Position numbers and translations under genes: made by a program
The notes under the pieces: generated by a model
The model's input: only the letters and a program-made list of their open reading frames with translations
Database searches by the model: none
Told to the model about the DNA's origin: nothing
Shown here: positions 1-64,000 of the stretch, piece by piece
How positions within the stretch are numbered: position 1 is the first letter of the stretch
How the letters are laid out: every line of letters begins with the position of its first letter
From: an uncultured Lachnospiraceae bacterium
Lineage (GTDB): Bacteria; Bacillota; Clostridia; Lachnospirales; Lachnospiraceae
Direction of reading: 5' to 3'
Assembly: GCA_902780385.1 (NCBI GenBank)
Contig: CACZFF010000009.1
Span: 1-64,000, forward strand
Length of the DNA: 64,000 nucleotides

Positions 1-1313
1 GTGTTGACAAGGTATGCCTTGGCGCCGCTCTTCTCCATTCTCTTAACCAGCTCTTCTGCATACTTTGTGGGATGCAGCTCCAGGAATGCCTGGCCGAAGC
101 AAGCGGAGAAGGTAGGTGTGGGCTCTGTGATGCCGCGCTCTGTGCCTGCGAGTTTTGCTGTAAATCCGGACAGGAAGTAGTACTTGGTCTGCTCGGGAGT
201 CAGGATGGAAACGGGAGGCAGTACGCCGAAAGCGTCAGCAGACAGGAAGATTACGTTTTCAGCTGCAGGGCCTGCGGAAACAGGGTTGACATTGAGAACG
301 ATGTTCTGAATGTGGTCGATGGGATAAGAGACACGGGTGTTCTCTGTGACACTCTTGTCCGCGAAGTCAATCTTGCCGTTCTCGTCGACAGTGACGTTCT
401 CAAGCAGAGCGTTGCGCTTGATGGCGTTGTAGATGTCGGGCTCAGACTCTTTGTCCAGATTGATGACCTTTGCATAGCAGCCGCCCTCGAAGTTGAAGAC
501 GCCGTTGTCGTCCCAGCCGTGCTCGTCATCGCCGATCAGCAGACGCTTGGGATCTGTGGAAAGAGTGGTCTTGCCGGTGCCGGAAAGGCCGAAGAAGATG
601 GCAGTGTTCTTGCCCTGCATATCTGTGTTTGCGGAGCAGTGCATGGAAGCAATGCCCTTCAGAGGCAGGTAGTAGTTCATCATGGAGAACATACCCTTCT
701 TCATCTCGCCGCCGTACCATGTGTTGATGATGGTGGCTTCGCGGTCTGTGATGTTGAAGAGGACTGCAGTCTCGGAATTGAGGCCGAGTTCTTTGTAGTT
801 CTCAACTTTTGCCTTGGAAGCGTTGAAGACTACGAAGTCAGGCTCGAAGTTCTCAAGCTCTTCTTCTGTAGGCTGAATGAACATGTTCTTAATAAAGTGT
901 GCCTGCCATGCAACTTCCATGATAAAACGGACAGCCATGCGGGTGTCTTTGTTGGCGCCGCAGAATGCGTCAGCGACATAGAGCTTCTTGCCGGAGAGCT
1001 CTTTCATGGCGATGTCTTTGCAGGCCTTCCAGGTTTCCTGGGAAGCAACGTGGTTGTCATTGGGATACTCGGGAGTGGTCCACCATACGGTGTCCTTGGA
1101 GTTCTCGTCCATGACGATGAATTTGTCTTTGGGGGAACGGCCGGTGTAGATGCCGGTCATGACGTTGACTGCGCCCAGCTCGGTCTCGACGCCCTTGTCA
1201 AAGCCTTCGAGGTCTTTCTTCATCTCTTCCTCATACAGGAACTCATAGGAAGGGTTGCGGATGATCTCTGTTGTGCCGGTGATGCCATACTTTGTAAGAT
1301 CGATATTTGCCAT
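1..1313 (-). CDS. pckA: ATP-dependent phosphoenolpyruvate carboxykinase, 3' end off the window
   Basis: Interconverts oxaloacetate plus ATP with PEP, CO2 and ADP in the cytosol; in fermenting anaerobes it often runs towards oxaloacetate. The visible 437 residues contain TGRSPKDKF (57-65), the P-loop GLSGTGKT (242-249) and the kinase-2 motif IGDDEHGW (260-267). The family is about 530-540 residues, so roughly 95 C-terminal residues lie beyond base 1. ATG at 1311-1313 is preferred over the in-frame ATG at 1317-1319 because AGAGG at 1321-1325 is 7 nt from the former and only 1 nt from the latter. The gene has its own promoter. Confidence 0.96.
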
Positions 1314-1385
1314 TCTCATACCTCTTTCTGAATCATTAATGCAGCATTAATGTACTTAATAAAGGACACTTATCCTCACAGTGTC

Positions 1386-1414
1386 ATTATAACCATTAGC
1401 TGTGATAAACGCAA
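1386..1414 (-). promoter_or_regulatory. sigma-A-type promoter of pckA
   Basis: On the minus strand, TTGCGT (1409-1414) and TATAAT (1386-1391) are separated by 17 nt. Transcription would start near 1379, leaving a leader of about 65 nt that contains GACAC/GTGTC and CATTAATG palindromes. Confidence 0.7.
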
Positions 1415-1535
1415 CTGACAGAACATAGGAAAACCAACATTTTTACAAGCCTTTTTTCGTGTATCTGAACAATTGTCCAGGCTAATTGTTCGTTATTCTA
1501 CCCTTTGTGTTTTTTTACGTTCCCGGTATCGCAGG

Positions 1536-1698
1536 TGTCAGGGGGACGGTGTCAGGGGGACGGTTCCAGTGACAATCCGACTGTCAGGGGGACGGTTCCG
1601 GTGACACACAGATCAGACTTCCTCGCGCAGTGTCAGGCGGACGGTTCCGGCGACAAAGGTGTCAAAGGAACCGTCCCTTTGACAACCCCTCTGACAAC
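1536..1698. repeat. GGGACGGTTC-type palindromic repeat cluster, locus 1
   Basis: Several copies of TGTCAGGGGGACGGTTCC and its complement GGAACCGTCCCTTTGACA lie between pckA and the HAD gene. Complementary copies can fold on each other. The cluster includes a 19-nt near copy (1611-1629, 17/19 identical) of the 3' end of the adjacent HAD gene (1702-1720). Related clusters lie at 2511-2660, 4302-4342, 7884-8011 and 18371-18436. No open reading frame of note is present in 1314-1703. Confidence 0.85.
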
Positions 1699-1703
1699 CC
1701 GGA

Positions 1704-2480
1704 TTAGACTTCTTCGCGCATGGAGTCCTCGAGGGCCTCAACAATGGTGGGAACCACCTTGGTCACGCGCTCCTGCACTTCTTTGGGCGCATAGGGGAAG
1801 GTGTAGGAGACGTCGGATGCCTCGATGAGGGGCAGGTCGTTCATGGAGTCGCCGATGCCGTAGAGGCGGATCTCGCCGTACTCGTGTTTCATGTACTCGC
1901 GCAGGAACTGGACTCCCTCGCCCTTGGAGCAGCCCTTGGGAGCGATGTCGATCTCGATGACGTTCTGGAAGGCATTGACGGAGTCGCCGAACTCGGCATT
2001 GATCTCCGCGGCCATGCGGGCGGCATCGTCCAGGCTCTCGGTGTGGATGGAAACCTGGTGGATGAGGCCTTCGGGGCAGTCGTCTACGCCGGTGATGATG
2101 TAGTACTTGCCGGGATAGTCCATTTCCTTGAAGACGCAGATATCGCCTTCAACATCAAGGGTGAAGCGGAAATTGTCGGTGCCGTATTTTTTGATAATGG
2201 CATCGGCGACCTTGGGGTCGACGCCTTTTTTGCGGATTTCCTTAAACTGGGTGTCAACAATATTGGCGCCGCTGCTGGTGATGTAGAAGTCAGGCTCAAC
2301 AAAGCCGGTGATGAAGGGGGTAAGACCGCCGACCTGGCGGCCGGTGCAAAGGCCGAAGAGATGGCCCGCCGCCTGGTACTCGCGGATCTTGGCTACATTC
2401 TCGGCCGGAAGCTTGCGGTCATCTTCGGCAAGGTAGAAGTACAGGGTTCCATCAAAGTCACTCGCAAATACTTTTTTCAT
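1704..2480 (-). CDS. Cof-type HAD-IIB sugar-phosphate phosphatase-like protein
   Basis: Probable Mg-dependent phosphatase of the Cof subfamily (HAD superfamily IIB), cytosolic; substrate cannot be read from the sequence. Visible motifs are the nucleophile motif DFDGT (8-12), motif II TSSGA around residue 89, and motif IV GIGDSMND near the C terminus. The length of 258 residues is normal for the family. The start is supported by AAAGG about 12 nt upstream. It follows the GH32 sucrose hydrolase gene on the same strand but is separated from it by 189 bp filled with palindromic repeats, so co-transcription is uncertain. Confidence 0.88.
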   Translation of the reverse strand: MKKVFASDFDGTLYFYLAEDDRKLPAENVAKIREYQAAGHLFGLCTGRQVGGLTPFITGFVEPDFYITSSGANIVDTQFKEIRKKGVDPKVADAIIKKYGTDNFRFTLDVEGDICVFKEMDYPGKYYIITGVDDCPEGLIHQVSIHTESLDDAARMAAEINAEFGDSVNAFQNVIEIDIAPKGCSKGEGVQFLREYMKHEYGEIRLYGIGDSMNDLPLIEASDVSYTFPYAPKEVQERVTKVVPTIVEALEDSMREEV

Positions 2481-2510
2481 ATTGTATGGGTATCCTTTCA
2501 GACTTTAGGC

Positions 2511-2660
2511 GGGAGGAGACAGGGGACGGGAAACAGAGGACGGTTCTCGAGAAGACAGGGACCGAGGAAACAGAGGACGGTTCTCGAGGAGTCAGGGGAC
2601 CGAGGAGACAGAGAACCGTCCCCTTCCTCGCCGTCTCCTCAGCGTCTCCCGCTGTCTTCT
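2511..2660. repeat. GGGACGGTTC-type repeat cluster, locus 2
   Basis: Two copies of ACAGAGGACGGTTCTCGAG lie in direct order, followed by the complement GAGAACCGTCCCC and a GCCGTCTCCTC arm that pairs with GAGGAGACAGGGGACGG at the left end. The whole block can form one long imperfect hairpin between the 3' end of the GH32 gene and the 5' end of the HAD gene. Confidence 0.8.
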
Positions 2661-2669
2661 TTTTTCAAA

Positions 2670-4130
2670 TTACACTACAAAATCATCCTTGACGGAGGGG
2701 TTGAGTTTGTAGATCTTCACTTTCGCGCCGTCGGTTACGGTGTAGTGGAACTCTTCCGCCTCGGGATAGCTGTGGGTGGTGAAGGTTGCCTCGCCGTCGT
2801 TGACGAAATACTCGGTGGAGCTGTGGTCGATGAAGATGCGGAGGCTCTTAAGGGGATTCTCAAGGGGCATATCAAGGACTTCGCCGACGGCCATATTAAA
2901 GCGTTTGTTGAGGCCGGTGCGGTCGACCGTGCAGGTCCTGGAGGCTGCGTCGTAGTGGAGGCGCAGACCGCCGGAACCGTCCGCTTTGGTGTAGAGGTTG
3001 AGGTCGAAATCAGCGTCAGCCGCGGGCTCGACGATTATCTCGCAGGCTGCGGGCAGGGTGCCGTCGGCCGGTGCTTCGCCTGCGCGGAGGGCTTCGATGC
3101 CGCTGACAGGAGTCTGAAGGAGCTTGCCGTTTTTGACACGGAGTTCACGGGGCAGGCCCATACTGCCTTCCCAGTCTTCTTCCTCAGTCGGATAGTGATT
3201 GTCGGGAAGACCCACCCAGCCGATCAGGATGGCCTTGTCGGGATCGCCGACGTTGGATGCGCCCTGGGCTGCGTAGAAGTCAAAGCCGTAGTCAAGGTGA
3301 CTGTAGCCGGATTCGGGTGTGAATGTCAGGGTGTCATAATCCATCTTGCCGATGAGGTAGACGTTGTGGTTTGTGCTCTCGGCGCGGCCGGGGAGTTTGG
3401 TGTACTGGGGCGAGAAGATCAGGACGTCACTGCCGCTGATATTGACGATGTAGGGGCATTCCCACATGCCGCCGAAATCCTCGAAACCAACAACATGGAG
3501 CTGTCCTGCGAAGGACCAGCCGGAGAGGAGGTCCTCGGACTGGTAGATCTGGACAGTGCCCTTCTTGTCCAGGGTCTGGGCTCCGATAAAGATATAATAT
3601 TTATTATTTTTTTCGTTATAGACGACCTTGGGATCGCGCTGGTGCTCGCTGTAGTCGTCGCGGGGACCGAAGAGGGGCTCAGGGAGCTTCTCGGGGCGGC
3701 CGTCTTTGCCCAGCTTGGCGGCACAGGTGTAGGGTGTGCGGACCCAGTTCTCGTCGCGGTGGTTGCCTGTGTAGAAGAAATAGAGGTCATCGCCGGCGCA
3801 GATGGCGCTGCCGGAGTGGCAGCCCTTGTTGTCATAGAAAGTATCGGGAGCCAGTCCGATTCCCTCATTTTTCCATGTGACGAGATCCGGACTTGATACA
3901 TGGTACCAGTATTTGAGGCCGTGCACTGCACCCCAGGGGCACCACTGATAAAACAGATGCCAGGTTCCGTTGTGGCAGGTGAAGCCGTTCGGGTCACTGG
4001 AAAGTCCTGTGACGGGCTGTACGTGATAGGTCTGGCGATAAGCGGATTTGCTGATCTTCTCATAAAGATCGGAAATCTCATCCGGACTGTGCAGTACTCT
4101 GTAGCGCTCTTCCGTTGTCCATTGTCTCAT
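2670..4130 (-). CDS. scrB: GH32 sucrose-6-phosphate hydrolase / beta-fructosidase
   Basis: Hydrolyses the beta-fructosidic bond of sucrose-6-phosphate (or sucrose) in the cytosol; there is no signal peptide. The three GH32 catalytic motifs are visible: the nucleophile in SDPNG (Asp46), the transition-state stabiliser in RDP (Asp166) and the acid/base in WECP (Glu224). The first motif reads LSSDPNG instead of the usual WMNDPNG. A five-bladed propeller is followed by a C-terminal beta-sandwich, 486 residues in total, as expected. AGGAGG lies 10 nt before the ATG. The sucrose-type PTS at 20.9 kb would provide sucrose-6-phosphate. The gene symbol is assigned by role. Confidence 0.9.
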   Translation of the reverse strand: MRQWTTEERYRVLHSPDEISDLYEKISKSAYRQTYHVQPVTGLSSDPNGFTCHNGTWHLFYQWCPWGAVHGLKYWYHVSSPDLVTWKNEGIGLAPDTFYDNKGCHSGSAICAGDDLYFFYTGNHRDENWVRTPYTCAAKLGKDGRPEKLPEPLFGPRDDYSEHQRDPKVVYNEKNNKYYIFIGAQTLDKKGTVQIYQSEDLLSGWSFAGQLHVVGFEDFGGMWECPYIVNISGSDVLIFSPQYTKLPGRAESTNHNVYLIGKMDYDTLTFTPESGYSHLDYGFDFYAAQGASNVGDPDKAILIGWVGLPDNHYPTEEEDWEGSMGLPRELRVKNGKLLQTPVSGIEALRAGEAPADGTLPAACEIIVEPAADADFDLNLYTKADGSGGLRLHYDAASRTCTVDRTGLNKRFNMAVGEVLDMPLENPLKSLRIFIDHSSTEYFVNDGEATFTTHSYPEAEEFHYTVTDGAKVKIYKLNPSVKDDFVV

Positions 4131-4224
4131 TGAATATGGTCCTCCTGTGTTGGATTGTGAATGATTTTTTCATTAGTTTTTAACTACTGTTCGTGCATCG
4201 AATTCAAGTAAACTATTAATGTAT

Positions 4225-4253
4225 ATTATACAGTAAACAGGGGTTTTCCTCAA
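4225..4253 (-). promoter_or_regulatory. sigma-A promoter of the GH32 gene
   Basis: TTGAGG (4248-4253) and TATAAT (4225-4230) are spaced by 17 nt on the minus strand. Unlike the PTS and amylosucrase promoters, no cre/LacI-type operator was seen just downstream. Confidence 0.75.
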
Positions 4254-4301
4254 TTGGATTTGCGGCCCCGGATCCCTCCGGCGGCTCGGAAATATTGCCG
4301 C

Positions 4302-4342
4302 GGGAACCGTCCTCTGACACACAGGAACCATCCCTTTGACAC
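4302..4342. repeat. GGGACGGTTC-type repeat, locus 3 (short)
   Basis: GGAACCGTCCTCTGACAC is followed by the degenerate copy GGAACCATCCCTTTGACAC. It sits between the divergent GH32 and AI-2E permease promoters. Confidence 0.7.
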
Positions 4343-4367
4343 AAATACTGAACTTTTCATGACTTCG

Positions 4368-4396
4368 TTGAAGTTTTGACCGCTATCGCCTATACT
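4368..4396 (+). promoter_or_regulatory. sigma-A promoter of the AI-2E permease gene
   Basis: TTGAAG (4368-4373) and TATACT (4391-4396) are separated by 17 nt. The predicted start of transcription is about 58 nt before the ATG. Confidence 0.65.
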
Positions 4397-4460
4397 GAAA
4401 TGTAGCAGTCATAGCGAATTTTTAGTATACGTCATTTATCATCATTAAGGATCGCATTCA

Positions 4461-6047
4461 ATGAAATTCAACAAAAATCTTCTGAAGGAAAAGTGGTTTT
4501 CCTATACCATAGCCCTGTGTTCGGCAGTAGCACTCTATATGATACTGACGCATTTGAGCGGGATCCTTCATTTTCTCCAATCGATTTGGCGCGTAGGGTC
4601 TCCGGTCTTTATGGCATTCGTGATTGCATATGTTCTGGGGCCTCTGGCAGAAGTCTACTCGAAATATGTATTATACAAGATAGAGCAGGGAAAGCTGCGG
4701 CATACGCTCTCTGTCATTCTCGCGGTTCTGTCTGTCGTTCTCTTCATTGTGATCCTTGCCGTGGCGCTGATCCCGCAGATCATCGACAGTGTGGTTCTGT
4801 TCGCCGGAAACCTGAACGGATATGTACTTTCTTTCCAGCGTCTGATGCGGCAGCTCAACAGCATGGCTCTGCAGCATGATCTTGACCTGTCCCAGTTTAT
4901 TACCTCAAGTGATGAGCTCCTGCAGTCGATCACACGGATCCTGCCGGAGAACCTCAATAAAATCGTCAATTTCTCCTACAGCTTCGGCGCGACAATGTTT
5001 GAATGGATCATTTCATTCATTCTGGCAATCTATCTGATGCTGAGTTCGGATAAGCTCAAGGCCGGATTGGGACGTCTTCTGCATGCGATCCTTCCCGCGC
5101 AGGTGTATCGGAATACTTCTTCTTTCTGGAGCCGCTGCAACAAGATCCTGGTCCAGTTTATCGCTTTCGATGTACTGGATGGTATTATCATCGGTCTTTG
5201 CAACTGGGTGTTCATGGTAATAATGGGAATGCCCTATGTGGCGATCATCTCGGCGATCGTCGGCGTGACAAATCTGGCCCCCACCTTCGGCCCGATGGTC
5301 GGTGCCATCATAGGAGCCTTTATCCTGGTCCTGGTCAAGCCATGGTACGCGCTGGCCTTTTTGCTGTTTACCCTGGTTCTGCAGACGATCGACGGATATG
5401 TCATCAAACCCCGCCTGTTCGGTGAGCAGCTCGGCGTCTCCTCCGTCTGGATCCTGATTTCCCTGGTCATCGGCGGCCGGCTGATCGGCGTCGCAGGCAT
5501 CCTTCTGGCCATTCCCTTCGCAGCAATCGCTGATTTCGTCTATCACGATTATATTATCAAGCGGCTGGAAGAGCAGAACGCGGAGCATAAGAAGCTGGCG
5601 GAAGCCGCGAATGCAGGTATAGAGGCTGCAGGCGAATCAGTAGCAGAAGCCGCGGCACACATTACAGGCAGCGCCGTCCCGGCATTCGGAGTGAGGAGCA
5701 TTGTCCCGACGGACGCCGATACAGATTCAGATGCTGTGCGAGCTGCAGGCGCGGAGAACGATGCGGAGAACGGTACAGACGATGCATTGGATGATGCAGA
5801 CAATGCGGAGAAGGGTACAGACGATACGAAGAGCGATGCAGACAATGCGAAGAACGATGCATTGGATGACACGGTGGACGACACGGTGGACAACACGGTA
5901 GACGATAACGGTTCAGGTCCCGGTTCTGATGACAGACAGGCCGCTGACGCTGACGGCGATATAGAGGACAGCGGCTGTTCAGGTCCCGGTTCTGATGACG
6001 GACAGGCCGCTGACGCTGACGGCGATACGGCTCCTGCAGTCGGATAA
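4461..6047 (+). CDS. AI-2E family transporter with an acidic repetitive tail
   Basis: Polytopic inner-membrane protein of the AI-2E transporter (PerM-like) family; the real substrate in this lineage is unknown. Residues 1-370 hold several hydrophobic segments and the conserved C-terminal region with GVTNLAPTFGP and DGYVIKPRLFG. Residues after about 410 form an acidic Asp/Ala/Asn-rich low-complexity tail with a 22-residue tandem duplication that contains SGPGSDDxQAADADGD (66 nt unit starting at 5913 and 5979). Most family members stop at about 350-400 residues, so the tail is an addition. The gene is monocistronic between its promoter and a strong terminator. Confidence 0.88.
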   Translation: MKFNKNLLKEKWFSYTIALCSAVALYMILTHLSGILHFLQSIWRVGSPVFMAFVIAYVLGPLAEVYSKYVLYKIEQGKLRHTLSVILAVLSVVLFIVILAVALIPQIIDSVVLFAGNLNGYVLSFQRLMRQLNSMALQHDLDLSQFITSSDELLQSITRILPENLNKIVNFSYSFGATMFEWIISFILAIYLMLSSDKLKAGLGRLLHAILPAQVYRNTSSFWSRCNKILVQFIAFDVLDGIIIGLCNWVFMVIMGMPYVAIISAIVGVTNLAPTFGPMVGAIIGAFILVLVKPWYALAFLLFTLVLQTIDGYVIKPRLFGEQLGVSSVWILISLVIGGRLIGVAGILLAIPFAAIADFVYHDYIIKRLEEQNAEHKKLAEAANAGIEAAGESVAEAAAHITGSAVPAFGVRSIVPTDADTDSDAVRAAGAENDAENGTDDALDDADNAEKGTDDTKSDADNAKNDALDDTVDDTVDNTVDDNGSGPGSDDRQAADADGDIEDSGCSGPGSDDGQAADADGDTAPAVG

Positions 6048-6170
6048 TGAATGTCCGGACACTATTTATATTCCGGACACTGTTTATCAGGCGATTCCTT
6101 ATCCGGACAATCATACGAGAATAGAAAATGTTATAAAAAATGACATTATAAATTGCATAAAAGAAGAATA

Positions 6171-6225
6171 AAAACAGGCAGCACGCAGGAATGATACATA
6201 CATCCTGCAGCTGCCTGTTTTTTAT
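6171..6225. terminator. bidirectional terminator between the permease gene and rpe
   Basis: A 12-bp stem (AAAACAGGCAGC, 6171-6182, with 6210-6221) continues into a 6-bp stem (GCAGGA/TCCTGC) and is followed by T-runs on both strands. It serves the convergent permease gene (+) and rpe (-). Upstream at 6053-6110 are three TCCGGACA motifs of unknown meaning. Confidence 0.9.
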
Positions 6226-6262
6226 CCGGTCAAATATTTTTTGTCATCTGTTGATCATTGAT

Positions 6263-6931
6263 TCAGGACCGCTGTGCCAGGTAGTCACTGAAGCGCTTTG
6301 TCTCTCCGTAGGTGTTGTCTCCGAAAACGGCGGAACCGACGACGAAGATATTGGCACCGGCTTCCAGAGGAAGGTGGATGTTGTCATACTTGACACCGCC
6401 GTCGACCTGGATGTCTGTCGCAAGCCCTTTTTCTGTCACAAATCTGCGGGCGGCACGGACTTTTTCGAGGGTTTCGGGCATCATCTTCTGTCCGCCGAAG
6501 CCGGGCTCGACAGTCATGACCAGAAGCATTTCGACCTTGTCCATATAGGGAGCGACATCCTCAAAGGGTGTTTTGGGTTTGATGGAAATGCCTGCCTTGC
6601 ATCCGCATTTGTGGATCTCGTCGATCACTGCCTGCGGGTCCTCTGCCGCCTCGAGATGGAAAGTGATGATATCAGCGCCGCAGGCCGCAAACTCCTTGAT
6701 ATAGCGGATGGGATCGATGATCATCAGGTGGACATCGAAGACCTGGCCGGTGGCACTGCGGATGGACTTCATCACGGGCATGCCGAAGGAAATGGAGGGG
6801 ACGAATACTCCGTCCATGACATCGATGTGGAGGTAGGCAGCGCCGCCCTTTTCTGTCGCTTTGATGTCTTCCTCGAGATTTTTGAAATCCGCAGAGAGCA
6901 TGGAAGGTGCGAGGATGAGTTCTGGTTTCAT
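6263..6931 (-). CDS. rpe: ribulose-phosphate 3-epimerase
   Basis: Interconverts D-ribulose 5-phosphate and D-xylulose 5-phosphate in the pentose phosphate pathway. The TIM-barrel metal ligands are visible as His35 and Asp37 in LHIDVMDG, His68 in DVHLM and Asp177 in QVDGGV. PGFGGQ (143-148) is the phosphate-binding loop. The 222-residue length is typical. The ribosome binding site GGAG lies inside a 41-nt pure pyrimidine tract (6934-6974; purine on the coding strand). It is the last gene of the holB-ricT-trmN6-rsmI-rpe run. Confidence 0.97.
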   Translation of the reverse strand: MKPELILAPSMLSADFKNLEEDIKATEKGGAAYLHIDVMDGVFVPSISFGMPVMKSIRSATGQVFDVHLMIIDPIRYIKEFAACGADIITFHLEAAEDPQAVIDEIHKCGCKAGISIKPKTPFEDVAPYMDKVEMLLVMTVEPGFGGQKMMPETLEKVRAARRFVTEKGLATDIQVDGGVKYDNIHLPLEAGANIFVVGSAVFGDNTYGETKRFSDYLAQRS

Positions 6932-7007
6932 AGTTTTTCTCCTTTTCTTTTTCTTTTTTCTTTTCCTTTTTCCTGTAGAAAATCAGTATATCTCATCAGC
7001 ATCTCAC

Positions 7008-7862
7008 TCATTTGATTTTGAGCTGCTGGTAGATATCCCGTCGGGAAAGACCCCGGTCGGCGGCAACACGGCGCATGGCCTCCTTCTGGGCCAGGCCCTG
7101 GTCCAGGTACTGCTGCATATGGTCTTCCAGGGAAAGCACGTCATAGGCGGCGCGGGTCTGTGTCTCGAGGACCCGGGGATCTGCGCCGGCGAGGACGAGA
7201 ACGTATTCACCGCGGGGTTCATTCTCCCGGTAGTATTGGACAGCGGTCCTGAGTGTGAGCGGGATCGCCTCCTCGAAGCGTTTGGTCAGCTCGCGGCAGA
7301 GGGTGACGCGGCGGTCGCCGCCCAGGGTCTCGGTCAGTTCCGCAAGTGTCGCCCGCAGGTGGTGGGGTGCCTCATAGAGAATAATGGTGCGCTCTTCGGT
7401 CCGGAGCTGGTCCAGGATCCTGCGGCGTTCTTTTTTCTCTGTCTTTTCGGGAGGAAGAAAGCCTTCGAAGCAGAACCGTCTGGCGGGCATGCCGGACATG
7501 GTGAGGGCTGTGATCAGGGCACAGGCACCGGGAAGGGATGTGACACGGATGCCTTCTTCGATGCAGAGAGCTGCGAGGACCTCTCCGGGGTCGGAGATGG
7601 CCGGTGTTCCGGCGTCCGTGACAAGAGCGATATTCTCGCCGCGGTGCAGGCGGTCGAGCAGTTCCCTGGCCTTGTCGTATTTATTGTGCTCGTGATAGCT
7701 GGTCATGGGCTTTTTGATCTCAAAATGGTTGAGCAGGCGGAGGGTGTTGCGGGTATCTTCCGCCGCGATGAGATCGGCCTCTCGAAGGGTATCGAGCACG
7801 CGCTGTGTGATGTCGCCCAGGTTCCCGATGGGAGTGGCGCAGAGATATAAGGTTCCGGGCAT
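7008..7862 (-). CDS. rsmI: 16S rRNA (cytidine1402-2'-O)-methyltransferase
   Basis: SAM-dependent methyltransferase that modifies the 2'-O of C1402 in the decoding centre of 16S rRNA. The tetrapyrrole-methylase-type fold is shown by LYLCATPIGNLGD (5-17), the EDTRNT motif (35-40), TDAGTPAISDPG, and SLPGACALITAL. At 284 residues it is full length. It sits downstream of trmN6 as in the Bacillus yabB-yazA-yabC order, with the GIY-YIG gene yazA absent and a palindromic repeat cluster in its place. Confidence 0.96.
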   Translation of the reverse strand: MPGTLYLCATPIGNLGDITQRVLDTLREADLIAAEDTRNTLRLLNHFEIKKPMTSYHEHNKYDKARELLDRLHRGENIALVTDAGTPAISDPGEVLAALCIEEGIRVTSLPGACALITALTMSGMPARRFCFEGFLPPEKTEKKERRRILDQLRTEERTIILYEAPHHLRATLAELTETLGGDRRVTLCRELTKRFEEAIPLTLRTAVQYYRENEPRGEYVLVLAGADPRVLETQTRAAYDVLSLEDHMQQYLDQGLAQKEAMRRVAADRGLSRRDIYQQLKIK

Positions 7863-7883
7863 AGTCCGTGTTCTCCAGGGCAG

Positions 7884-8011
7884 TGGGTCAGGAGGGACGG
7901 TTCCGGCTCACTCAATTTCTTCAGCAAATGAGTCAGTCAGAACCGTCCCTCGTGACTCATCCTCAATTTCATCGGGTAATGAGTCAGTCAGAACCGTCCC
8001 TCGTGGCTCAT
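7884..8011. repeat. GGGACGGTTC-type repeat cluster, locus 4
   Basis: One partial copy (GGAGGGACGGTTCCGG) is followed by two near-identical 33-nt palindromes, at 7928-7960 and 7979-8011, bounded by ATGAGTCA and TGACTCAT or GGCTCAT with AGAACCGTCCC in the middle. The outer arms here (GAGTCA/TGACTC) differ from those at other loci (GTGTCA/TGACAC), but each pairs with its partner. Confidence 0.85.
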
Positions 8012-8012
8012 T

Positions 8013-8918
8013 TCATTCATAATATATATGCAGGAGCTCCGGTGTGTAGGAGCCGTCCTTTTCGTAGACGATCAGGGGCGGTTCGACGCGGAGTTCGGGA
8101 GCGCCTCCCCGGACGCAGTCAAGAAGGACCATGTTGGGTGCCTGGTCGGCGTGGGGGTAGACGAGGCGCATACGTTTGGGTTCAAGGCCCTTGCTGCAGA
8201 GCGTCGTGATGAGCTCCGGCAGGCGCATGGGGCGATGGACGAGGTAGAAGTGTCCGCCGGGGCGAAGGAGTTTCGCCGCGGCGCGGGCGACGTCCTCGAA
8301 GGTACAGAGCAGTTCATGGCGCGCGATGGCACGGGGATCCAGGTTCTGCAGCAGATTCTCTGAAAGAGCGGGTGTGCAGGCGGCTTTTCCGGCGTATCCG
8401 CCGCTGTTGTTCCCGGAGGGAGTTCCGCTGATTTTTCCGCTGCCGGGGGTGCGGTAGGGCGGGTTGCATGTAATGAAATCAAAAGAAGCAGCTGCAAAAA
8501 TGCGGTCTGCTTCCTTAATATCTCCCTGTACGATGGAAATGCGGTCCTGAAGGCCGTTGAGGGCAAGGCTCCTTTGTGCCAGGTCCACGCTTGCGGGCTG
8601 TATTTCCAGGCCGGTCAGGTGCGCGCAGTCTGTTCTGTCGGACAGCAGGATAGGAATGATGCCGTTTCCGGTGCCCAGGTCGAGCCCTCTCCGGGCTCTT
8701 TTCATCTGCACATAGGCGGAGAGAAGGACTGCGTCCATACCGAAGCAGAAAAGGGCGGGGTCCTGTATGATACGCAGTCCGCATTGCTGCGGACTGCTGC
8801 CGTTTTTATGGTCAATGCCGGTTTCCGGCGAACCGGTCCCCGGTTCCCGACCGGTTCTTGCTCCGCGCTGGAGGTCATCGATCCGTTCTCCCGGACGCAG
8901 ATATTGGTTCGCGGTCAT
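8013..8918 (-). CDS. trmN6: tRNA1(Val) (adenine37-N6)-methyltransferase family protein
   Basis: Rossmann-fold SAM methyltransferase of the YfiC/TrmN6 family. Residues 78-86 give motif I (LDLGTGNGI), and NPPY near residue 155 is the N6-adenine methyltransferase signature. Relative to typical members of about 245 residues it has two insertions: a Gly/Thr-rich segment near 20-45 and a Gly/Ser-rich segment after NPPY. The start lies 5 nt from the stop of ricT, with AGGA 9 nt upstream, so the two are translationally close. The tRNA substrate is inferred from the family. Confidence 0.85.
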   Translation of the reverse strand: MTANQYLRPGERIDDLQRGARTGREPGTGSPETGIDHKNGSSPQQCGLRIIQDPALFCFGMDAVLLSAYVQMKRARRGLDLGTGNGIIPILLSDRTDCAHLTGLEIQPASVDLAQRSLALNGLQDRISIVQGDIKEADRIFAAASFDFITCNPPYRTPGSGKISGTPSGNNSGGYAGKAACTPALSENLLQNLDPRAIARHELLCTFEDVARAAAKLLRPGGHFYLVHRPMRLPELITTLCSKGLEPKRMRLVYPHADQAPNMVLLDCVRGGAPELRVEPPLIVYEKDGSYTPELLHIYYE

Positions 8919-8923
8919 GGTTT

Positions 8924-10306
8924 TTATTCCTGAGGGTTGTCTTTTTGTTCGGGATTCGGCCGTCCTGACTGGTCATCCCTGTTCTGACGGCGGTCCTGTC
9001 TGCGGTCGGAGCGGCGGTCCCTGCGGTTTCTGCCGTGGTCTTTTCTGCCGCGGTCCCTTCCATTGTTACTGTTGCCGGCATTGCTGCCGTTGTTTCCACT
9101 GTTGCCGCCATTGCTGCCGTTGTTTCCACTGCTGCCGCTGTTTTCGCCGTTTTCCCTGTTTTCACGGGGATCTCCCGCTTCGCGGTTTTCAAAGTTTTCC
9201 GAGAACTCGTTTATCTCGCGGGGTTCGCGGTTTCCCCTGGCTTCGCGGCTGTCGCGGTTATCGCGGGGTTCACGTCCTCCCCTGCCTTCGCGGTTTCCTT
9301 TTCCTTCACGCCCTTCACGGGCTTCTTTTTTGTCGCGGCCATGGGCTTCCTTTCCCTCCCGGTTGTCCTTGCTTTCCTTCGTTTCCTTAGCTTCTTTTGC
9401 ATCTTTTGCAGGGGCGCTCTTCTGGGGAGGGTTGTTTTTCTGCATGGTGGGCCTGCTGGTGCCTCTCTTGCGGCGGCGCAGGATAGTCAGGTCGCTGACG
9501 CTGTATTCGTGAAGTTCTTTTTCATCGTCCACTTCGACAATGATACGGGCAGTCTGGCGGAGAATGTTGACACTCTCGACAAGGCCGTTCATGCCGTCGG
9601 CGGACTCCACTTCGTCTCCGGGATGAGGAAGGGTCTTATTGAGTTCCTCATATGTCTCTGCTTCGTTCTTGAGACAGCACATCAGCCTGCCGCACACGCC
9701 GGAGATTTTGCCGGGGTTGAGGGACAGGTTCTGTTCCTTGGCCATTTTGATGGATACAGGGACGAAGTCTGAGAGCCAGGTGTGGCAGCAGAGGGGACGT
9801 CCGCAGCTTCCGTAGCCGCCGAGGATCTTGGTCTCATCGCGGACGCCGACCTGACGCAGCTCAATGCGGGTGCGGAAGACGCCGGCCAGGTCTTTGACCA
9901 GTTCGCGGAAGTCAACGCGGCCGTCGGCTGTAAAGTAAAAGAGCACTTTGCTGTTGTCAAAAGTATATTCCGCGTCGATGAGCTTCATTTCGAGCCCGCG
10001 TTTCTGGATGCGTTCGCGGCAGATCCAGAACGCCTCTCTCTCCCGCTCGCGGTTTTTCTTCTCGCGGATATCATCCTCTTCTGTGCTGATCCTGATCACA
10101 GGTTTGAGGGGCTGGGTGATATTTTTTTCATCGACCTCCATGCGGGGACCGACAACATAGCCGTATTCCAGGCCTCTTGCCGTCTCGACGATCACGTGAT
10201 TGCCGCGTGTGAGCTCAAATTCTCCGGGATCAAAATAATATATTCTGCCGGCAGTCCGGAAGCGGACTCCTACGACTGTAACCTTACCGTTTTCGGTTTT
10301 TTCCAT
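8924..10306 (-). CDS. ricT: PSP1-domain regulatory protein RicT with a long charged tail
   Basis: Homologue of RicT/YaaT, which in Bacillus forms the RicAFT complex that activates RNase Y mRNA processing and carries Fe-S clusters. The first 270 residues form the PSP1 domain with the cysteine-rich stretch CGRPLCC and, about 30 residues later, CGRLMCC. Residues after about 285 (roughly 175) are Arg/Glu/Asn/Gly-rich and repetitive (REGREG, NNGSNGGNSG, RRDRRSDRRQDRRQ), resembling RNA-binding tails. RicT proteins are usually about 275-300 residues. The start has AGAGGTG 4 nt upstream. It sits 22 nt after holB. Confidence 0.9.
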   Translation of the reverse strand: MEKTENGKVTVVGVRFRTAGRIYYFDPGEFELTRGNHVIVETARGLEYGYVVGPRMEVDEKNITQPLKPVIRISTEEDDIREKKNREREREAFWICRERIQKRGLEMKLIDAEYTFDNSKVLFYFTADGRVDFRELVKDLAGVFRTRIELRQVGVRDETKILGGYGSCGRPLCCHTWLSDFVPVSIKMAKEQNLSLNPGKISGVCGRLMCCLKNEAETYEELNKTLPHPGDEVESADGMNGLVESVNILRQTARIIVEVDDEKELHEYSVSDLTILRRRKRGTSRPTMQKNNPPQKSAPAKDAKEAKETKESKDNREGKEAHGRDKKEAREGREGKGNREGRGGREPRDNRDSREARGNREPREINEFSENFENREAGDPRENRENGENSGSSGNNGSNGGNSGNNGSNAGNSNNGRDRGRKDHGRNRRDRRSDRRQDRRQNRDDQSGRPNPEQKDNPQE

Positions 10307-10328
10307 AAAACACCTCTAAAAAAACTGA

Positions 10329-11354
10329 TCATTCGGCGCGCATGTCCGTCATTCGATAGGCGGCGCGGATCTCCAGCAGCATCATCTGCAGGGTCAGTTC
10401 CGCGTTCACGTTGGAAAACAGGCGCCTGCGTGCACGGAAGACAGCTTCGGCAGCAGCCTGCAGGCCCTGCCAGGACGTGGTTTGTGCAGCTTCTATAATA
10501 TACTGTACTTCATCAGTAAAAATCAAGTTTTCTGTGCTGTGCGTGCTGCGGCAGACGAGAAGATCGCGGTTCCATGTCAGAATCAGGTCTATGAGGTCCC
10601 GGGTCTCTTCTTCGGTGACGGTTTCCTTTGCGAAGGAAGCAAGCTGTGCGGCATTTGTTTTTTCGATTTTCTGAAGCAGTAATATGGTCTTTTCGCGCAG
10701 GTTGGCGAAATTTTCATTTTCCAGAAGAAGGGCGGCTCTGCCTATGCTGCCGCCGGAAAAGCGGGCGCAGAGGCGGGCGCGGTCTTCTTTGGCTCCAAAG
10801 CGTTCCTTCAGGCAGTCCTCCACTGCTTTTTCGGGGACGGGGCGCAGGGGCAGAGTAATGCAGCGGCTCATGATCGTGGGCAGAAAGGAGCCGGTTCCGT
10901 CTGCCAGAAGGAGTATGACGGCGTAGGACGGGGGTTCCTCGAGCGTTTTGAGCAGGGCGTTCTGTGCGGCGGGCGTCATTTTTTCCGCGTCGGGAATGAT
11001 GTAGATCTTATGTTCCGCACTGTAGGGTTTGATCTGGACATCCGCCCGCATCCTGCGGATATCGCCGACACCGATGCTGTTCTCCTTCTCCCGTTCAAGG
11101 GTGATGAGGTCGGGGTTGCTGCCGGCTGCGGTCTGTATGCAGGACAGGCACTCTCCGCAGGGCTCGATCCGGTCTCCCTCCTGCCGGGGATTTTCACACA
11201 GCAGGGCAGCCGAAAAGCTCCGGGCGATCATATGCCGCCCGGAGCCCTTTGCTCCGTTGAGAATATATGCGTGTGATACGCCGCCGGTGCGCAACGCGTT
11301 CTGCAGGTGGGAAACGACGATCTCCTGCCCGATGATCTCCGAAAATGTATTCAT
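10329..11354 (-). CDS. holB: DNA polymerase III delta' subunit
   Basis: Clamp-loader subunit. The N-terminal AAA+ fold is seen as FSEIIGQ (4-10), the P-loop-like GAKGSGRH, a four-cysteine zinc module CGECLSC, and the LKTLEEPP sensor region. The Lys of the classical Walker A is replaced (GSGRH), as expected for delta', which does not hydrolyse ATP. ATG at 11352-11354 begins the conserved MNTFSEIIGQ; a longer in-frame start at 11390 has no ribosome site. The ATG has no visible Shine-Dalgarno and lies 7 nt after a -10 box, so it may be leaderless. It heads the run that continues to ricT, trmN6, rsmI and rpe. Confidence 0.92.
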   Translation of the reverse strand: MNTFSEIIGQEIVVSHLQNALRTGGVSHAYILNGAKGSGRHMIARSFSAALLCENPRQEGDRIEPCGECLSCIQTAAGSNPDLITLEREKENSIGVGDIRRMRADVQIKPYSAEHKIYIIPDAEKMTPAAQNALLKTLEEPPSYAVILLLADGTGSFLPTIMSRCITLPLRPVPEKAVEDCLKERFGAKEDRARLCARFSGGSIGRAALLLENENFANLREKTILLLQKIEKTNAAQLASFAKETVTEEETRDLIDLILTWNRDLLVCRSTHSTENLIFTDEVQYIIEAAQTTSWQGLQAAAEAVFRARRRLFSNVNAELTLQMMLLEIRAAYRMTDMRAE

Positions 11355-11360
11355 GAGAAC

Positions 11361-11390
11361 AGTATAGCGCATCTGCGAAGGAATTTTCAA
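11361..11390 (-). promoter_or_regulatory. promoter abutting the holB start codon
   Basis: TTGAAA (11385-11390) and TATACT (11361-11366) are spaced by 18 nt. Only GTTCTC separates TATACT from the holB ATG, so the transcript would begin at or next to the start codon. Confidence 0.55.
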
Positions 11391-11464
11391 TCACAGAGGA
11401 GATTTGCAGGGGATCAGGATATAAAAGAAATAAAAGGAGTTTGAGCTATACCTGTGAGGGTATG

Positions 11465-12880
11465 TCAGAACACTTCAAAGACTCTGATCATGTTGGTATT
11501 GCCGGTCTCGCCCAGGGGAACGCCTGCGGTGAGGACAACCTTGTCGCCTTTGACCGCGATGCCTGCCTGTTTGGCGGCCATGACGGCGGCCTCAAAGAGC
11601 ATCTCCTCGTTGTCCTCCTGGGGAATGGTCATGGGAATGACGCCGAAGAGGAGGTTCATCTGGCAGGCGACGGGTTCGCTGACGGAACATGCGACAATGG
11701 GACAAGTGGGTTTATATTTGCTGATCCGGCGGGCCGTGAAGCCGGACATGGTGACCGTCACAATGGCCTTGGCATTGATGTCCTGAGCGACCATGCAGGT
11801 CGAGTGAGAGATGGCTGTTGTACTGTCTGCTCCGAATTCTGACGGGCGGTTCTTGAAACGGCTGCGGTAGTTGATGTCGTGCTCGGCTGCCTCGGCGATC
11901 CTGGACATGGTCTTTACGGCTTCCAGGGGATATGCGCCGCTGGCAGTCTCGCCCGAGAGCATGATGGCGGTTGTTCCGTCATAGATGGCATTGGCAACGT
12001 CCGTTGCCTCGGCGCGGGTCGGGCGGGGATTGTGCATCATGGAATCCAGCATCTGAGTGGCGGTGACAACGATCTTGCCGCGCACTTCGGCCAGGTGAAT
12101 GATGTGTTTCTGATAGACCGGAACTTCCTCCAGGGGGACTTCGACACCGAGGTCTCCGCGGGCGACCATGACACCATCGGCGACATCGAGGATCTCACCG
12201 ATATTGTTGACACCCTGAGTGCTCTCGATCTTGGCAATGATCTTCATCCTGCTGTTGTGAGCCTTGAGGATCTCGCGGATCTGAAGGATATCATCGGCAG
12301 TTCTTGTAAAGGAAGCCGCGATATATTCGTAGCCCAGTTTGCATCCGAATTCAATATCCGCCCGGTCCTGTTCACTGATAAAAGGCATGGACAGGTCAGT
12401 GTCCGGGACATTGACGCCCTTGTGGTTGGAGACAGGTCCGCCGTTGACAACGGTACAGTGTATCTCCGTTTCGGTGACGCTGTTGACCCGCAGTTCGATC
12501 AGGCCGTCGTCGATCAGGATCATTCCGCCCTCGGAGACATCTTTGGGCAGATCTTTGTAGCTGATCGACGCGCGCTCCGCAGTTCCCATCACTTCTTCGG
12601 TCGTCAGTGTGAAATCACTGCCTTTTTCCAGCATGACCCTGCCGCCCTCAAAGTCCCGGAGGCGGATCTCGGGTCCCTTGGTGTCCATCAGTGTGGCAAC
12701 AGGAACGCCCATCTCTCTGCGGAGACGTACAAGGCGTTTGAATTTTTCTTTGTGCTCCTCATGAGTACCGTGGGAGAAATTAAATCTTGCCACGTTCATG
12801 CCGGCGTCTATCAGCTGACGCAGCATCTCTTCACTCTCACTGGCAGGTCCGATTGTGCAGATGATTTTTGTTTTGCGCAT
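11465..12880 (-). CDS. pyk: pyruvate kinase
   Basis: Converts PEP and ADP to pyruvate and ATP at the end of glycolysis. The N-terminal KTKIICTIGPAS, NFSHG, MDTKGPEIR, the active-site stretch IIAKIES and the TATQMLDSM region are all present. At 471 residues it has the core A, B and C domains and lacks the extra PEP-utiliser-like C-terminal domain found in Bacillus enzymes. GGAGGGG precedes the ATG by 6-7 nt. Its promoter has a near-consensus cre-like site. Confidence 0.97.
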   Translation of the reverse strand: MRKTKIICTIGPASESEEMLRQLIDAGMNVARFNFSHGTHEEHKEKFKRLVRLRREMGVPVATLMDTKGPEIRLRDFEGGRVMLEKGSDFTLTTEEVMGTAERASISYKDLPKDVSEGGMILIDDGLIELRVNSVTETEIHCTVVNGGPVSNHKGVNVPDTDLSMPFISEQDRADIEFGCKLGYEYIAASFTRTADDILQIREILKAHNSRMKIIAKIESTQGVNNIGEILDVADGVMVARGDLGVEVPLEEVPVYQKHIIHLAEVRGKIVVTATQMLDSMMHNPRPTRAEATDVANAIYDGTTAIMLSGETASGAYPLEAVKTMSRIAEAAEHDINYRSRFKNRPSEFGADSTTAISHSTCMVAQDINAKAIVTVTMSGFTARRISKYKPTCPIVACSVSEPVACQMNLLFGVIPMTIPQEDNEEMLFEAAVMAAKQAGIAVKGDKVVLTAGVPLGETGNTNMIRVFEVF

Positions 12881-13051
12881 ATGATTCCCCTCCGTTCGTC
12901 ATACATGTTTTTGAAGGCCTGCTATGACCGCAGGTGCGGCTTACCGGCTTCTATCTTTTCTGCTTCGATTCCGCTTCTTGAACTTATTGAATCAGTTCGG
13001 TATACCCATCAATATTTCATCAATGTGTCTATGTTGAAAACCACTTTTATT

Positions 13052-13073
13052 ATAAGCGATGTAAACGTATTTA
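13052..13073 (-). promoter_or_regulatory. pyk -10 region with an overlapping cre-like site
   Basis: On the minus strand a TATAAT box is read in GCTTATAATAAAAG. ATGTAAACGTATTTA (13059-13073) matches the cre consensus WTGNAANCGNWNNCW at all but one defined position and lies just upstream of the -10, in the spacer. No good -35 was seen. A CcpA-type protein binding here would touch RNA polymerase directly. Confidence 0.45.
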
Positions 13074-13124
13074 GAAATGTAAAAAAAGTGACTGTTCATG
13101 TACTATTTATACCGTTGCTGCAGT

Positions 13125-13169
13125 ACAGGCCCCCGCTGCCGCCCTTCGAGATCCTTCGGGCGGGCCTGT
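13125..13169. other. stable hairpin between divergent pyk and fprA
   Basis: ACAGGCCC (13125-13132) pairs with GGGCCTGT (13162-13169), with an inner GCCC/GGGC stem. There is no T-run on either side, so this is not an obvious terminator. The rest of 12881-13296 holds only promoter-like sequence. Confidence 0.5.
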
Positions 13170-13296
13170 AACTTTGCTGTCAGTTGGGCTTTTATTCATT
13201 CGTTTTTTGCTGTATTATATCTAAGTGTAAAGGTATGCTCATTTGCGGGCATACAGGTTGACAGTGCGCTAGTTATATGAAATGGAGAATATTCTT

Positions 13297-14457
13297 ATGA
13301 AGATTACAGATTCTATCAAGTATGTCGGCGTCAATGATCATCAGATCGACCTGTTTGAAGGTCAGTATGTTGTCCCGCTCGGCATGGCATACAATTCCTA
13401 TGTCATCATGGACGAGAAGATCGCTGTCATGGACACTGTGGACGTGAAATTTACCGATGAGTGGCTCGGTAATCTGAAGGAAGTCCTGGACGGCAGAAAG
13501 CCGGATTATCTGATCGTGCAGCACATGGAGCCCGATCATTCCGCAAATATCATGAATTTCCTGGCTGTTTATCCCGACACCACCGTAGTCGGCAACGCCA
13601 AGACCTTCACTTTCATGGGCCAGTTCTTCGATCTGGATCCCGCCATGAAGAAGCTGGTCGTCAAGAACGGCGACAAGCTGGAGCTGGGCTCACACGTCCT
13701 CAATTTCGTCTTCGCTCCCATGGTCCACTGGCCGGAAGTCATGGTCACCTATGACAGCACGGACAAGGTCCTCTTCTCCGCGGACGGCTTCGGCAAGTTC
13801 GGCGCCAATGACGTGGAGGATCCGGAAGGCTGGGCATGCGAGGCACGCCGCTACTATTTCGGTATCGTCGGCAAGTACGGTCTGCAGACCCAGAACCTTC
13901 TCAAGAAGGCATCCGGTCTGGACATCCAGATCATCTGCCCTCTGCACGGCCCCGTTCTGACTGAAAATCTCGGCTACTACATCGATCTGTATGACAAGTG
14001 GTCCGCCTATACACCCGAGGAGAAGGGCGTCCTGATCGCCTATACTTCCGTCTACGGCCACACAAAACAGGCTGTCATGGAGCTCGCCGAGCTTCTGAAG
14101 AAGGAAGGCTGCGAGAAGGTCGTCGTCACAGATCTGGCCCGCGACGATATGCCCGAGGCTGTCGAGGATGCTTTCCGCTATGATCGTCTGGTCCTGGCTA
14201 CCACGACCTACAACAACAGCATCTTCCCCTTTATGCACACATTCATCGAGCATCTGACAGAGCGCTTCTATCAGAACCGCACCGTCGGATTCATCGAGAA
14301 CGGAACCTGGGCGCCCGTCGCCAAGAAGACCATGCACTCCATGATGGAGGGCTGCAAGAACATCAAGTTCCTCGAGACATCCGTTACGATCAAGTCTGCT
14401 CTCAAAGATGACAGCAGAGCTGCTCTCGCACAGATGGCCAAGGAACTGTGCAGCTGA
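13297..14457 (+). CDS. fprA: flavodiiron protein (class A, no rubredoxin domain)
   Basis: Reduces O2 to water and/or NO to N2O in anaerobes, using electrons from rubredoxin or a flavoprotein. The metallo-beta-lactamase-like domain has the diiron motif HxExDH at His76, Glu78, Asp80 and His81 (QHMEPDHS). A flavodoxin domain begins near residue 245 with IAYTSVYGHTKQA. The 386-residue length is that of a two-domain enzyme. ATG 13297 is chosen because GGAG lies 9 nt upstream; an in-frame ATG at 13282 has no ribosome site. It is a single gene followed by a hairpin. Confidence 0.95.
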   Translation: MKITDSIKYVGVNDHQIDLFEGQYVVPLGMAYNSYVIMDEKIAVMDTVDVKFTDEWLGNLKEVLDGRKPDYLIVQHMEPDHSANIMNFLAVYPDTTVVGNAKTFTFMGQFFDLDPAMKKLVVKNGDKLELGSHVLNFVFAPMVHWPEVMVTYDSTDKVLFSADGFGKFGANDVEDPEGWACEARRYYFGIVGKYGLQTQNLLKKASGLDIQIICPLHGPVLTENLGYYIDLYDKWSAYTPEEKGVLIAYTSVYGHTKQAVMELAELLKKEGCEKVVVTDLARDDMPEAVEDAFRYDRLVLATTTYNNSIFPFMHTFIEHLTERFYQNRTVGFIENGTWAPVAKKTMHSMMEGCKNIKFLETSVTIKSALKDDSRAALAQMAKELCS

Positions 14458-14565
14458 GCACTGAGATATGCAGAGTCGGAGATGAGATCCGCCGCTTATT
14501 GAAGCCGGAATCTTCCCCGCTGAGGTATTCTTCAGCCTGTCCCGGAACCGCTCCGGGATGACTAT

Positions 14566-14605
14566 GCCGGGAGCAGGCAACCGTGTCTGCCCCCGGCTTC
14601 TGTTT
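14566..14605 (+). terminator. probable terminator after fprA
   Basis: GCCGGGAGCAG pairs with CTGCCCCCGGC with one mismatch, followed by TTCTGTTT. A smaller CCCGGA/TCCGGG hairpin lies just before at 14541-14557. Apart from these, 14458-14759 shows no gene. Confidence 0.6.
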
Positions 14606-14759
14606 CCCAAAAAATCATCACCTGTCAGTCCATATTCAGTCCCTATAAAGAGGAATACGGAACAGATCCGTACACCTTCACGAATCCGTTTTTCGCTCCA
14701 AGCGCCCGGATTTATATCTTTCAAGGACGGAAAGGACCATTACGAGGACATTGACATTT

Positions 14760-16886
14760 ATGCAAACTTCACTGAAAAAATACCGGATTTTCAACAGCAG
14801 CTCCCGGGGGACCCTAAGATCATCCATGTTCTGCAGACTTGCCTGCACACTGATGATGATCTGTTTCATTTTCGGTTCACTCACACAGCCTGTACAGGCT
14901 GCTGTTTCCGTATCTGTCTCTGATTCCGAATCAAAAGAAAAGGATCGGACCACTATGTATGTTTCCTCCGCCCTGACGGGACGGCACGGACTCTGCGTTC
15001 TGCTGGAAAATGTTGACAGCTCAGGAAACAGGAAATACGGTCTGATCGACACGGGCAATCCCAACACTGCTGCCGCCAAGGTTTTTTTGAACAAGCATGG
15101 AGTGAAGTCACTGGATTTTCTGATCCTGACCCACATGCACAGGGATCATGCGGGAAACGCAGTCTGGATCATCAAGAATTACAGAGTCAGGCAGCTCTAC
15201 CTCAAGCAGTTTGACGCAGCCTGGTCAGACGGTGACCAGTATCTTTACGAAAGTGTTCTGCGTGCCGCACTCACAAGCCCCTATGTACAGCAGATCCACG
15301 GCGTCAGCTATGCGCTCTCCCAAAACAAAACCGCCAGCCCCAAAGCTACCAAGGGTTTTCTTTCTTTTCTGAAGTCGAATGAAAACCGGAAATGGCGTTT
15401 CAAAGGTCTTTTTAACAGTTCCAACACGGCCCTCTATCTGGGGCAGACTTCTCTGCGGCTCTTCAACTGGGAGATCTGGGCCGACAACGGCACCAGCCAG
15501 TGGGTTCCCGGCAAGAATACCCGCTGTAAAGCCCAGAAATATACAATCGACCGCTCTGACAACCATTTTTCCATGGGTGTCCGGGTGACACGGGGCAGTC
15601 ACAAAATCTGGATCGGCGGAGATATCACCAACCTCCGTCTCAGGCACAAACGGCACTCCTCCTGCAAAGGAGACGAGGACCGGCTCGGTAAACAGATCGG
15701 CAAAGTGGACGTCGCCGTCCTCAACCACCACGGCAGGGGCGGCTCAAACTCCAAGTCCTTCCTCAAGGCTCTGTCGCCGTCATATGTGATCTATACCAGT
15801 ACAAAAGTTGAGATCAACAGCGCTCCCCGGGCTTCGTCCACCCTGAAATATATACGGCGCACGATGAAACTGCCGGAGAGCCATATTATCTGGGCTTTCG
15901 ACTGTTGGGGAATACACTGCAAAGATCCCGCAGTCACACTCTCTTCGAAAGCCGCAGCCCCCGCAGCAAAAAACAAAACTGCCAAAACTAATCCTGCCAA
16001 GAGCACTCCTGGCAAAAACACTACTGCCAAAAGCAATCCTGCCAAAAACGCTCCTGGCAAAAACACTCCTGCCAAGAGCACTCCTGCCAAAAACGATCCT
16101 GCCAATGCCAAAAGCACCGGAAACAGCACAGATGCTTCTTCAGATCAGGCACTCGCCGTCCCGCTCCTCCCCGGGCAGACCTATTCATCCTATGATCTGA
16201 CCGGTGACGGCAAAAAAGACATTGTCAGCATCAGCAGCACGAAGAGCGGAGACTGTTACAAGGGTCTTTCGATCAGCATTAACAAGAGCGTTGTCTGGGC
16301 GACAAAGGTCTCCTTTAAGGACAGCAGACCGCTCACACTGGTCCGCCTTCCCGGCAGACAGCCCTATCTGTGTATCTGCATTATGTCTCCTGTGGGGAAT
16401 AACCCGGGCACAAGGGCTTTCGGTCTGTATCGCTGTGAAAGGCAGGCCGGCTCCGGCCCGCAGTACAGGCTTGTGCAGTCCTACAGCTTTTTGAAGCAGA
16501 TGCCCATCAGCAGATACACCTACAAGGGTGCGCCCGCCATCACCTGCAGCGCCAATCGGATCACTGTTGTCACATCCGGATCCGATACACTCTCTGCCAG
16601 TGCTTACGTATCCTTTGTACTTGAGCAGGACAAGAACGGGCTGAAAACAGCCGCATATACCTTCCCTTACACGACCGTTGCGGGACAGGCCGGGACTGTG
16701 ACACTGAATGCTCCCGCAAAGCTGTACAGCTATGTCGAGGCCGAAAAGAGCAGTGCAGTGCTTGCCAAAGGCAGTAAAGTCACCGTAACTGGTGTTTTCA
16801 AAAATAAATCGGGCATTACCCGCTATCGCATCATCGATTCCAGTAAAAAAGTCTGGTGGATCGATGCTCCCGGCGCTGCCAAATAA
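14760..16886 (+). CDS. secreted ComEC-like metallo-beta-lactamase-fold protein with Lys/Pro repeats and SH3-like end
   Basis: Function unknown. A long, basic n-region and hydrophobic core precede a likely signal-peptidase site after PVQA near residue 47, so it is probably exported. Residues 65-390 form a metallo-beta-lactamase domain with HMHRDH (His125, His127, Asp129, His130), most like the detached hydrolase domain of ComEC. Residues 400-452 are pentapeptide repeats of the type AKSTP/GKNTP (15-nt units, 15978-16105). Then come a DLTGDGKKD calcium-loop-like motif and a C-terminal SH3-like domain, suggesting wall or surface binding. ATG 14760 has GAGG 12 nt upstream; a TTG at 14751 is the alternative. 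Confidence 0.75.
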   Translation: MQTSLKKYRIFNSSSRGTLRSSMFCRLACTLMMICFIFGSLTQPVQAAVSVSVSDSESKEKDRTTMYVSSALTGRHGLCVLLENVDSSGNRKYGLIDTGNPNTAAAKVFLNKHGVKSLDFLILTHMHRDHAGNAVWIIKNYRVRQLYLKQFDAAWSDGDQYLYESVLRAALTSPYVQQIHGVSYALSQNKTASPKATKGFLSFLKSNENRKWRFKGLFNSSNTALYLGQTSLRLFNWEIWADNGTSQWVPGKNTRCKAQKYTIDRSDNHFSMGVRVTRGSHKIWIGGDITNLRLRHKRHSSCKGDEDRLGKQIGKVDVAVLNHHGRGGSNSKSFLKALSPSYVIYTSTKVEINSAPRASSTLKYIRRTMKLPESHIIWAFDCWGIHCKDPAVTLSSKAAAPAAKNKTAKTNPAKSTPGKNTTAKSNPAKNAPGKNTPAKSTPAKNDPANAKSTGNSTDASSDQALAVPLLPGQTYSSYDLTGDGKKDIVSISSTKSGDCYKGLSISINKSVVWATKVSFKDSRPLTLVRLPGRQPYLCICIMSPVGNNPGTRAFGLYRCERQAGSGPQYRLVQSYSFLKQMPISRYTYKGAPAITCSANRITVVTSGSDTLSASAYVSFVLEQDKNGLKTAAYTFPYTTVAGQAGTVTLNAPAKLYSYVEAEKSSAVLAKGSKVTVTGVFKNKSGITRYRIIDSSKKVWWIDAPGAAK

Positions 16887-16931
16887 ATCGGTTCATATAT
16901 ATTCATATATTTTAGAAAGGACACTATTCAA

Positions 16932-17180
16932 ATGGTATACAGAACAAAAGGCACCTGCTCCACCAAAATCGACCTGGACATGGATCAGGACCACATCATC
17001 CGCTCTGTCCGTTTCACGGGCGGATGTGACGGCAATCTCCAGGGAATCAGCAAACTTGTCGTCGGCCGCAAGGCCGAGGATGTGATCGAGTCTCTCGAAG
17101 GCATCCGCTGCGGTTACAAGAAGACCTCCTGTCCGGACCAGCTGGCACAGGCACTGAAGGAAATGCTCTCCGCTTCATGA
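16932..17180 (+). CDS. TSCPD-domain protein (TIGR03905-like)
   Basis: Small 82-residue protein of a family related to the zinc-binding C-terminal domain of some ribonucleotide reductases; function not established. The defining cysteines are visible: Cys9, Cys32 in GGCDGN, and the C-terminal CGYKKTSCPDQL. AAAGGA lies 10 nt upstream of the ATG. It lies 45 nt after the MBL-fold gene and 99 nt before murG, all on the plus strand. Confidence 0.85.
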   Translation: MVYRTKGTCSTKIDLDMDQDHIIRSVRFTGGCDGNLQGISKLVVGRKAEDVIESLEGIRCGYKKTSCPDQLAQALKEMLSAS

Positions 17181-17279
17181 TTTTTCAGCATTTTCACATG
17201 CATTCTCTTTTGCATCCTCAATGAGCAGAGCCGGCCGCTTGGCTCGCTGTTTATTCATATTTCACATCGGGGGAATATT

Positions 17280-18365
17280 ATGACAAAATCCGGAAAGAAA
17301 AAAATAGTCCTCACAGGAGGCGGCACAGCAGGACATGTGACGCCCAATATCGCTCTTCTGCCCGCTCTCCGTGAAGCGGGATATGAAATCGCCTACATCG
17401 GTTCGGAGGACGGAATTGAAAAAGAGCTGATGAATGACTGCGATATTCCTTATATCGGCGTACCGACAGGCAAACTGCGCCGTTATTTTGACTGGAAAAA
17501 TTTCACAGATCCCTTCCGTGTGCTCAAGGGATATGCAAAGGCAAGATCCTTCCTGAAAGGCTACCGCCCGGATGTCGTGTTCTCCAAGGGCGGCTTTGTG
17601 AGCGTTCCGATCGTGCGGGCGGCAGCAAGTCTGAAGATCCCCTGCGTGATCCATGAATCTGATATGACGCCCGGTCTTGCCAATAAGCTCTGTTTCGGAG
17701 CTGCCTCGAAGGTATGCTGCAACTTCCCGGAGACTATGGCAAAGATGCCGAAAGACAAGGCTGTCCTGACCGGAACGCCGATCCGCGCAGAACTCTTCTC
17801 CGGAGACAGACAGAAGGGTCTTGAACTGTGCGGATTTGCAGCAGATAAACCCGTGCTCCTGATCATGGGCGGAAGCCAGGGCGCAGCCTCCGTCAACCAG
17901 GCAGTCCGTTCCCATCTGGACGAGCTTCTCCAGGACTTCCAGATCGTCCACCTCTGCGGCGCCGGAAAATACGACGCCTCCAAAGACGGAATTGACGGCT
18001 ATAAGCAGTTTGAGTACGTCAAAGAGGATCTGAGTCATCTCTTCGCCGCTGCAGATCTGATCATCTCCCGCGCCGGTGCAAATGCAATCTTCGAGATCCT
18101 GGCTCTTCGCAAGCCCAATCTCCTGATCCCCCTCTCGATCGGGACCCGCGGCGACCAGATCCTCAATGCCCGTTCCTTTGAGGCACAGGGTTTTTCCAAA
18201 GTCCTCGTTGAAAGTGAGAATGAAGGCATCCTGGACAAAAAACTTGTCTCCACAGTACAGAAGCTCTATCGTGACCGCGAAAAATACATAGCTGCCATGG
18301 CCGGCGCCGGTCAGCAGGAAGCTATACCCAAGATCATGGGCCTGCTGAACGAACTGGCAGAATGA
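17280..18365 (+). CDS. murG: UDP-GlcNAc:undecaprenyl-PP-MurNAc-pentapeptide GlcNAc transferase
   Basis: Makes lipid II from lipid I at the inner face of the membrane. It has the first glycine-rich loop GGGTAGHVTPN (13-23), the second GGSQGA loop near residue 199, and an AGANAIFEILALRKPNLLIP donor-binding region. The length of 361 residues is normal. GGGGGA lies 5 nt before the ATG. It is not in a dcw cluster here: its neighbours are the TSCPD gene upstream and convergent ptsI downstream, with a shared terminator. Confidence 0.96.
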   Translation: MTKSGKKKIVLTGGGTAGHVTPNIALLPALREAGYEIAYIGSEDGIEKELMNDCDIPYIGVPTGKLRRYFDWKNFTDPFRVLKGYAKARSFLKGYRPDVVFSKGGFVSVPIVRAAASLKIPCVIHESDMTPGLANKLCFGAASKVCCNFPETMAKMPKDKAVLTGTPIRAELFSGDRQKGLELCGFAADKPVLLIMGGSQGAASVNQAVRSHLDELLQDFQIVHLCGAGKYDASKDGIDGYKQFEYVKEDLSHLFAAADLIISRAGANAIFEILALRKPNLLIPLSIGTRGDQILNARSFEAQGFSKVLVESENEGILDKKLVSTVQKLYRDREKYIAAMAGAGQQEAIPKIMGLLNELAE

Positions 18366-18370
18366 GCAGA

Positions 18371-18436
18371 GGTTGTCAGGGGGGGTGTCAAAGGAACCGT
18401 CCCCCTGACACCCCCCCCTGACAACCCCTGACAACC
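18371..18436. repeat. GGGACGGTTC-type repeat, locus 5
   Basis: GGTTGTCAGGGGGGGTGTCA pairs with TGACACCCCCCCCTGACAACC around a centre containing GGAACCGTCC, giving a very stable hairpin directly after the murG stop codon. Confidence 0.85.
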
Positions 18437-18441
18437 GCAAT

Positions 18442-18476
18442 AAAGCCCGCCGCGATTCATTTCGCGGCGGGCTTTA
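18442..18476. terminator. bidirectional terminator between murG and ptsI
   Basis: A 13-bp stem, AAAGCCCGCCGCG with CGCGGCGGGCTTT, around an 8-nt loop, with A/T tracts at the base, between convergent genes. Confidence 0.85.
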
Positions 18477-18520
18477 AGTATGCAATCAATCATATGCGGG
18501 GCATGATGCACCGGTCAGGA

Positions 18521-20173
18521 TCAGACTTCGTCCGGGCTCCACTCTGTGGACTTGGAGAGGTCGATGCTGCGGATGATCTTACGCAGAGGAAGGACGCTCT
18601 TTGCATTGACGGAGAGCTCGTCTACGCCCATGCGGAGGAAGGTCTCTGTCAGAGTCGGGTCTGCGCCCAGCTCTCCGCAGATGCCTACCCATGCGCCATG
18701 TCTGTGGCCTGCGTCTACAGTCATCTTGATGGCTCTGAGAACTGCAGGGTGGTGTGTGTCGGAGAAGCGCTCCAGCTTCGCATTCTGGCGGTCGATCGCG
18801 CAGGTGTACTGGGTCAGGTCGTTGGTGCCCAGGGAGAAGAAGTCGACTTCTTCTGCCAGCTCGTCAGCTACAAAGACGGAAGCGGGGGTCTCGATCATGA
18901 TACCGACCTGGAACTTGCCTACTTTGTGGCCTTCCTTGATCAGTTCCTGTTTGCACTCTTCCATGATAGCCTTGGCCTCAACAAGTTCCCACTTGCTGAT
19001 GATCATGGGGAACATGATGCCCATGTTGCCATATGCGGAAGCGCGCAGCAGAGCGCGGAGCTGTTTCTTGAAGAACTCTTTTCTGGTCAGGCAGATACGG
19101 ATGGCACGGAAGCCCAGTGCAGGGTTCTCTTCCTTGTCCAGATTCATGTAATCGATGGTCTTGTCCGCGCCGATATCGCAGGTACGGATGATGACAAGCT
19201 TGGGAGCCAGAGTCTCAACAACGCGCTTGTAGGCTGCGAACTGCTGCTCTTCTGTGGGCTCTTCCTTGCTGTTGAGGTATACGAACTCGGAGCGGAAGAG
19301 GCCGACGCCTTCTGCATCGTTCTCGTTCACGCTGCCAAGGTCGGCGGGGCCGCCGATGTTGGCATATACGTGCACGCTGCGGCCGTCGATGGTGGTGCTG
19401 GTCTTGCCCTTGAGTTCCTGAAGCAGTGCATCCTTCTTGAGGTCTGCGTCGTATTTAGCCTTCAGGGTCTCCATAAGGTCGGGAGTAGGATCGATGTAGA
19501 CACAGCTGTTATAGCCGTCCAGGATGGCCATCTTGCCGTCCCAGCTGTCATCGATATCCTTGACCTGGATCAGGGAAGGAAGGTTCATGGAGCGGGCCAG
19601 GATCGCGGTGTGGCTGTTAGAGGAGCCTTCGCGGGTGATCATGCCCAGAAGGAGGGACTTGTCGAGCTTGACAGTCTCCGAGGGAGCCAGATCCTCAGCT
19701 ACCAGGATGGCGGGCTCTGTGCCCTGCATGCTGCTGGCGTCGTTGCCCATGAGGAAATCAAGAACGTCGGTCTCGACGTCGATGAGGTCGGCGCTTCTGG
19801 CCTTCATGTAAGGGTCGTCCATTTCAGCGAACATCTGCGCATAGTTGTCAAATGCAGTCTTAACTGCGTACTCAGCGCTTCTCTTCTGCTCTGTGATGAT
19901 CTCCTTGGTGGAATCCTGCAGATCCTCGTCCTCGAGCATGAGCTGATGTGCCTCAAAGATTCCGGCACTCTCTTCGCCTGCGTCCTTTTTGGCCTTCTCA
20001 TACAGAACGCCCTGCTGATCGATGGCCTTCTGCAGAGCTTCCTCAAAGCGCGCCACTTCCGCTGCCGGATCTTCGACGATACCTTCATAGATATCATAGG
20101 TGGGAGCTTTATAGATTTTGATCTTGCCGATACCGATACGATTAAGGATACTCTTGCCGGTTGCAACTACCAT
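18521..20173 (-). CDS. ptsI: phosphoenolpyruvate-protein phosphotransferase (PTS enzyme I)
   Basis: Autophosphorylates with PEP and passes the phosphate to HPr. The phospho-accepting His188 lies in GSSNSHTAILAR, a variant of the usual GGRTSHTAI motif. The PEP-utiliser signature DFFSLGTNDLTQY and the active-site Cys in GICGE are present. The 550-residue length is close to the usual 570. AGGAGG lies 10 nt before the ATG. It is downstream of ptsH, separated by 129 bp that contain a hairpin, so HPr may be made in excess of EI. Confidence 0.96.
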   Translation of the reverse strand: MVVATGKSILNRIGIGKIKIYKAPTYDIYEGIVEDPAAEVARFEEALQKAIDQQGVLYEKAKKDAGEESAGIFEAHQLMLEDEDLQDSTKEIITEQKRSAEYAVKTAFDNYAQMFAEMDDPYMKARSADLIDVETDVLDFLMGNDASSMQGTEPAILVAEDLAPSETVKLDKSLLLGMITREGSSNSHTAILARSMNLPSLIQVKDIDDSWDGKMAILDGYNSCVYIDPTPDLMETLKAKYDADLKKDALLQELKGKTSTTIDGRSVHVYANIGGPADLGSVNENDAEGVGLFRSEFVYLNSKEEPTEEQQFAAYKRVVETLAPKLVIIRTCDIGADKTIDYMNLDKEENPALGFRAIRICLTRKEFFKKQLRALLRASAYGNMGIMFPMIISKWELVEAKAIMEECKQELIKEGHKVGKFQVGIMIETPASVFVADELAEEVDFFSLGTNDLTQYTCAIDRQNAKLERFSDTHHPAVLRAIKMTVDAGHRHGAWVGICGELGADPTLTETFLRMGVDELSVNAKSVLPLRKIIRSIDLSKSTEWSPDEV

Positions 20174-20206
20174 AAATATATTTCCTCCTGTAATTTATAA
20201 TACAAA

Positions 20207-20247
20207 CGGGGGTGTTTCTGTCCGCATCCCGAACAGTAACACCCCCG
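20207..20247 (-). terminator. hairpin between ptsH and ptsI, possible partial terminator
   Basis: CGGGGGTGTT (20207-20216) pairs with AACACCCCCG (20238-20247), with inner pairing of TGTTC with GGACA. On the minus strand the stem is followed by GTTTGTATTATAAATTA, which is only moderately T-rich, so read-through into ptsI is expected. Confidence 0.55.
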
Positions 20248-20302
20248 GACAATCTGGCTGTCTGATTATAATTCTGATTATAAGATTAATATAATTTTAT
20301 AA

Positions 20303-20560
20303 TTAGAAGTTCTCTTTCAGGAATTTCTCGATTGCTTCTGCGCAAGCTGCTTCGTCGTCGCCTTCGACCTGAACGGTGATCTCATCGTTCTGCTTAACAG
20401 CCATGCCCATCAGAGCAAGGAGCTTTCTCATATCGCAGCTCTTATCGCCCTTCCATACAGTGATCTTGGAGCTGAACTTCTTAGCCTCTTTAACAAGGAT
20501 TCCAGCGGGACGAGCGTGAATTCCTAACGGATCAGTAACTGTGAATTTAATCTCTTTCAT
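20303..20560 (-). CDS. ptsH: PTS phosphocarrier HPr lacking the regulatory serine
   Basis: Carries phosphate from EI to sugar-specific EIIA. His15 in GIHARPA is intact. At position 46, where Gram-positive HPr has the HprK-phosphorylated serine, the sequence is DMRKLLALMG with Lys46; the alignment is unambiguous because both flanks have the usual spacing and there are no gaps to this point. It should therefore work in sugar transport but not be a substrate for HprK at residue 46. The 85-residue length is normal. AAGGAG lies 7 nt before the ATG. Confidence 0.95.
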   Translation of the reverse strand: MKEIKFTVTDPLGIHARPAGILVKEAKKFSSKITVWKGDKSCDMRKLLALMGMAVKQNDEITVQVEGDDEAACAEAIEKFLKENF

Positions 20561-20644
20561 TTTGATTCTCCTTCTCTGATAAAGATGTATTAAGGGACAT
20601 ATAAGCGAGATACAAATATATGTTGTCTCTCAAACGCTATCGCT

Positions 20645-20650
20645 ATTATA
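20645..20650 (-). promoter_or_regulatory. -10 box of the ptsH promoter
   Basis: TATAAT is seen about 85 nt before the ptsH ATG. The -35 region is poor (a T-tract). No cre match was found downstream. The remainder of 20561-20844 contains no gene that I can support. Confidence 0.45.
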
Positions 20651-20844
20651 CTACGAAATGGTTAAAGAAAAAACAGGCTTTTTCAACTTTTTTACAAATT
20701 TAAGAACTTTTTAAGACCTTGTTTTGTCAAAAATTGCATAAATTCAGCATCACCAGGAGAATGACAAGCCCGAGAGGGGAGCTTGTTCACCGAAAGGGTT
20801 CGATCATTCTTCCTGCCAGGGCCCGGGCGCACATCTCCCCGGAT

Positions 20845-20880
20845 AAAAAACAGAGCCGGTTCCATACAGAACCGGCTCTG
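20845..20880 (-). terminator. terminator of the PTS EIIBCA gene
   Basis: On the minus strand CAGAGCCGGTTC pairs with GAACCGGCTCTG and is followed by TTTTTTATCC. Confidence 0.9.
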
Positions 20881-20920
20881 CCTTTGTCATTCAGACGTAT
20901 GCAGCATACTGTGTTTTATA

Positions 20921-22845
20921 TTACTGGCCTGCACACTTGACATCATTGTAGTCATCCGCATTGGTGAGGAGGACAACAACTGTGTCGGGATGGTTTGCAG
21001 CTTTGATCTTATCAATGTCGAAGTTGAGGATCAGCTGGCCGGCCTTGACCTGATCGCCCTCAGCAACCTGAGGATCGAAGCCGTCGCCGTTCATGGCAAC
21101 AGTGTCAACACCGACGTGGATCAGAAGTTCCATGCCGGAGGGGCTTGCGAGGCCGATGGCGTGCTTGGAATCAGCGACAGAGGTGATCTCGCCGTCGAAA
21201 GGAGCTACGACATAACCTGCGGTAGGCCTGATGCCTACGCCGTCGCCGAGGACGCCGCTTGCAAAGGTCTCGTCTTCGATGTTCTCGCGGGCGATGACTT
21301 CGCCGTTTGCGGGAGCCTTGACTTCACCGGCTTCACAGCTGATGACGGTCTCGGTGGGAACCTTGATCTCAGCAGCGGGAACAGCGGCGGGTTTCTTCTT
21401 CTCTTCTTCTTTCCAGAGGATGTTGGTCAGGACGAACGCAATACCGCCGGAGATAAGGAGAACGATGGTGTACAGTCCTGCATTGTCGATGGTCAGGTAG
21501 CCGGGAATGCCGGTTACGCCGTAAGCCTTAGCGCCAATGCCCATAAATGCAGCAACAAGAGCACCGACAGCACCGCCGATCATACCGGAGATGAAGGGCT
21601 TGAAGAAGCGCATATTGACACCGAAGATCGCGGGCTCTGTGATACCCAGGGAAGCGGACAGAGCGGAAGGGATCGCGACAGATTTTGTCTTTGCGTTTTT
21701 AGCCTTGAGACCGACCGCAAGGCAGGCGCCGAACTGTGCGAAGTTGGCTGCGGAAGCGATGGGCATCCAGGTGTTGAGGCCGCCTTCAACAGAAAGCATA
21801 CCGGCCTCGATAACGTTGTACATGTGGTGCAGGCCCATGACGACGGTCCAGGGATAGATCGCGCCCATGATACCGGAACCAAAAGGATTAGAAACGAGAA
21901 TCTGTGCGCCCTGCAGAACCTTTGTCTCAAGGAAGGAGAAGATAGGTCCAATCACAACAAGAGTGACCAGCGCGGTAGCGAAAACGGTGCAAAGAGGAGT
22001 GACGAACAGGTCGATCATCTCCGGAACGTGTTTGTGCAGCCATTTTTCAATGGTGCTCATAAACCAGACTGCGATAATGACAGGAATTACATGGCCCTGA
22101 TATCCCGATCTCTGAATAGATACGACATTTCCTATCAGGTTCCAGCGGGGTATAGCAGGAGCAGCAACCTTAGCCCAGTCTCCGGTAAACAGATAAGGGC
22201 TTCCTCCCTCTATTTCCATATTAAAGAACTTATAAATCTGTTCGGCATTCGCAACATTCCAGCCGTTCAGGAATGCGGAGTGAATCATCAGCAGACCGAT
22301 GACCGCGCCCAGGAACAGGTTGCCTCCGAAGACTCGCGCCGCAGAGATTGCGACAATAACAGGCAGATATGCGAACGCTGTATTTGCGACAGTGTCAAGG
22401 AACGCATACCAGTCGCTTCCTGCAAAATTCAGTCCATCGATCTTACCAAGAGCCTCGACGAGACCCATCATAAGACCGGATGCAACGATTGCAGGAAGGA
22501 TCGGGACGAAAACGTCACCGATTGTTTTCAGCGCGCGTTTCCAGATCGGAGCCTTGGCTGCCGCGGCCGCCTTGACGTCGTCCTTTGTACCCGCCGCAAC
22601 ACCTGTGATTGCTACGAACTCGTCAAAGACCTTATTGACGGTGCCGGTGCCGATGATCAGCTGGAGCTGTCCGCTGGACTCGAACATACCCTTGACGCCG
22701 TCGATCTCCTCGAGAGCCGCCTTGTTAACTTTCCCGTTATCCGCGATAACGAGACGCAGTCTTGTCGCGCAGTGCGCGGCGGAGACCACGTTTGCGCCGC
22801 CGCCGATATTATCAGCGATCTCTTGCGCACATAATCCAATGCCAT
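20921..22845 (-). pseudogene. scrA: sucrose-type PTS permease EIIBCA, with an apparent 5' frameshift
   Basis: Imports and phosphorylates a sugar, most likely sucrose. The order is EIIB (phospho-Cys in AAHCATRLRL), EIIC (GYQGHVIPV, GLHHMYNVIEAG, GITEPAIFG) and a glucose-type EIIA (LLIHVGVDTV). A perfect ribosome site (GAGGGAGG, 8 nt spacing) serves ATG 22845, whose first residues read MALDYV, but that frame leaves the EIIB frame: the expected AQEIADNIGGGANVVSAAHC is encoded one frame away. One missing base near 22826-22832 would restore a 19-codon join. Otherwise translation could begin only at GTG 22789, losing about 19 residues of EIIB. A sequencing error is possible. Confidence 0.75.
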
Positions 22846-22946
22846 ACCAGTTTCCTCCCTCTTTTGGGCAGCATCAGATACATTTTTTGTATCCTGTTTT
22901 GTATCCGGTGCCTCATGAAATGTTGCATTAACAGTTGCTGCAATAT

Positions 22947-22961
22947 TTGTAAACGTTTTCA
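22947..22961. promoter_or_regulatory. cre/LacI-type operator downstream of the PTS promoter
   Basis: TTGTAAACGTTTTCA matches the cre consensus WTGNAANCGNWNNCW at every defined position. It begins 10 nt downstream of the -10 box, where a bound repressor would block initiation or elongation. Candidate ligands are CcpA or the LacI-type protein encoded nearby. Confidence 0.75.
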
Positions 22962-22971
22962 GTTTCACTTT

Positions 22972-23000
22972 ATTTTATTTTAATTTTTTCCATTTGTAAA
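22972..23000 (-). promoter_or_regulatory. promoter of the PTS EIIBCA gene
   Basis: TTTACA (22995-23000) and TAAAAT (22972-22977) are separated by 17 nt on the minus strand. A small TGGGG/CCCCA hairpin lies just upstream. Confidence 0.6.
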
Positions 23001-23098
23001 CTGGGGTTTTACCCCAATAATGGGTTTAGATTTTGTGCATTTTGACATAAATCCATTTAATAAAGAATGAAATTGCCAACACTGCGCTAAAGTGATGT

Positions 23099-23140
23099 TT
23101 GAAAACGATTGCAAACCCGTCTGCACGGAAACGTTCCTGC
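23099..23140. promoter_or_regulatory. upstream operators of the PTS gene
   Basis: TTGAAAACGATTGCA (23099-23113) fits the cre consensus fully and lies 152 bp (centre to centre) from the promoter-proximal site, a distance compatible with looping. A second near-palindrome, TGCACGGAAACGTTCCTGCA (23121-23140), has the LacI-family AACGTT core. Confidence 0.6.
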
Positions 23141-23150
23141 ACTGAGGCAG

Positions 23151-23993
23151 TTACTCACTGAGCCCAAGGTCCTTAAAGGCCTTTGCCAGACCGTCTTCTG
23201 TGACAGCAGGGCAGACGATGTCGCTCATTTCCATGAGCTTCTGACTGCCGTTGGCCATGCATACGCTGGTGCCGACTGTCTCGATCATCTCCAGATCGTT
23301 CATGCTGTCGCCGAATCCATAGGTGTCCTCGACCGGTATCCCCAGATGCTCGCAGACCCGGAGGATACCGCGGCCTTTGTCAAAGTCACGGCCGATCAGC
23401 TCGCCGTTGAGGCAGGGGTGATCGGGATCGGTGATCTCCTGGATCACGAAATTGAAGTCCTTTTCCAGAAGATCGCGCGCCGGCTGGAGCTGTTCATCCT
23501 TCATGCACATGATGACGACTTTGTACACGGGTTTTGTGCCGTCAAACTGAGACATAGGCAGAATGTTAAGGCTCTCTGCGAGTGCCTTGCGCCAGCGTTC
23601 GATCTCGCTATTGCCCTTGGTGCCTGCATTGTCAGCCAGAAATGAACCCAGATCCTCATCTCCGTAAGTTGCGTCCAGTGTCTCCACTGTACAGAATACG
23701 CCCTCCGAGTGAAGTGCTTCCAGGGCGGTATGCGCCTGCTCCGGCGTCATGGGGTGGTCATAGATGACCTCATCCCCGACTGTGACATAGCCTCCGGCAC
23801 TGGCTACGACACCGTCAAAGCCGTATTTGAGAAGCGGTGAGAGCATTGCATAGTTTCTTCCGGAGCAGAGAAGGACCTTATGCCCCCTTTCCTGAGCACT
23901 GCGTATGGCTTTCAGGGCACTCTCCGGAGGAACATTCGAGCCGGGCTCTGTCAATGTTCCGTCAATGTCAAGAAAGATCAGCTTCTTTTCCAT
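23151..23993 (-). CDS. Cof-type HAD-IIB phosphatase
   Basis: Probable sugar-phosphate or similar phosphatase of the Cof family, cytosolic. Motif I is DIDGT (9-13 of the chosen start), the Ser of motif II lies in LLCSGR/VVASAGG, and motif IV is GFGDSMND. ATG 23993 begins MEKKLIFLDIDGT and has AAAGGA upstream, though at a long spacing of about 12-13 nt; an upstream TTG at 24026 lacks a ribosome site. It lies between the LacI-type regulator gene and the PTS gene, so a role in relieving sugar-phosphate stress is plausible but unproven. Confidence 0.85.
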   Translation of the reverse strand: MEKKLIFLDIDGTLTEPGSNVPPESALKAIRSAQERGHKVLLCSGRNYAMLSPLLKYGFDGVVASAGGYVTVGDEVIYDHPMTPEQAHTALEALHSEGVFCTVETLDATYGDEDLGSFLADNAGTKGNSEIERWRKALAESLNILPMSQFDGTKPVYKVVIMCMKDEQLQPARDLLEKDFNFVIQEITDPDHPCLNGELIGRDFDKGRGILRVCEHLGIPVEDTYGFGDSMNDLEMIETVGTSVCMANGSQKLMEMSDIVCPAVTEDGLAKAFKDLGLSE

Positions 23994-24125
23994 ATGTAAG
24001 TAAAAATCCTTTCTGTCATCTTCCAAACGTTACGCTCGCCGGATCGGCAGCGCAATGGATCATTTGCGAAGAAGATTGAAATTGTGAAACAGGTTTTGCA
24101 AGTGTTGTCAGTGAATGTTTGACCG

Positions 24126-25115
24126 TCACACAGATCCCCGCTCCACAATAAGATATTGGAGACGGATCTGACGAGCGCGGACAGGCTCGTCACTCTCCCT
24201 GCTGAGGATATCCAGCAGAAGTCCCGCAGCTTCTTCACCGCACTGCCTGAAGAACAGATGGGCAGTGGTCAGGCCGGGGACAGATACCGTATCCACCCAG
24301 TTGTCGCCGACGCCGACGATACTGACATCCCCGGGAATATCTTTTCCTGCCTCCCGGAGCGCCGAGATAGCGCCCATGGCCATGGTATCTGTCGCGCAGA
24401 TCACGCCGTCCAGATCAGGATAGCTCTTCAGCAGGTATTCCATGGATTCTTTTCCGCCCTTCGCTTCGAAGGTGCTGACCACATAGGGCATGGCCGAGGC
24501 GTTCAATCCGGCATCCAGCAGGGCCTGCTCGGCGCCCCTGCGGCGGTTGAGTCCGGCTGCAATATCTGTTTCGGGAGCACCGATCATAACGAGGCGGCGG
24601 CGTCCTTTTTCGATCAGAAGCCTGGTGAGGTCTCTCACGGCATGAAAATCATCGTGATAAACGCAGGGAAATTCTTCGAAATTCTGCCCCGTGATGACAA
24701 CCGGCACACGGCTGGAACGAATGACTTCCGCTATGCGCGGCGTCAATTCCGCACCCATCAGGATGATTCCGGCCGCCTGGCTCTCCTGGAGGATCTTTAT
24801 ATAACGCAGTTCTGTTTCCGGGTCGTGTTCCGTACACCCCAGCAGCGTCATGTAGCCATGTTCAAAAAGCCTGGCGGACGCTCCGGCTGTAATCTGGCTG
24901 ACAGAGTCGGAATACAGGCGGGGCACAATGACGCCCACCTGATTGATCCTGCCGGTACGCATTGTCTGGGCCATGGGATTGGGCCTGTAGCCCGTCTCCT
25001 CGATTGCCTTTCTGACGCGCTCACTCTTCTCCGGACTGATAGATCCGCCATTCAGATACCGGCTGACTGCGGCCGGAGAGACTCCCGCGAGCCGGGCAAC
25101 TTCTTTAATGGTCAT
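24126..25115 (-). CDS. LacI-family transcriptional regulator
   Basis: A repressor with an N-terminal helix-turn-helix (TIKEVARLAGVSPAAVSRYL, 2-21), a hinge region, and a periplasmic-binding-protein-like effector domain (VGVIVP near 60, DGVICATDTMAMGA, VSIVGVGD). At 329 residues it is complete. Its position between the HAD/PTS genes and the amylosucrase gene, and the matching operators before both, suggest it is the local sucrose regulator; CcpA cannot be excluded as ligand of those sites. An inverted repeat TTGCTG/GCAGCAA at 25142-25162 lies in its own upstream region. Confidence 0.92.
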   Translation of the reverse strand: MTIKEVARLAGVSPAAVSRYLNGGSISPEKSERVRKAIEETGYRPNPMAQTMRTGRINQVGVIVPRLYSDSVSQITAGASARLFEHGYMTLLGCTEHDPETELRYIKILQESQAAGIILMGAELTPRIAEVIRSSRVPVVITGQNFEEFPCVYHDDFHAVRDLTRLLIEKGRRRLVMIGAPETDIAAGLNRRRGAEQALLDAGLNASAMPYVVSTFEAKGGKESMEYLLKSYPDLDGVICATDTMAMGAISALREAGKDIPGDVSIVGVGDNWVDTVSVPGLTTAHLFFRQCGEEAAGLLLDILSRESDEPVRARQIRLQYLIVERGSV

Positions 25116-25243
25116 GTCTTGTTACTAACCTTTCAAGGCTTTGCTGCACGCATCCGCAGCAAGTTATATCATGTCGGTCATAGAAGGATCTGCGTGCTGC
25201 ATTCATCTTCTTCAATACAGGTTGGTGAGTAAAAAACTGCAAT

Positions 25244-25280
25244 ACCCGGGAACTCCTTGACAGAGCTCCCGGGAGTTTTT
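25244..25280. terminator. palindromic hairpin upstream of the LacI-type gene
   Basis: CCCGGGAACTC pairs with GAGCTCCCGGG with one mismatch. A T-run follows on the plus strand (GTTTTTCTTT) and a weaker one on the minus strand, so it may terminate amylosucrase transcripts or an unseen antisense transcript. Confidence 0.5.
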
Positions 25281-25330
25281 CTTTCCAGTTTTCTATTCAG
25301 TGTATCTCAAATCTGCTCTTGTCTAATTTT

Positions 25331-25524
25331 TTCCGACATGCCGCTCGCAAGGGCGTCAACACATGCTCCGCATGTGTACGAGGAGAAATTCGCATTTGAA
25401 AACCTTACATATAAGGTCTTTGAAATTGGCGATTTCTCCGATGGGATCAGCGGAGCTTTGGGCCGTCCCGCGGCACAAAGCTCTGGAGTGAAAAATCTTG
25501 TATCGACAAGATTTTTCACTCTTT
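25331..25524 (-). repeat. dispersed structured element, copy A
   Basis: Lies downstream of the amylosucrase gene, and the TGA stop of that gene is inside the element's terminal hairpin. The 36-nt hairpin (25486-25521) has constant outer arms GAGTGAAAAA/TTTTTCACTC, inner arms TCTTGT/ACAAGA and loop ATCG. Next come AGCTTTG/CAAAGCT, GGAGAAA/TTTCTCC enclosing an AAGGT-type stem, and an extra ACACATGC/GCATGTGT stem not found in the other copies. Confidence 0.85.
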
Positions 25525-27729
25525 TGTCTTAAGAACAGAAGTTTTCTTCTCTGCAGGTGCCCCTGCTTCTGCAGCTGCTGCGGCCTCAGCTTCCTTCTGA
25601 GCCTTGGTCTTCCTGGGAGCGCGCTTTTTGGCTGCAGGCTTCTTCTCTTCTGCTTCGGCAGGGGCGTCTGCAGCTGCCTCTGCAGCCTCAGCTTCCTTCT
25701 GAGCCTTGGTCTTTCTGGCCGCGGGCTTCTTTGCAGCAGGCTTCTTGGCTGCGGGTTTCTTTGCAGCAGTCTTTTTTGCCTTGGTCCCGGCAGCCTTCTC
25801 TTCGGCTGCAGCCTCAGGTTCGGAAGGTTTCTCTGCGGTTACCGGCGCAGCGTCCGCTTTGCTCAGTTCCAGGGGCTTGTTGAAATCTGTCATCAGCCAT
25901 ACGAAATCGTATGCCGGAAGCGCGACAGCCTTGGCCTCGCGGGATTCTCCGGTGATGATGTCATGATAGTCTTCGGATTCGTTGATCCATGCGATCTCAT
26001 CTTCCTTGCTGAAGTTGAAGAGAGCGATGAGCTTCTGTCCCTTATAGTAGCGGCCGATGCCGAGGATGTGGTCATTGTAGGGCTCGACGATCCATGTGTC
26101 GGCCTCATTGTCAAAGACCTCGTACTTGGCGCGGACGATCTCGAGGACGCGCAGGGCGTTAAAGATCCTGCCTTCGCGTGTGGAGAGGTCATTTCTGAGA
26201 GCGACTTCATCCCAGTTGAGATCGCCGCGGTGCAGATAACGGCTGTCGTCCCATTTCAGAGGATCTTCGTGGTAGGTGTAGTCGTTTTTCTGGCCGATCT
26301 CATCACCGCTGTAAAGCACGGGAATGCCGCTCTGGGTGAAGAGGAAGGCGTGCAGCATGATATCCAGGCGGATGGCGCGGTCAAGCTTGTATTCGTCCTT
26401 CTCGTACTCGGCAGCTTCGATGCCGCACAGGGATGCGGTTGTGCCGCACAGACGGGCGTCACCCAGGCGGGGATCGTCATTGTAGAGCTCGCCGCGGGCA
26501 TCGCTGTTATAGCCCTTGCCGGTCAGGTAGTCATTGAGGTATTTCTTGTGGGCGACTTCTTCCATTCCGAACTGTTTGAGGAAGTTGTAATCCAGGCCCC
26601 AGCCGATATCGTCGTGGCAGCGCAGGTAGTTCAGGAAGGTGTAGTCATGAGGCAGCGCAAAGACAGCTTCCATCTGATGACGGAGCAGGCGCACATCGTG
26701 AGTAGCCACGGTATGCCAGGTGCTGGCCATGGTCGTGACGTTGTAGAGCATGTGGCATTCGGGCTTCTCGATCGTTCCGAAATAAGGCACGACCTTGGAG
26801 GGCTCCATGACGACTTCGCCCAGAAGCAGGGTGCCGGGGCAGACGACCTCGGTGGCCATGCGCATCAGGCGGACCAGCGTGTGGACCTGAGGCAGGTTGC
26901 GGCAGTCGGTGCCCAGTTCTTTCCAGATATAGGGCGTTGCATCCAGACGGATGATATCGACACCGTGGTTGCACAGGTTGAGCATGTCAGCGGTCATATC
27001 GTTGAAGACGACCGGATTTGCGTAGTTCAGATCCCACTGATAAGGATAGAAGGTGGTCATGACGACCTTGCCTGCCTCTTCGCACCAGGAGAAGTTTCCG
27101 GGCGCGGTCTGCGGGAATACCTGGGGGACGGTCTTCTCAAATTCGCTGGGAATCGTCCAGTCATCGTAGAAGAAATATCTGTCCTGATATTCCTTCTCAC
27201 CGGCGCGGGCACGCTTTGCCCACTCGTGGTCTTCGCTGGTGTGGTTCATGACGAAGTCCAGGCAGACACACATGCCGCGCTTGTGGCACTCATCGCCGAG
27301 CTCAGCAAGATCTTCCATCGTGCCGAGGGTGGGCTGTACTTTGCGGAAATTCGCGACCGCGTAACCGCCGTCGGACCGTCCGGCAGGGCTCTCCAGCAGA
27401 GGCATAAGGTGGACGTAGTTGAGTCCGCACTCCTGCAGATAATCCAGATGCGACTTGACACCCTGGAGAGTACCAGCGAAGCAGTTGGTATACATGAGCA
27501 TTCCCAGCATCTCGTTGCCCTTATACCACTCCGGCACTTCCTCACGCATCTGGTCCCACTGCTTCAAAGCTGTTGATCGCTGTGAATAATACTCATACAG
27601 CATATCGCAGAAATAAGAAAATGCCTGCTGATCATTGTGGTAGAGCTCGGCATAGAGCCATTTGAGCTCGTCATAATGCTTCTCCAGACGTTTTATAAAC
27701 TCCGGCTCCCAGTTTTTTTCTTCAAACAT
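25516..27729 (-). CDS. amylosucrase-like GH13 subfamily 4 enzyme with a Lys/Ala/Pro-rich tail
   Basis: Amylosucrases use sucrose as donor to build alpha-1,4-glucan and release fructose; relatives are sucrose hydrolases. Alignment from memory with the Neisseria enzyme is collinear through HLMPL, SDGGYAV, MNHTSEDHEWA, QWDLNY and the GDARLCGTTASL stretch. Catalytic residues are Asp263 (GVDIIRLDA), Glu305 (LLGEVV) and Asp373 (CHDDIGW). No signal peptide. Residues from about 625 are a tail rich in Lys/Ala/Pro (KKPAAKKPAAKKPAARK, KAQKEAEAA twice) like histone H1; amylosucrases normally end near 630-650. GAGGAGG lies 9 nt before the ATG. Confidence 0.88.
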   Translation of the reverse strand: MFEEKNWEPEFIKRLEKHYDELKWLYAELYHNDQQAFSYFCDMLYEYYSQRSTALKQWDQMREEVPEWYKGNEMLGMLMYTNCFAGTLQGVKSHLDYLQECGLNYVHLMPLLESPAGRSDGGYAVANFRKVQPTLGTMEDLAELGDECHKRGMCVCLDFVMNHTSEDHEWAKRARAGEKEYQDRYFFYDDWTIPSEFEKTVPQVFPQTAPGNFSWCEEAGKVVMTTFYPYQWDLNYANPVVFNDMTADMLNLCNHGVDIIRLDATPYIWKELGTDCRNLPQVHTLVRLMRMATEVVCPGTLLLGEVVMEPSKVVPYFGTIEKPECHMLYNVTTMASTWHTVATHDVRLLRHQMEAVFALPHDYTFLNYLRCHDDIGWGLDYNFLKQFGMEEVAHKKYLNDYLTGKGYNSDARGELYNDDPRLGDARLCGTTASLCGIEAAEYEKDEYKLDRAIRLDIMLHAFLFTQSGIPVLYSGDEIGQKNDYTYHEDPLKWDDSRYLHRGDLNWDEVALRNDLSTREGRIFNALRVLEIVRAKYEVFDNEADTWIVEPYNDHILGIGRYYKGQKLIALFNFSKEDEIAWINESEDYHDIITGESREAKAVALPAYDFVWLMTDFNKPLELSKADAAPVTAEKPSEPEAAAEEKAAGTKAKKTAAKKPAAKKPAAKKPAARKTKAQKEAEAAEAAADAPAEAEEKKPAAKKRAPRKTKAQKEAEAAAAAEAGAPAEKKTSVLKTKE

Positions 27730-27855
27730 GAAACGCTACCTCCTCTTTGGGGTCTACATTTACCGAATCGACCATAGTCCGGTTCTTCACAGCGCTTGTT
27801 TCCCGCCTGGTGCAGGGCAGATCTGAATAAGAAAAACAAACTGCCCTTTTCCGGT

Positions 27856-27870
27856 TTGTAATCGATTTCA
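27856..27870. promoter_or_regulatory. cre/LacI-type operator at the amylosucrase start site
   Basis: TTGTAATCGATTTCA fully matches the cre consensus and is near-palindromic around ATCGAT. It starts 11 nt downstream of the -10 box, the same geometry as at the PTS gene. Confidence 0.75.
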
Positions 27871-27881
27871 CAATTACATCC

Positions 27882-27910
27882 ATTATAAAAAATTTATAAA
27901 CTTTCCGCAA
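27882..27910 (-). promoter_or_regulatory. sigma-A promoter of the amylosucrase gene
   Basis: TTGCGG (27905-27910) and TATAAT (27882-27887) are spaced by 17 nt. The leader is about 145 nt and includes the operator. Confidence 0.75.
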
Positions 27911-28002
27911 TCTGCAAAGCAATGAACTTAAGGGTGTTTTTTTGTTGAATGTGCACAAATTTGAAGATAAATATACATTTTTTTGGTATCTATCAATAAA
28001 AA

Positions 28003-28036
28003 AGGCACCTCCGGGATCCTTCCCGGAAAGGTGCCG
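28003..28036 (-). terminator. terminator of the neopullulanase-like gene
   Basis: On the minus strand GGCACCTTTCCGGG pairs with CCCGGAGGTGCC and is followed by TTTTTTATTG. Confidence 0.9.
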
Positions 28037-28048
28037 CTCTTCTTTCAT

Positions 28049-28163
28049 TGTCTCATCCGGATCATGGTCAGCCCCGGACTGTCTTCTGTCTCGTCCGGAT
28101 CATGGTCAGCCCCGGACTGTCTTTTGTCTCGTCCGGACCATGATCGATCCCGGACTTCTATTT
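28049..28163. repeat. 38-bp tandem repeat, three copies
   Basis: The unit begins GTCTCATCCGGATCATGG and ends with CCCCGGACTGTCTTCT. The first two units are nearly identical and the third is degenerate (GTCCGGACCATGATCGATC). Each unit has TCCGG/CCGGA arms that can form a hairpin. It lies between the neopullulanase-like stop codon and its terminator. Confidence 0.85.
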
Positions 28164-30521
28164 TTCTGCTTTCCACCTCAGGAGGATGCCGGACTCCGGG
28201 GGCAGGGTCATGCGCAGTATGCCGTCGCTTGTGTAGACTGGCAGAAGCAGTCTGTCAGAAAGTGTGTCTTCCTGCTGCCTTGCGCCTGCCGGTATAAGGG
28301 CGGGATCCGCAGCGAAACCGCTGCGGTCCGTGCGCAGAAGACATTCGAACTCCACTCTGGGCGGAGCGCCGGCGCAGGTGATATCTGCACTGTAATCAAT
28401 CGGAATATGGTTGATGTTGACCAGCACAATAAATGTCTCCCGTCCGGATCCGGCCGTAGCTGCCGCGGTCCCGTTCTCTGCATCCTTTTTGTCAGCAGAT
28501 TTTCCGCGGGTAAACCTTGCGTAGGCCAGCACACCATCTGTGTCCGGAAGGCGGAGCAGAGATCCCCGCCGAAGGGCGCGGCTGGTATGGCGCAGGCCGG
28601 TCAGGACTTTGTGATAGAGGATCAGGGCGTGGTCTTCATGTCCCCAGGGATAGGTCCTGCGGTTATCGGGGTCTGTGAAGCCCCCCAGTCCTGCCTCATC
28701 ACCGTAGTAAATGGTCGGTGAGCCGGTCCAGGTCATCTGGATCAGGACCGCCTGGCGCATGGTCTGCATGTTGACGCCCTCAAGGGCCGCCTCCGTACTA
28801 AGGTTCTCCGCTCTCCCCACGATCCGGCTGGTCCGTGTGAGAAAGCGCGAGTGATCGTGATTGGAAAGCTCGTTCATGCCGATCCGCAGGGAGACATCCG
28901 GCATAGCCTTCTGGCTGTAGCAGAGGACATCGTGCCAGAAAGAGCCGGGATCGCCGAAGCGCTCCTCATCGAGGCTGTCGCTGTGTTTCTCCATTCCTGT
29001 GAGAAAATACGTGAGCGGTTCCATGAAGAACTCGTAATTCATGATGGTATCCCACTCGTCCCCCTGCAGCCATTTGTAGGAGTCCACATAGTTTTCCGCA
29101 ATGATGACGGCCTCCGGATTGGCCTCCTTGACCGCTTTCCGGAAGCGCTTCCAGAAACGGTGATTGAATTCCGAGGAATGTCCCACATCCGCGGCGACAT
29201 CCAGGCGCCAGCCATCGGCATTATAGGGCGGAGAGACCCACTTGCGTCCGATCTCCAGTATATACTCGCACAGTTCCTCCGAGGTCTCGTAGCTCAGCTT
29301 GGGAAGTGTGAAGAAGCCCCACCAGGACTCAAAAGAATCGTTGGACGGCCATTTATCCTTTTCAAACCGGAAATAGTTCACATAGGGCGATTTTTTCGAT
29401 GCGAAGGATCCTTTTTTGCTGCCTGGCAGCTGTTCATAGATCTTCTCCGCGTCCAGCCAGCGGTGGAAGGAGCCGCAGTGGTTGAATACGCCGTCCAGAA
29501 TAACGCGGATCCCGTGTCTGTGAGCCTTGTCCACCAGCTTCGCGAACAGGCGGTCACTGGCCTCCAGGTTGGCGGGATCTGTCACTCGACAGAGATAACG
29601 GGAAGCCTGCCGGTTGGTGCGGCGGCCGATGGTGAGATCTTCTTCCCGCACGGACTCAAAGCCCCGGGTCGCATCCGGCCACAGCACTTCACCCGGAGAT
29701 CGTCCCGACAGAGGAATCCGCACCTTTCTGCCCCGGGCTGCTGTCTTTGCGGCATCCGGGCTGTTCCCTGTATTTTTTGCGCTGTTGATGCCGGCGCGGA
29801 GGCGAAAGAGCAGTTCTCCCTTATCGTGAACGATCTTCCCGAAATGGGGATCGATATGCTCATAATCCTGCGTATCGTATTTATGGCTGGAGGGCGAGAG
29901 AAAAACCGGATTGAGATAAATGGCTTCCACCCCCAGTTCCTGAAGATAATCCAGTCTGTCGATCACTCCCTGCAGGTCCCCGCCGTAAAATTCGCGGTAG
30001 CCGTTGGAAGTCGGGGGCTGATCCCAGTCCCAGACGCCGATGGAAGGCTTGCCCATATAGCTGTATTCGCCGGTCAGCACATCATTGGAGGTGTCCCCGT
30101 TGCTGAAGCGGTCAACGAAGATCTGGTACATCACCGCGCCCTCAGCCCATGCAGGCGGATGGAATCCCGGAATGATGTGCCACCAGTCCGCCGCCCGGAG
30201 CATATTTCTCATCCCGCGGCGGGTGTAATGGATCTTTCTCCCGTTGGAATAGATCTCAAAAATATAGCGGAGCGGTGTCGATGTCACCTCAAATTGAACT
30301 TCGTAATAATCAAAACACTCATCCGATTCCGCCTTGCGCATGCGCAGAAGTCTTTCCTCTGTCATGAGAAAACAGGTCTGCGCCGCCTCTTTTTCAACAC
30401 GGAGCCGTATGGTGACCTTTTCATAAAGATCCGGCTGGGAAGGTGTGACATAATCCTCTGTCGTATCGCTGAAAAAAGCGCTGTAGCCGAGGCCGTCCCG
30501 GTAATTCCCGTCGTATAACAT
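28158..30521 (-). CDS. neopullulanase / cyclomaltodextrinase-like GH13 enzyme
   Basis: Cytosolic alpha-glucan hydrolase, probably acting on maltodextrins or pullulan-type linkages. An N-terminal beta-sandwich (1-120) precedes the TIM barrel with MYQIFVDRFSNGD (131-143), Asp441 in DGWRLD, Glu476 in IIAENY and Asp556 in NHDHSRF. Residues 235-318 form an unusual basic insertion between barrel elements, with little family resemblance. The total of 787 residues is about 150 more than usual. GGAG lies 8 nt before the ATG. It could trim the glucan made by the amylosucrase-like enzyme. Confidence 0.87.
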   Translation of the reverse strand: MLYDGNYRDGLGYSAFFSDTTEDYVTPSQPDLYEKVTIRLRVEKEAAQTCFLMTEERLLRMRKAESDECFDYYEVQFEVTSTPLRYIFEIYSNGRKIHYTRRGMRNMLRAADWWHIIPGFHPPAWAEGAVMYQIFVDRFSNGDTSNDVLTGEYSYMGKPSIGVWDWDQPPTSNGYREFYGGDLQGVIDRLDYLQELGVEAIYLNPVFLSPSSHKYDTQDYEHIDPHFGKIVHDKGELLFRLRAGINSAKNTGNSPDAAKTAARGRKVRIPLSGRSPGEVLWPDATRGFESVREEDLTIGRRTNRQASRYLCRVTDPANLEASDRLFAKLVDKAHRHGIRVILDGVFNHCGSFHRWLDAEKIYEQLPGSKKGSFASKKSPYVNYFRFEKDKWPSNDSFESWWGFFTLPKLSYETSEELCEYILEIGRKWVSPPYNADGWRLDVAADVGHSSEFNHRFWKRFRKAVKEANPEAVIIAENYVDSYKWLQGDEWDTIMNYEFFMEPLTYFLTGMEKHSDSLDEERFGDPGSFWHDVLCYSQKAMPDVSLRIGMNELSNHDHSRFLTRTSRIVGRAENLSTEAALEGVNMQTMRQAVLIQMTWTGSPTIYYGDEAGLGGFTDPDNRRTYPWGHEDHALILYHKVLTGLRHTSRALRRGSLLRLPDTDGVLAYARFTRGKSADKKDAENGTAAATAGSGRETFIVLVNINHIPIDYSADITCAGAPPRVEFECLLRTDRSGFAADPALIPAGARQQEDTLSDRLLLPVYTSDGILRMTLPPESGILLRWKAEK

Positions 30522-30545
30522 CCCTTTATCTCCTGTTTTTCATTC

Positions 30546-30722
30546 TTCCGACCATGCCGCTCGCCAGAGCGGCCCCGAGGAGAAATACGCATTTCAAAGC
30601 CTTACGTATAAGGGCTTTGAAATTGGCGTTTTCTCCGATGGGATCAGCGGAGCTTTGGGCCGTCCCGCGGCACAAAGCTCTGGAGTGAAAAAAACGCTAT
30701 TGAGCGTTTTTTTCACTCTTTT
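30546..30722 (-). repeat. dispersed structured element, copy B
   Basis: Lies between ftsH and the neopullulanase-like gene. Hairpin at 30683-30718: outer arms GAGTGAAAAA/TTTTTCACTC, inner arms AACGCT/AGCGTT, loop ATTG. It also has AGCTTTG/CAAAGCT, GGAGAAA-CGC/GCG-TTTCTCC enclosing TTTCAAAGCC/GGCTTTGAAA, and GCCGCTC/GAGCGGC. Confidence 0.88.
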
Positions 30723-30796
30723 CGCACACCTGACTGTTTTCACAGAATCATGCGTACTGCAGGCTGACAGATCATGGGCCGCTGACTTAAATACAA

Positions 30797-30823
30797 AAGC
30801 GGCAGTTCCCGCCGGAACTGCCG
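30797..30823 (-). terminator. terminator of ftsH
   Basis: On the minus strand GCGGCAGTTCC pairs with GGAACTGCCGC and is followed by TTTTGTATTT. It lies between the ftsH stop and repeat copy B, so copy B is outside the ftsH transcript unless there is read-through. Confidence 0.85.
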
Positions 30824-30858
30824 CCTCAGTCATCTCAAAAAGTCCGATCCCCTTGTTT

Positions 30859-32718
30859 TCAAACTCCGGCAGGAGCATCTGCTGCCTGCAGAGACGGTTT
30901 CTCAAAGAGAGAATCAAACTCTTTTCCGGTCAGTTTTTCCTTCTCCATAAGGAGCGCAGCGGTGCGGTGAAGAACATCCATGTGGTCGGAAATAATTGCT
31001 TTTGCTTTTCCGTAACAATCGGAAATGATGGCGCGGACTTCCTTGTCGATCTCGCCCGCCATATATTCGCTGTTGCGCTTCTCATGACCGATATCGTAGC
31101 CGAGGAAAACATCCTCGCCGCCCTGCTCATAGTTGATGGTTCCGATGGAGGAGGACATGCCGTAGCGTGTCACCATCTGACGGGCAATGTTTGTCGCCTG
31201 TTTGATATCCTGGGAGGCACCGGTTGTGATATCATCGAGGACAAGCTCCTCCGCGATCCGGCCGCCCAGGCTGACCATGATCTCCTGGAGCATACGGCCG
31301 CGGGTATAGTACATCTCGTCGCGGTCAGGAAGAGGCATGGTATAGCCGCCCGCGCCGTTGCCGGTGGGAATGACGGAAATGGTATAGACATCGCCGACAT
31401 CCGGCAGCTCGTGGAAAAGAATGGCATGGCCTGTCTCGTGATAGGCGGTGATGCGCTTTTCTTTCTCGGAGATAATATGGCTCTTCTTTTCCGTGCCGAT
31501 GCCGATCTTAATGAATGCGTTCTTGATATCCGACTGGGTGATGAAGAGACGGTCTGCCTTTGCCGCCGCAATAGCTGCCTCATTGAGCAGATTTTCCAGG
31601 TCGGCGCCGGAAAAGCCCGCCGTAGTGCGCGCGATCTCTCCCAGATCCACGTCGTCGCCGAGGGGTTTGTTGGCTGCATGGACTTTCAGAATCTCCTCCC
31701 TGCCCTTTACATCGGGACGGCCCACGGAGACCTTGCGGTCAAAACGGCCGGGACGCAGGATGGCGGGATCGAGGACGTCGACGCGGTTGGTCGCGGCCAT
31801 GACAATGATACCCTCGTTTACACCGAATCCGTCCATCTCGACAAGCAGCTGGTTGAGGGTCTGCTCGCGCTCGTCATGGGAGCCGCCCAGGCCTGTGCCT
31901 CTGCGGCGCGCCACTGCATCGATCTCATCGATGAATACGATGCAGGGGGAATTCTTTTTGGCTTCTTCAAACATGTCGCGGACACGGGAAGCACCGACAC
32001 CGACGAACATTTCCACAAAGTCGGAACCTGAAATGCTGAAGAAAGGCACCTTTGCCTCTCCGGCAACTGCTCTCGCCAGGAGGGTCTTGCCGGTTCCGGG
32101 CGCGCCCTCGAGCAGGACGCCCTTGGGAATCCGTGCACCGACCTTGGTATATTTTGCGGGGCTGCGCAGGAAATCAATGATTTCCTCCAGATCGGATTTC
32201 TCCTCATCGAGACCTGCGACCTGTTTGAATGTCACATCCTCACCGGTGGAAAGCCGGGCCCGGCTCTTGCCGAAATTCATCATCTTGGCATTTCCGCCGC
32301 CCATGCCCTGTCCGGACATCAGATAGAAGAAGAGGAAACAGATAGCCATGACCAGGAGCATGGGGAGGACATTGGTCAGGAATGTGTTCTCCGCCGGAAT
32401 GTCCAGCACAACTGTGAGGGCACCGGCCTGGCGCGCCATATCCTCGACATCGGCGATCACCGTCGCGTAGAGGATCTTTTTGCCTCCGTCCTTGATCGTC
32501 ACTGTCGCGCAGCCGGTCATATTGTCCTTGTTGGGACTGATCTCTACCAGCTCCACCTGTCCTTCCTGTAAGTCCTTCGCAAACTGTTCCTTCGTATAAG
32601 CGGACTCACTCGAAGAAAATGAATTCCGCAGAAACGGAGAAAAGAAAGTGAAGAATAAAACTGCCATGACAAGCAGCCCCAGGTAATTGCCGCTGCCTCT
32701 TGTAGGTTTCTTTTCCAA
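30859..32718 (-). CDS. ftsH: ATP-dependent zinc metalloprotease FtsH
   Basis: Membrane-anchored AAA+ protease that degrades misfolded membrane and short-lived proteins. Two transmembrane segments (11-30 and 115-133) flank an extracytoplasmic domain. Walker A is GAPGTGKT (205-212), Walker B FIDEID, SRH region RPGRFD, and the zinc site HETGH lies near residue 430. At 619 residues it is complete. The start is a TTG with AGGAG 6 nt upstream; no ATG fits. It follows tilS and hpt, the order typical of Bacillota. Confidence 0.96.
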
Positions 32719-32773
32719 AACTAACTCCTAAAAATGCTCTCCTGAATACTATTCCGCCGCAGCCGGTTACTTT

Positions 32774-33310
32774 TTATTCATCCAGCCAGGTGATGACTCC
32801 GATGTAGGGAAGATTTCGATATCTCTGATCATAGTCCATTCCCCAGCCGACCACGAACTGATCGGGCACTTCGAAGCCCTTGTAATCTACATGGATATTG
32901 ATCTCGGGCGCGCGGCGGGAAGGTTTGTCGAGCAGGGTGCAGACCCTGATCGATGCTGCGCCGCGGCTGCGGAAGAGCTCTTTCAGAAAGCTCAGTGTCC
33001 TTCCGGAATCAATGATGTCTTCGACAATGATGACATCCTCACCGTCGACCGGATCCTCGAGATCCTTGATAATGCGGACGATGCCGCTGGACGTAGTCCT
33101 GCTCCCGTAGCTGGAGACAGACATAAAATCAAAAGAAACGGGAAGCTCGATCCTCTTGGCAAGCTCGCACATGAAAAATACAGCGCCGCGGAGGATACAT
33201 ACCAGGCGGACAGAACGGCCCTTATAATCCCTGGTGATCTCTTCTCCCAGTTCCCGGATCCTGTTGTTGACTTCTTCCTCGGTGATCATTTTTTCGATAC
33301 TGTATGCCAT
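32774..33310 (-). CDS. hpt: hypoxanthine phosphoribosyltransferase
   Basis: Salvages hypoxanthine and/or guanine with PRPP to IMP/GMP. The PRPP-binding signature VEDIIDSG is at residues 96-103, and the LRGA loop at 40-43. ATG 33310 (MAYSIEKMI) has AGGAG 6 nt upstream; an in-frame start 21 nt earlier has none. The 178-residue length is normal. Its start overlaps the 3' end of tilS by 25 nt, so translation of the two is coupled. Confidence 0.95.
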   Translation of the reverse strand: MAYSIEKMITEEEVNNRIRELGEEITRDYKGRSVRLVCILRGAVFFMCELAKRIELPVSFDFMSVSSYGSRTTSSGIVRIIKDLEDPVDGEDVIIVEDIIDSGRTLSFLKELFRSRGAASIRVCTLLDKPSRRAPEINIHVDYKGFEVPDQFVVGWGMDYDQRYRNLPYIGVITWLDE

Positions 33311-34947
33311 CTTTCTCTCCTTACGTTCCAATGAATTTCCAGAATTCTTGTCGTCGACGAAGTGACTTTGCAGGAATCACCCATGCGCAGTCCCGGAATC
33401 CAGAGCGCCTCATTCCCTGCAAAGGGAAGTACGACCCTGTCCCGGATCCCCGCAGGAATCTTTGCGTCCAGCATGATCCTTGCCAGTTTTTTACAGATCA
33501 TTTCCCTGTTTCCCGGGGAAACCGCAGGGTTTGAGCACCCGCCGGGGGTCTCCTCGGCAGCGCCCCCGCCCGGCTGTATCTTTCCGACAGAATAAAGACA
33601 CATATAATCGCCCGGCTGTCGGGTTCGAAAAACAGGAAACGTTCCTATTTTATCATAATCAAACCATTTCGTATACTCATTTTGGGGGATTGAGGACATG
33701 CTGCCGTCAAAATCCCGCAGGCAGCATTCGTACTCCTCCTGGGATACAGGATAAATCTTCTCTGTTATTTCCTGTTCAGCAGGATGCGGCTGCAGGGATC
33801 TGTCGGCTGTATCGGATACATCTGTCTCTCGTGCATCGTATACATCTGTCTCCCGTGCATCGGATACATCCGTCTCCCGGCAGAAAAACAGTCTTCCGCC
33901 GCTCCGGATCACTGTGACGCGGGAAGGCATGGAGAGCTGTCCGTCCCTCTCTCCGGCGCAGAGCCCGCGCAGCGCCTCCACATGGACCGCCCCCATGTCC
34001 TGGCCGGTCAGTGTACTGTCTGTCAGACACCGGTAAAGGATCCTCCCCTGCAGGTAGGGATCCTCCCTCCGCAGGGCATCGAGGCTCAGGACCTTTATAC
34101 AGACATGGCCGCCGGCAAGCAGCATCCTCTCCATGTCCGTATGTGCAGCACTGCATCGTTCCAGGGCCCGGTCTGTCAGGCCTGCCAGGCAGTCTTCCGC
34201 CTCCGCGCACGCTTCCGCGAACCGGGCGATCCTCTGAGCCGCGGCTGCGTGGACTCCCTCTTCAAGGCGCGGCATAATCTCTCTCCGGATATAATTCCGG
34301 GTATAGCCGGTGTCCGTATTGGTCTCGTCCTCCTGCCAGGTAAACCCTCTTTCAGTCAGATAATTTTCAATGGACGCCCTGCTCTCACGCAGCAGTGGAC
34401 GGATAATCTGTCCGTTGACGGGCAGCATGCCGCGCGCACCGCGCAGGTCAGTCCCCCGGCAGAGGTGAAAGAGTACCGTTTCCGCCTGGTCCTCCCGGTG
34501 ATGGGCAACAGCGATCCGGAAGGAGCCGCTCCCGTCATCCATCCCCTGCCCTGTCTGCCCCTCTTCCCCTTCCGGTCGGCATGCATTCTGCTCTGCAAGC
34601 TGTTCCCCGGTCCGCCTGAAAGCCTGGTAGCGGAGCCTTCGCCCTGCTTCTTCGACACCTGTTCCCCACTCTTTTGCAGACGCTGCCGCATCGGCACGCA
34701 CGATCGTACAGGGAACATCCATCTTTGCGCACAGGTTGCGGACAAATTCCAGATCATCCTGTGCTGTGAGACGCAGTCCGTGATGGACATGGACTACATG
34801 CAGCCGGAAACCCATTTCCGGGGCCAGATCATGTAAAAGCAAAAAAAGACACAGCGAGTCTGCCCCGCCGGAGACACCTGCTACAAGGGTATCTCCGGGG
34901 CGGATCATTCCGTGCTCTTCCATATATTTTCTGACGCGCTGTTTCAT
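33286..34947 (-). CDS. tilS: tRNA(Ile)-lysidine synthase with a duplicated octapeptide
   Basis: Modifies C34 of the AUA-reading isoleucine tRNA to lysidine; essential. The PP-loop SGGADS is at residues 26-31. A central insertion contains the near-identical repeats RETDVSDA, RETDVYDA, RETDVSDT (24-nt units around 33810-33880), probably a recent slippage expansion in a linker. ATG 34947 (MKQRVRKYM) has AGAGG 8 nt upstream; a GTG at 34974 is the alternative. The 553 residues exceed the usual 450-470 because of linker insertions, including a Gly/Glu-rich one before FRIAVAHH. Confidence 0.93.
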   Translation of the reverse strand: MKQRVRKYMEEHGMIRPGDTLVAGVSGGADSLCLFLLLHDLAPEMGFRLHVVHVHHGLRLTAQDDLEFVRNLCAKMDVPCTIVRADAAASAKEWGTGVEEAGRRLRYQAFRRTGEQLAEQNACRPEGEEGQTGQGMDDGSGSFRIAVAHHREDQAETVLFHLCRGTDLRGARGMLPVNGQIIRPLLRESRASIENYLTERGFTWQEDETNTDTGYTRNYIRREIMPRLEEGVHAAAAQRIARFAEACAEAEDCLAGLTDRALERCSAAHTDMERMLLAGGHVCIKVLSLDALRREDPYLQGRILYRCLTDSTLTGQDMGAVHVEALRGLCAGERDGQLSMPSRVTVIRSGGRLFFCRETDVSDARETDVYDARETDVSDTADRSLQPHPAEQEITEKIYPVSQEEYECCLRDFDGSMSSIPQNEYTKWFDYDKIGTFPVFRTRQPGDYMCLYSVGKIQPGGGAAEETPGGCSNPAVSPGNREMICKKLARIMLDAKIPAGIRDRVVLPFAGNEALWIPGLRMGDSCKVTSSTTRILEIHWNVRRERWHTVSKK

Positions 34948-35013
34948 CAAATCTTCCTCTGAAAACCGGAACACAAACCTGCTGACATAGTCTTGCGCTC
35001 AAAGTAATACAAA

Positions 35014-35038
35014 GCGCCATGCAATATCTGCATGGCGC
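35014..35038 (-). terminator. hairpin between divIC and tilS
   Basis: GCGCCATGCA pairs perfectly with TGCATGGCGC around five bases, followed on the minus strand by TTTGTATTACTTT. It is a weak terminator or a processing site. Confidence 0.6.
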
Positions 35039-35058
35039 GATTACAGTCAGCTGCCCGA

Positions 35059-35430
35059 CTATTTTTTTTCCTCTTTAAAGACAGTTTCGCCTTCGTAGAT
35101 CAGCCCGAGTTTTTCACGGGCAACCTCTTCTATATAAGCATCTGTTGAGGTATATCTGCGGTACTCTTCGATATCAGCGGCGCGCTGCTGCTCCGTCTGG
35201 ATCTCCTTCTTGAGCTGTACGGCACGTTTCCGGTTGTCAGCCAGGCGCCTGTTCAGGGACATGGCGTTAACGGAGACAGCAATCATCAGGATCACTACCA
35301 CCAGAGCTGCCAGGAACATACTCAGACGATTATGACGGCGGTCCTGTGTCAACAGCCCTCTGTTCTGCACCCGGGTCCCGTTTTTACTTTTCTTTACCGT
35401 ACGTTTTACGGATTTTCGGGTTGTCTTCAT
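35059..35430 (-). CDS. divIC: septum formation initiator family protein (DivIC/FtsB)
   Basis: Small bitopic divisome protein. A Lys/Arg-rich cytoplasmic N terminus (1-35) is followed by one transmembrane segment (39-56), a coiled coil (57-90) and the family end motif REKLGLIYEGETVF. The length of 123 residues is normal. AGAGGAAAG lies before the ATG. It sits between rqcP and tilS; the sporulation genes yabP, yabQ and spoIIE that share this interval in spore-formers are absent. Confidence 0.92.
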   Translation of the reverse strand: MKTTRKSVKRTVKKSKNGTRVQNRGLLTQDRRHNRLSMFLAALVVVILMIAVSVNAMSLNRRLADNRKRAVQLKKEIQTEQQRAADIEEYRRYTSTDAYIEEVAREKLGLIYEGETVFKEEKK

Positions 35431-35626
35431 TTCTCTTTCCTCTCAGCCCCTGCTCTCTGTCCCTGCTTCTCCCCGGCAGGATCAGCCTGCTCTTTTTCGC
35501 TTTCTAAATCATATTATGATAATGCACTGAAAACGTACGGAAAGACCATCGATCCCACGAGGATCTTTCCAGTATCCTTTCTTATACATTCTTTTCTATA
35601 CAATCTGTTCTATACAGCAGCATCTG

Positions 35627-35866
35627 TCAGCAGTAGCGGAAAAGATCCTGTACTTCCTCCTTGCGGACATTGTCGCGGACTGCCAGCACTTCCGCCTTGA
35701 TCTCGCGGTCTCCGAACGATATCCCTATGATATCGCCGGGCTTTACTTCGGCGCTGGCTCTGGCAATTTTGCCGTTGAGCGTGACCCTGCCGTTATCGCA
35801 GGCTTCATTCGCAACAGTTCTGCGTTTGATGAGCCTTGTGACCTTCAGATACTTGTCCAGTCTCAT
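35627..35866 (-). CDS. rqcP: RNA-binding S4 domain protein (RqcP/Hsp15-like)
   Basis: Small 79-residue S4 protein, MRLDKYLKVTRLIKRRT at the N terminus, like Bacillus RqcP (YabO), which helps RqcH add alanine tails to stalled nascent chains on 50S subunits. ATG 35866 is chosen because it starts the S4 domain; a longer open frame upstream overlaps hup and its hairpin and is not credible. The ribosome site is weak. It is flanked by hup and divIC as in related genomes. Confidence 0.9.
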   Translation of the reverse strand: MRLDKYLKVTRLIKRRTVANEACDNGRVTLNGKIARASAEVKPGDIIGISFGDREIKAEVLAVRDNVRKEEVQDLFRYC

Positions 35867-35930
35867 ATTCTGTCTGCTTTCTCTTTCCTGCAGCATGCGT
35901 CGAAACGCCGCAGCGGACTTTATTTTGAGA

Positions 35931-35958
35931 CAGCCCGCTGCCTGGCGGCAGCGGGCTG
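35931..35958 (-). terminator. GC-rich hairpin after hup
   Basis: CAGCCCGCTGCC pairs fully with GGCAGCGGGCTG around a 4-nt loop. The minus-strand tail TCTCAAAATAAAG has few T residues, so it may stabilise the hup mRNA 3' end rather than terminate cleanly. Confidence 0.6.
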
Positions 35959-35984
35959 CATTATTTACATCACAATCACTGTCT

Positions 35985-36260
35985 TCAGCCGTTAATGGCA
36001 TCCTTGAAAGCCTTGCCTGCTTTGAATTTAGGTGTCTTGGAGGCAGCAATCTGGATGGACTCGCCTGTCTGAGGGTTTCTGCCTTCTCTTGCGGAGCGCT
36101 CGCCGATGTCAAATGTGCCGAAGCCTACCAGCTGAACCTTCTCGCCGTCCCTGAGAGCCTCGATCACAGTGTCCGTGAAAGCCTTGTATGCCTTCTCTGC
36201 ATCCTTTAAAGTAAGCCCGGATTTCTCATGCATCTTGTCAATAAACTGTCCCTTGTTCAT
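35985..36260 (-). CDS. hup: HU-type DNA-binding protein
   Basis: Nucleoid-associated dimer that bends DNA. The 91 residues have the HU fold with the signature GFGTFDIGERSAREGRNPQTGE. ATG 36260 (MNKGQFID) has AGGAG 6 nt upstream. It has a strong promoter of its own and a stable 3' hairpin, in keeping with high expression. Confidence 0.96.
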   Translation of the reverse strand: MNKGQFIDKMHEKSGLTLKDAEKAYKAFTDTVIEALRDGEKVQLVGFGTFDIGERSAREGRNPQTGESIQIAASKTPKFKAGKAFKDAING

Positions 36261-36396
36261 GCTTTTCTCCTTATGTTCTCCCTGCACGGCAGGTTGTTTT
36301 GATAATTGTGTCGCTCTGAAGCAGTAACAACTCTACTGCAGACAAGCGGCTGCATTTTCAGCGTCCTGCCTGGCTGTACAAGACTTCAGCAAATTA

Positions 36397-36426
36397 ATAT
36401 TACTTGTTTCACACTGTTTTTGTCAA
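36397..36426 (-). promoter_or_regulatory. sigma-A promoter of hup
   Basis: A consensus TTGACA (36421-36426) is followed after 18 nt by TAATAT (36397-36402). The leader is about 130 nt. Nothing else was recognised in 36261-36502. Confidence 0.75.
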
Positions 36427-36502
36427 TACAGACATGCAGTGTCATAAAGACATGCCGCCGCCATGTCTGGCTTATTTACAGTACACTTCCTGTAATGCGG
36501 GC

Positions 36503-37843
36503 TCACATTGCGGCGGGCCCGTATTTTTCCATTAAATACTCTTTGTTATTGTGTTCAGGATCATCGATCACATCACGGTACATGGCCCCGAGCACTTCTC
36601 CGATCTCCCTGCCGGGCTTCATGCCGGCTGCGATCAGGTCTTTTCCGTTGACAGCGAGGTCTTTGAGGGAGAGACAGTCTCCCTCCTCCAGTATCTTTCT
36701 GTAGAGAAGACGCACCTCCTCAAGATAATCCATTTTCTCCTGAAAGCGGAAATCACTCTGGGCACGGGTGTCCGCGTCCTTTACCTCCAGATAGAGGGGA
36801 AACAGATCCTCTCCAATCAGGCTGATCGCTTTTCGGACGCTTTTTCCGGTGAGTCCGCAGGTAAGATCATGATAGCGGACCAGCTTTGACACGCTCCTGC
36901 GGGTTTCATTGTCCGATTTGAGGCGCCGCAGAATGTCATTGGCCATCTGCGCGCTGACTTCCTGATGTCCGTAGAAGTGGTCGATCCCCTGTTCATCTGT
37001 TGTCTTGCAGGATGGCTTTCCCATATCGTGCATAAGCATTGTATAGCGCAGGATACGGTCCGGACGGGCATTTCCGATGGAAACGATCGTGTGCTCTCCC
37101 ACACTGTACTTGTGGTGAGGGTTGTTCTGTGCAGTCTCCATACACCGGTCAAATTCCGGGAGTATGACTGCAGTGATGCCGCACTCATAGGCCATTTTGA
37201 GTTTTTCGGGGTGCGGCGAGACCAGGAGCTTCTCCAGCTCCGCGGCAATTCTCTCGGCACTGATCTTCGAGAGGGTGGGCGCCAGCTCCTTCATGGCCTG
37301 TACGGTATCCTCCTCGACCTCATAGCCCAGCTGGGCGGCGAAGCGGACGGCCCGCATGATCCGCAGCGCATCCTCTCCGAAGCGTTTTGCGGGGTCTCCC
37401 ACTGCGCGGATCAGGCCCTTTTCCAGGTCCGGAAGCCCTCCGAACAAGTCCTGCAAGCCCTTTCTTTCGCTGTAGGCCATGGCGTTGATCGTGAAATCCC
37501 TGCGCTGCAGGTCCTCCTGCAGGCTGGCCGTAAAAGTGACTTCCGATGGATGCCTTCCGTCCAGATATTCTCCGTCCACTCTGTAGGTGGTGACTTCGAA
37601 AGGCTCACCGTCCATCAGGATGGTCACAGTCCCGTGTTTGAGGCCTGTGTCGATCGTGCGGCGGAACAGAGCTTTGACCTGGAGCGGAAGCGCCGATGTC
37701 GTGATGTCCCAGTCGTTAGGGTTCCGTCCCAGGAGGCTGTCCCGCACGCAGCCGCCGACCACAAAGGCCTCGTAGCCGTGGTCCTCCAGCACGCGCAGGA
37801 TCCTGGCCGCTCCCGGCGGAATCCTGATTTCTATATCTCTCAT
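36503..37843 (-). CDS. cca: CCA tRNA nucleotidyltransferase with HD domain
   Basis: Adds or repairs the 3' CCA of tRNAs. The nucleotidyltransferase signature is GGCVRDSLLGRNPNDWDITT (29-48), with Asp45 and Asp47 as catalytic residues, followed by the RRDFTINAMA motif, the head/neck domains, and an HD-type domain (LMHDMGKP). ATG 37843 has GGGGGA 5 nt upstream. At 446 residues it is normal for clostridial members. It follows proS by 73 bp. Confidence 0.95.
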   Translation of the reverse strand: MRDIEIRIPPGAARILRVLEDHGYEAFVVGGCVRDSLLGRNPNDWDITTSALPLQVKALFRRTIDTGLKHGTVTILMDGEPFEVTTYRVDGEYLDGRHPSEVTFTASLQEDLQRRDFTINAMAYSERKGLQDLFGGLPDLEKGLIRAVGDPAKRFGEDALRIMRAVRFAAQLGYEVEEDTVQAMKELAPTLSKISAERIAAELEKLLVSPHPEKLKMAYECGITAVILPEFDRCMETAQNNPHHKYSVGEHTIVSIGNARPDRILRYTMLMHDMGKPSCKTTDEQGIDHFYGHQEVSAQMANDILRRLKSDNETRRSVSKLVRYHDLTCGLTGKSVRKAISLIGEDLFPLYLEVKDADTRAQSDFRFQEKMDYLEEVRLLYRKILEEGDCLSLKDLAVNGKDLIAAGMKPGREIGEVLGAMYRDVIDDPEHNNKEYLMEKYGPAAM

Positions 37844-37916
37844 AAAAATCCCCCACAAACGTGAGACATCCGCCCTTTACCGGTCTGAACCATCCGCCGG
37901 TCTCAGCGGCGGGTCA

Positions 37917-39350
37917 TCAATAAGATTTGCCCCAGTAGACCATCTTCTTGGCCGGTTTTCCGCAGCAGACGCAGGTCTGCGCGATCTCTTCCTGCTCGAA
38001 GGGGATGCAGCGGCTGGTCACGCCGAATTTTTCTTTGATTTCTTCTTCACACGCCAGTTCGCCGCACCACATGGCCTTGACGAAACCGGTCTTCTCGGCG
38101 AAGGTCCTGTCGAACTCTTCGCGGCTGGCTGCCTTGTAGGTATGTTCCTCGAGGTGCTTTTTGGCGCGTTCGAACATATCCTTCTGGATCTGCTCCAGAA
38201 GCTCGCCGATCCTGGCTTCCAGCTTATCCAGTTCGCACTCTTCCTTGGCGCCCGTATCTCTGCGGGCGATGATGCACTTGCCGTTCTGGATATCGCGGGG
38301 TCCGATCTCGACACGGAGCGGGAATCCGCGCATCTCCTGGTCCGCAAACTTGAAGCCGGGGCTCTTGTCGCTGTCATCGACTTTGACGCGGAAATTGCTC
38401 AGGGTCTCTTTCAGCTCGTATGCCTTTTCGAGGACGCCTGCCTTGCGCTGCTGGATCGGCACGATCACGACCTGGGTGGGCGCGATGCGGGGAGGCAGCA
38501 CCAGACCGGAATTGTCGCCGTGCACCATGATGAGGGCGCCGATGATACGGGTGGAAAGACCCCAGGAGGTCTGGAAGGCGTGCTTCTGCTTGTTGTCCTT
38601 GTCCGTGAACAGGATGCCGTAGGCCTTCGCGAAGTCATCGCCGAAGTCATGGCTGGTACCGGACTGCAGGGCTCTGCCGTCATGCATGAGAGCTTCGATG
38701 GTATAGGTCGCCACGGCACCGGCAAATTTCTCCTTGTCGGTCTTTCTGCCCTTGATGGTGGGGATGGCCAGATCCTCTGCGCAGAAATCCGCATAGACGT
38801 TCAGCATCTGCTGGGTCCTTGCCTCAGCCTCTTCCGCGGAGGCGTGGACGGTGTGGCCTTCCTGCCACATGAACTCACGGGAACGCAGGAAGGGCCTGGT
38901 CTCCTTTTCCCAGCGGACAACGCTGCACCACTGGTTGTAGATCTTGGGGAGATCGCGGTAGGACTGGATCTCGCCCCTGTAGAAGTCGCTGAACAGAGAC
39001 TCGGACGTAGGGCGGACACAGACGCGCTCGTCAAGCTTCTCGGAACCGCCGTGGGTGACCCATGCAACCTCGGGCGCAAAGCCTTCGACCAGGTCGCTCT
39101 CCTTGCTGAGGAGGCGCTCCGGAATCAGCATGGGAAGATATACGTTCTCCACGCCGACTGCCTTAAAGCGGGCGTCAAGGTGTTTCTGTACAGCTTCCCA
39201 GATGGCATATCCGGCGGGTTTATAGACCATAAATCCCTTGATATTTGAATAGGCGATCAGGCCTGCCTTGATGCAGACATCTGTATACCATTGTGTAAAG
39301 TCTTCGTCCATTGCCGTGATCTCGGCAACCAGTTTCTTCTGTTCTGCCAC
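37917..39350 (-). CDS. proS: prolyl-tRNA synthetase (archaeal/eukaryotic-like type)
   Basis: Charges tRNA(Pro). The 477-residue form without the bacterial editing insertion is the short type found in many Clostridia. Class II motif 2 is seen as VVRWEKETRPFLRSREFMWQ, and the anticodon-binding domain follows VVIVPIQ. The C-terminal cysteines in CVCCGKPAKKMVYWGKSY resemble the zinc site of this type. GTG 39350 is chosen as start (AAAGGG upstream, and VAEQKKLVAEI begins the family homology); the open frame upstream runs through a palindrome. No T-box was found. Confidence 0.93.
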   Translation of the reverse strand: MAEQKKLVAEITAMDEDFTQWYTDVCIKAGLIAYSNIKGFMVYKPAGYAIWEAVQKHLDARFKAVGVENVYLPMLIPERLLSKESDLVEGFAPEVAWVTHGGSEKLDERVCVRPTSESLFSDFYRGEIQSYRDLPKIYNQWCSVVRWEKETRPFLRSREFMWQEGHTVHASAEEAEARTQQMLNVYADFCAEDLAIPTIKGRKTDKEKFAGAVATYTIEALMHDGRALQSGTSHDFGDDFAKAYGILFTDKDNKQKHAFQTSWGLSTRIIGALIMVHGDNSGLVLPPRIAPTQVVIVPIQQRKAGVLEKAYELKETLSNFRVKVDDSDKSPGFKFADQEMRGFPLRVEIGPRDIQNGKCIIARRDTGAKEECELDKLEARIGELLEQIQKDMFERAKKHLEEHTYKAASREEFDRTFAEKTGFVKAMWCGELACEEEIKEKFGVTSRCIPFEQEEIAQTCVCCGKPAKKMVYWGKSY

Positions 39351-39407
39351 TTTTTCATTCCCTTTCTCCGGGAAAACCCGGTTGTCTGTGTTGATGGGTT
39401 CCGTAGT

Positions 39408-39442
39408 CACAGTACACGCCCCTATAAAGGGCGTGTACTGTG
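39408..39442. repeat. GTACACGCCC palindrome, copy 1
   Basis: CACAGTACACGCCC pairs perfectly over 14 bp with GGGCGTGTACTGTG around a 7-nt loop, in the leader of proS. A second copy with the same core but different matched flanks lies at 58364-58402. Confidence 0.85.
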
Positions 39443-39538
39443 GCATTGCGTTTCATGCGGATCTGTATTTATCGATCCGGTTCAATCGTGATCCACGCTG
39501 CCATGACAATTTACTGTATACTGCTGTCAATATGCACT

Positions 39539-40597
39539 TTATGTCTCCCCGCCGGAAGAATCAGCGGATGCGCCTTCTGATGTATCGGATTCATCCGCTT
39601 TCTCAGGCTTTTTGGAGACACGTACATAGACAGTGATGTTTTCTTCACTTGTATCCGTCAGATACGCTCCATCAGGCAGATATTTTTCAATACTGATCAG
39701 CTTGTGGATATTGCTGCTGATGGGACCGGAAGCAATATCCTCCGCAGGTATTTCTATGGAATCAATGTCCCGCAGGATACCTGCCGCACCGGCGATCTCA
39801 ATGGATAAGGGATCCGAAGTGGGATGCGAGTCCATTTTATAGCCGTCTGCAATCGGCACTTCCGAGCCGATGGCGATGCCGACGCTCTTTGTCTGATAGA
39901 TCGTGGCTACCACCTTGACAGATGAAATATTGAGATGAAGTTTCTGTGACGCCATCTCTTCCGAAGTGATCTCATCCCCTTCTTCATCATAGAGGATGAT
40001 GTCCGGATAAGAATTGATGCTCCTCTCCGAACCTGTTATATCAACCCGGACCACTGCGCGTCCCACATCTGCCACGCAGGACTGGGGGCCGGTAATAATG
40101 ACCTGGTTCTGCTCCGCGGATGATTCATACAGAATATATCCGTCAGCAGGCTTTCCCACAGCTTCCACTTCGAGCGGCAGCGATTTGGTCTCCTGGGGTT
40201 CCACCCGCAGCTGGACATAGCTGATACTGCCCGTGATCCGCTCAATGCTGTTGGAATATTTGTCAGTTGTCAGGGAGATTCTGACGGATCCGTCGTCTTC
40301 GATCTGACGCACATCCGCAGTCGCAATGACATTTTTTGCCTCCAGCTTGTCGATGACAGAGCGCTTGGCGTAAATGGTCACCGTGGGGATCACATCCGAA
40401 TCATCCAGGACCGTATATACATCTCCTTCTTTTTCAATCGACTCCCCGTGCAGGATCTCAACATTTACATTGTTGACTGTCATGCGCACAGCCGGGTCGC
40501 TGAAATAGTTGATCATATACCAGACCGCCATGGCGATCAGAACGGATGCCACTTTCAGACGCAGATTCGAATCCAGGCTCTTGATACGCTCAAACAT
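39539..40597 (-). CDS. cdaR: CdaA regulatory protein, YbbR repeats
   Basis: Membrane-anchored extracytoplasmic regulator of the diadenylate cyclase CdaA. One transmembrane segment (about 14-31) is followed by several YbbR-type beta repeats and an acidic Ser/Asp-rich C terminus. ATG 40597 (MFERIKSLD) has AGGAGG 5 nt upstream and overlaps the 3' end of cdaA by 8 nt, so the pair is translationally coupled. The larger upstream open frame only overlaps cdaA. Confidence 0.9.
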   Translation of the reverse strand: MFERIKSLDSNLRLKVASVLIAMAVWYMINYFSDPAVRMTVNNVNVEILHGESIEKEGDVYTVLDDSDVIPTVTIYAKRSVIDKLEAKNVIATADVRQIEDDGSVRISLTTDKYSNSIERITGSISYVQLRVEPQETKSLPLEVEAVGKPADGYILYESSAEQNQVIITGPQSCVADVGRAVVRVDITGSERSINSYPDIILYDEEGDEITSEEMASQKLHLNISSVKVVATIYQTKSVGIAIGSEVPIADGYKMDSHPTSDPLSIEIAGAAGILRDIDSIEIPAEDIASGPISSNIHKLISIEKYLPDGAYLTDTSEENITVYVRVSKKPEKADESDTSEGASADSSGGET

Positions 40598-41612
40598 GCG
40601 CACCTCCTTCCTTTCCCGCATCCGCAGGCTCCAGTATGTCAGGATCCGCGGCCTCCGGAACTTTCGCATCTGAAGCGGTCTTTTTCTGATCCGAAGCGGA
40701 ACCGCCCTGTTTTGTCCGGCGCAGTGCGTTTCTGCCGAATTCGGATATTCCGCCCAGGGGCGAGCGGGTCGCATTTTTGGCAGCCTCCTCCTGGGAGAGC
40801 TTGTTCTGCAGACGCACCAGTGCTCCCCGGAGCTGTTCGGGTGTCACATTGCTCCAGAGATTTCCCTTGTAGGAATAGCTCAGCTGTCCGGTTTCTTCCG
40901 ATACGATCAGCGTGAGGGCATCGGTTTCCTCCGATATGCCCACACCTGCCCGGTGCCGCGTTCCCAGGTTTTTGTCCAGCTGGGAAGACGTGATCGGCAG
41001 ATAACTGGTCGCGGAGACAATCCTGTTGCCGCGCACAATGACCGCCCCGTCATGGAGCGGTGTATTTTTTTCAAATATATTGATGAGCAGCTGGCTGGAG
41101 ACGATCGCGTCGATCTCGATTCCGGAGCGCACATATTCGAGGAGCGGTGTCGTCTGTTCGATCACAATCAGGGCTCCTGTCTTCACCCGTCCCATTTCGA
41201 TGCAGGCGCGGAGCAGTTCGTTGATTGTCCGGTCCGAAAAACGGCCCTCCTCGGTCTTGGCAGGTTCCATACGGAGAATGGAGCTCAGGAAATTTCTGCG
41301 TCCCAGTTCCTCCATGGCCTTGCGCAGTTCCGGCTGAAGAATGATCACAAGTGCTGTGACGGCGATACCCGCGACGTGCTGGAAGATCCACAGAATTGTG
41401 GTCATGTTAAAGACAGCTGCAAGAATGGCCATTGCTATCACTACAGCAATTCCCTTCATCAGCTGCCAGGCTCGCGTGTTTTTCACCCACACCAGGATGT
41501 GATATGTCAGATATGCTATAATCAGGACTTCGACAATATCTGTCCACCGTACATCGGGTATTCTAAGCCGCGATATGAAGTCACTAAATGAAAAAGTCCA
41601 TGAAAAGTTCAA
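40590..41612 (-). CDS. cdaA: diadenylate cyclase CdaA
   Basis: Makes c-di-AMP, which controls potassium and osmolyte uptake. Three transmembrane segments (25-95) precede the DAC domain with DGA (188-190) and RHR (219-221, in GTRHRAG). A charged C-terminal extension of about 60 residues follows. The start is a TTG at 41612, with AAGGA 9 nt upstream, only 6 nt after the stop of the preceding membrane-protein gene. Confidence 0.95.
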   Translation of the reverse strand: MNFSWTFSFSDFISRLRIPDVRWTDIVEVLIIAYLTYHILVWVKNTRAWQLMKGIAVVIAMAILAAVFNMTTILWIFQHVAGIAVTALVIILQPELRKAMEELGRRNFLSSILRMEPAKTEEGRFSDRTINELLRACIEMGRVKTGALIVIEQTTPLLEYVRSGIEIDAIVSSQLLINIFEKNTPLHDGAVIVRGNRIVSATSYLPITSSQLDKNLGTRHRAGVGISEETDALTLIVSEETGQLSYSYKGNLWSNVTPEQLRGALVRLQNKLSQEEAAKNATRSPLGGISEFGRNALRRTKQGGSASDQKKTASDAKVPEAADPDILEPADAGKEGGAHV

Positions 41613-41618
41613 CGATTA

Positions 41619-42632
41619 TCATCCTTCGTTTACATCAATATCAGCCTCTTCAGCAGGCGTTTCGTATTCGGGATCGAATTCATCTATCTCCGCCAGATCA
41701 GAGGTATAAACCATGACTTTAGGGACAGCCTTGACATAGTAATAGTAATCTTCGTCCTCAAACTGGACATTTTCTATGCGCAGGTAATCCACATTGAAAA
41801 TAAAGAACCGTACAATCTGTGCCAGCACAAAGGAAAAAACGATTCCGACAAATACATTGGCAAGATTGATCCCTGTTCCGTAGCGCATGTCACCGATCAG
41901 AAGACCGATCAGCTCTATGATGCAGCCGGCAGTTATCGCGATCATCCACGCGTTCACGATGGCGAGCCTGCGGATAAAACAGACCACAATGACTGTAACC
42001 GCGAGAATTGCTGCCAGTATGATCATCGGCCTGTCGTTGGTCATGCCGTCAACCAGACCGCGGAAATTCGTGATAATGCGCTCGCCGGCGATCACCGCCG
42101 CTCCTTCAGGGACTGCGAGCGAGGGGAGGTTCCCTTCCACCAGGAGCACATATTTGGTGAACAAAAGACCGAAGACGACCGGCACAGCCGCGCCCGGTCC
42201 GAATACAAGCCCGGCCAGGATGGGAATCAGATAATGCAGGTTGACCGCATAGGCCACCGGCATGAGCAGAAGAATGATCGTATCTCTGGGCGAGAAGCGG
42301 AAATATACCAGAAGGCAGACCAGAATCATCGCCGCGCCGATCGCTGCCGCCTCGAGCGACAGCTTATACAGGTTTAAGACCAGAACCAGGGCAATAATGC
42401 CCGCGGAAAAGCCGAGCGGGAGCATTGAGCACACAAGGGCAATGATCACATTGAGCAGGGTGCTGTTGAGCGCCGAGCCGCCGGCAATATGAATGCCGAG
42501 GTGGCTGCGCAGAAGGAGCAGCACCGAAAGGCAGACTGCAAAACGAAATAGAGACAGCAGCAGAAACTCCTGTCTTTTATAGAACTGTATGAGATTTTCT
42601 CTGAATACATATATACCGCTACTACTGTTCAT
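41619..42632 (-). CDS. conserved polytopic membrane protein upstream of cdaA
   Basis: Function not known. The 337 residues hold about eight or nine hydrophobic segments (27-290) and an acidic cytoplasmic tail. The tail begins with FEDEDYYYYVKAVPKVMVY, a Tyr-rich stretch. GGAGG lies 4 nt before the ATG. It is placed directly before cdaA-cdaR with a 6-nt gap, so it may take part in c-di-AMP signalling or cell-envelope work; this is inference from position only. Confidence 0.8.
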   Translation of the reverse strand: MNSSSGIYVFRENLIQFYKRQEFLLLSLFRFAVCLSVLLLLRSHLGIHIAGGSALNSTLLNVIIALVCSMLPLGFSAGIIALVLVLNLYKLSLEAAAIGAAMILVCLLVYFRFSPRDTIILLLMPVAYAVNLHYLIPILAGLVFGPGAAVPVVFGLLFTKYVLLVEGNLPSLAVPEGAAVIAGERIITNFRGLVDGMTNDRPMIILAAILAVTVIVVCFIRRLAIVNAWMIAITAGCIIELIGLLIGDMRYGTGINLANVFVGIVFSFVLAQIVRFFIFNVDYLRIENVQFEDEDYYYYVKAVPKVMVYTSDLAEIDEFDPEYETPAEEADIDVNEG

Positions 42633-42718
42633 TATGCCTCCATTGCTGCCGCACCGGGTGCGGACGGGCCGTGTTAGTCTTCAGGGCTGTGCCGTACCAT
42701 GCCCATGCACAGACATGG

Positions 42719-43135
42719 TCAGACTGCGTCTTTTTCCTTTATTCCGATCTCACGGTCGCAGATTTCTGTAAGTGCTTCCAGGTCCTGCTGATACATCCCG
42801 CGCCGTCTGGCAAACGCCGCACTCCTCCTGTAGAAAACCAGCAGTGTGACCAGCAGGAAGATCAGGATGAAAACAGCATAGCTTGTCACTGCCAGACGCA
42901 GATAGGTCCCCAGGCTGTTCTCATAGACCGAAAAGAATATATTCTCAAAAAAATACCCGCAGTAGACAGCCGCGCAGACTCCCCATGCCAGCGAACCTGC
43001 CACAAAAGAACCCACCAGGCCGAAAAGAATATAGTCGTTCCGGAAATATTCGGCTGTCCTCCCGTCCTTGACTCCCAGGCCTTCTTCATAGACAGTCAGC
43101 CGGGTCATCAGACGGATCTTCTCACTGTTCAGCAT
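42719..43135 (-). CDS. small membrane protein of unknown function
   Basis: 138 residues with two transmembrane segments (about 37-60 and 81-103) and charged termini. It has no motif I recognise. AGAGGA lies 11 nt before the ATG. It sits between comFC and the cdaA-associated membrane protein on the same strand, with gaps of 27 and 86 bp, and is probably co-transcribed. Confidence 0.7.
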   Translation of the reverse strand: MLNSEKIRLMTRLTVYEEGLGVKDGRTAEYFRNDYILFGLVGSFVAGSLAWGVCAAVYCGYFFENIFFSVYENSLGTYLRLAVTSYAVFILIFLLVTLLVFYRRSAAFARRRGMYQQDLEALTEICDREIGIKEKDAV

Positions 43136-43162
43136 ATGTAATATGTTCCTCTCATCAGATCA

Positions 43163-43906
43163 TCATGATCCGCTGTCCACGCCTGCGGCGAGTGTAATAA
43201 AACAGACACGGCAGGCGCCCTGTCTGTACAAAGCTTGAGCACAGGCATCCATTGTGGCGCCGGTCGTGTATATATCGTCTATAAGCATAATCGAATTTAA
43301 TTCTACATCATTTCCAAATGCCTGAAAAGCTTTTTTCAAATTATTTTGGCGCTCCGCAGGGGTCATGTTTTTCATGGGAAGTGTGTCTGTCACGCGCCTC
43401 AGCGCGTCGTCAAGGACAGGAATCCCGGTCTGACGCGATATTTCGCGGGCGAGAACAAGCGCCTGGTTGTAGCCGCGTGTCCGCAGCCTGTGCGCAGAGA
43501 CGGGTACCGGCACAAGATAATCAGGCATACGAGACGGGCCGCCTGCAGCTTCGCAGAGCTTGCCGGCCATGCATCTGCCGTAATAGGTCCCGTATTCCTG
43601 TCTTCCCTTGTATTTAAAGCGAAAAATACCTCCCGCGGCACTGTGATAGGTAAAAACCGTGCGTCCGCGCTCAAATACATGGGGAAGCATGCGGCAGTCC
43701 CGGCAGAGATTCTCTGCCGCTGAAAGAAGCTGTTTTCCGCAGCGGCGGCAGAAGGGTGCCTGCACTTTCTGCAGCATACCTTCGCAGAAGGGGCAGACCA
43801 GTGCCCCGAAGGGCCGCACAGGCCTGTCGCACACAGGACACCGGCGGGGAAAGGCCAGGTCCTCCGCCATACGCGCGGGCGCAGTCATTTTTTCATAAAT
43901 CTTCAT
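43163..43906 (-). CDS. comFC: ComF family protein (ComFC)
   Basis: Phosphoribosyltransferase-like protein needed for late steps of natural transformation in competent species. An N-terminal four-cysteine zinc region (CPVCDRP, CPFCEG, CRRCGKQ, CRDCR) precedes the PRT domain with VPVPVSAHRLRTRGYNQ and the MLIDDIYTTGAT PRPP loop. GGAG lies 6 nt before the ATG, which overlaps the stop of recD2 by 4 nt (ATGA), so the two are coupled. Confidence 0.93.
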   Translation of the reverse strand: MKIYEKMTAPARMAEDLAFPRRCPVCDRPVRPFGALVCPFCEGMLQKVQAPFCRRCGKQLLSAAENLCRDCRMLPHVFERGRTVFTYHSAAGGIFRFKYKGRQEYGTYYGRCMAGKLCEAAGGPSRMPDYLVPVPVSAHRLRTRGYNQALVLAREISRQTGIPVLDDALRRVTDTLPMKNMTPAERQNNLKKAFQAFGNDVELNSIMLIDDIYTTGATMDACAQALYRQGACRVCFITLAAGVDSGS

Positions 43907-46551
43907 TTGTTTCTCCGTCCCTTTGTCTTCAGACCCTTCCGGGCAGCTGATTCAGGATCAGCCGGGTCCCGGGAAACCTTTCCTCGGTTACTGTATCCCC
44001 GTTCGGGAATGTGTAAAACACCCGGATCGATCTCTGCCTCTTTCGCGCTGAGCTCGGTGATCCTGTCCCGCAGGCCGGTCCAGCGGCGGGTACGGCGGGT
44101 ATTGGCGATCATGCGGTCCACGGCGTCGCGGCTTCCCAGAAGCACAACACAGCTTTTGGCGCGGGTGACCGCCGTGTAGAGAAGGTTTCTGTTGAAAAGT
44201 CCGGACGGCCCTGCCAGAAGGGGCAGGATGACCGCCGGATATTCGGATCCCTGGGATTTATGCACCGTGATGGCATAGGCCAGATCCAGATCCTCAAGCT
44301 CTGCAAAGGGGTACTCTACCGTCCTGGAATCATCAAAAATGACGGTCATGGTCTCACTCTGGGGATCGATCTCTTCAATCCTTCCGAAATCGCCGTTGAA
44401 AATACCTGTGCCGCGGTCGACGGGCATGCCGAAATTGCCGCGCACCTCCCATTCGATGCGGTAATTATTGCGGGTCTGCATGACCTTGTCCCCCTCGCGG
44501 AAGACGGTCTCCTGACGCACATGCTCCCGCTTTCCCTTGGCGGGCGGATTGAGGACGCTCTGAAGGACTTCGTTGAGGCGCTCCACACCCAGGCTCCCCC
44601 GCCGCATAGGGGTCAGCACCTGGATATCCTCCGGCCTGCAGCCGATATATTTTGGCAGCATCTGGCGGATCAGCTGCACCGTGTGCTTATAGATCACAGG
44701 CGCCTGGTCACGCTCCAGGAAAAAGAAATCCCGGCTCTTGTTGTCCATGGGCAGGGAGGCTCCCTCCAGGATCCGGTGGGCGTTCATGACGATATCGCTC
44801 TCACTGGCCTGACGGAATACATTGCGCAGCATGATGGTATGAAAGGCCTGTGATTCGATCAGGTCCTGCAGGACACAGCCGGGTCCCACGCTGGGCAGCT
44901 GATTGACGTCTCCGACCAGTACAAGCCGGGCTCCGACCGGCACCGCCTTGAGAAGATAGTGGAAGAGATTCATATCCACCATCGACATCTCATCTATAAT
45001 GACGACATCTGCCTCGAGCGGGTTATCCTCACCGCGCTCAAAATATGAATAATTCTGATTTTTTCCGGATTTTCCGCCGCTTCCGGCGTCTCCGAAGGGG
45101 TCATTGGTCCCGGGAGCCCCCGCAGAGCCGCCGGAAAGTCCTTCGCTTTTGAAAAAATCCCTCTCGCCGTCATCGTCTCCGACACTCCGCACGCCCAGGA
45201 GGCGATGGATGGTCATAGCGGGATAGCCCGTCGCCTCGGACATGCGCCTGGCCGCCCGCCCTGTGGGCGCCGCCAGAAGCACACGCAGATCTTCGCTCAT
45301 AAAATAGCGGATAATCGTGTTGATCGTCGTTGTTTTTCCCGTGCCCGGACCGCCGGTGATCAGAAGGACCGCATTTTCCACCGCCTCCTGCACCGCTTTT
45401 TTCTGGAGGGGATCCAGGGTGATCTCCTCCTCCTTCTCCAGACGCTCCAGACGGGCTATCTTTTTTTCTGTTTTTTTACGTTCTCCGGAGTCCTTTACAG
45501 TCCTCTGAATCTGTGCGTCCAGGTCCAGAAGCATCCTGGCGATCTCCTGTTCCCTGCGGAAAACACTGGTCAGAAATACCTCCACGTCCTCTGTGGCTGC
45601 TGTATCCGCGGCTTCCCCCGCAGTTTCCTCTGCCGGCTCCTCTATCTCCGCCGCCTCCTTTGCAGGCTCCTGTAACTCAAAGCTTCTGCGGACGCGGCGG
45701 ATGCGGAGACGCCTCTCCACCGCGAGATTTTCCAGCTGCAGGTGCACTTCCTCCGCGGGCAGATGCAGAAGGGTACAGGTTCTCTGTACCAGCACATCCC
45801 GGGGAAGAAAGCTGTGTCCTTCTCCGGAGGCCATGAACAGGGTATACAGAAGGCCGCTCCGGATCCGGTACTCCGAATCCGCCCGGATCCCCATCCTGCG
45901 GGCGATATCGTCCGCCGTCGCAAAACCGATCCCGCGGATGTCCTCTGCCAGGCGATAGGGATTATTTTTCATGATCTCATAGAGGCCCGTTCCGTAGGCC
46001 TGCCAGATCCGCGCCGCGTGGGCGCTCCCGATCCCGTACTGCTGCAGGAAGATCATGGCGTCCCTGAGATCCTTTTTGTCTTCCATCTGGGCGCCGATCT
46101 CCCGGGCGATCCGCAGGCTGATGCCCTTGACCTGGGCCAGCTTCTCCGGCTCCTCCTCCATGATCCGCAGGGTATCATCGCCGAATTTCTTTACGATCCT
46201 GGCTGCCATGGCGGCGCCGATCCCCTTGATGCTTCCGGCTGCCAGATAGCGGTACATGGCCTGGGCACTCTCCGGCGCCACGGCCTGATAGGACTGCACC
46301 CGGAGCTGTTCCCCGTAAACAGGGTGCGTCGTATACTCACCCGTCACGGCGCACCCCTCGCCCTCGCTGATCGAGACCGGATAGCCGACACAGGTGATCA
46401 CATCGCCCACATCGGCGCCGAACGGCTCAAAGGCAGTGTCAGCCTTCTCTTTCTTTTCACCGGCTCCCGTCAGGGTGATCTCGAAAACAGTATAGCCGTT
46501 CTCCTCATTCCGGTAGATGATGTGTGATACAAAACCCCTGAATTCGGTCAT
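43903..46551 (-). CDS. recD2: RecD-like ATP-dependent DNA helicase (RecD2)
   Basis: 5'-3' SF1B helicase involved in DNA repair and replication-fork maintenance in bacteria without RecBC. The N-terminal extension with helix-hairpin-helix repeats (about 80-200) precedes the helicase core with Walker A GGPGTGKTTT near residue 400, VVIDEMSMVD, and the C-terminal AITVHKSQGSEYP. Two low-complexity insertions are lineage additions: a Glu/Ala stretch (EPAEETAGEAA) near 300 and a Gly/Ser-rich one near 470. AGGAGAGG lies just before the ATG. Confidence 0.95.
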   Translation of the reverse strand: MTEFRGFVSHIIYRNEENGYTVFEITLTGAGEKKEKADTAFEPFGADVGDVITCVGYPVSISEGEGCAVTGEYTTHPVYGEQLRVQSYQAVAPESAQAMYRYLAAGSIKGIGAAMAARIVKKFGDDTLRIMEEEPEKLAQVKGISLRIAREIGAQMEDKKDLRDAMIFLQQYGIGSAHAARIWQAYGTGLYEIMKNNPYRLAEDIRGIGFATADDIARRMGIRADSEYRIRSGLLYTLFMASGEGHSFLPRDVLVQRTCTLLHLPAEEVHLQLENLAVERRLRIRRVRRSFELQEPAKEAAEIEEPAEETAGEAADTAATEDVEVFLTSVFRREQEIARMLLDLDAQIQRTVKDSGERKKTEKKIARLERLEKEEEITLDPLQKKAVQEAVENAVLLITGGPGTGKTTTINTIIRYFMSEDLRVLLAAPTGRAARRMSEATGYPAMTIHRLLGVRSVGDDDGERDFFKSEGLSGGSAGAPGTNDPFGDAGSGGKSGKNQNYSYFERGEDNPLEADVVIIDEMSMVDMNLFHYLLKAVPVGARLVLVGDVNQLPSVGPGCVLQDLIESQAFHTIMLRNVFRQASESDIVMNAHRILEGASLPMDNKSRDFFFLERDQAPVIYKHTVQLIRQMLPKYIGCRPEDIQVLTPMRRGSLGVERLNEVLQSVLNPPAKGKREHVRQETVFREGDKVMQTRNNYRIEWEVRGNFGMPVDRGTGIFNGDFGRIEEIDPQSETMTVIFDDSRTVEYPFAELEDLDLAYAITVHKSQGSEYPAVILPLLAGPSGLFNRNLLYTAVTRAKSCVVLLGSRDAVDRMIANTRRTRRWTGLRDRITELSAKEAEIDPGVLHIPERGYSNRGKVSRDPADPESAARKGLKTKGRRNK

Positions 46552-46654
46552 TTACCTCTCCTGGTGCTCCTTTTTTGATGATGATTTTCCGTTTTGATGA
46601 CAGCTTTGCACTTTGGCGGCGGCTTTACGTCCAGGAGCAGCAGGTCAGACGCGT

Positions 46655-49609
<2,955 letters not shown>

Positions 49610-49619
49610 ATTCATTCTT

Positions 49620-49764
49620 TCCGACCATGCCGCTCGTAAGAGCGGCAGCCTGAGGCGTTTTCGCTTGCGCGAAAACGGTGAAGGATCAGCAGAGCTTTGG
49701 GCCGCCTCGCGGCACAAAGCTCTGAGAGCGAAAAATCTTGTATCAACAAGATTTTTCACTCTTT
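49620..49764 (-). repeat. dispersed structured element, copy C (short variant)
   Basis: Hairpin 49726-49761 has inner arms TCTTGT/ACAAGA, loop ATCA, and one mismatch in the outer arm (GAGCG). The GGAGAAA stem module of other copies is replaced by GTTTTCGC/GCGAAAAC. The AGCTTTG/CAAAGCT and GCCGCTC/GAGCGGC-type stems remain. Its left end supplies the uvrA ribosome binding site. Confidence 0.85.
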
Positions 49765-49940
49765 CCGACCATGCCGCTCGTAAGAGCGGCCCCGAGGAGA
49801 AATACGCATTTCAAAGCCTTACGTATAAGGGCTTTGAAATTGGCGTTTTCTCCGATGGGATCAGCGGAGCTTTGGGCCGTCTCGCGGCACAAAGCTCTGA
49901 GAGTGAAAAATATCGTATCGACGATATTTTTCACTCTTTT
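49759..49940 (-). repeat. dispersed structured element, copy D
   Basis: Full-length copy head-to-tail with copy C, sharing the junction CACTCTTTCCGACC. Hairpin 49901-49936: outer arms GAGTGAAAAA/TTTTTCACTC, inner arms TATCGT/ACGATA, loop ATCG. The internal stems match copy B almost base for base. Confidence 0.88.
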
Positions 49941-49977
49941 CTACCCGTATTTCGCATACAGGTTCTATATATATATA

Positions 49978-52149
49978 TCACTTTTTCGTCATGCGCTCAG
50001 TCCTGCCGGAGCTCTTTCTTCGGGCGCCGCGCTTTGCGCTGCGCTCGGCGCTGCGGACGGTGTCGTGCATGCTGGCGGAAGGCGAGTCCCCGGGGACGGT
50101 TCTGTCCGACCCGTCAGAAGATCCGGCAGAAAATCCGGCAGATCCCGCCGCGGCGGAAATACCGTTTTCGACTTCCAGAAGGTGCTTTTTGAGTTCCACC
50201 ATGCGGTCACGAAGCTCTGCGGCGGCCTCGAAGTTGAGGTCCGCGGCAGCCCTGCGCATCTGTTTTTCGACATCGGCGATGAGTTTTGTCAGCTCCTTCG
50301 CATCCATGGACTCGGGGTCCTTTTCGAAGCGGACCTCTTCTTTGGAGATCTCCTTTGAGATGGAAATGAGGTCGCGGACAGCCTTGCGGATGGTCTGGGG
50401 CGTGATTCCGTGCTCCTCATTGTATTTCTGCTGGATGGCGCGGCGGCGCTCGGTCTCCCCGATGGCGCGGCGCATGGAATCGGTCATATTGTCGGCGTAC
50501 ATGATGACATGGCCGTCGGCATTTCTCGCGGCGCGGCCTATGGTCTGGACGAGGGACGTCTCGGACCGCAGGAAGCCCTCCTTGTCGGCGTCCAGGATGG
50601 CGACAAGGGAAATCTCGGGGATGTCCAGGCCTTCTCTGAGCAGGTTGATGCCGACAAGTACATCAAAGACATCCAGGCGCATGTCGCGGATGATCTGCGA
50701 GCGCTCCAGGGTGTCGATGTCGGAGTGGAGGTATTTGACACGGATGCCGGCCTCAGCCAGGTAGTCCGTCAGATCCTCCGCCATTTTCTTGGTCAGAGTG
50801 GTGATCAGGACCTTATTTTTGTTGTCCGTCTCCTTGCGGATCTCGCCGATCAGATCATCGATCTGGCCCTCGACAGGGCGCACATCGATTTTGGGGTCCA
50901 GGAGGCCGGTCGGGCGGATGACCTGCTCGGTGCGCAGCAGCTCATGCTCTTCCTCGTAAGGGCCGGGCGTGGCGGAAACAAAGAGCATCTGGTCGATGTG
51001 GGTCTCAAATTCCGAAAATTCCAGCGGCCGGTTGTCCAGGGCGGAGGGCAGGCGGAAGCCGTAGCGGACCAGGGTCTCCTTGCGCGACCTGTCTCCGCGG
51101 TACATGGCCCCGATCTGGGGGATGGTCATATGGGATTCATCGATGATGATCAGGAAATCATTGTCGTAGAAATCCATGAGGGTCATGGGCGGCTCGCCGG
51201 CCTTCATGAAATTCAGATGGCGGGAGTAGTTCTCGATACCGGAGCAGAAGCCGGTCTCGCGCATCATCTCGACGTCGAAATTGGTGCGCTCGGCGATGCG
51301 CTGGGCCTCGAGGAGCATATCCTCTCCCTTGAAATATTTGACGCGTTCCCTGAGTTCCTCCTCGATATTGTCGCAGGCGGCGTTGATCTTCTCCTGGGGA
51401 ACAACGTAGTGGGAGGCGGGGTAGATCATCACATGCTCGAGCTGCTTGTGGACGCGGCCGGTCAGCTGGTCCACCTCGCAGATGCGGTCGATTTCATCGC
51501 CGAACCACTCGACACGGAGTATAAAGTCGCTGCCCTGGGCAGGGAAAATTTCCAGCGTGTCGCCGCGGACGCGGAAATTGGTGCGCTCCAGGGCCATGTC
51601 ATTGCGGGTATACTGAATGGCCACCAGCTCCTTCAATACCTCGTCGCGGTCCTTTTCCATGCCGGGGCGGAGGGAGATCGACATTCCCTTAAATTCGTCG
51701 GGACTGCCCAGGCCGTAAATGCAGGAGACAGATGCGACGACAATAACGTCCCTGCGCTCCGCCAGGGAAGCTGTCGCGGACAGGCGCAGCTTATCGATCT
51801 CGTCATTGATCATCGAGTCCTTGGCGATATAGGTGTCGCTCTGGGGAATATAGGCCTCGGGCTGGTAATAATCGTAATAGGACACAAAATATTCCACTGC
51901 GTTCTCAGGGAAAAATTCCTTCATCTCGCCGTAGAGCTGGCCTGCCAGTGTCTTGTTGTGGGAAATGATCAGCGTGGGCTTGTTCAGTGCCTGGATGACA
52001 TTGGCCATGGTAAAGGTTTTGCCCGAACCTGTTACGCCCAGCAGGGTCTCAAACTGATTTCCCTCTTTGAAGCCCCTGACCAGGTCCTCGATCGCCCCGG
52101 GCTGGTCTCCGGTCGGCACATATTCCGAATGGAGCACAAAATGATCCAT
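49978..52149 (-). CDS. uvrB: excinuclease ABC subunit B with an extended C terminus
   Basis: Helicase-like damage verifier that loads UvrC. Walker [11 protein letters not shown] lies near residue 40, the beta-hairpin [10 protein letters not shown] near 95, helicase motifs follow, and the UvrC-binding UVR motif ends near 660. About 60 further residues rich in Ser/Arg ([20 protein letters not shown] onward) exceed the family length; their DNA contains GGGGACGGTTCTGTCC, the core of the GGGACGGTTC repeats. ATG 52149 ([10 protein letters not shown]) has AGGAGAGG 5 nt upstream. A LexA box lies in its promoter region. Confidence 0.96.
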
Positions 52150-52242
52150 AGTATCCTCTCCTGATTCTGTCCTGTATCCCGGTGAGATCCCGCCCATAAA
52201 AGAGTAAGCGGATATCCTCGTGGAAAAACGCGGACAAATTAT

Positions 52243-52256
52243 CGAACATATGTTGT
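52243..52256. promoter_or_regulatory. LexA (SOS) box upstream of uvrB
   Basis: CGAACATATGTTGT matches the Firmicutes box CGAACRNRYGTTYG in all but the last two positions and abuts a GATAAT -10-like box on the minus strand, about 95 nt before the uvrB ATG. Confidence 0.75.
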
Positions 52257-52310
52257 GTGGAGACTTAGTATATCACATCTTTTTTCTCAAAAAAAGAGAG
52301 AGCCGCAAAG

Positions 52311-52348
52311 AAAAAAGGATACCGCACATTCAGATGAACGCGGTATCC
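52311..52348 (-). terminator. terminator of the S1-domain gene
   Basis: GGATACCGC pairs with GCGGTATCC around a 14-nt loop, followed by TTTTTTC on the minus strand. Confidence 0.85.
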
Positions 52349-52371
52349 CTGTCCGATATTCTATATGTGAA

Positions 52372-53031
52372 TCAGTCGAACTTGAAGCCCTTGAGCAGGT
52401 CTGCAAGACTGGTTGTGGCATTTTCCTTTGTGGTGTAAAGAGAGACATCTACGGGCTCTTCTTTTTCCTGAACAGGAGCATCCTCGAGGGTCTTCATGCT
52501 GAGGCTGATCTTGCCGTCGGCAACCTTGATGATCCTGACCTTGACCTTGTCGCCTTCCTTGACAACTTCAGAAGGATCATTGATCCTCTTCTGGCTCATC
52601 TGGGAAATGTGGACCAGACCGTCAATACCGTCGCCGAGGTCGACGAAAGCGCCGTAGGGCTTGATCGTCTGCACAGTGCCTTCCAGGACAGTTCCGGGCT
52701 GCATGGCATTGATGCGGTTTTTACGCTCCTGCCTGCGGCGGTCACGGGCAACCTCTCTGCCGGAAAGGACAAGGCGCTTCTTGTCGGGATCGCAAGTGAT
52801 AATGCGGACATCGACATCCTTGTCGATCCATGCGGAGGTATCCTCGACATAAGCGTCGCTGAGCTGGGACGCAGGGATAAAAGCGCGGATTCCTTCAACA
52901 TAAGTCACGACACCGGCCTTGACTGTCTCAAGGATCTGCACAGTGAAAACTTCCTTGTTCTCCATCATCCGGGCAAGTTTATCCCATGCAGCGGTGTCAC
53001 CATTCATTGTTTCCATTTTCTCTTCAGACAT
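52372..53031 (-). CDS. S1 RNA-binding domain protein (short ribosomal-S1-like)
   Basis: 219 residues with two S1 OB-folds: one degenerate (about 30-105) and one canonical (125-195, VLEGTVQTIKPYGAFVDLG, GLVHISQMS). Proteins of this size in Clostridia are annotated as S1-like and may aid translation initiation or mRNA stability; it is shorter than true S1. ATG 53031 has GGAGG 6 nt upstream. It has its own terminator, so it is separate from uvrB downstream. Confidence 0.88.
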   Translation of the reverse strand: MSEEKMETMNGDTAAWDKLARMMENKEVFTVQILETVKAGVVTYVEGIRAFIPASQLSDAYVEDTSAWIDKDVDVRIITCDPDKKRLVLSGREVARDRRRQERKNRINAMQPGTVLEGTVQTIKPYGAFVDLGDGIDGLVHISQMSQKRINDPSEVVKEGDKVKVRIIKVADGKISLSMKTLEDAPVQEKEEPVDVSLYTTKENATTSLADLLKGFKFD

Positions 53032-53238
53032 ACTTTTCCTCCTCCCCGCAGGCTTTTGCGCTGCGAAACGCATATCTGCGCTTATAACTCCACCCGTTTA
53101 TTCAGTAAAAATCTGATAAGCAAGTGGAAGTATCGTATCATAAAAAGTCCATAAAGTAAATCGTTACTGTCCAGACTGCCTCAAAAAATCCTGCAGAATC
53201 CTGCAAAATTCGAGGTGCAGTGCGGAAACATCTTCTTT

Positions 53239-53823
53239 TCAGAATCCCCCGCCGAACAAAATCTTACATCCGATCAGGATCAGGATCACGCCGCCGAGGA
53301 TGGATGCTCTGCCGGCCAGCCGCATGCCGAAATACCTGCCGATCCGTATGCCGGCCAGACAGATGATCAGTGTAGTAACTCCGATCAGGGCCGAAGCAAA
53401 GAGTGCCTCGCCTGTGCTGTAAGGCGCAATCGTAAATCCGACGGAAAGTGCGTCAATGGATGTGGCGATCCCCTGCATGAGCAGCTCGCTGTGCGACAGT
53501 CGGATTTCCTCCTGTACTTCCTCCGCTCCCCGGATTCCCTCCACAAGCATTTTGCCTCCGATGAAGCCCAGAAGAAGAAAAGCGATCCAGGGTATCATCT
53601 TCTGAAAAGCAGTGAAGCGCTCGGAAATTGTGTGGACACAGATCCATCCGGTCACCGGCATCAGAAACTGGAAAAAAGCAAATGTCCCGGCAATGGTGAA
53701 CATCCTCTTTCTGCTCATCCCGGGATTTTGAAGGCCGTTTGCCATGGAGACAGAGAAAGCGTCCATTGCGAGCCCGACTCCCAGCAATATGCTTTTGCAG
53801 ATAAATAAAAAATATCTTTGCAT
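53239..53823 (-). CDS. mntP: putative manganese efflux pump MntP
   Basis: Six-helix membrane protein of the MntP (YebN) family, exporting Mn(II). The two family motifs with acidic metal residues are visible: GLAMDAFSVSMANG (17-30) and GIATSIDALSVGFT (near 117-130). At 194 residues it is full length. GAGGAG lies 4 nt before the ATG. The upstream region was examined for the yybP-ykoY manganese riboswitch and none was recognised. Confidence 0.92.
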   Translation of the reverse strand: MQRYFLFICKSILLGVGLAMDAFSVSMANGLQNPGMSRKRMFTIAGTFAFFQFLMPVTGWICVHTISERFTAFQKMIPWIAFLLLGFIGGKMLVEGIRGAEEVQEEIRLSHSELLMQGIATSIDALSVGFTIAPYSTGEALFASALIGVTTLIICLAGIRIGRYFGMRLAGRASILGGVILILIGCKILFGGGF

Positions 53824-53918
53824 CTTTCTCCTCTCAGTCTTCGATACCGTTCATACTTGCGGCCATGGACCTGTTCCCTTTGTGTTAGGCAAAGCAAATT
53901 CTCTTTGACATGAAAAAC

Positions 53919-53947
53919 CGGCACAGGTAAAAGTCCTGTGCCGGTTC
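53919..53947 (-). terminator. terminator upstream of mntP
   Basis: AACCGGCACAGG pairs with CCTGTGCCGGTT on the minus strand and is followed by a T-run. It lies 95 nt before the mntP start and 177 nt after the stop of the SH3-like gene; it may end that transcript or attenuate mntP. Nothing else was recognised in 53824-54123. Confidence 0.8.
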
Positions 53948-54123
53948 AGACGAAGTCTCAAAAACACGATACGGATGCCGTCTTTATTTATGCCTGCTGC
54001 TTTTCATAGCGCGATAGAACTGCATCTGTCTTTCGTACTCCCCTTGTGTAAAGGCCAGACAGAAGGCTGACCGCATTCTGTCTGCACTTCAAATATGGAT
54101 ATTCAAACGCAATTGTCTGAGCA

Positions 54124-54903
54124 TCAGGGAATCTGAATGAAGCCATATGTAGGTGCTCCGCTGAGCCATACGGAAACACGATGCCAGCCGTTGCCGGCCT
54201 CTGCAGCTTCTTCAATCGCAACACTCCAGCCGGGAACCAGTTCCATTACAGCTTCGGAATCAGTAGATGCTTCAGAATAAAGGGTCATAGGGTTCTCGAT
54301 CGTGTAGACCGTACCGGCATCGAGAACTGTCGTAGAGGTAACTTCCTCAGCAGGAGCAGCTGCCTCTTCTGCAGGCGCAGCATCCTCTTCGTCTTCTACA
54401 ACGATTTCCTGGACCTCTTCCTCAGCGGGAGCAGCTTCTTCTTCAGCGGGAGCGGCTTCTTCTTCAGCGGGAGCAGCTTCTTCCCCGACTGCCTCTTCCT
54501 CAGTTTCTTCTGCAGTCTCTTCTACTGCCTCAGCTTCCTCCTCAGTCTCTGTCTCTGCTTCCGCAACAGCTGTCTCTGCAGCTGCTGTCGCATCAGCCGC
54601 GGCAACCTGTGTGGTTGTTGCTGCAGATGCCTTCTCTTCGTCAGAAGATCCGGAAGTAAGCCAGATCACGATTCCGACAACCGCGAGAAAAGCGACGACA
54701 CCGATCAGAAGAAGCAGGTTCTGTCTGTCTTCTTTGCGCTGCTTTTCACGGTCGGCGCTGCTCTTTGCGCTGCTCTCAGCTTTAGGCTCCGCCTTGCTTT
54801 CCTTAACCGGTGTGACTTCCTCGGCTTCCTCTGTTACAGGTGCCTGAGTCTTTGCCTCTTCCGGCTTCTGGTTTGTGTTTCTTTTTTTCCTGTTATTTGC
54901 CAT
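54124..54903 (-). CDS. membrane-anchored protein with Ala/Glu repeat stalk and SH3-like C terminus
   Basis: 259 residues. A charged cytoplasmic part (1-60) is followed by one transmembrane segment (about 63-82, LLLLIGVVAFLAVVGIVIWL), then an acidic Ala/Pro/Glu stalk with heptapeptide repeats EEEAAPA, and a C-terminal domain (about 195-259) like bacterial SH3 domains. It probably reads or binds the cell wall. ATG 54903 (MANNRKK) has AGGAGG 5 nt upstream. An in-frame ATG at 54981 lies 5 nt after a TACAAT box and would be leaderless. Specific function unknown. Confidence 0.75.
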   Translation of the reverse strand: MANNRKKRNTNQKPEEAKTQAPVTEEAEEVTPVKESKAEPKAESSAKSSADREKQRKEDRQNLLLLIGVVAFLAVVGIVIWLTSGSSDEEKASAATTTQVAAADATAAAETAVAEAETETEEEAEAVEETAEETEEEAVGEEAAPAEEEAAPAEEEAAPAEEEVQEIVVEDEEDAAPAEEAAAPAEEVTSTTVLDAGTVYTIENPMTLYSEASTDSEAVMELVPGWSVAIEEAAEAGNGWHRVSVWLSGAPTYGFIQIP

Positions 54904-55093
54904 TTCATCCTCCTGTTGGCTGCAGTACTGACGCTGCTGATCGTTTTGAATGCAAGCAGGCTCATTTTCATTCCGAGCCATTGTTTATTGTAGCACAAAA
55001 CCCCGTGTGAGGCTCGTTACTTTTCCAAGTAACTGCATTTTTTTCAATAAAAATGTTCAATTCTAAAAACAAATTATCTGTTTAAAAAACAAA

Positions 55094-55927
55094 TCATCTG
55101 CGGATCACTGTGAAGTAGATAATGACCAGCAGTCCGAGAACGATCCTGTACCATCCGAATACCTTGAAATCGTGTGAGCGGATATAACTCATCAGGAAGC
55201 GGATGATCAGGACAGAGACGACAAAGGCGACGATCATGCCGACCGCCAGAATTGCCATTTCCATACCGGAAAAATAAAGTCCGTATTTGACGATCTTGAG
55301 AAGGCTGGCGCCGAACATGACCGGGATGGCCAGAATAAAGGTGAACTGCGCCGCCACTGTTCTGGATACACCGATCATGATTCCGCCCAGGATCGTCGCG
55401 CCGGAGCGGGAAGTGCCCGGAAAGATCGCGGCGATCAGCTGGAACAGCCCGATGAAAAGGGCTTCGCGGTAGGTCAGGTCCCGCAGCTTTCTGGTGACAG
55501 CCTTTTTACCTGAATTGCGGTTCTCCACTATGATAAAGGCGATACCGACCACGATCAGCATGACCGAAACTACGAACCAATTGTAAAAGTGCACCTCCAG
55601 CCAGTCGTCAGCCAGAATTCCCACAAGGGCGGCGGGGACACAGGCCACAATGGTCTTGCACCAGAGGCTGATCGTATCCTTGTCGATATAGCGCTTTCCG
55701 GCCGCGGAATCTTTTTTGACAGGCCAGATCGTGTTCCAGTAGAGGACCACGACTGCCAGGATCGCTCCCAGCTGAATCACTACGAGAAACATCTGCCAGA
55801 AAATCGCCGAGACGCGGAGCGTCACAAACTCATTCAGCAGGATCATATGACCGGTGCTGCTGACGGGAAGCCATTCCGTAATGCCTTCCACCAGTCCGAA
55901 CAGCGCGGCTTTCAACAGTTCAATCAT
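55094..55927 (-). CDS. uppP: undecaprenyl-diphosphatase
   Basis: Recycles undecaprenyl pyrophosphate to the monophosphate carrier for peptidoglycan synthesis; overexpression gives bacitracin resistance. The two BacA-family motifs are LVEGITEWLPVSSTGH (12-27) and PGTSRSGAT near residue 170. The 277 residues form about eight transmembrane helices. AAGGA lies 10 nt before the ATG. It appears monocistronic. The 55928-56077 interval contains no recognised element. Confidence 0.96.
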   Translation of the reverse strand: MIELLKAALFGLVEGITEWLPVSSTGHMILLNEFVTLRVSAIFWQMFLVVIQLGAILAVVVLYWNTIWPVKKDSAAGKRYIDKDTISLWCKTIVACVPAALVGILADDWLEVHFYNWFVVSVMLIVVGIAFIIVENRNSGKKAVTRKLRDLTYREALFIGLFQLIAAIFPGTSRSGATILGGIMIGVSRTVAAQFTFILAIPVMFGASLLKIVKYGLYFSGMEMAILAVGMIVAFVVSVLIIRFLMSYIRSHDFKVFGWYRIVLGLLVIIYFTVIRR

Positions 55928-56077
55928 GAATACTATGTCCTTCCTTTATTGTCCCGGAGCATTGCTATTGTTTACCGTGCTTTACCGTAAACGGCAAAGT
56001 GTTTTTTATTATGCCGTTACAGCAACATACTTTCGGGTAATAGTCTTTCAAATAATAATCTTTCCGGTATTATCCTT

Positions 56078-57271
56078 TCAGCGATCCGGATATTCTGCTT
56101 CCACAAAGCGCCTGATGGCGGCAAGAGAACGCTCTACCTTCTCTGTGTCCACGCAGTAGGCAACACGGAAGAAGCCGGGGGCATGGAAGCCGTCGCCGGG
56201 CACAAAGACAAGGTCATATTTGAGGGCCTTTTGGCAGAAGGCAGTCGCGTCGTCCTCCAGTGCTTTGGGCATGATGTAGAAGGTACCGCCGGGACGGGGG
56301 ACTGTGAATCCGAGCTCTTTGAAGGTGTCATAGAGCAGGTTCATGTTGGTCTCATAGACCGAGAGGTCGGAAGTGTCTTCGATGCAATAAGCCGCTGCCA
56401 GCATGGGCAGGGAGGAAGGGCAGTTGTGGCCCAGGCCCCGGGAAATCTGTCCCATCATGGCGACCATCTTGTCCGCCTGCTCACAGTCCGGGGAGACCGC
56501 TACATAGCCGACACGTTCGCCGGGCACGGAGAGGGACTTGGAGAAGGAGTAGCAGGTCAGCGTGTGAGGGTAAAACTTTGCCGGATAGGCCTGCTTTTTG
56601 CCGTCAAACATGATCTCGCGGTAGGGTTCATCGGAGATCAGGAAGATGGTGTGGCCATAGCGGGCGGATTTCTCAGTCAGCACCTCTGCCAGGCGGGTAA
56701 GTGTCTCCTCGGTGTAGACCGCGCCGGAGGGATTATTGGGTGTATTGATCAGAACCGCGGCAGTCTTTTCGTTAAAGATTCCGTCCGCAGCATCGAAGTT
56801 GATCTGGAAGTCGTCCTCCTTGATGGGCACAATGCGCATTTTCGCGCCGGTACCTTCAATATAGGGGCCATACTCAGAGAAAAAGGGAGCGAAGACCATG
56901 ACTTCCTCACCCGGCTCTGTCACACAGCGGAGAGCATGGGCAATAGCGCCTGCCGCACCGGAAGTCGGGAAAATATGTCCTGCCTCATAAGCCATATCGA
57001 AACGCTTATTCAGGGACTCGGCGACCATCTTCTTGACGCGGGGATCGCCCATGGTCGGATTGTATCCGTGAAGCTTCAGGGGCTCTTCTTCCTGCAGCAG
57101 CCTGACAGAGATATCTCTGTAGCTGTCCGGCGCAGGCACCGAAGGATTCCCGAGACTGAAATCAAATACATTTTCGTATCCTATTTCCTTTCCGCGCGCG
57201 GTCGCGTATTCCGACAGTTCGCGGATCACAGACTTGTTATCGAGCATTGCAAGGTATTTCTGATTGACCAT
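56078..57271 (-). CDS. PLP-dependent aminotransferase, class I/II
   Basis: 397-residue fold-type I aminotransferase; amino-acid substrate not clear from sequence. Visible are the cofactor regions NTPNNPSGAVY and ISDEPYREI, the Schiff-base Lys in SFSKSLSVPGERVGY, and the C-terminal substrate-binding Arg in FFRVAYC. AGGAGG lies 7 nt before the ATG and is inside the last codons of the upstream GNAT gene, so the two are translationally coupled. Confidence 0.92.
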   Translation of the reverse strand: MVNQKYLAMLDNKSVIRELSEYATARGKEIGYENVFDFSLGNPSVPAPDSYRDISVRLLQEEEPLKLHGYNPTMGDPRVKKMVAESLNKRFDMAYEAGHIFPTSGAAGAIAHALRCVTEPGEEVMVFAPFFSEYGPYIEGTGAKMRIVPIKEDDFQINFDAADGIFNEKTAAVLINTPNNPSGAVYTEETLTRLAEVLTEKSARYGHTIFLISDEPYREIMFDGKKQAYPAKFYPHTLTCYSFSKSLSVPGERVGYVAVSPDCEQADKMVAMMGQISRGLGHNCPSSLPMLAAAYCIEDTSDLSVYETNMNLLYDTFKELGFTVPRPGGTFYIMPKALEDDATAFCQKALKYDLVFVPGDGFHAPGFFRVAYCVDTEKVERSLAAIRRFVEAEYPDR

Positions 57272-57273
57272 GT

Positions 57274-58287
57274 TTATACCTCCTTCTGATTCATTTCCTT
57301 TTGGGCATATATAAAAAGCGTTTTATCCGCAGCTTCTCCTTCCTTTTCCGGAGTACAGCTTCCTGCGGGCACAAACCCCAGTTTCGTGAGCAGATGCTGC
57401 GAAGCGGCGTTGTCATTGCGCGCATCAGCCCGCACACATGTAAATCCCAGTTCCGTAAAACCATAACGCAGAAGCGCCCTGCTGACTTCCTCCGCAATTC
57501 CCTGTCCGCGCCATTTGGCCCCGACCAGAAACCCGAAATCCGCGTCAAGAGCTGAAAGTCCCAGTGCCTGTGCCTCCTGCTCCTGCCGGGACGTGATGGC
57601 GGAATAGCCGATCCGTCCGATCAGGACCTCCGGCTCATCCTTTAAAAAAACCGCCCAGTGGCCGAAGCCGTACAGGCCATAGATCCGCTCAATATAGGCT
57701 CTCAGAATCTCTCTTTCCCTGGCGCGGTCCGCAGAGGGAGGCTGGAGAAAGCGGCAGGCCTGAGCGTCATAGAGGGCATAGATCCCGTCCAGATCCTCTT
57801 CGGTAAACTCCCGTACAAGGCATCGCTTCGTCTCCAGGATCGTCCATGGAAGGCCTGCTGCCCGCTGATACATTTTGACATAGCTGTCCGCATCGACCAG
57901 ATCCGGCTCCTGCACGATATAAGGAGCTCCCGAAAAGCGCTCCGCGGAATTGTCCGCATGTGCATATCCTATTGCGTACGCTCCCTTTTCCAGAAGTTCC
58001 CGCAGGACATGGCCGCCCTCGCACAGAAAGAGCGTCTCCTCAATCCCGGGAGCACCCGCTGCTTTTCCGGCAGTTGGAAAAATCTGCTCCGCTGACGCAG
58101 CAGCATTCTCCGCTGAAAAAAGCACTTCCCGGGCAGCTGCAGCAGCAGCTTCCGCTGAATCCGCTGTCAGAATACCGCTGATCAATCCGGCTTCCCGGAG
58201 AGCTTCTGCCGTGCGGGTCATCTCGGCCGTCACTGCATCAGAGTGCACAGCCTTTGGGTTTTTGATCAAAAAAACTGCTTTCAACAT
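57274..58287 (-). CDS. GNAT acetyltransferase with an unknown N-terminal domain
   Basis: 337 residues. The C-terminal half (about 150-330) is a GNAT domain of the RimJ/RimL type (CLVREFTEEDLDGI at its start, RGQGIAEEVSRALLRYGF as acetyl-CoA loop, NDNAASQHLLTKLGF). The first 145 residues (KAVFLIKNPKAVHSD onward, with an Ala/Glu-rich stretch) resemble no family I can name. ATG 58287 (MLKAVFLIK) lacks a clear ribosome site and lies 7 nt after TATAAT, suggesting a leaderless or near-leaderless message. It precedes the aminotransferase, so it may act on the same metabolite. Confidence 0.8.
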   Translation of the reverse strand: MLKAVFLIKNPKAVHSDAVTAEMTRTAEALREAGLISGILTADSAEAAAAAAREVLFSAENAAASAEQIFPTAGKAAGAPGIEETLFLCEGGHVLRELLEKGAYAIGYAHADNSAERFSGAPYIVQEPDLVDADSYVKMYQRAAGLPWTILETKRCLVREFTEEDLDGIYALYDAQACRFLQPPSADRAREREILRAYIERIYGLYGFGHWAVFLKDEPEVLIGRIGYSAITSRQEQEAQALGLSALDADFGFLVGAKWRGQGIAEEVSRALLRYGFTELGFTCVRADARNDNAASQHLLTKLGFVPAGSCTPEKEGEAADKTLFIYAQKEMNQKEV

Positions 58288-58294
58288 AACAGCT

Positions 58295-58324
58295 ATTATA
58301 ACGACATAAATATATCGATGTAAA
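58295..58324 (-). promoter_or_regulatory. promoter abutting the GNAT gene start
   Basis: TTTACA (58319-58324) and TATAAT (58295-58300) have 18 nt between them, and AGCTGTT separates TATAAT from the ATG. Confidence 0.6.
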
Positions 58325-58363
58325 GTGGAAAACAATGCCCTTGCAGGACAAAACCGCCAAAAA

Positions 58364-58402
58364 GTTACAGTACACGCCCTATCGAGGGCGTGTACATGTA
58401 AC
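58364..58402. repeat. GTACACGCCC palindrome, copy 2
   Basis: The core TACACGCCCT/AGGGCGTGTA is flanked by GTTACA/TGTAAC, around loop ATCG. The core is shared with 39408-39442, but the outer flanks differ and are again matched. Confidence 0.8.
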
Positions 58403-58405
58403 GTC

Positions 58406-58485
58406 GCGAAAATCGCATTCCAATACGCTTCGCGCGCGATTTTCGCCGTTCAACTCGGGTTTTTCGCGAAAAGCGCGCGAAAAAC
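58406..58485. other. two further large palindromes
   Basis: GCGAAAATCGC (58406-58416) pairs with GCGATTTTCGC (58436-58446), and GTTTTTCGCG (58459-58468) with CGCGAAAAAC (58476-58485). Together with 58364-58402 this makes three adjacent hairpins with no gene, in a 657-bp gap. Confidence 0.65.
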
Positions 58486-58639
58486 ACTCGCGTTTCAGGT
58501 GGGTCTGTAACGCCCAAAAACTCTTATCTGCCCCGGTTCAGAAACGTAATCAACAGCATGTGAGAGCTCCCGAAACTTCCTGCAGTACTTGTTAAAAATT
58601 TGTTCATATTTTATTAAATGATTTTTAAATTGTTTCTCA

Positions 58640-58667
58640 TTGTCCGTCCATTTTTCATAAGTATACT
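58640..58667 (+). promoter_or_regulatory. promoter of the small RNA candidate
   Basis: TTGTCC (58640-58645) and TATACT (58662-58667) with a 16-nt spacer on the plus strand. Confidence 0.6.
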
Positions 58668-58673
58668 CTGTTT

Positions 58674-58798
58674 ATAAGCTGAACAGCGAAAAGCAGTACA
58701 GCTCAAAATGTCGCCAATGCAGCAGGCTTACGAATAACTTTTTCATAACTATGCCAGGTACGCAAGTACCTGGCATCCTCCCTTTTATGGGGGTTTTT
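58674..58798 (+). ncRNA. candidate small structured RNA, about 125 nt
   Basis: From the predicted start to the T-run the transcript has an AGCTG/CAGCT 5' stem, an 11-bp stem ATGCCAGGTAC/GTACCTGGCAT closed by a GCAA (GNRA) tetraloop (58751-58776), and a final CTCCC/GGGGG terminator stem followed by five T. No reading frame with a ribosome site is evident. It does not resemble tmRNA, 6S RNA, SRP RNA or a c-di-GMP riboswitch as I know them, and no plus-strand gene follows. It is a candidate only. Confidence 0.5.
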
Positions 58799-58818
58799 AT
58801 ATTTTACAGTAAAAATAT

Positions 58819-58853
58819 CGCGTCCGGGGATTGCTCCTCCGGACGCGTTTTTG
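58819..58853. terminator. bidirectional terminator after the HPr-like gene
   Basis: CGCGTCCGG pairs with CCGGACGCG; T-runs follow on the plus strand (TTTTTGTTTT) and on the minus strand (ATATTTTTA). It closes the hprK-murB-rapZ-whiA-HPr-like run from the right. Confidence 0.85.
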
Positions 58854-58944
58854 TTTTCAAATATTCAATTGTCCATCCCGCTTCTTTTCCGCACTGTATG
58901 CTGCAGTCAAAGCAGAATGTACCGGCCGGCCCGGGCGCCGGTCA

Positions 58945-59223
58945 TCAGACAGCTGCGCAGGCCTTTTTCTCTCCACAGCAGAGGAAAGCGGAAATCTCAT
59001 CCATAGCCCTGGCCTCATCGTCTCCATCAATCATAACCTCTATACTATCGCCGGACACAGCCTGAAGAGACATCATGCCCATGATACTCTTAGCATTTAC
59101 CTTCCTTGTACCATGTTCAAGATACACACGACTCTCGTACTTGCTCGCAACCTGTACCAGCTCTGCAATAGGACGGCCTTCCAGTCCCTGCGGCCGATTG
59201 ATCAAGATCGATTTCCTCAGCAT
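58945..59223 (-). CDS. crh: Crh-like HPr paralogue with Ser46 but no His15
   Basis: 92-residue HPr-fold protein. At position 15 the catalytic histidine is replaced by Glu (PQGLEGRP), while the HprK target region NAKSIMGMMSL with Ser46 is intact. Bacillus Crh has Gln15 and Ser46 and serves only as a CcpA co-repressor. The location after whiA is the same as for Bacillus crh. It cannot act as a PTS phosphocarrier through residue 15, but fits as the HprK substrate for catabolite control. AGGAG lies 6 nt before the ATG. The symbol is assigned by analogy; a C-terminal Cys/Lys-rich end (CCGEKKACAAV) is unusual. Confidence 0.85.
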   Translation of the reverse strand: MLRKSILINRPQGLEGRPIAELVQVASKYESRVYLEHGTRKVNAKSIMGMMSLQAVSGDSIEVMIDGDDEARAMDEISAFLCCGEKKACAAV

Positions 59224-59288
59224 ACAAAACTCCTATCCTGCGGTTTCCCGCTGTAATCATTAAATTGATCCTGTTCATTCCGGAATCC

Positions 59289-60296
59289 TCAGGAAGGATT
59301 TTTTTCCTCCCGTGCTTTCTGCGCGAGCGCGGACAGTTTCCGGAGTCGATGATTCATGCCCGATCTTCCGACCGGTGGTTTGGCGAGTTCTCCCAGTTCC
59401 GTCAAAGAAGCACCGGAGTGCTCTGTACGAAGATCTGCTGCTTCGCGGAGCGGGGCAGGAAGTGTCTGTAAAATACCGTTCTCACGAAGATAACGGATAT
59501 CCTCCATCTGTCTGCCCGCGGATTTGACGGTCTTGCCGATATTGGCGGTCTCGCAGTTGACACGACGGTTTACGGAGTTTCTAACCTCTTTGAGAATGCG
59601 CGCATTCTCTGTCGCCATCAGGCCGACAGAAGTTTCCATCAGATGCAGAAGTGTGACAATATCCTCGGAGTCCTTTACATAGACAACAAAGTACCTTTTG
59701 CGGCGTGTCATCCCTGCGTGGATTCCGTGTCTGGAGAGCACCCCCTGCAGCTGCAGTGCCTGCGGCTCCGAAAAGCATCGGTATTCCAGATGATATCTCC
59801 TGACCGGGTCGTTCATAAACCCTGTGCACAAAAACATCTCCCGAAGATACGCTCTGCTCCTCTTCCCGCCGACAAGCTCCGGCTCCAGCGTCCCGTCCTG
59901 AATACGCAGCGTCCCGTCCCTGTTCAGAAAACGGAGCCTCCGCAGCAGATCTGTGATCTGCTCCGAAGCATCCAGCAACAGGTCCGGAGGAACTGCTTTT
60001 TCTCTGTTTGCGGGTGTCCCGGCACCTTCAGTCTGTGCTTCCGTCTTCATTTCAGTGAAAGACATCCACGAAGCCGGGAAACCAGAATTTATATTAACGT
60101 TTTTCTGAATTAAAGTAAAGCACTTTCTTAAGGCCAGAATATTGCCTGCGGAAAAATGCAGCCGGATCAAGCCGTCTTCCGATGTACTTAAGGTACAGAT
60201 ATTGGCAATGAGAGCCGCAAGGGCCGTATCCCTGTCCTGCCTCCCGGGCGGGATCAGTCGGGCCGCTTCCGCCCGCAGATTACCGGAAAAAGACAT
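59289..60296 (-). CDS. whiA: WhiA-type DNA-binding regulator
   Basis: Conserved Gram-positive protein with a LAGLIDADG-like N-terminal part and a C-terminal helix-turn-helix; linked to cell division and chromosome segregation. Recognisable are ELVGGKRSRAYLREMFLCTGFMNDP, YHLEYR and the C-terminal NCETANIGKTVKSAGRQ and GELAKPPVGRSGMNHRLRKL stretches. A variable linker (about 80-105) is longer than usual. GGAGGTG lies 11 nt before the ATG. It follows rapZ, with the usual intervening glmR (yvcK) gene missing here. Confidence 0.95.
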   Translation of the reverse strand: MSFSGNLRAEAARLIPPGRQDRDTALAALIANICTLSTSEDGLIRLHFSAGNILALRKCFTLIQKNVNINSGFPASWMSFTEMKTEAQTEGAGTPANREKAVPPDLLLDASEQITDLLRRLRFLNRDGTLRIQDGTLEPELVGGKRSRAYLREMFLCTGFMNDPVRRYHLEYRCFSEPQALQLQGVLSRHGIHAGMTRRKRYFVVYVKDSEDIVTLLHLMETSVGLMATENARILKEVRNSVNRRVNCETANIGKTVKSAGRQMEDIRYLRENGILQTLPAPLREAADLRTEHSGASLTELGELAKPPVGRSGMNHRLRKLSALAQKAREEKNPS

Positions 60297-60359
60297 CTTG
60301 GCAGCTTCACCTCCATGTACAGTTCTTTACAAGTACCTATGTCTGAAAACAGTTTTCTT

Positions 60360-61217
60360 CTACTTTTTTGAATCCCTGTGGTAGATCTTGAGCGCGTAAT
60401 CCCCATGGTCCTTAAGGTCCTCATACAGGCAGTTGGCAATAGTCACGCTGCGGTGCTGACCGCCCGTACAGCCGATGGCGATCACCAGCTGGTTTTTTCC
60501 CTCATCGACATAGTAGGGGATCAGGAAGCGGATCATGCTGCTCAGCATTTTCCTGAATTCGGTCGTCTGGGGAAAAGAGAGCACATAATCCGAGACAGGC
60601 TTGTCATTGCCTGTCAGGTTCTTGAGCTCATCGATGTAATAAGGATTGGGCAGAAAACGGACATCAAAGACAAGATCCGCATCGTGGGGGATCCCGTTTT
60701 TGAAGCCGAAAGACATGACCGAAACGATCAGGGAATTGTATTTCTCGTCGTCGACAAAAACCCTGATCAGTTCCTCGCGGAGTTCTCGCACAAGCAGACT
60801 GGACGTATCAAAAACATAGTCCGCCTTGGATTTGATCTGGCGCAGGATCTCGCGCTCCTTGCGGATCCCGTCCTCCACACGGCCCTGGGGCTCGCAGGGA
60901 TGGGCGCGGCGAGTCTCTTTATAGCGCTTGATCAGTGTGTCGTCACTGGCGTCCATGAACAGGATCTCATAATCATATCCCCTCTCGCGCAGCGCGGACA
61001 GATCTTCCTCCACATAGATAAAAGGACGGTCAGCGCGCACATCGAGTCCCAGAACAACCTTGTCTATGTTGCTGCCGGGCATGAAAACCAGTTCCATAAA
61101 TTTATCGATCAGGCGGACAGGCAGATTATCGACGCAGTAATATCCTCCGTCTTCGAGAATCTTGATCGCAGTTGCCTTTCCGCCGCCGCTCATTCCTGTC
61201 ACAACGACAAAACGCAT
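60360..61217 (-). CDS. rapZ: RNase adapter / nucleotide-binding protein RapZ (YvcJ)
   Basis: P-loop protein; in enterobacteria RapZ senses glucosamine-6-phosphate, in Bacillus YvcJ hydrolyses nucleotides and affects competence. The Walker A reads GMSGGGKA (8-15), where the family has GMSGAGKS: the Ser/Thr that coordinates Mg is Ala. The C-terminal domain has the conserved GCTGGQHRSV near residue 245. ATG 61217 has GGAGGGGG upstream. 285 residues, normal size. It lies between murB and whiA. Confidence 0.94.
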   Translation of the reverse strand: MRFVVVTGMSGGGKATAIKILEDGGYYCVDNLPVRLIDKFMELVFMPGSNIDKVVLGLDVRADRPFIYVEEDLSALRERGYDYEILFMDASDDTLIKRYKETRRAHPCEPQGRVEDGIRKEREILRQIKSKADYVFDTSSLLVRELREELIRVFVDDEKYNSLIVSVMSFGFKNGIPHDADLVFDVRFLPNPYYIDELKNLTGNDKPVSDYVLSFPQTTEFRKMLSSMIRFLIPYYVDEGKNQLVIAIGCTGGQHRSVTIANCLYEDLKDHGDYALKIYHRDSKK

Positions 61218-61263
61218 ATTTCCCCCTCCATGCCAAACTCTTCCGGATTGCTCAGGTGCGGGC

Positions 61264-62241
61264 TCAGAATTCACCCAGGAAAATCACTTCACGCTCCAGC
61301 CTGACTCCTGTGTCTTCGAATACTTTTTTCTGGACATCACCGATCAGTTCCCGGATCTGTGCGGAAGTAGCTCCTCCCTTGTTGATGACAAAACCGCAGT
61401 GTTTCTCGGAGACCTGTGCTCCGCCCACACTGTAGCCGGCAAGGCCGGCGTCCATGATCAGCTTGCCTGCAAACATTCCCTCCGGCCGTTTGAATGTGCT
61501 GCCGGCACTGGGATATTCCAGGGGCTGTTTGGAACGGCGCCTTTCAGCCAGATCCGCGATCCTGGCGCGCACCTTCTCCGGATCTTCCGGCATCAGTTCA
61601 AACTGTGCCCGCAGAGCCACCGCATCGATGCTGCGCAGCACACTGGTCCTGTAGCCGAAGGCCATCTGTCTGCCGCTGTAGTCCCGGATGCTGCCGTCCG
61701 GCATCAGCAGACGCACCGAGCGTGTGACAAACCGGATCTCGCCGTCATAGGCGCCCGCATTCATCACCAGACCTCCTCCCACAGTGCCGGGAATACCAGC
61801 CGCAAATTCTAGACCGGTCAGGCCGTTTTCCATGGCTGCCAGTGCCGCCGCCTTGAGTGTGGCTCCGGCGCCGGCAGTGACGCAATTTCCCTCCACGCAG
61901 ACTCCGTCGAGAGGAAAATCCCCCTCCAAACCTGCAGACAGGTCCTGCGCACTCTGACTCCCCTCCGCGGAAGGGGCAGCCGCTGCGGTGACGATCACCC
62001 CCCGGTAGCCGCCGTCGCCGATCAGAAGATTTGTGCCTCTTCCCAGAAGGAAATACGGCTCTTCCCGTTCCCTGAGCAGCTTCAGGAGAGATGCCATTTC
62101 CTCTTCCGTCTTCACGACCGCAAGGACATCCGCCGGCCCGCCGGTCCGGAACGAACAGTGCCGGTCCATCGGTTCATTATAATAAATCTGCCCCTGGGGC
62201 AGAATCTGCTCCATTTCCTCCTGCAATGCTCTGTGAATCAC
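61264..62241 (-). CDS. murB: UDP-N-acetylenolpyruvoylglucosamine reductase
   Basis: NADPH-dependent flavoenzyme that makes UDP-MurNAc. FAD-binding stretch FLLGRGTNLLIGDGGYRGVIV, GIPGTVGGGLVMNAGAYDGEI, and the active-site Ser in YPSAGSTFKRPEG are present. GTG 62241 is chosen because GGAGG lies 7 nt upstream; a longer frame would read into the partial repeat copy E. 325 residues, type II enzyme size. It sits between hprK and rapZ. Confidence 0.95.
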   Translation of the reverse strand: MIHRALQEEMEQILPQGQIYYNEPMDRHCSFRTGGPADVLAVVKTEEEMASLLKLLREREEPYFLLGRGTNLLIGDGGYRGVIVTAAAAPSAEGSQSAQDLSAGLEGDFPLDGVCVEGNCVTAGAGATLKAAALAAMENGLTGLEFAAGIPGTVGGGLVMNAGAYDGEIRFVTRSVRLLMPDGSIRDYSGRQMAFGYRTSVLRSIDAVALRAQFELMPEDPEKVRARIADLAERRRSKQPLEYPSAGSTFKRPEGMFAGKLIMDAGLAGYSVGGAQVSEKHCGFVINKGGATSAQIRELIGDVQKKVFEDTGVRLEREVIFLGEF

Positions 62242-62255
62242 GTCTCCTCCTCCTT

Positions 62256-62310
62256 CGCGGCACAAACATCCGGAGCGAAAAATATTGCATCGGCAATATT
62301 TTTCACTCTT
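62256..62310 (-). repeat. dispersed structured element, copy E (truncated)
   Basis: Only the terminal hairpin and a CGCGGCACAAA fragment remain. Hairpin 62273-62308 has inner arms TATTGC/GCAATA, loop ATCG, and one outer mismatch (GAGCG). The hprK TGA stop is inside its outer arm. Confidence 0.85.
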
Positions 62311-63253
62311 CTTCCTCATCTTTTTCTCTGGATTTGCGCATGAGATTTTCCTGTACACGTTTGTACAGTTCATGTGCGGCGTTGTATCCCATGAGCTTCT
62401 GGCGGTGGTTGGCCGCGGCGGACTCGCAGATGATCGCCACGTTTCTGCCCGGGCGGACCGGAACGCGGTAGCAGATCACCTTGTTGCCCAGATATTCTGA
62501 ATAATTGTCCTCCATGCCGAGGCGGTCATATTCCCGGTTCTTGTCCCATTCTTCCAGATGGATCTCCATGTCAATACTCTGGCTGTCACGGACGCTGGAA
62601 ACGCCGAACAGGGTCTTGACATCAATGATGCCGATGCCGCGAAGTTCGATAAAGTGCTTGGTGATGGCAGGAGCGATTCCGATCAGGGTCACCTCGCTGA
62701 CCTTGCGGATCTCGACCACGTCGTCCGCAACAAGACGATGGCCGCGCTTGATCAGTTCCAGGGCCGCCTCGGATTTGCCGATACCGCTGTCACCGGTCAG
62801 CAGGACACCGATCCCGTAGACATCCACCAGGACACCGTGAATGGAAATGCAGGGAGCCAGGCGCACATTGAGCCAGCGCAGGATCTCCGCCATAAAAGGA
62901 CTGGTCGCCTGGTTGGTGAGATACATGGGCATTCCGTGTTTGCGTCCGATTTCCATGATGACGTCATCCGGGTACATACCACGGGTAAAAATCACCATGG
63001 GGACATCCAGGGAAAAGAGCTTTTCGAAAGCGGCTCTCTCCGACTCTTCGTCCATCTGCTCGATATAGGAATGCTCCACCAGGCCGATCAGCTGGATTCT
63101 TCCCGCTGCGAAATGATCAAAATAGCCCGTCAGTTCCAGTGCGGGACGGTTGACCTCAGTCTGCCTGACCTTGATCCCTTCCGTGGAGATCTCGGGCGCG
63201 AGGTTGACCAGATTCATTTTTTCGACGATTTCATCAATGCTTACATACGACAT
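62303..63253 (-). CDS. hprK: HPr kinase/phosphorylase
   Basis: Phosphorylates Ser46 of HPr/Crh in response to glycolytic intermediates and reverses it with phosphate. His140 (ISIHGVLV), Walker A GDSGIGKS (154-161) and the signature IELRGIGIIDV (202-212) are present. 316 residues, normal. GGAG lies 7 nt before the ATG. Within this window its only substrate with Ser46 is the HPr-like protein at the end of the same gene cluster, not ptsH. Confidence 0.96.
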   Translation of the reverse strand: MSYVSIDEIVEKMNLVNLAPEISTEGIKVRQTEVNRPALELTGYFDHFAAGRIQLIGLVEHSYIEQMDEESERAAFEKLFSLDVPMVIFTRGMYPDDVIMEIGRKHGMPMYLTNQATSPFMAEILRWLNVRLAPCISIHGVLVDVYGIGVLLTGDSGIGKSEAALELIKRGHRLVADDVVEIRKVSEVTLIGIAPAITKHFIELRGIGIIDVKTLFGVSSVRDSQSIDMEIHLEEWDKNREYDRLGMEDNYSEYLGNKVICYRVPVRPGRNVAIICESAAANHRQKLMGYNAAHELYKRVQENLMRKSREKDEEEE

Positions 63254-63356
63254 ACCTGTGCTCCTGACCTCCTTCTCAACTATATATGCTTCTATAAATG
63301 AATCTATATATGATTCTTTTTATGATTTTATTTACGAATTCTGATAAATACTGCCC

Positions 63357-64000
63357 TCACCGTTTTTTCAGCACAATGGTGGTCATCTCATGCTCGTCGC
63401 CCTCAACGGAAATGATGGGGGTCACGGATGCGCGGGAGTATATGCCCGCCACCCTGCCGCCATAGAGGTAGACACCTGTCATATTGGAGAAGGACTGCCA
63501 GCGCGGTTCCCCGGCACCGAAATAAATATTATCCGTTCTATAGGGCGTCACAAATTCCTGAAGAATGTAATCCGTGTCCGCGCGCAGGTCGAGCTGTTCA
63601 TTCCACTCCTTTTCACTGCACAGGCGGCCCGGATAAATGCCGTGTGCCCCATAGGAATCCCGGGGTTTGATGATCCATTTATCTTTGTCTCTGCGGACGT
63701 CCTCACGGTCTGCCGTCTCCCGGGTCAGCATTGCCGTGAAGGGCACATGGGCCGCGACAAAGGCATTGTCTTCTGCGGAAAGGAAGGCGGCTGTGCGGGG
63801 ATCATGCAGGATGCGGAAGAGCACCTTATCGTGCACAACCTGCGTGCAGAAGTCCCCGATCAGGCAGACACTGCGGTCCCGGACGGCCTGCAGAAAAGGC
63901 CCGACCTCCTCTTTGTGGGCAAGAATGTCACTGGTCACAGCGCGTCGGTAGACCGCGTCGACAGCATAACCCTCTCCGGTCACAAGCCTGCCGTTCTCAT
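63357..64000 (-). CDS. ATP-grasp-like protein, 5' end off the window
   Basis: The visible 214 residues are the C-terminal part. KWIIKPRDSYGAHGIYPG looks like the nucleotide-binding strand and glycine loop of ATP-grasp or glutathionylspermidine-synthase-like enzymes, followed by LQEFVTPY and a metal-site-like segment. Substrate cannot be said. The frame is open to the right edge, and a GTG at 63983 is probably internal. Its stop is 104 bp before hprK, a gap that contains no recognised element. Confidence 0.6.
   Translation of the reverse strand, partial: ENGRLVTGEGYAVDAVYRRAVTSDILAHKEEVGPFLQAVRDRSVCLIGDFCTQVVHDKVLFRILHDPRTAAFLSAEDNAFVAAHVPFTAMLTRETADREDVRRDKDKWIIKPRDSYGAHGIYPGRLCSEKEWNEQLDLRADTDYILQEFVTPYRTDNIYFGAGEPRWQSFSNMTGVYLYGGRVAGIYSRASVTPIISVEGDEHEMTTIVLKKR

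What the first reader, a model, noticed from the sequence alone, without database searches (positions are those of the whole stretch)
25331..62310. Dispersed ~180-bp structured element with a hairpin that covaries between copies
Five copies (25331-25524, 30546-30722, 49620-49764, 49759-49940, 62256-62310) lie in gaps between co-directional genes, all in the same orientation to transcription. Each has a terminal hairpin of exactly 36 nt: 10-nt outer arms GAGTGAAAAA/TTTTTCACTC, 6-nt inner arms, 4-nt loop. The inner arms are TCTTGT/ACAAGA (twice), AACGCT/AGCGTT, TATCGT/ACGATA and TATTGC/GCAATA: four different sequences, all fully complementary. Further stems (AGCTTTG/CAAAGCT, GGAGAAA/TTTCTCC, GCCGCTC/GAGCGGC) are also kept. 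Compensatory change like this is strong evidence that the RNA or DNA structure matters. No transposase is in the window. I do not know a named family that fits.
Basis: partly seen in the sequence, partly recalled or inferred. Interest (0 to 1): 0.85.

Follow-up and report, generated by a model that had tools for sequence, protein, structure and literature searches.

The report
Folded mobile element at gene starts
A roughly 150-base non-coding DNA element that folds into four hairpins plus a long-range pairing is scattered through gut bacteria, apparently jumping into the spot where ribosomes start reading a gene and rebuilding that spot afterwards; how it moves is unknown.

Summary
The five window copies belong to a large family: 47 hairpin places in this 3.3-Mb MAG, 36 of them strong, 15 of 36 sampled congeners, and 24 of 392 sampled genomes of the order, own included, in 17 of 174 genera. 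Structure is strongly supported: in 31 aligned copies 95.9% of pair cells are paired versus 42-53% when slid, and 23 of 38 pairs have compensatory changes. A pairing of the loop of stem C with the A arm also covaries. The strand opposite to the neighbouring genes folds better. No Rfam family matched. It looks mobile: one empty site with a 99%-identical left flank, one more diverged, tandems, unrelated downstream genes. In other genera the next start codon lies exactly +8 nt after the element in 15 of 28 copies (2.1% at random positions). Best reading: a non-autonomous mobile element that enters translation-initiation regions and supplies a new Shine-Dalgarno. Its mobiliser is unknown; several carriers have no detectable Y1 transposase or reverse transcriptase.

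The parts
25331..25524 (+). Copy 1, complete but with an altered A module; between an alpha-amylase-family gene (25516-27729, minus) and a LacI-family gene (24126-25115, minus). Strand given is the one that folds best, opposite to the genes.
25453..25483 (+). Stem C of copy 1 (GAGCTTTG ... CAAAGCTC)
25486..25521 (+). Terminal hairpin D of copy 1, inner arm TCTTGT; the upstream gene's TGA stop lies in the complement of TTTTTCACTC
30546..30722 (+). Copy 2, complete (A, long B, C, D); between an FtsH-like gene (AAA + Peptidase_M41, 30859-32718, minus) and an alpha-amylase-family gene (28158-30521, minus)
30555..30573 (+). Hairpin A of copy 2 (TGCCGCTC ... GAGCGGC); TGCCGC is also complementary to GCGGCA in the loop of stem C
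30683..30718 (+). Terminal hairpin D of copy 2, inner arm AACGCT
49617..49764 (+). Copy 3, with an alternative B stem; first of a head-to-tail pair between uvrB (49978-52197, minus) and uvrA (minus). Its end toward uvrA reads CGGAAAGAATG on the gene strand, next to the uvrA start.
49726..49761 (+). Terminal hairpin D of copy 3, inner arm TCTTGT, outer arm GAGCGAAAAA
49763..49940 (+). Copy 4, complete; second of the tandem pair
49901..49936 (+). Terminal hairpin D of copy 4, inner arm TATCGT
62256..62310 (+). Copy 5, truncated (D plus half of stem C) between hprK (62303-63253, minus) and murB (minus)
   Evidence: no copy at the same junction in the 17 congener loci read
62273..62308 (+). Terminal hairpin D of copy 5, inner arm TATTGC, outer arm GAGCGAAAAA; the hprK stop codon lies inside it

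Best explanation
A non-coding, non-autonomous mobile element, mostly 130-190 bp, made of hairpins A, B, C and D plus a pairing between the loop of C and an arm of A. SHOWN: dispersed repeats, strong covariation, better folding of the strand opposite to the flanking genes, empty sites, and a fixed distance to the next gene's start codon in other genera. INFERRED: a trans-acting factor handles the folded single strand (ssDNA, or an RNA copy of that strand) and inserts it between the Shine-Dalgarno sequence and the start codon of a gene. The end that meets the gene carries its own Shine-Dalgarno-like run (GGAATGGAGG; CGGAAAG in this genus), so the gene keeps a ribosome-binding site at normal spacing. 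That would make insertions nearly neutral and would fix their orientation to transcription. In this genus a variant whose flank resembles AAGAGTGAAAAA reached high copy number, often at stop codons (GAGTGA), and forms head-to-tail tandems. The mobilising enzyme is not identified.
For: Copy number and spread. Covariation: (95.9% paired; 23 of 38 pairs double-changed; covariation score 0.392 vs 0.121 shuffled, 0 of 500 shuffles as high). C-loop/A pairing: >=6 contiguous Watson-Crick pairs in 70 of 83 distinct copies; permuted mean 31.5, maximum 43 in 500; 92.7% paired vs 28-47% slid; 4 of 10 pairs double-changed. Strand: the opposite strand has the lower MFE in 82 of 88 genus copies and 23 of 26 of other genera (84 of 88 and 25 of 26 with DNA parameters); non-Watson-Crick pairs are G-U on that strand 64 vs 37 (p=0.009, copies related so the p is optimistic) and mismatches are G-A on that strand 77 vs 6. 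Empty sites; one search shows a further site without an element. Gene-start position: (start at +8 in 15 of 28 loci, +8 to +10 in 20 of 28) against 2.1% and 6.2% of 11,200 random positions in the same loci; (ATG at +8 in 8 of 9 G336 copies, one of which is also). Downstream genes unrelated. Flanks within an element resemble each other more than between elements at one of six offsets tested (114 vs 94.5 +- 4.9, 0 of 2000 permutations; best-offset version 130 vs 111.3, also 0 of 2000).
Against: No autonomous copy and no mobilising gene found. Own genome: no RAYT and one Y1 transposase, in an IS605 with different ends. 10 of 18 carriers of the same family have no Y1 match, though all five carriers of the second family do. 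G336, with at least ten copies, has neither Y1 nor reverse transcriptase. The close empty site does not give a perfect target duplication (right side GGGTT where AGATT is expected). At the second empty site two of four relatives match the carrier's left side but lack three bases before the start codon. In the own genus the start-codon rule is much looser: median distance from D to the next gene start in co-directional cases is 213 nt. 13 of 83 copies have fewer than 6 C-loop/A pairs, some of them module mosaics. G-U bias is absent in hairpin D (8 vs 9) and not significant in other genera (10 vs 7).
Confidence: 0.6

Rival explanations
1. It is a MITE of the IS200/IS605 (Y1/HUH) kind, a PATE-like element moved by a TnpA or RAYT acting on its single-stranded hairpins.
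For: Subterminal hairpins, no terminal inverted repeats, a strand-specific fold, the same short sequence at one end and in the adjoining flank, head-to-tail tandems. A RAYT match is found in 10 of 15 congener carriers (one only a fragment) against 9 of 21 other congeners. The RAYT of carrier G013 has four AAGAGTGA repeats just upstream. All five carriers of the second family have a Y1 match.
Against: No RAYT in own genome or in carriers G017, G020, G026, G030, G034; only a fragment in G009, the richest congener. No Y1 match in 10 of 18 same-family carriers, which are 98-100% complete; 9 of 20 non-carriers lack it too, so no association. The Y1 and RAYT loci showed no complete hairpin D in the scan, and the RAYTs read are mostly flanked by other repeats; the Y1 loci were not scanned for ends. 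Flank similarity suggests a short target duplication, which this family does not make (recalled).
Confidence: 0.13
2. It is a cis-regulatory RNA leader that controls translation of the gene behind it by hiding or exposing the Shine-Dalgarno; copies spread secondarily.
For: Fixed spacing to the start codon in other genera, two alternative pairings of the A arm, tandem copies.
Against: Downstream genes share no theme (Exo_endo_phos, GatC, MntP, flavodoxin, UxaC, GtrA, PFK, a response regulator, MgsA, enolase, uvrA, murB). The strand opposite to the mRNA folds better and carries most G-A mismatches. Empty sites exist.
Confidence: 0.12
3. It acts as a REP/BIME-like or terminator-like element: the D hairpin ends transcription or protects mRNA 3' ends, and dispersal is incidental.
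For: D often begins at the upstream stop codon (25 of 89 copies with a co-directional upstream gene: 7 of 25 own, 18 of 64 relatives). Antisense copies sit farther from the gene on their D side (median 333 vs 52 nt), as if D followed by T's acted as a terminator when transcribed in that direction.
Against: The terminator scan of 49400-50100 finds none at the uvrB-uvrA pair (other copies not scanned). Such a role would not need the C-loop/A pairing, B and C, or the fixed start-codon spacing.
Confidence: 0.1

Closest known systems
Pneumococcal BOX, RUP and SPRITE repeats (PMC3049150, passages read)
   Same: Small interspersed, highly base-paired, in the case of BOX modular, non-autonomous, parasitic-looking repeats in a Firmicute.
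   Different: BOX and RUP have been linked to resident IS elements (BOX through similar terminal inverted repeats), and all three are overrepresented between convergent genes; here no terminal inverted repeats, position at gene starts, and a covarying long-range pairing.
REP/BIME elements and RAYTs (PMC3733652, passages read; PMC2817692, search listing only)
   Same: Palindromic, extragenic, high copy, proposed to be moved by Y1-type transposases.
   Different: REPs are 20-40 bp with a GTAG or CGTC tag; here about 150 bp, four helices, no such tag. RAYT is absent from the own genome and from 5 of 15 congener carriers.
IS200/IS605-derived MITEs / PATEs (recalled)
   Same: Subterminal hairpins, no inverted-repeat ends, strand-specific fold.
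   Different: No resident Y1 transposase in 10 of 18 same-family carriers, likely short target duplication, target is a translation-initiation region.
HEARO / IscB omega RNA elements (target preference ATGA/GTGA recalled; one search is a search listing only)
   Same: Structured non-coding element whose flank includes RTGA.
   Different: No Rfam match to HEARO in the window or loci searched. No nuclease ORF was looked for beside copies in a systematic way.
Clostridiales-1 RNA (RF01699)
   Same: Structured RNA of unknown function in Clostridiales (PMC2864571, passages read); one copy lies next to an element in L089.
   Different: Does not match the element itself.

Membership tests
MITE (classical) | Terminal inverted repeats matching a resident IS | tested here: not met
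   Ends read: 5' (A)GTGTGAAAAAT, 3' CGGAATGG on the gene strand; not inverted repeats. Only the ends were compared; no IS library was searched.
MITE (classical) | Target-site duplication | tested here: inconclusive
   Pair-specific flank similarity over 6 nt in 29 of 37 copies used, but the closest empty site shows no perfect duplication.
IS200/IS605 (Y1) derived element | Y1 transposase available in the host | tested here: not met
   No PF01797 match in 10 of 18 same-family carriers; present in 5 of 5 carriers of the second family; own genome has only an IS605 with other ends.
IS200/IS605 (Y1) derived element | Subterminal hairpins on one strand | tested here: met
REP/RAYT | RAYT gene in the same genome | tested here: not met
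   Absent from own genome. In the genus 19 of 37 genomes have a match: 10 of 15 other carriers (one a fragment) and 9 of 21 non-carriers.
REP/RAYT | GTAG or CGTC tag on a 20-40 bp palindrome | tested here: not met
   Conserved ends read
BOX-like repeat | Modular internal units between fixed end units | tested here: met
   Variable B and A modules
BOX-like repeat | Enriched between convergent genes | tested here: not met
   5 convergent against 77 with both flanking genes running with the copy, of 122 copies; no comparison with all intergenic regions was made.
Any Rfam family | Covariance-model match at gathering score | tested here: not met
   also no relevant match at E<=5 in 9 loci
Riboswitch or leader RNA | Common function of downstream genes | tested here: not met
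   (a sample of the copies)
Protein-coding mini-gene | Conserved open frame | tested here: not met
   The frame from RTG has no stop in 51 of 88 genus copies and 10 of 24 of other genera, but the translations read are not conserved

The most novel reading that the evidence does not exclude
A new class of bacterial mobile element that travels as a folded, knotted single strand (ssDNA or an RNA copied from the non-coding strand), finds ribosome-binding sites as its insertion target and rebuilds them from its own end, moved by a factor that is neither a Y1/RAYT transposase nor a reverse transcriptase.
Probability: 0.3. Interest if true: 0.87.

Novelty: new variant of a known kind. Interest (0 to 1): 0.63.

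Why it matters
It would be a selfish element adapted to the one spot where insertion between operon genes does least harm, the ribosome-binding site, with a structure conserved across at least 17 sampled genera. It may shift the annotated starts of downstream genes and could alter their expression. Finding what moves it would test whether an unrecognised transposition mechanism exists in abundant gut bacteria.

Tried and rejected
Peptide-coding element: the frame starting at RTG AAA AA is often open, but the translations differ between types and many stop early.

RAYT or IS605 as resident mobiliser. Not excluded for every carrier (10 of 15 congener carriers have a RAYT match).

Reverse transcriptase as resident mobiliser: no PF00078 match in 9 of 18 same-family carriers and in 5 of 20 non-carriers; G178, G325, G336 and G403 lack both Y1 and RT.

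Phage or plasmid carriage: the hairpin pattern has no match in viral contigs; a looser end pattern hit 9 viral contigs, none of which holds the element by the full model at E<=0.01; no match of the window copy in phages nor of L255 in plasmids. Three 'phage' records matching L255 are unverified faecal scaffolds; two carry bacterial chromosomal genes (enolase and class-V aminotransferase; Tex), the third shows DUF6077 and MBOAT families.

Empty sites at hprK-murB: the 17 congener loci read have no element there, but the intergenic DNA is too diverged to give exact ends. Of seven G336 sites searched in five genomes of its genus only the one of L333 gave a match across both flanks that I could read as an empty site.

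Corrections made while checking: the gene-context counts included six wrong-strand or duplicate entries and eight weak own places; one search repeats them without these (122 of 136 copies) and its numbers are the ones used.

Rows dropped: searches left out 8 loci judged chance pattern hits, 7 in named non-Firmicutes (a cyanobacterium, Actinobacteria, a Phycisphaerae MAG) and one in a Candidatus Eisenbergiella MAG (L131); still included them. One search skipped 4 own places without a parsable arm. A3 holds 31 of the 35 copies left after redundancy filtering (L089, L122:5682, L124 and L145 left out), from 68 copies of 122-146 nt out of 88 complete copies out of 136. A4 is 15 copies chosen by hand, one of them (L150) a mosaic. 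One search used 29 of 37 copies (L256, L266, L271-L275 not used for want of a clear end or arm, L279 because it is L336). The order search scored only the best 7 candidates per genome, so copy numbers there are lower bounds, and carriers may be missed.

Literature: the listings of the searches named no such element; one search of ten was left. Papers: passages of PMC3049150, PMC3733652 and PMC2864571; the others only as listings.
Full report
OBSERVATION. The five hairpins are present as described and exactly 36 nt, with two corrected outer arms and one truncated copy. The window lies in an unnamed 3.3-Mb MAG (G000, contig C9). Named genomes holding the same hairpin pattern are mostly Lachnospiraceae MAGs such as RUG12263, RUG12648, RUG375 and RUG710. 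Flanking genes of the window copies are alpha-amylase/LacI, FtsH-like/alpha-amylase, uvrB/uvrA (a tandem pair) and hprK/murB, all on the minus strand.

FAMILY IN THIS GENOME. One copy as query gives 66 blastn pieces; the hairpin model R1 gives 84 strand-matches, collapsed to 47 places. Read on the gene strand, an element is D (36-nt hairpin), C (GAGCTTTG- or GATGTTTG-like stem), B (several alternative stems), A (hairpin), then CGGAAAG. Forms differ by swapped modules. Inner arms of D fall mainly into four recurrent classes here; congeners add ten more fully complementary classes, besides copies with one mismatch, with loop CGAT or TGAT conserved.

STRUCTURE. Alignment A3 of 31 diverse copies: 38 pairs, 95.9% of 1140 cells paired against 42.1-52.6% when the partner strand is slid by 1-3 columns; 23 pairs with changes on both sides; covariation score 0.392 against 0.121 +- 0.009 in shuffles, none of 500 as high. 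In the inner arms of D each of the five innermost pairs has 10-14 of 31 copies changed on both sides. Across genera the outer arms change too, mostly in step (GTGTG/CACAC, GTATG/CATAC, GATTG/CAATC), although some G336 copies break this. The loop of C is complementary to an arm of A: at least 6 contiguous pairs in 70 of 83 distinct copies, against 31.5 (maximum 43) when partners are permuted. In 15 hand-picked copies, mostly of the GTCGAAGCGC type and its relatives, 92.7% of cells pair, with 4 of 10 pairs changed on both sides. Because the A arm also pairs within A, this may be a pseudoknot or an alternative state; I cannot tell which.

WHICH STRAND. The strand opposite to the flanking genes has the lower folding energy in 82 of 88 genus copies and 23 of 26 copies of other genera; with DNA parameters 84 of 88 and 25 of 26. 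Helix imperfections agree: G-U on that strand 64, on the gene strand 37 (p=0.009, optimistic because copies are related), and mismatches that are G-A on that strand 77 against 6. In hairpin D alone there is no G-U bias (8 vs 9). In other genera the G-U difference is not significant (10 vs 7), while all 11 mismatches of the C-T/A-G kind are G-A on that strand. Since most transcription of these sites should come from the operons, this points away from the mRNA as the folded molecule. That last step is inference.

DISTRIBUTION. R1: 17 of 61 genomes including own, namely 15 of 36 congeners and one of 24 genomes of other families. Full model R2: 24 of 392 genomes of the order at E<=1e-6, own included, 17 of 174 genera, two families. 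No Rfam match. The window copy has no match in annotated phages and L255 none in plasmids.

POSITION. In the 28 loci of other genera returned, the next gene's start codon lies +8 nt from the model end (GGAATGG) in 15 and +8 to +10 in 20 (the rule takes the longest frame starting within -3 to +40; L274 and L275 are orthologous, L281 is cut by the contig end and the L268 frame is only 40 codons). The same rule at 11,200 random positions in these loci gives 2.1% and 6.2%. In G336, ATG is at +8 in 8 of 9 further fetched copies, one of which (L336) is also L279. Downstream genes are unrelated. In this genus, of 122 copies with corrected orientation, both flanking genes run with the element in 77 and against it in 15 (11 divergent, 5 convergent, 14 undetermined). 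My gene calls there are a simple codon-usage heuristic. 25 of 89 co-directional upstream genes end exactly in the GAGTGA of D. A target that is itself oriented, such as a ribosome-binding site, would explain the orientation; selection against terminators inside operons, or co-orientation with replication, could contribute and were not separated.

MOBILITY. G336 (L257) carries a copy in front of a flavodoxin gene. G460 has the same junction empty, 99% identical over the left 512 bases and about 90% over the right part: empty GGGGAGATTAGTGTGAAG, filled GGGGAGATTAGATTGAAAAAT ... CCGGAATGGGGGTTAGTGTGAAG. The insertion therefore falls between Shine-Dalgarno and start codon, and the element's end supplies a new G-rich stretch. 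At the rpsP-khpA-like junction (gene names by recall from the sequence) four relatives have no element; two of them read TGGAGGTGGATT-ATG where the carrier reads TGGAGGTGGATT-[element]-GGATTGAAATG. Own C19:61736 lacks its counterpart in a congener with 92-96% identical flanks, though the right edge is ragged. In 29 copies of other genera the six bases left of the element match those right of it better within than between copies at one of six offsets (114 vs 94.5 +- 4.9; 0 of 2000 permutations), suggesting a short, often imperfect target duplication; old tandem partners could also contribute. The flank strings for that test were typed.

MOBILISER. The own genome has one Y1 protein, in an IS605 whose ends differ, and no RAYT. 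In the genus a RAYT match occurs in 10 of 15 other carriers (one a fragment) and 9 of 21 non-carriers. Of 18 same-family carriers elsewhere, 10 have no Y1 match and 9 no reverse transcriptase; G178, G325, G336 and G403 have neither; they are 98-100% complete by the tool's figures. The five carriers of the second family all have a Y1 match, three of them a reverse transcriptase. Non-carriers lack Y1 in 9 of 20 and reverse transcriptase in 5 of 20. So neither is associated with carriage in this sample, which is not corrected for phylogeny. A mobiliser may be lost, host-encoded, or of a kind not searched.

VERDICT. The finding is real and stronger than described. It is best filed as a new variant of small interspersed, non-autonomous repeats, unusual for its strand-specific fold with a long-range pairing and its position at ribosome-binding sites. 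The mechanism of movement is open.

Noticed in passing
window 1548-1689, 18384-18415 (repeat D10); L213, L218, L208 flanks: A separate dispersed repeat (GTGTCA...GGGACGGTTC / GAACCGTCCC...TGACAC and variants) occurs in the window and flanks several RAYT genes of congeners, and also abuts some truncated copies of the present element.
   Followed up: partly
L207 (G035) flanks of a RAYT gene: A RAYT gene flanked by A-tract hairpins (GAAAAACGACC TCTG GGGTCGTTTTTC), another REP-like family of similar shape to hairpin D.
   Followed up: no
L089:1718-1885 minus strand: A Clostridiales-1 RNA (RF01699, 113 bits) lies beside an element copy on the opposite strand.
   Followed up: no
MT836788.1, MT837007.1, MT838414.1 (L361-L363): Records labelled Bacteriophage sp. 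that carry the element; two hold bacterial chromosomal genes (enolase and class-V aminotransferase; Tex), the third DUF6077 and MBOAT families; in the first the element is directly upstream of enolase.
   Followed up: partly
window 15951-16120: Tandem 15-nt repeats (GCCAAAAACACTCCT-like units) that lie within a long open frame, suggesting a low-complexity repeat protein.
   Followed up: no
L219 (G013), upstream of a RAYT gene: Four copies of AAGAGTGA just upstream of this RAYT, the same motif as the element's flank; the contig edge prevents seeing more.
   Followed up: no
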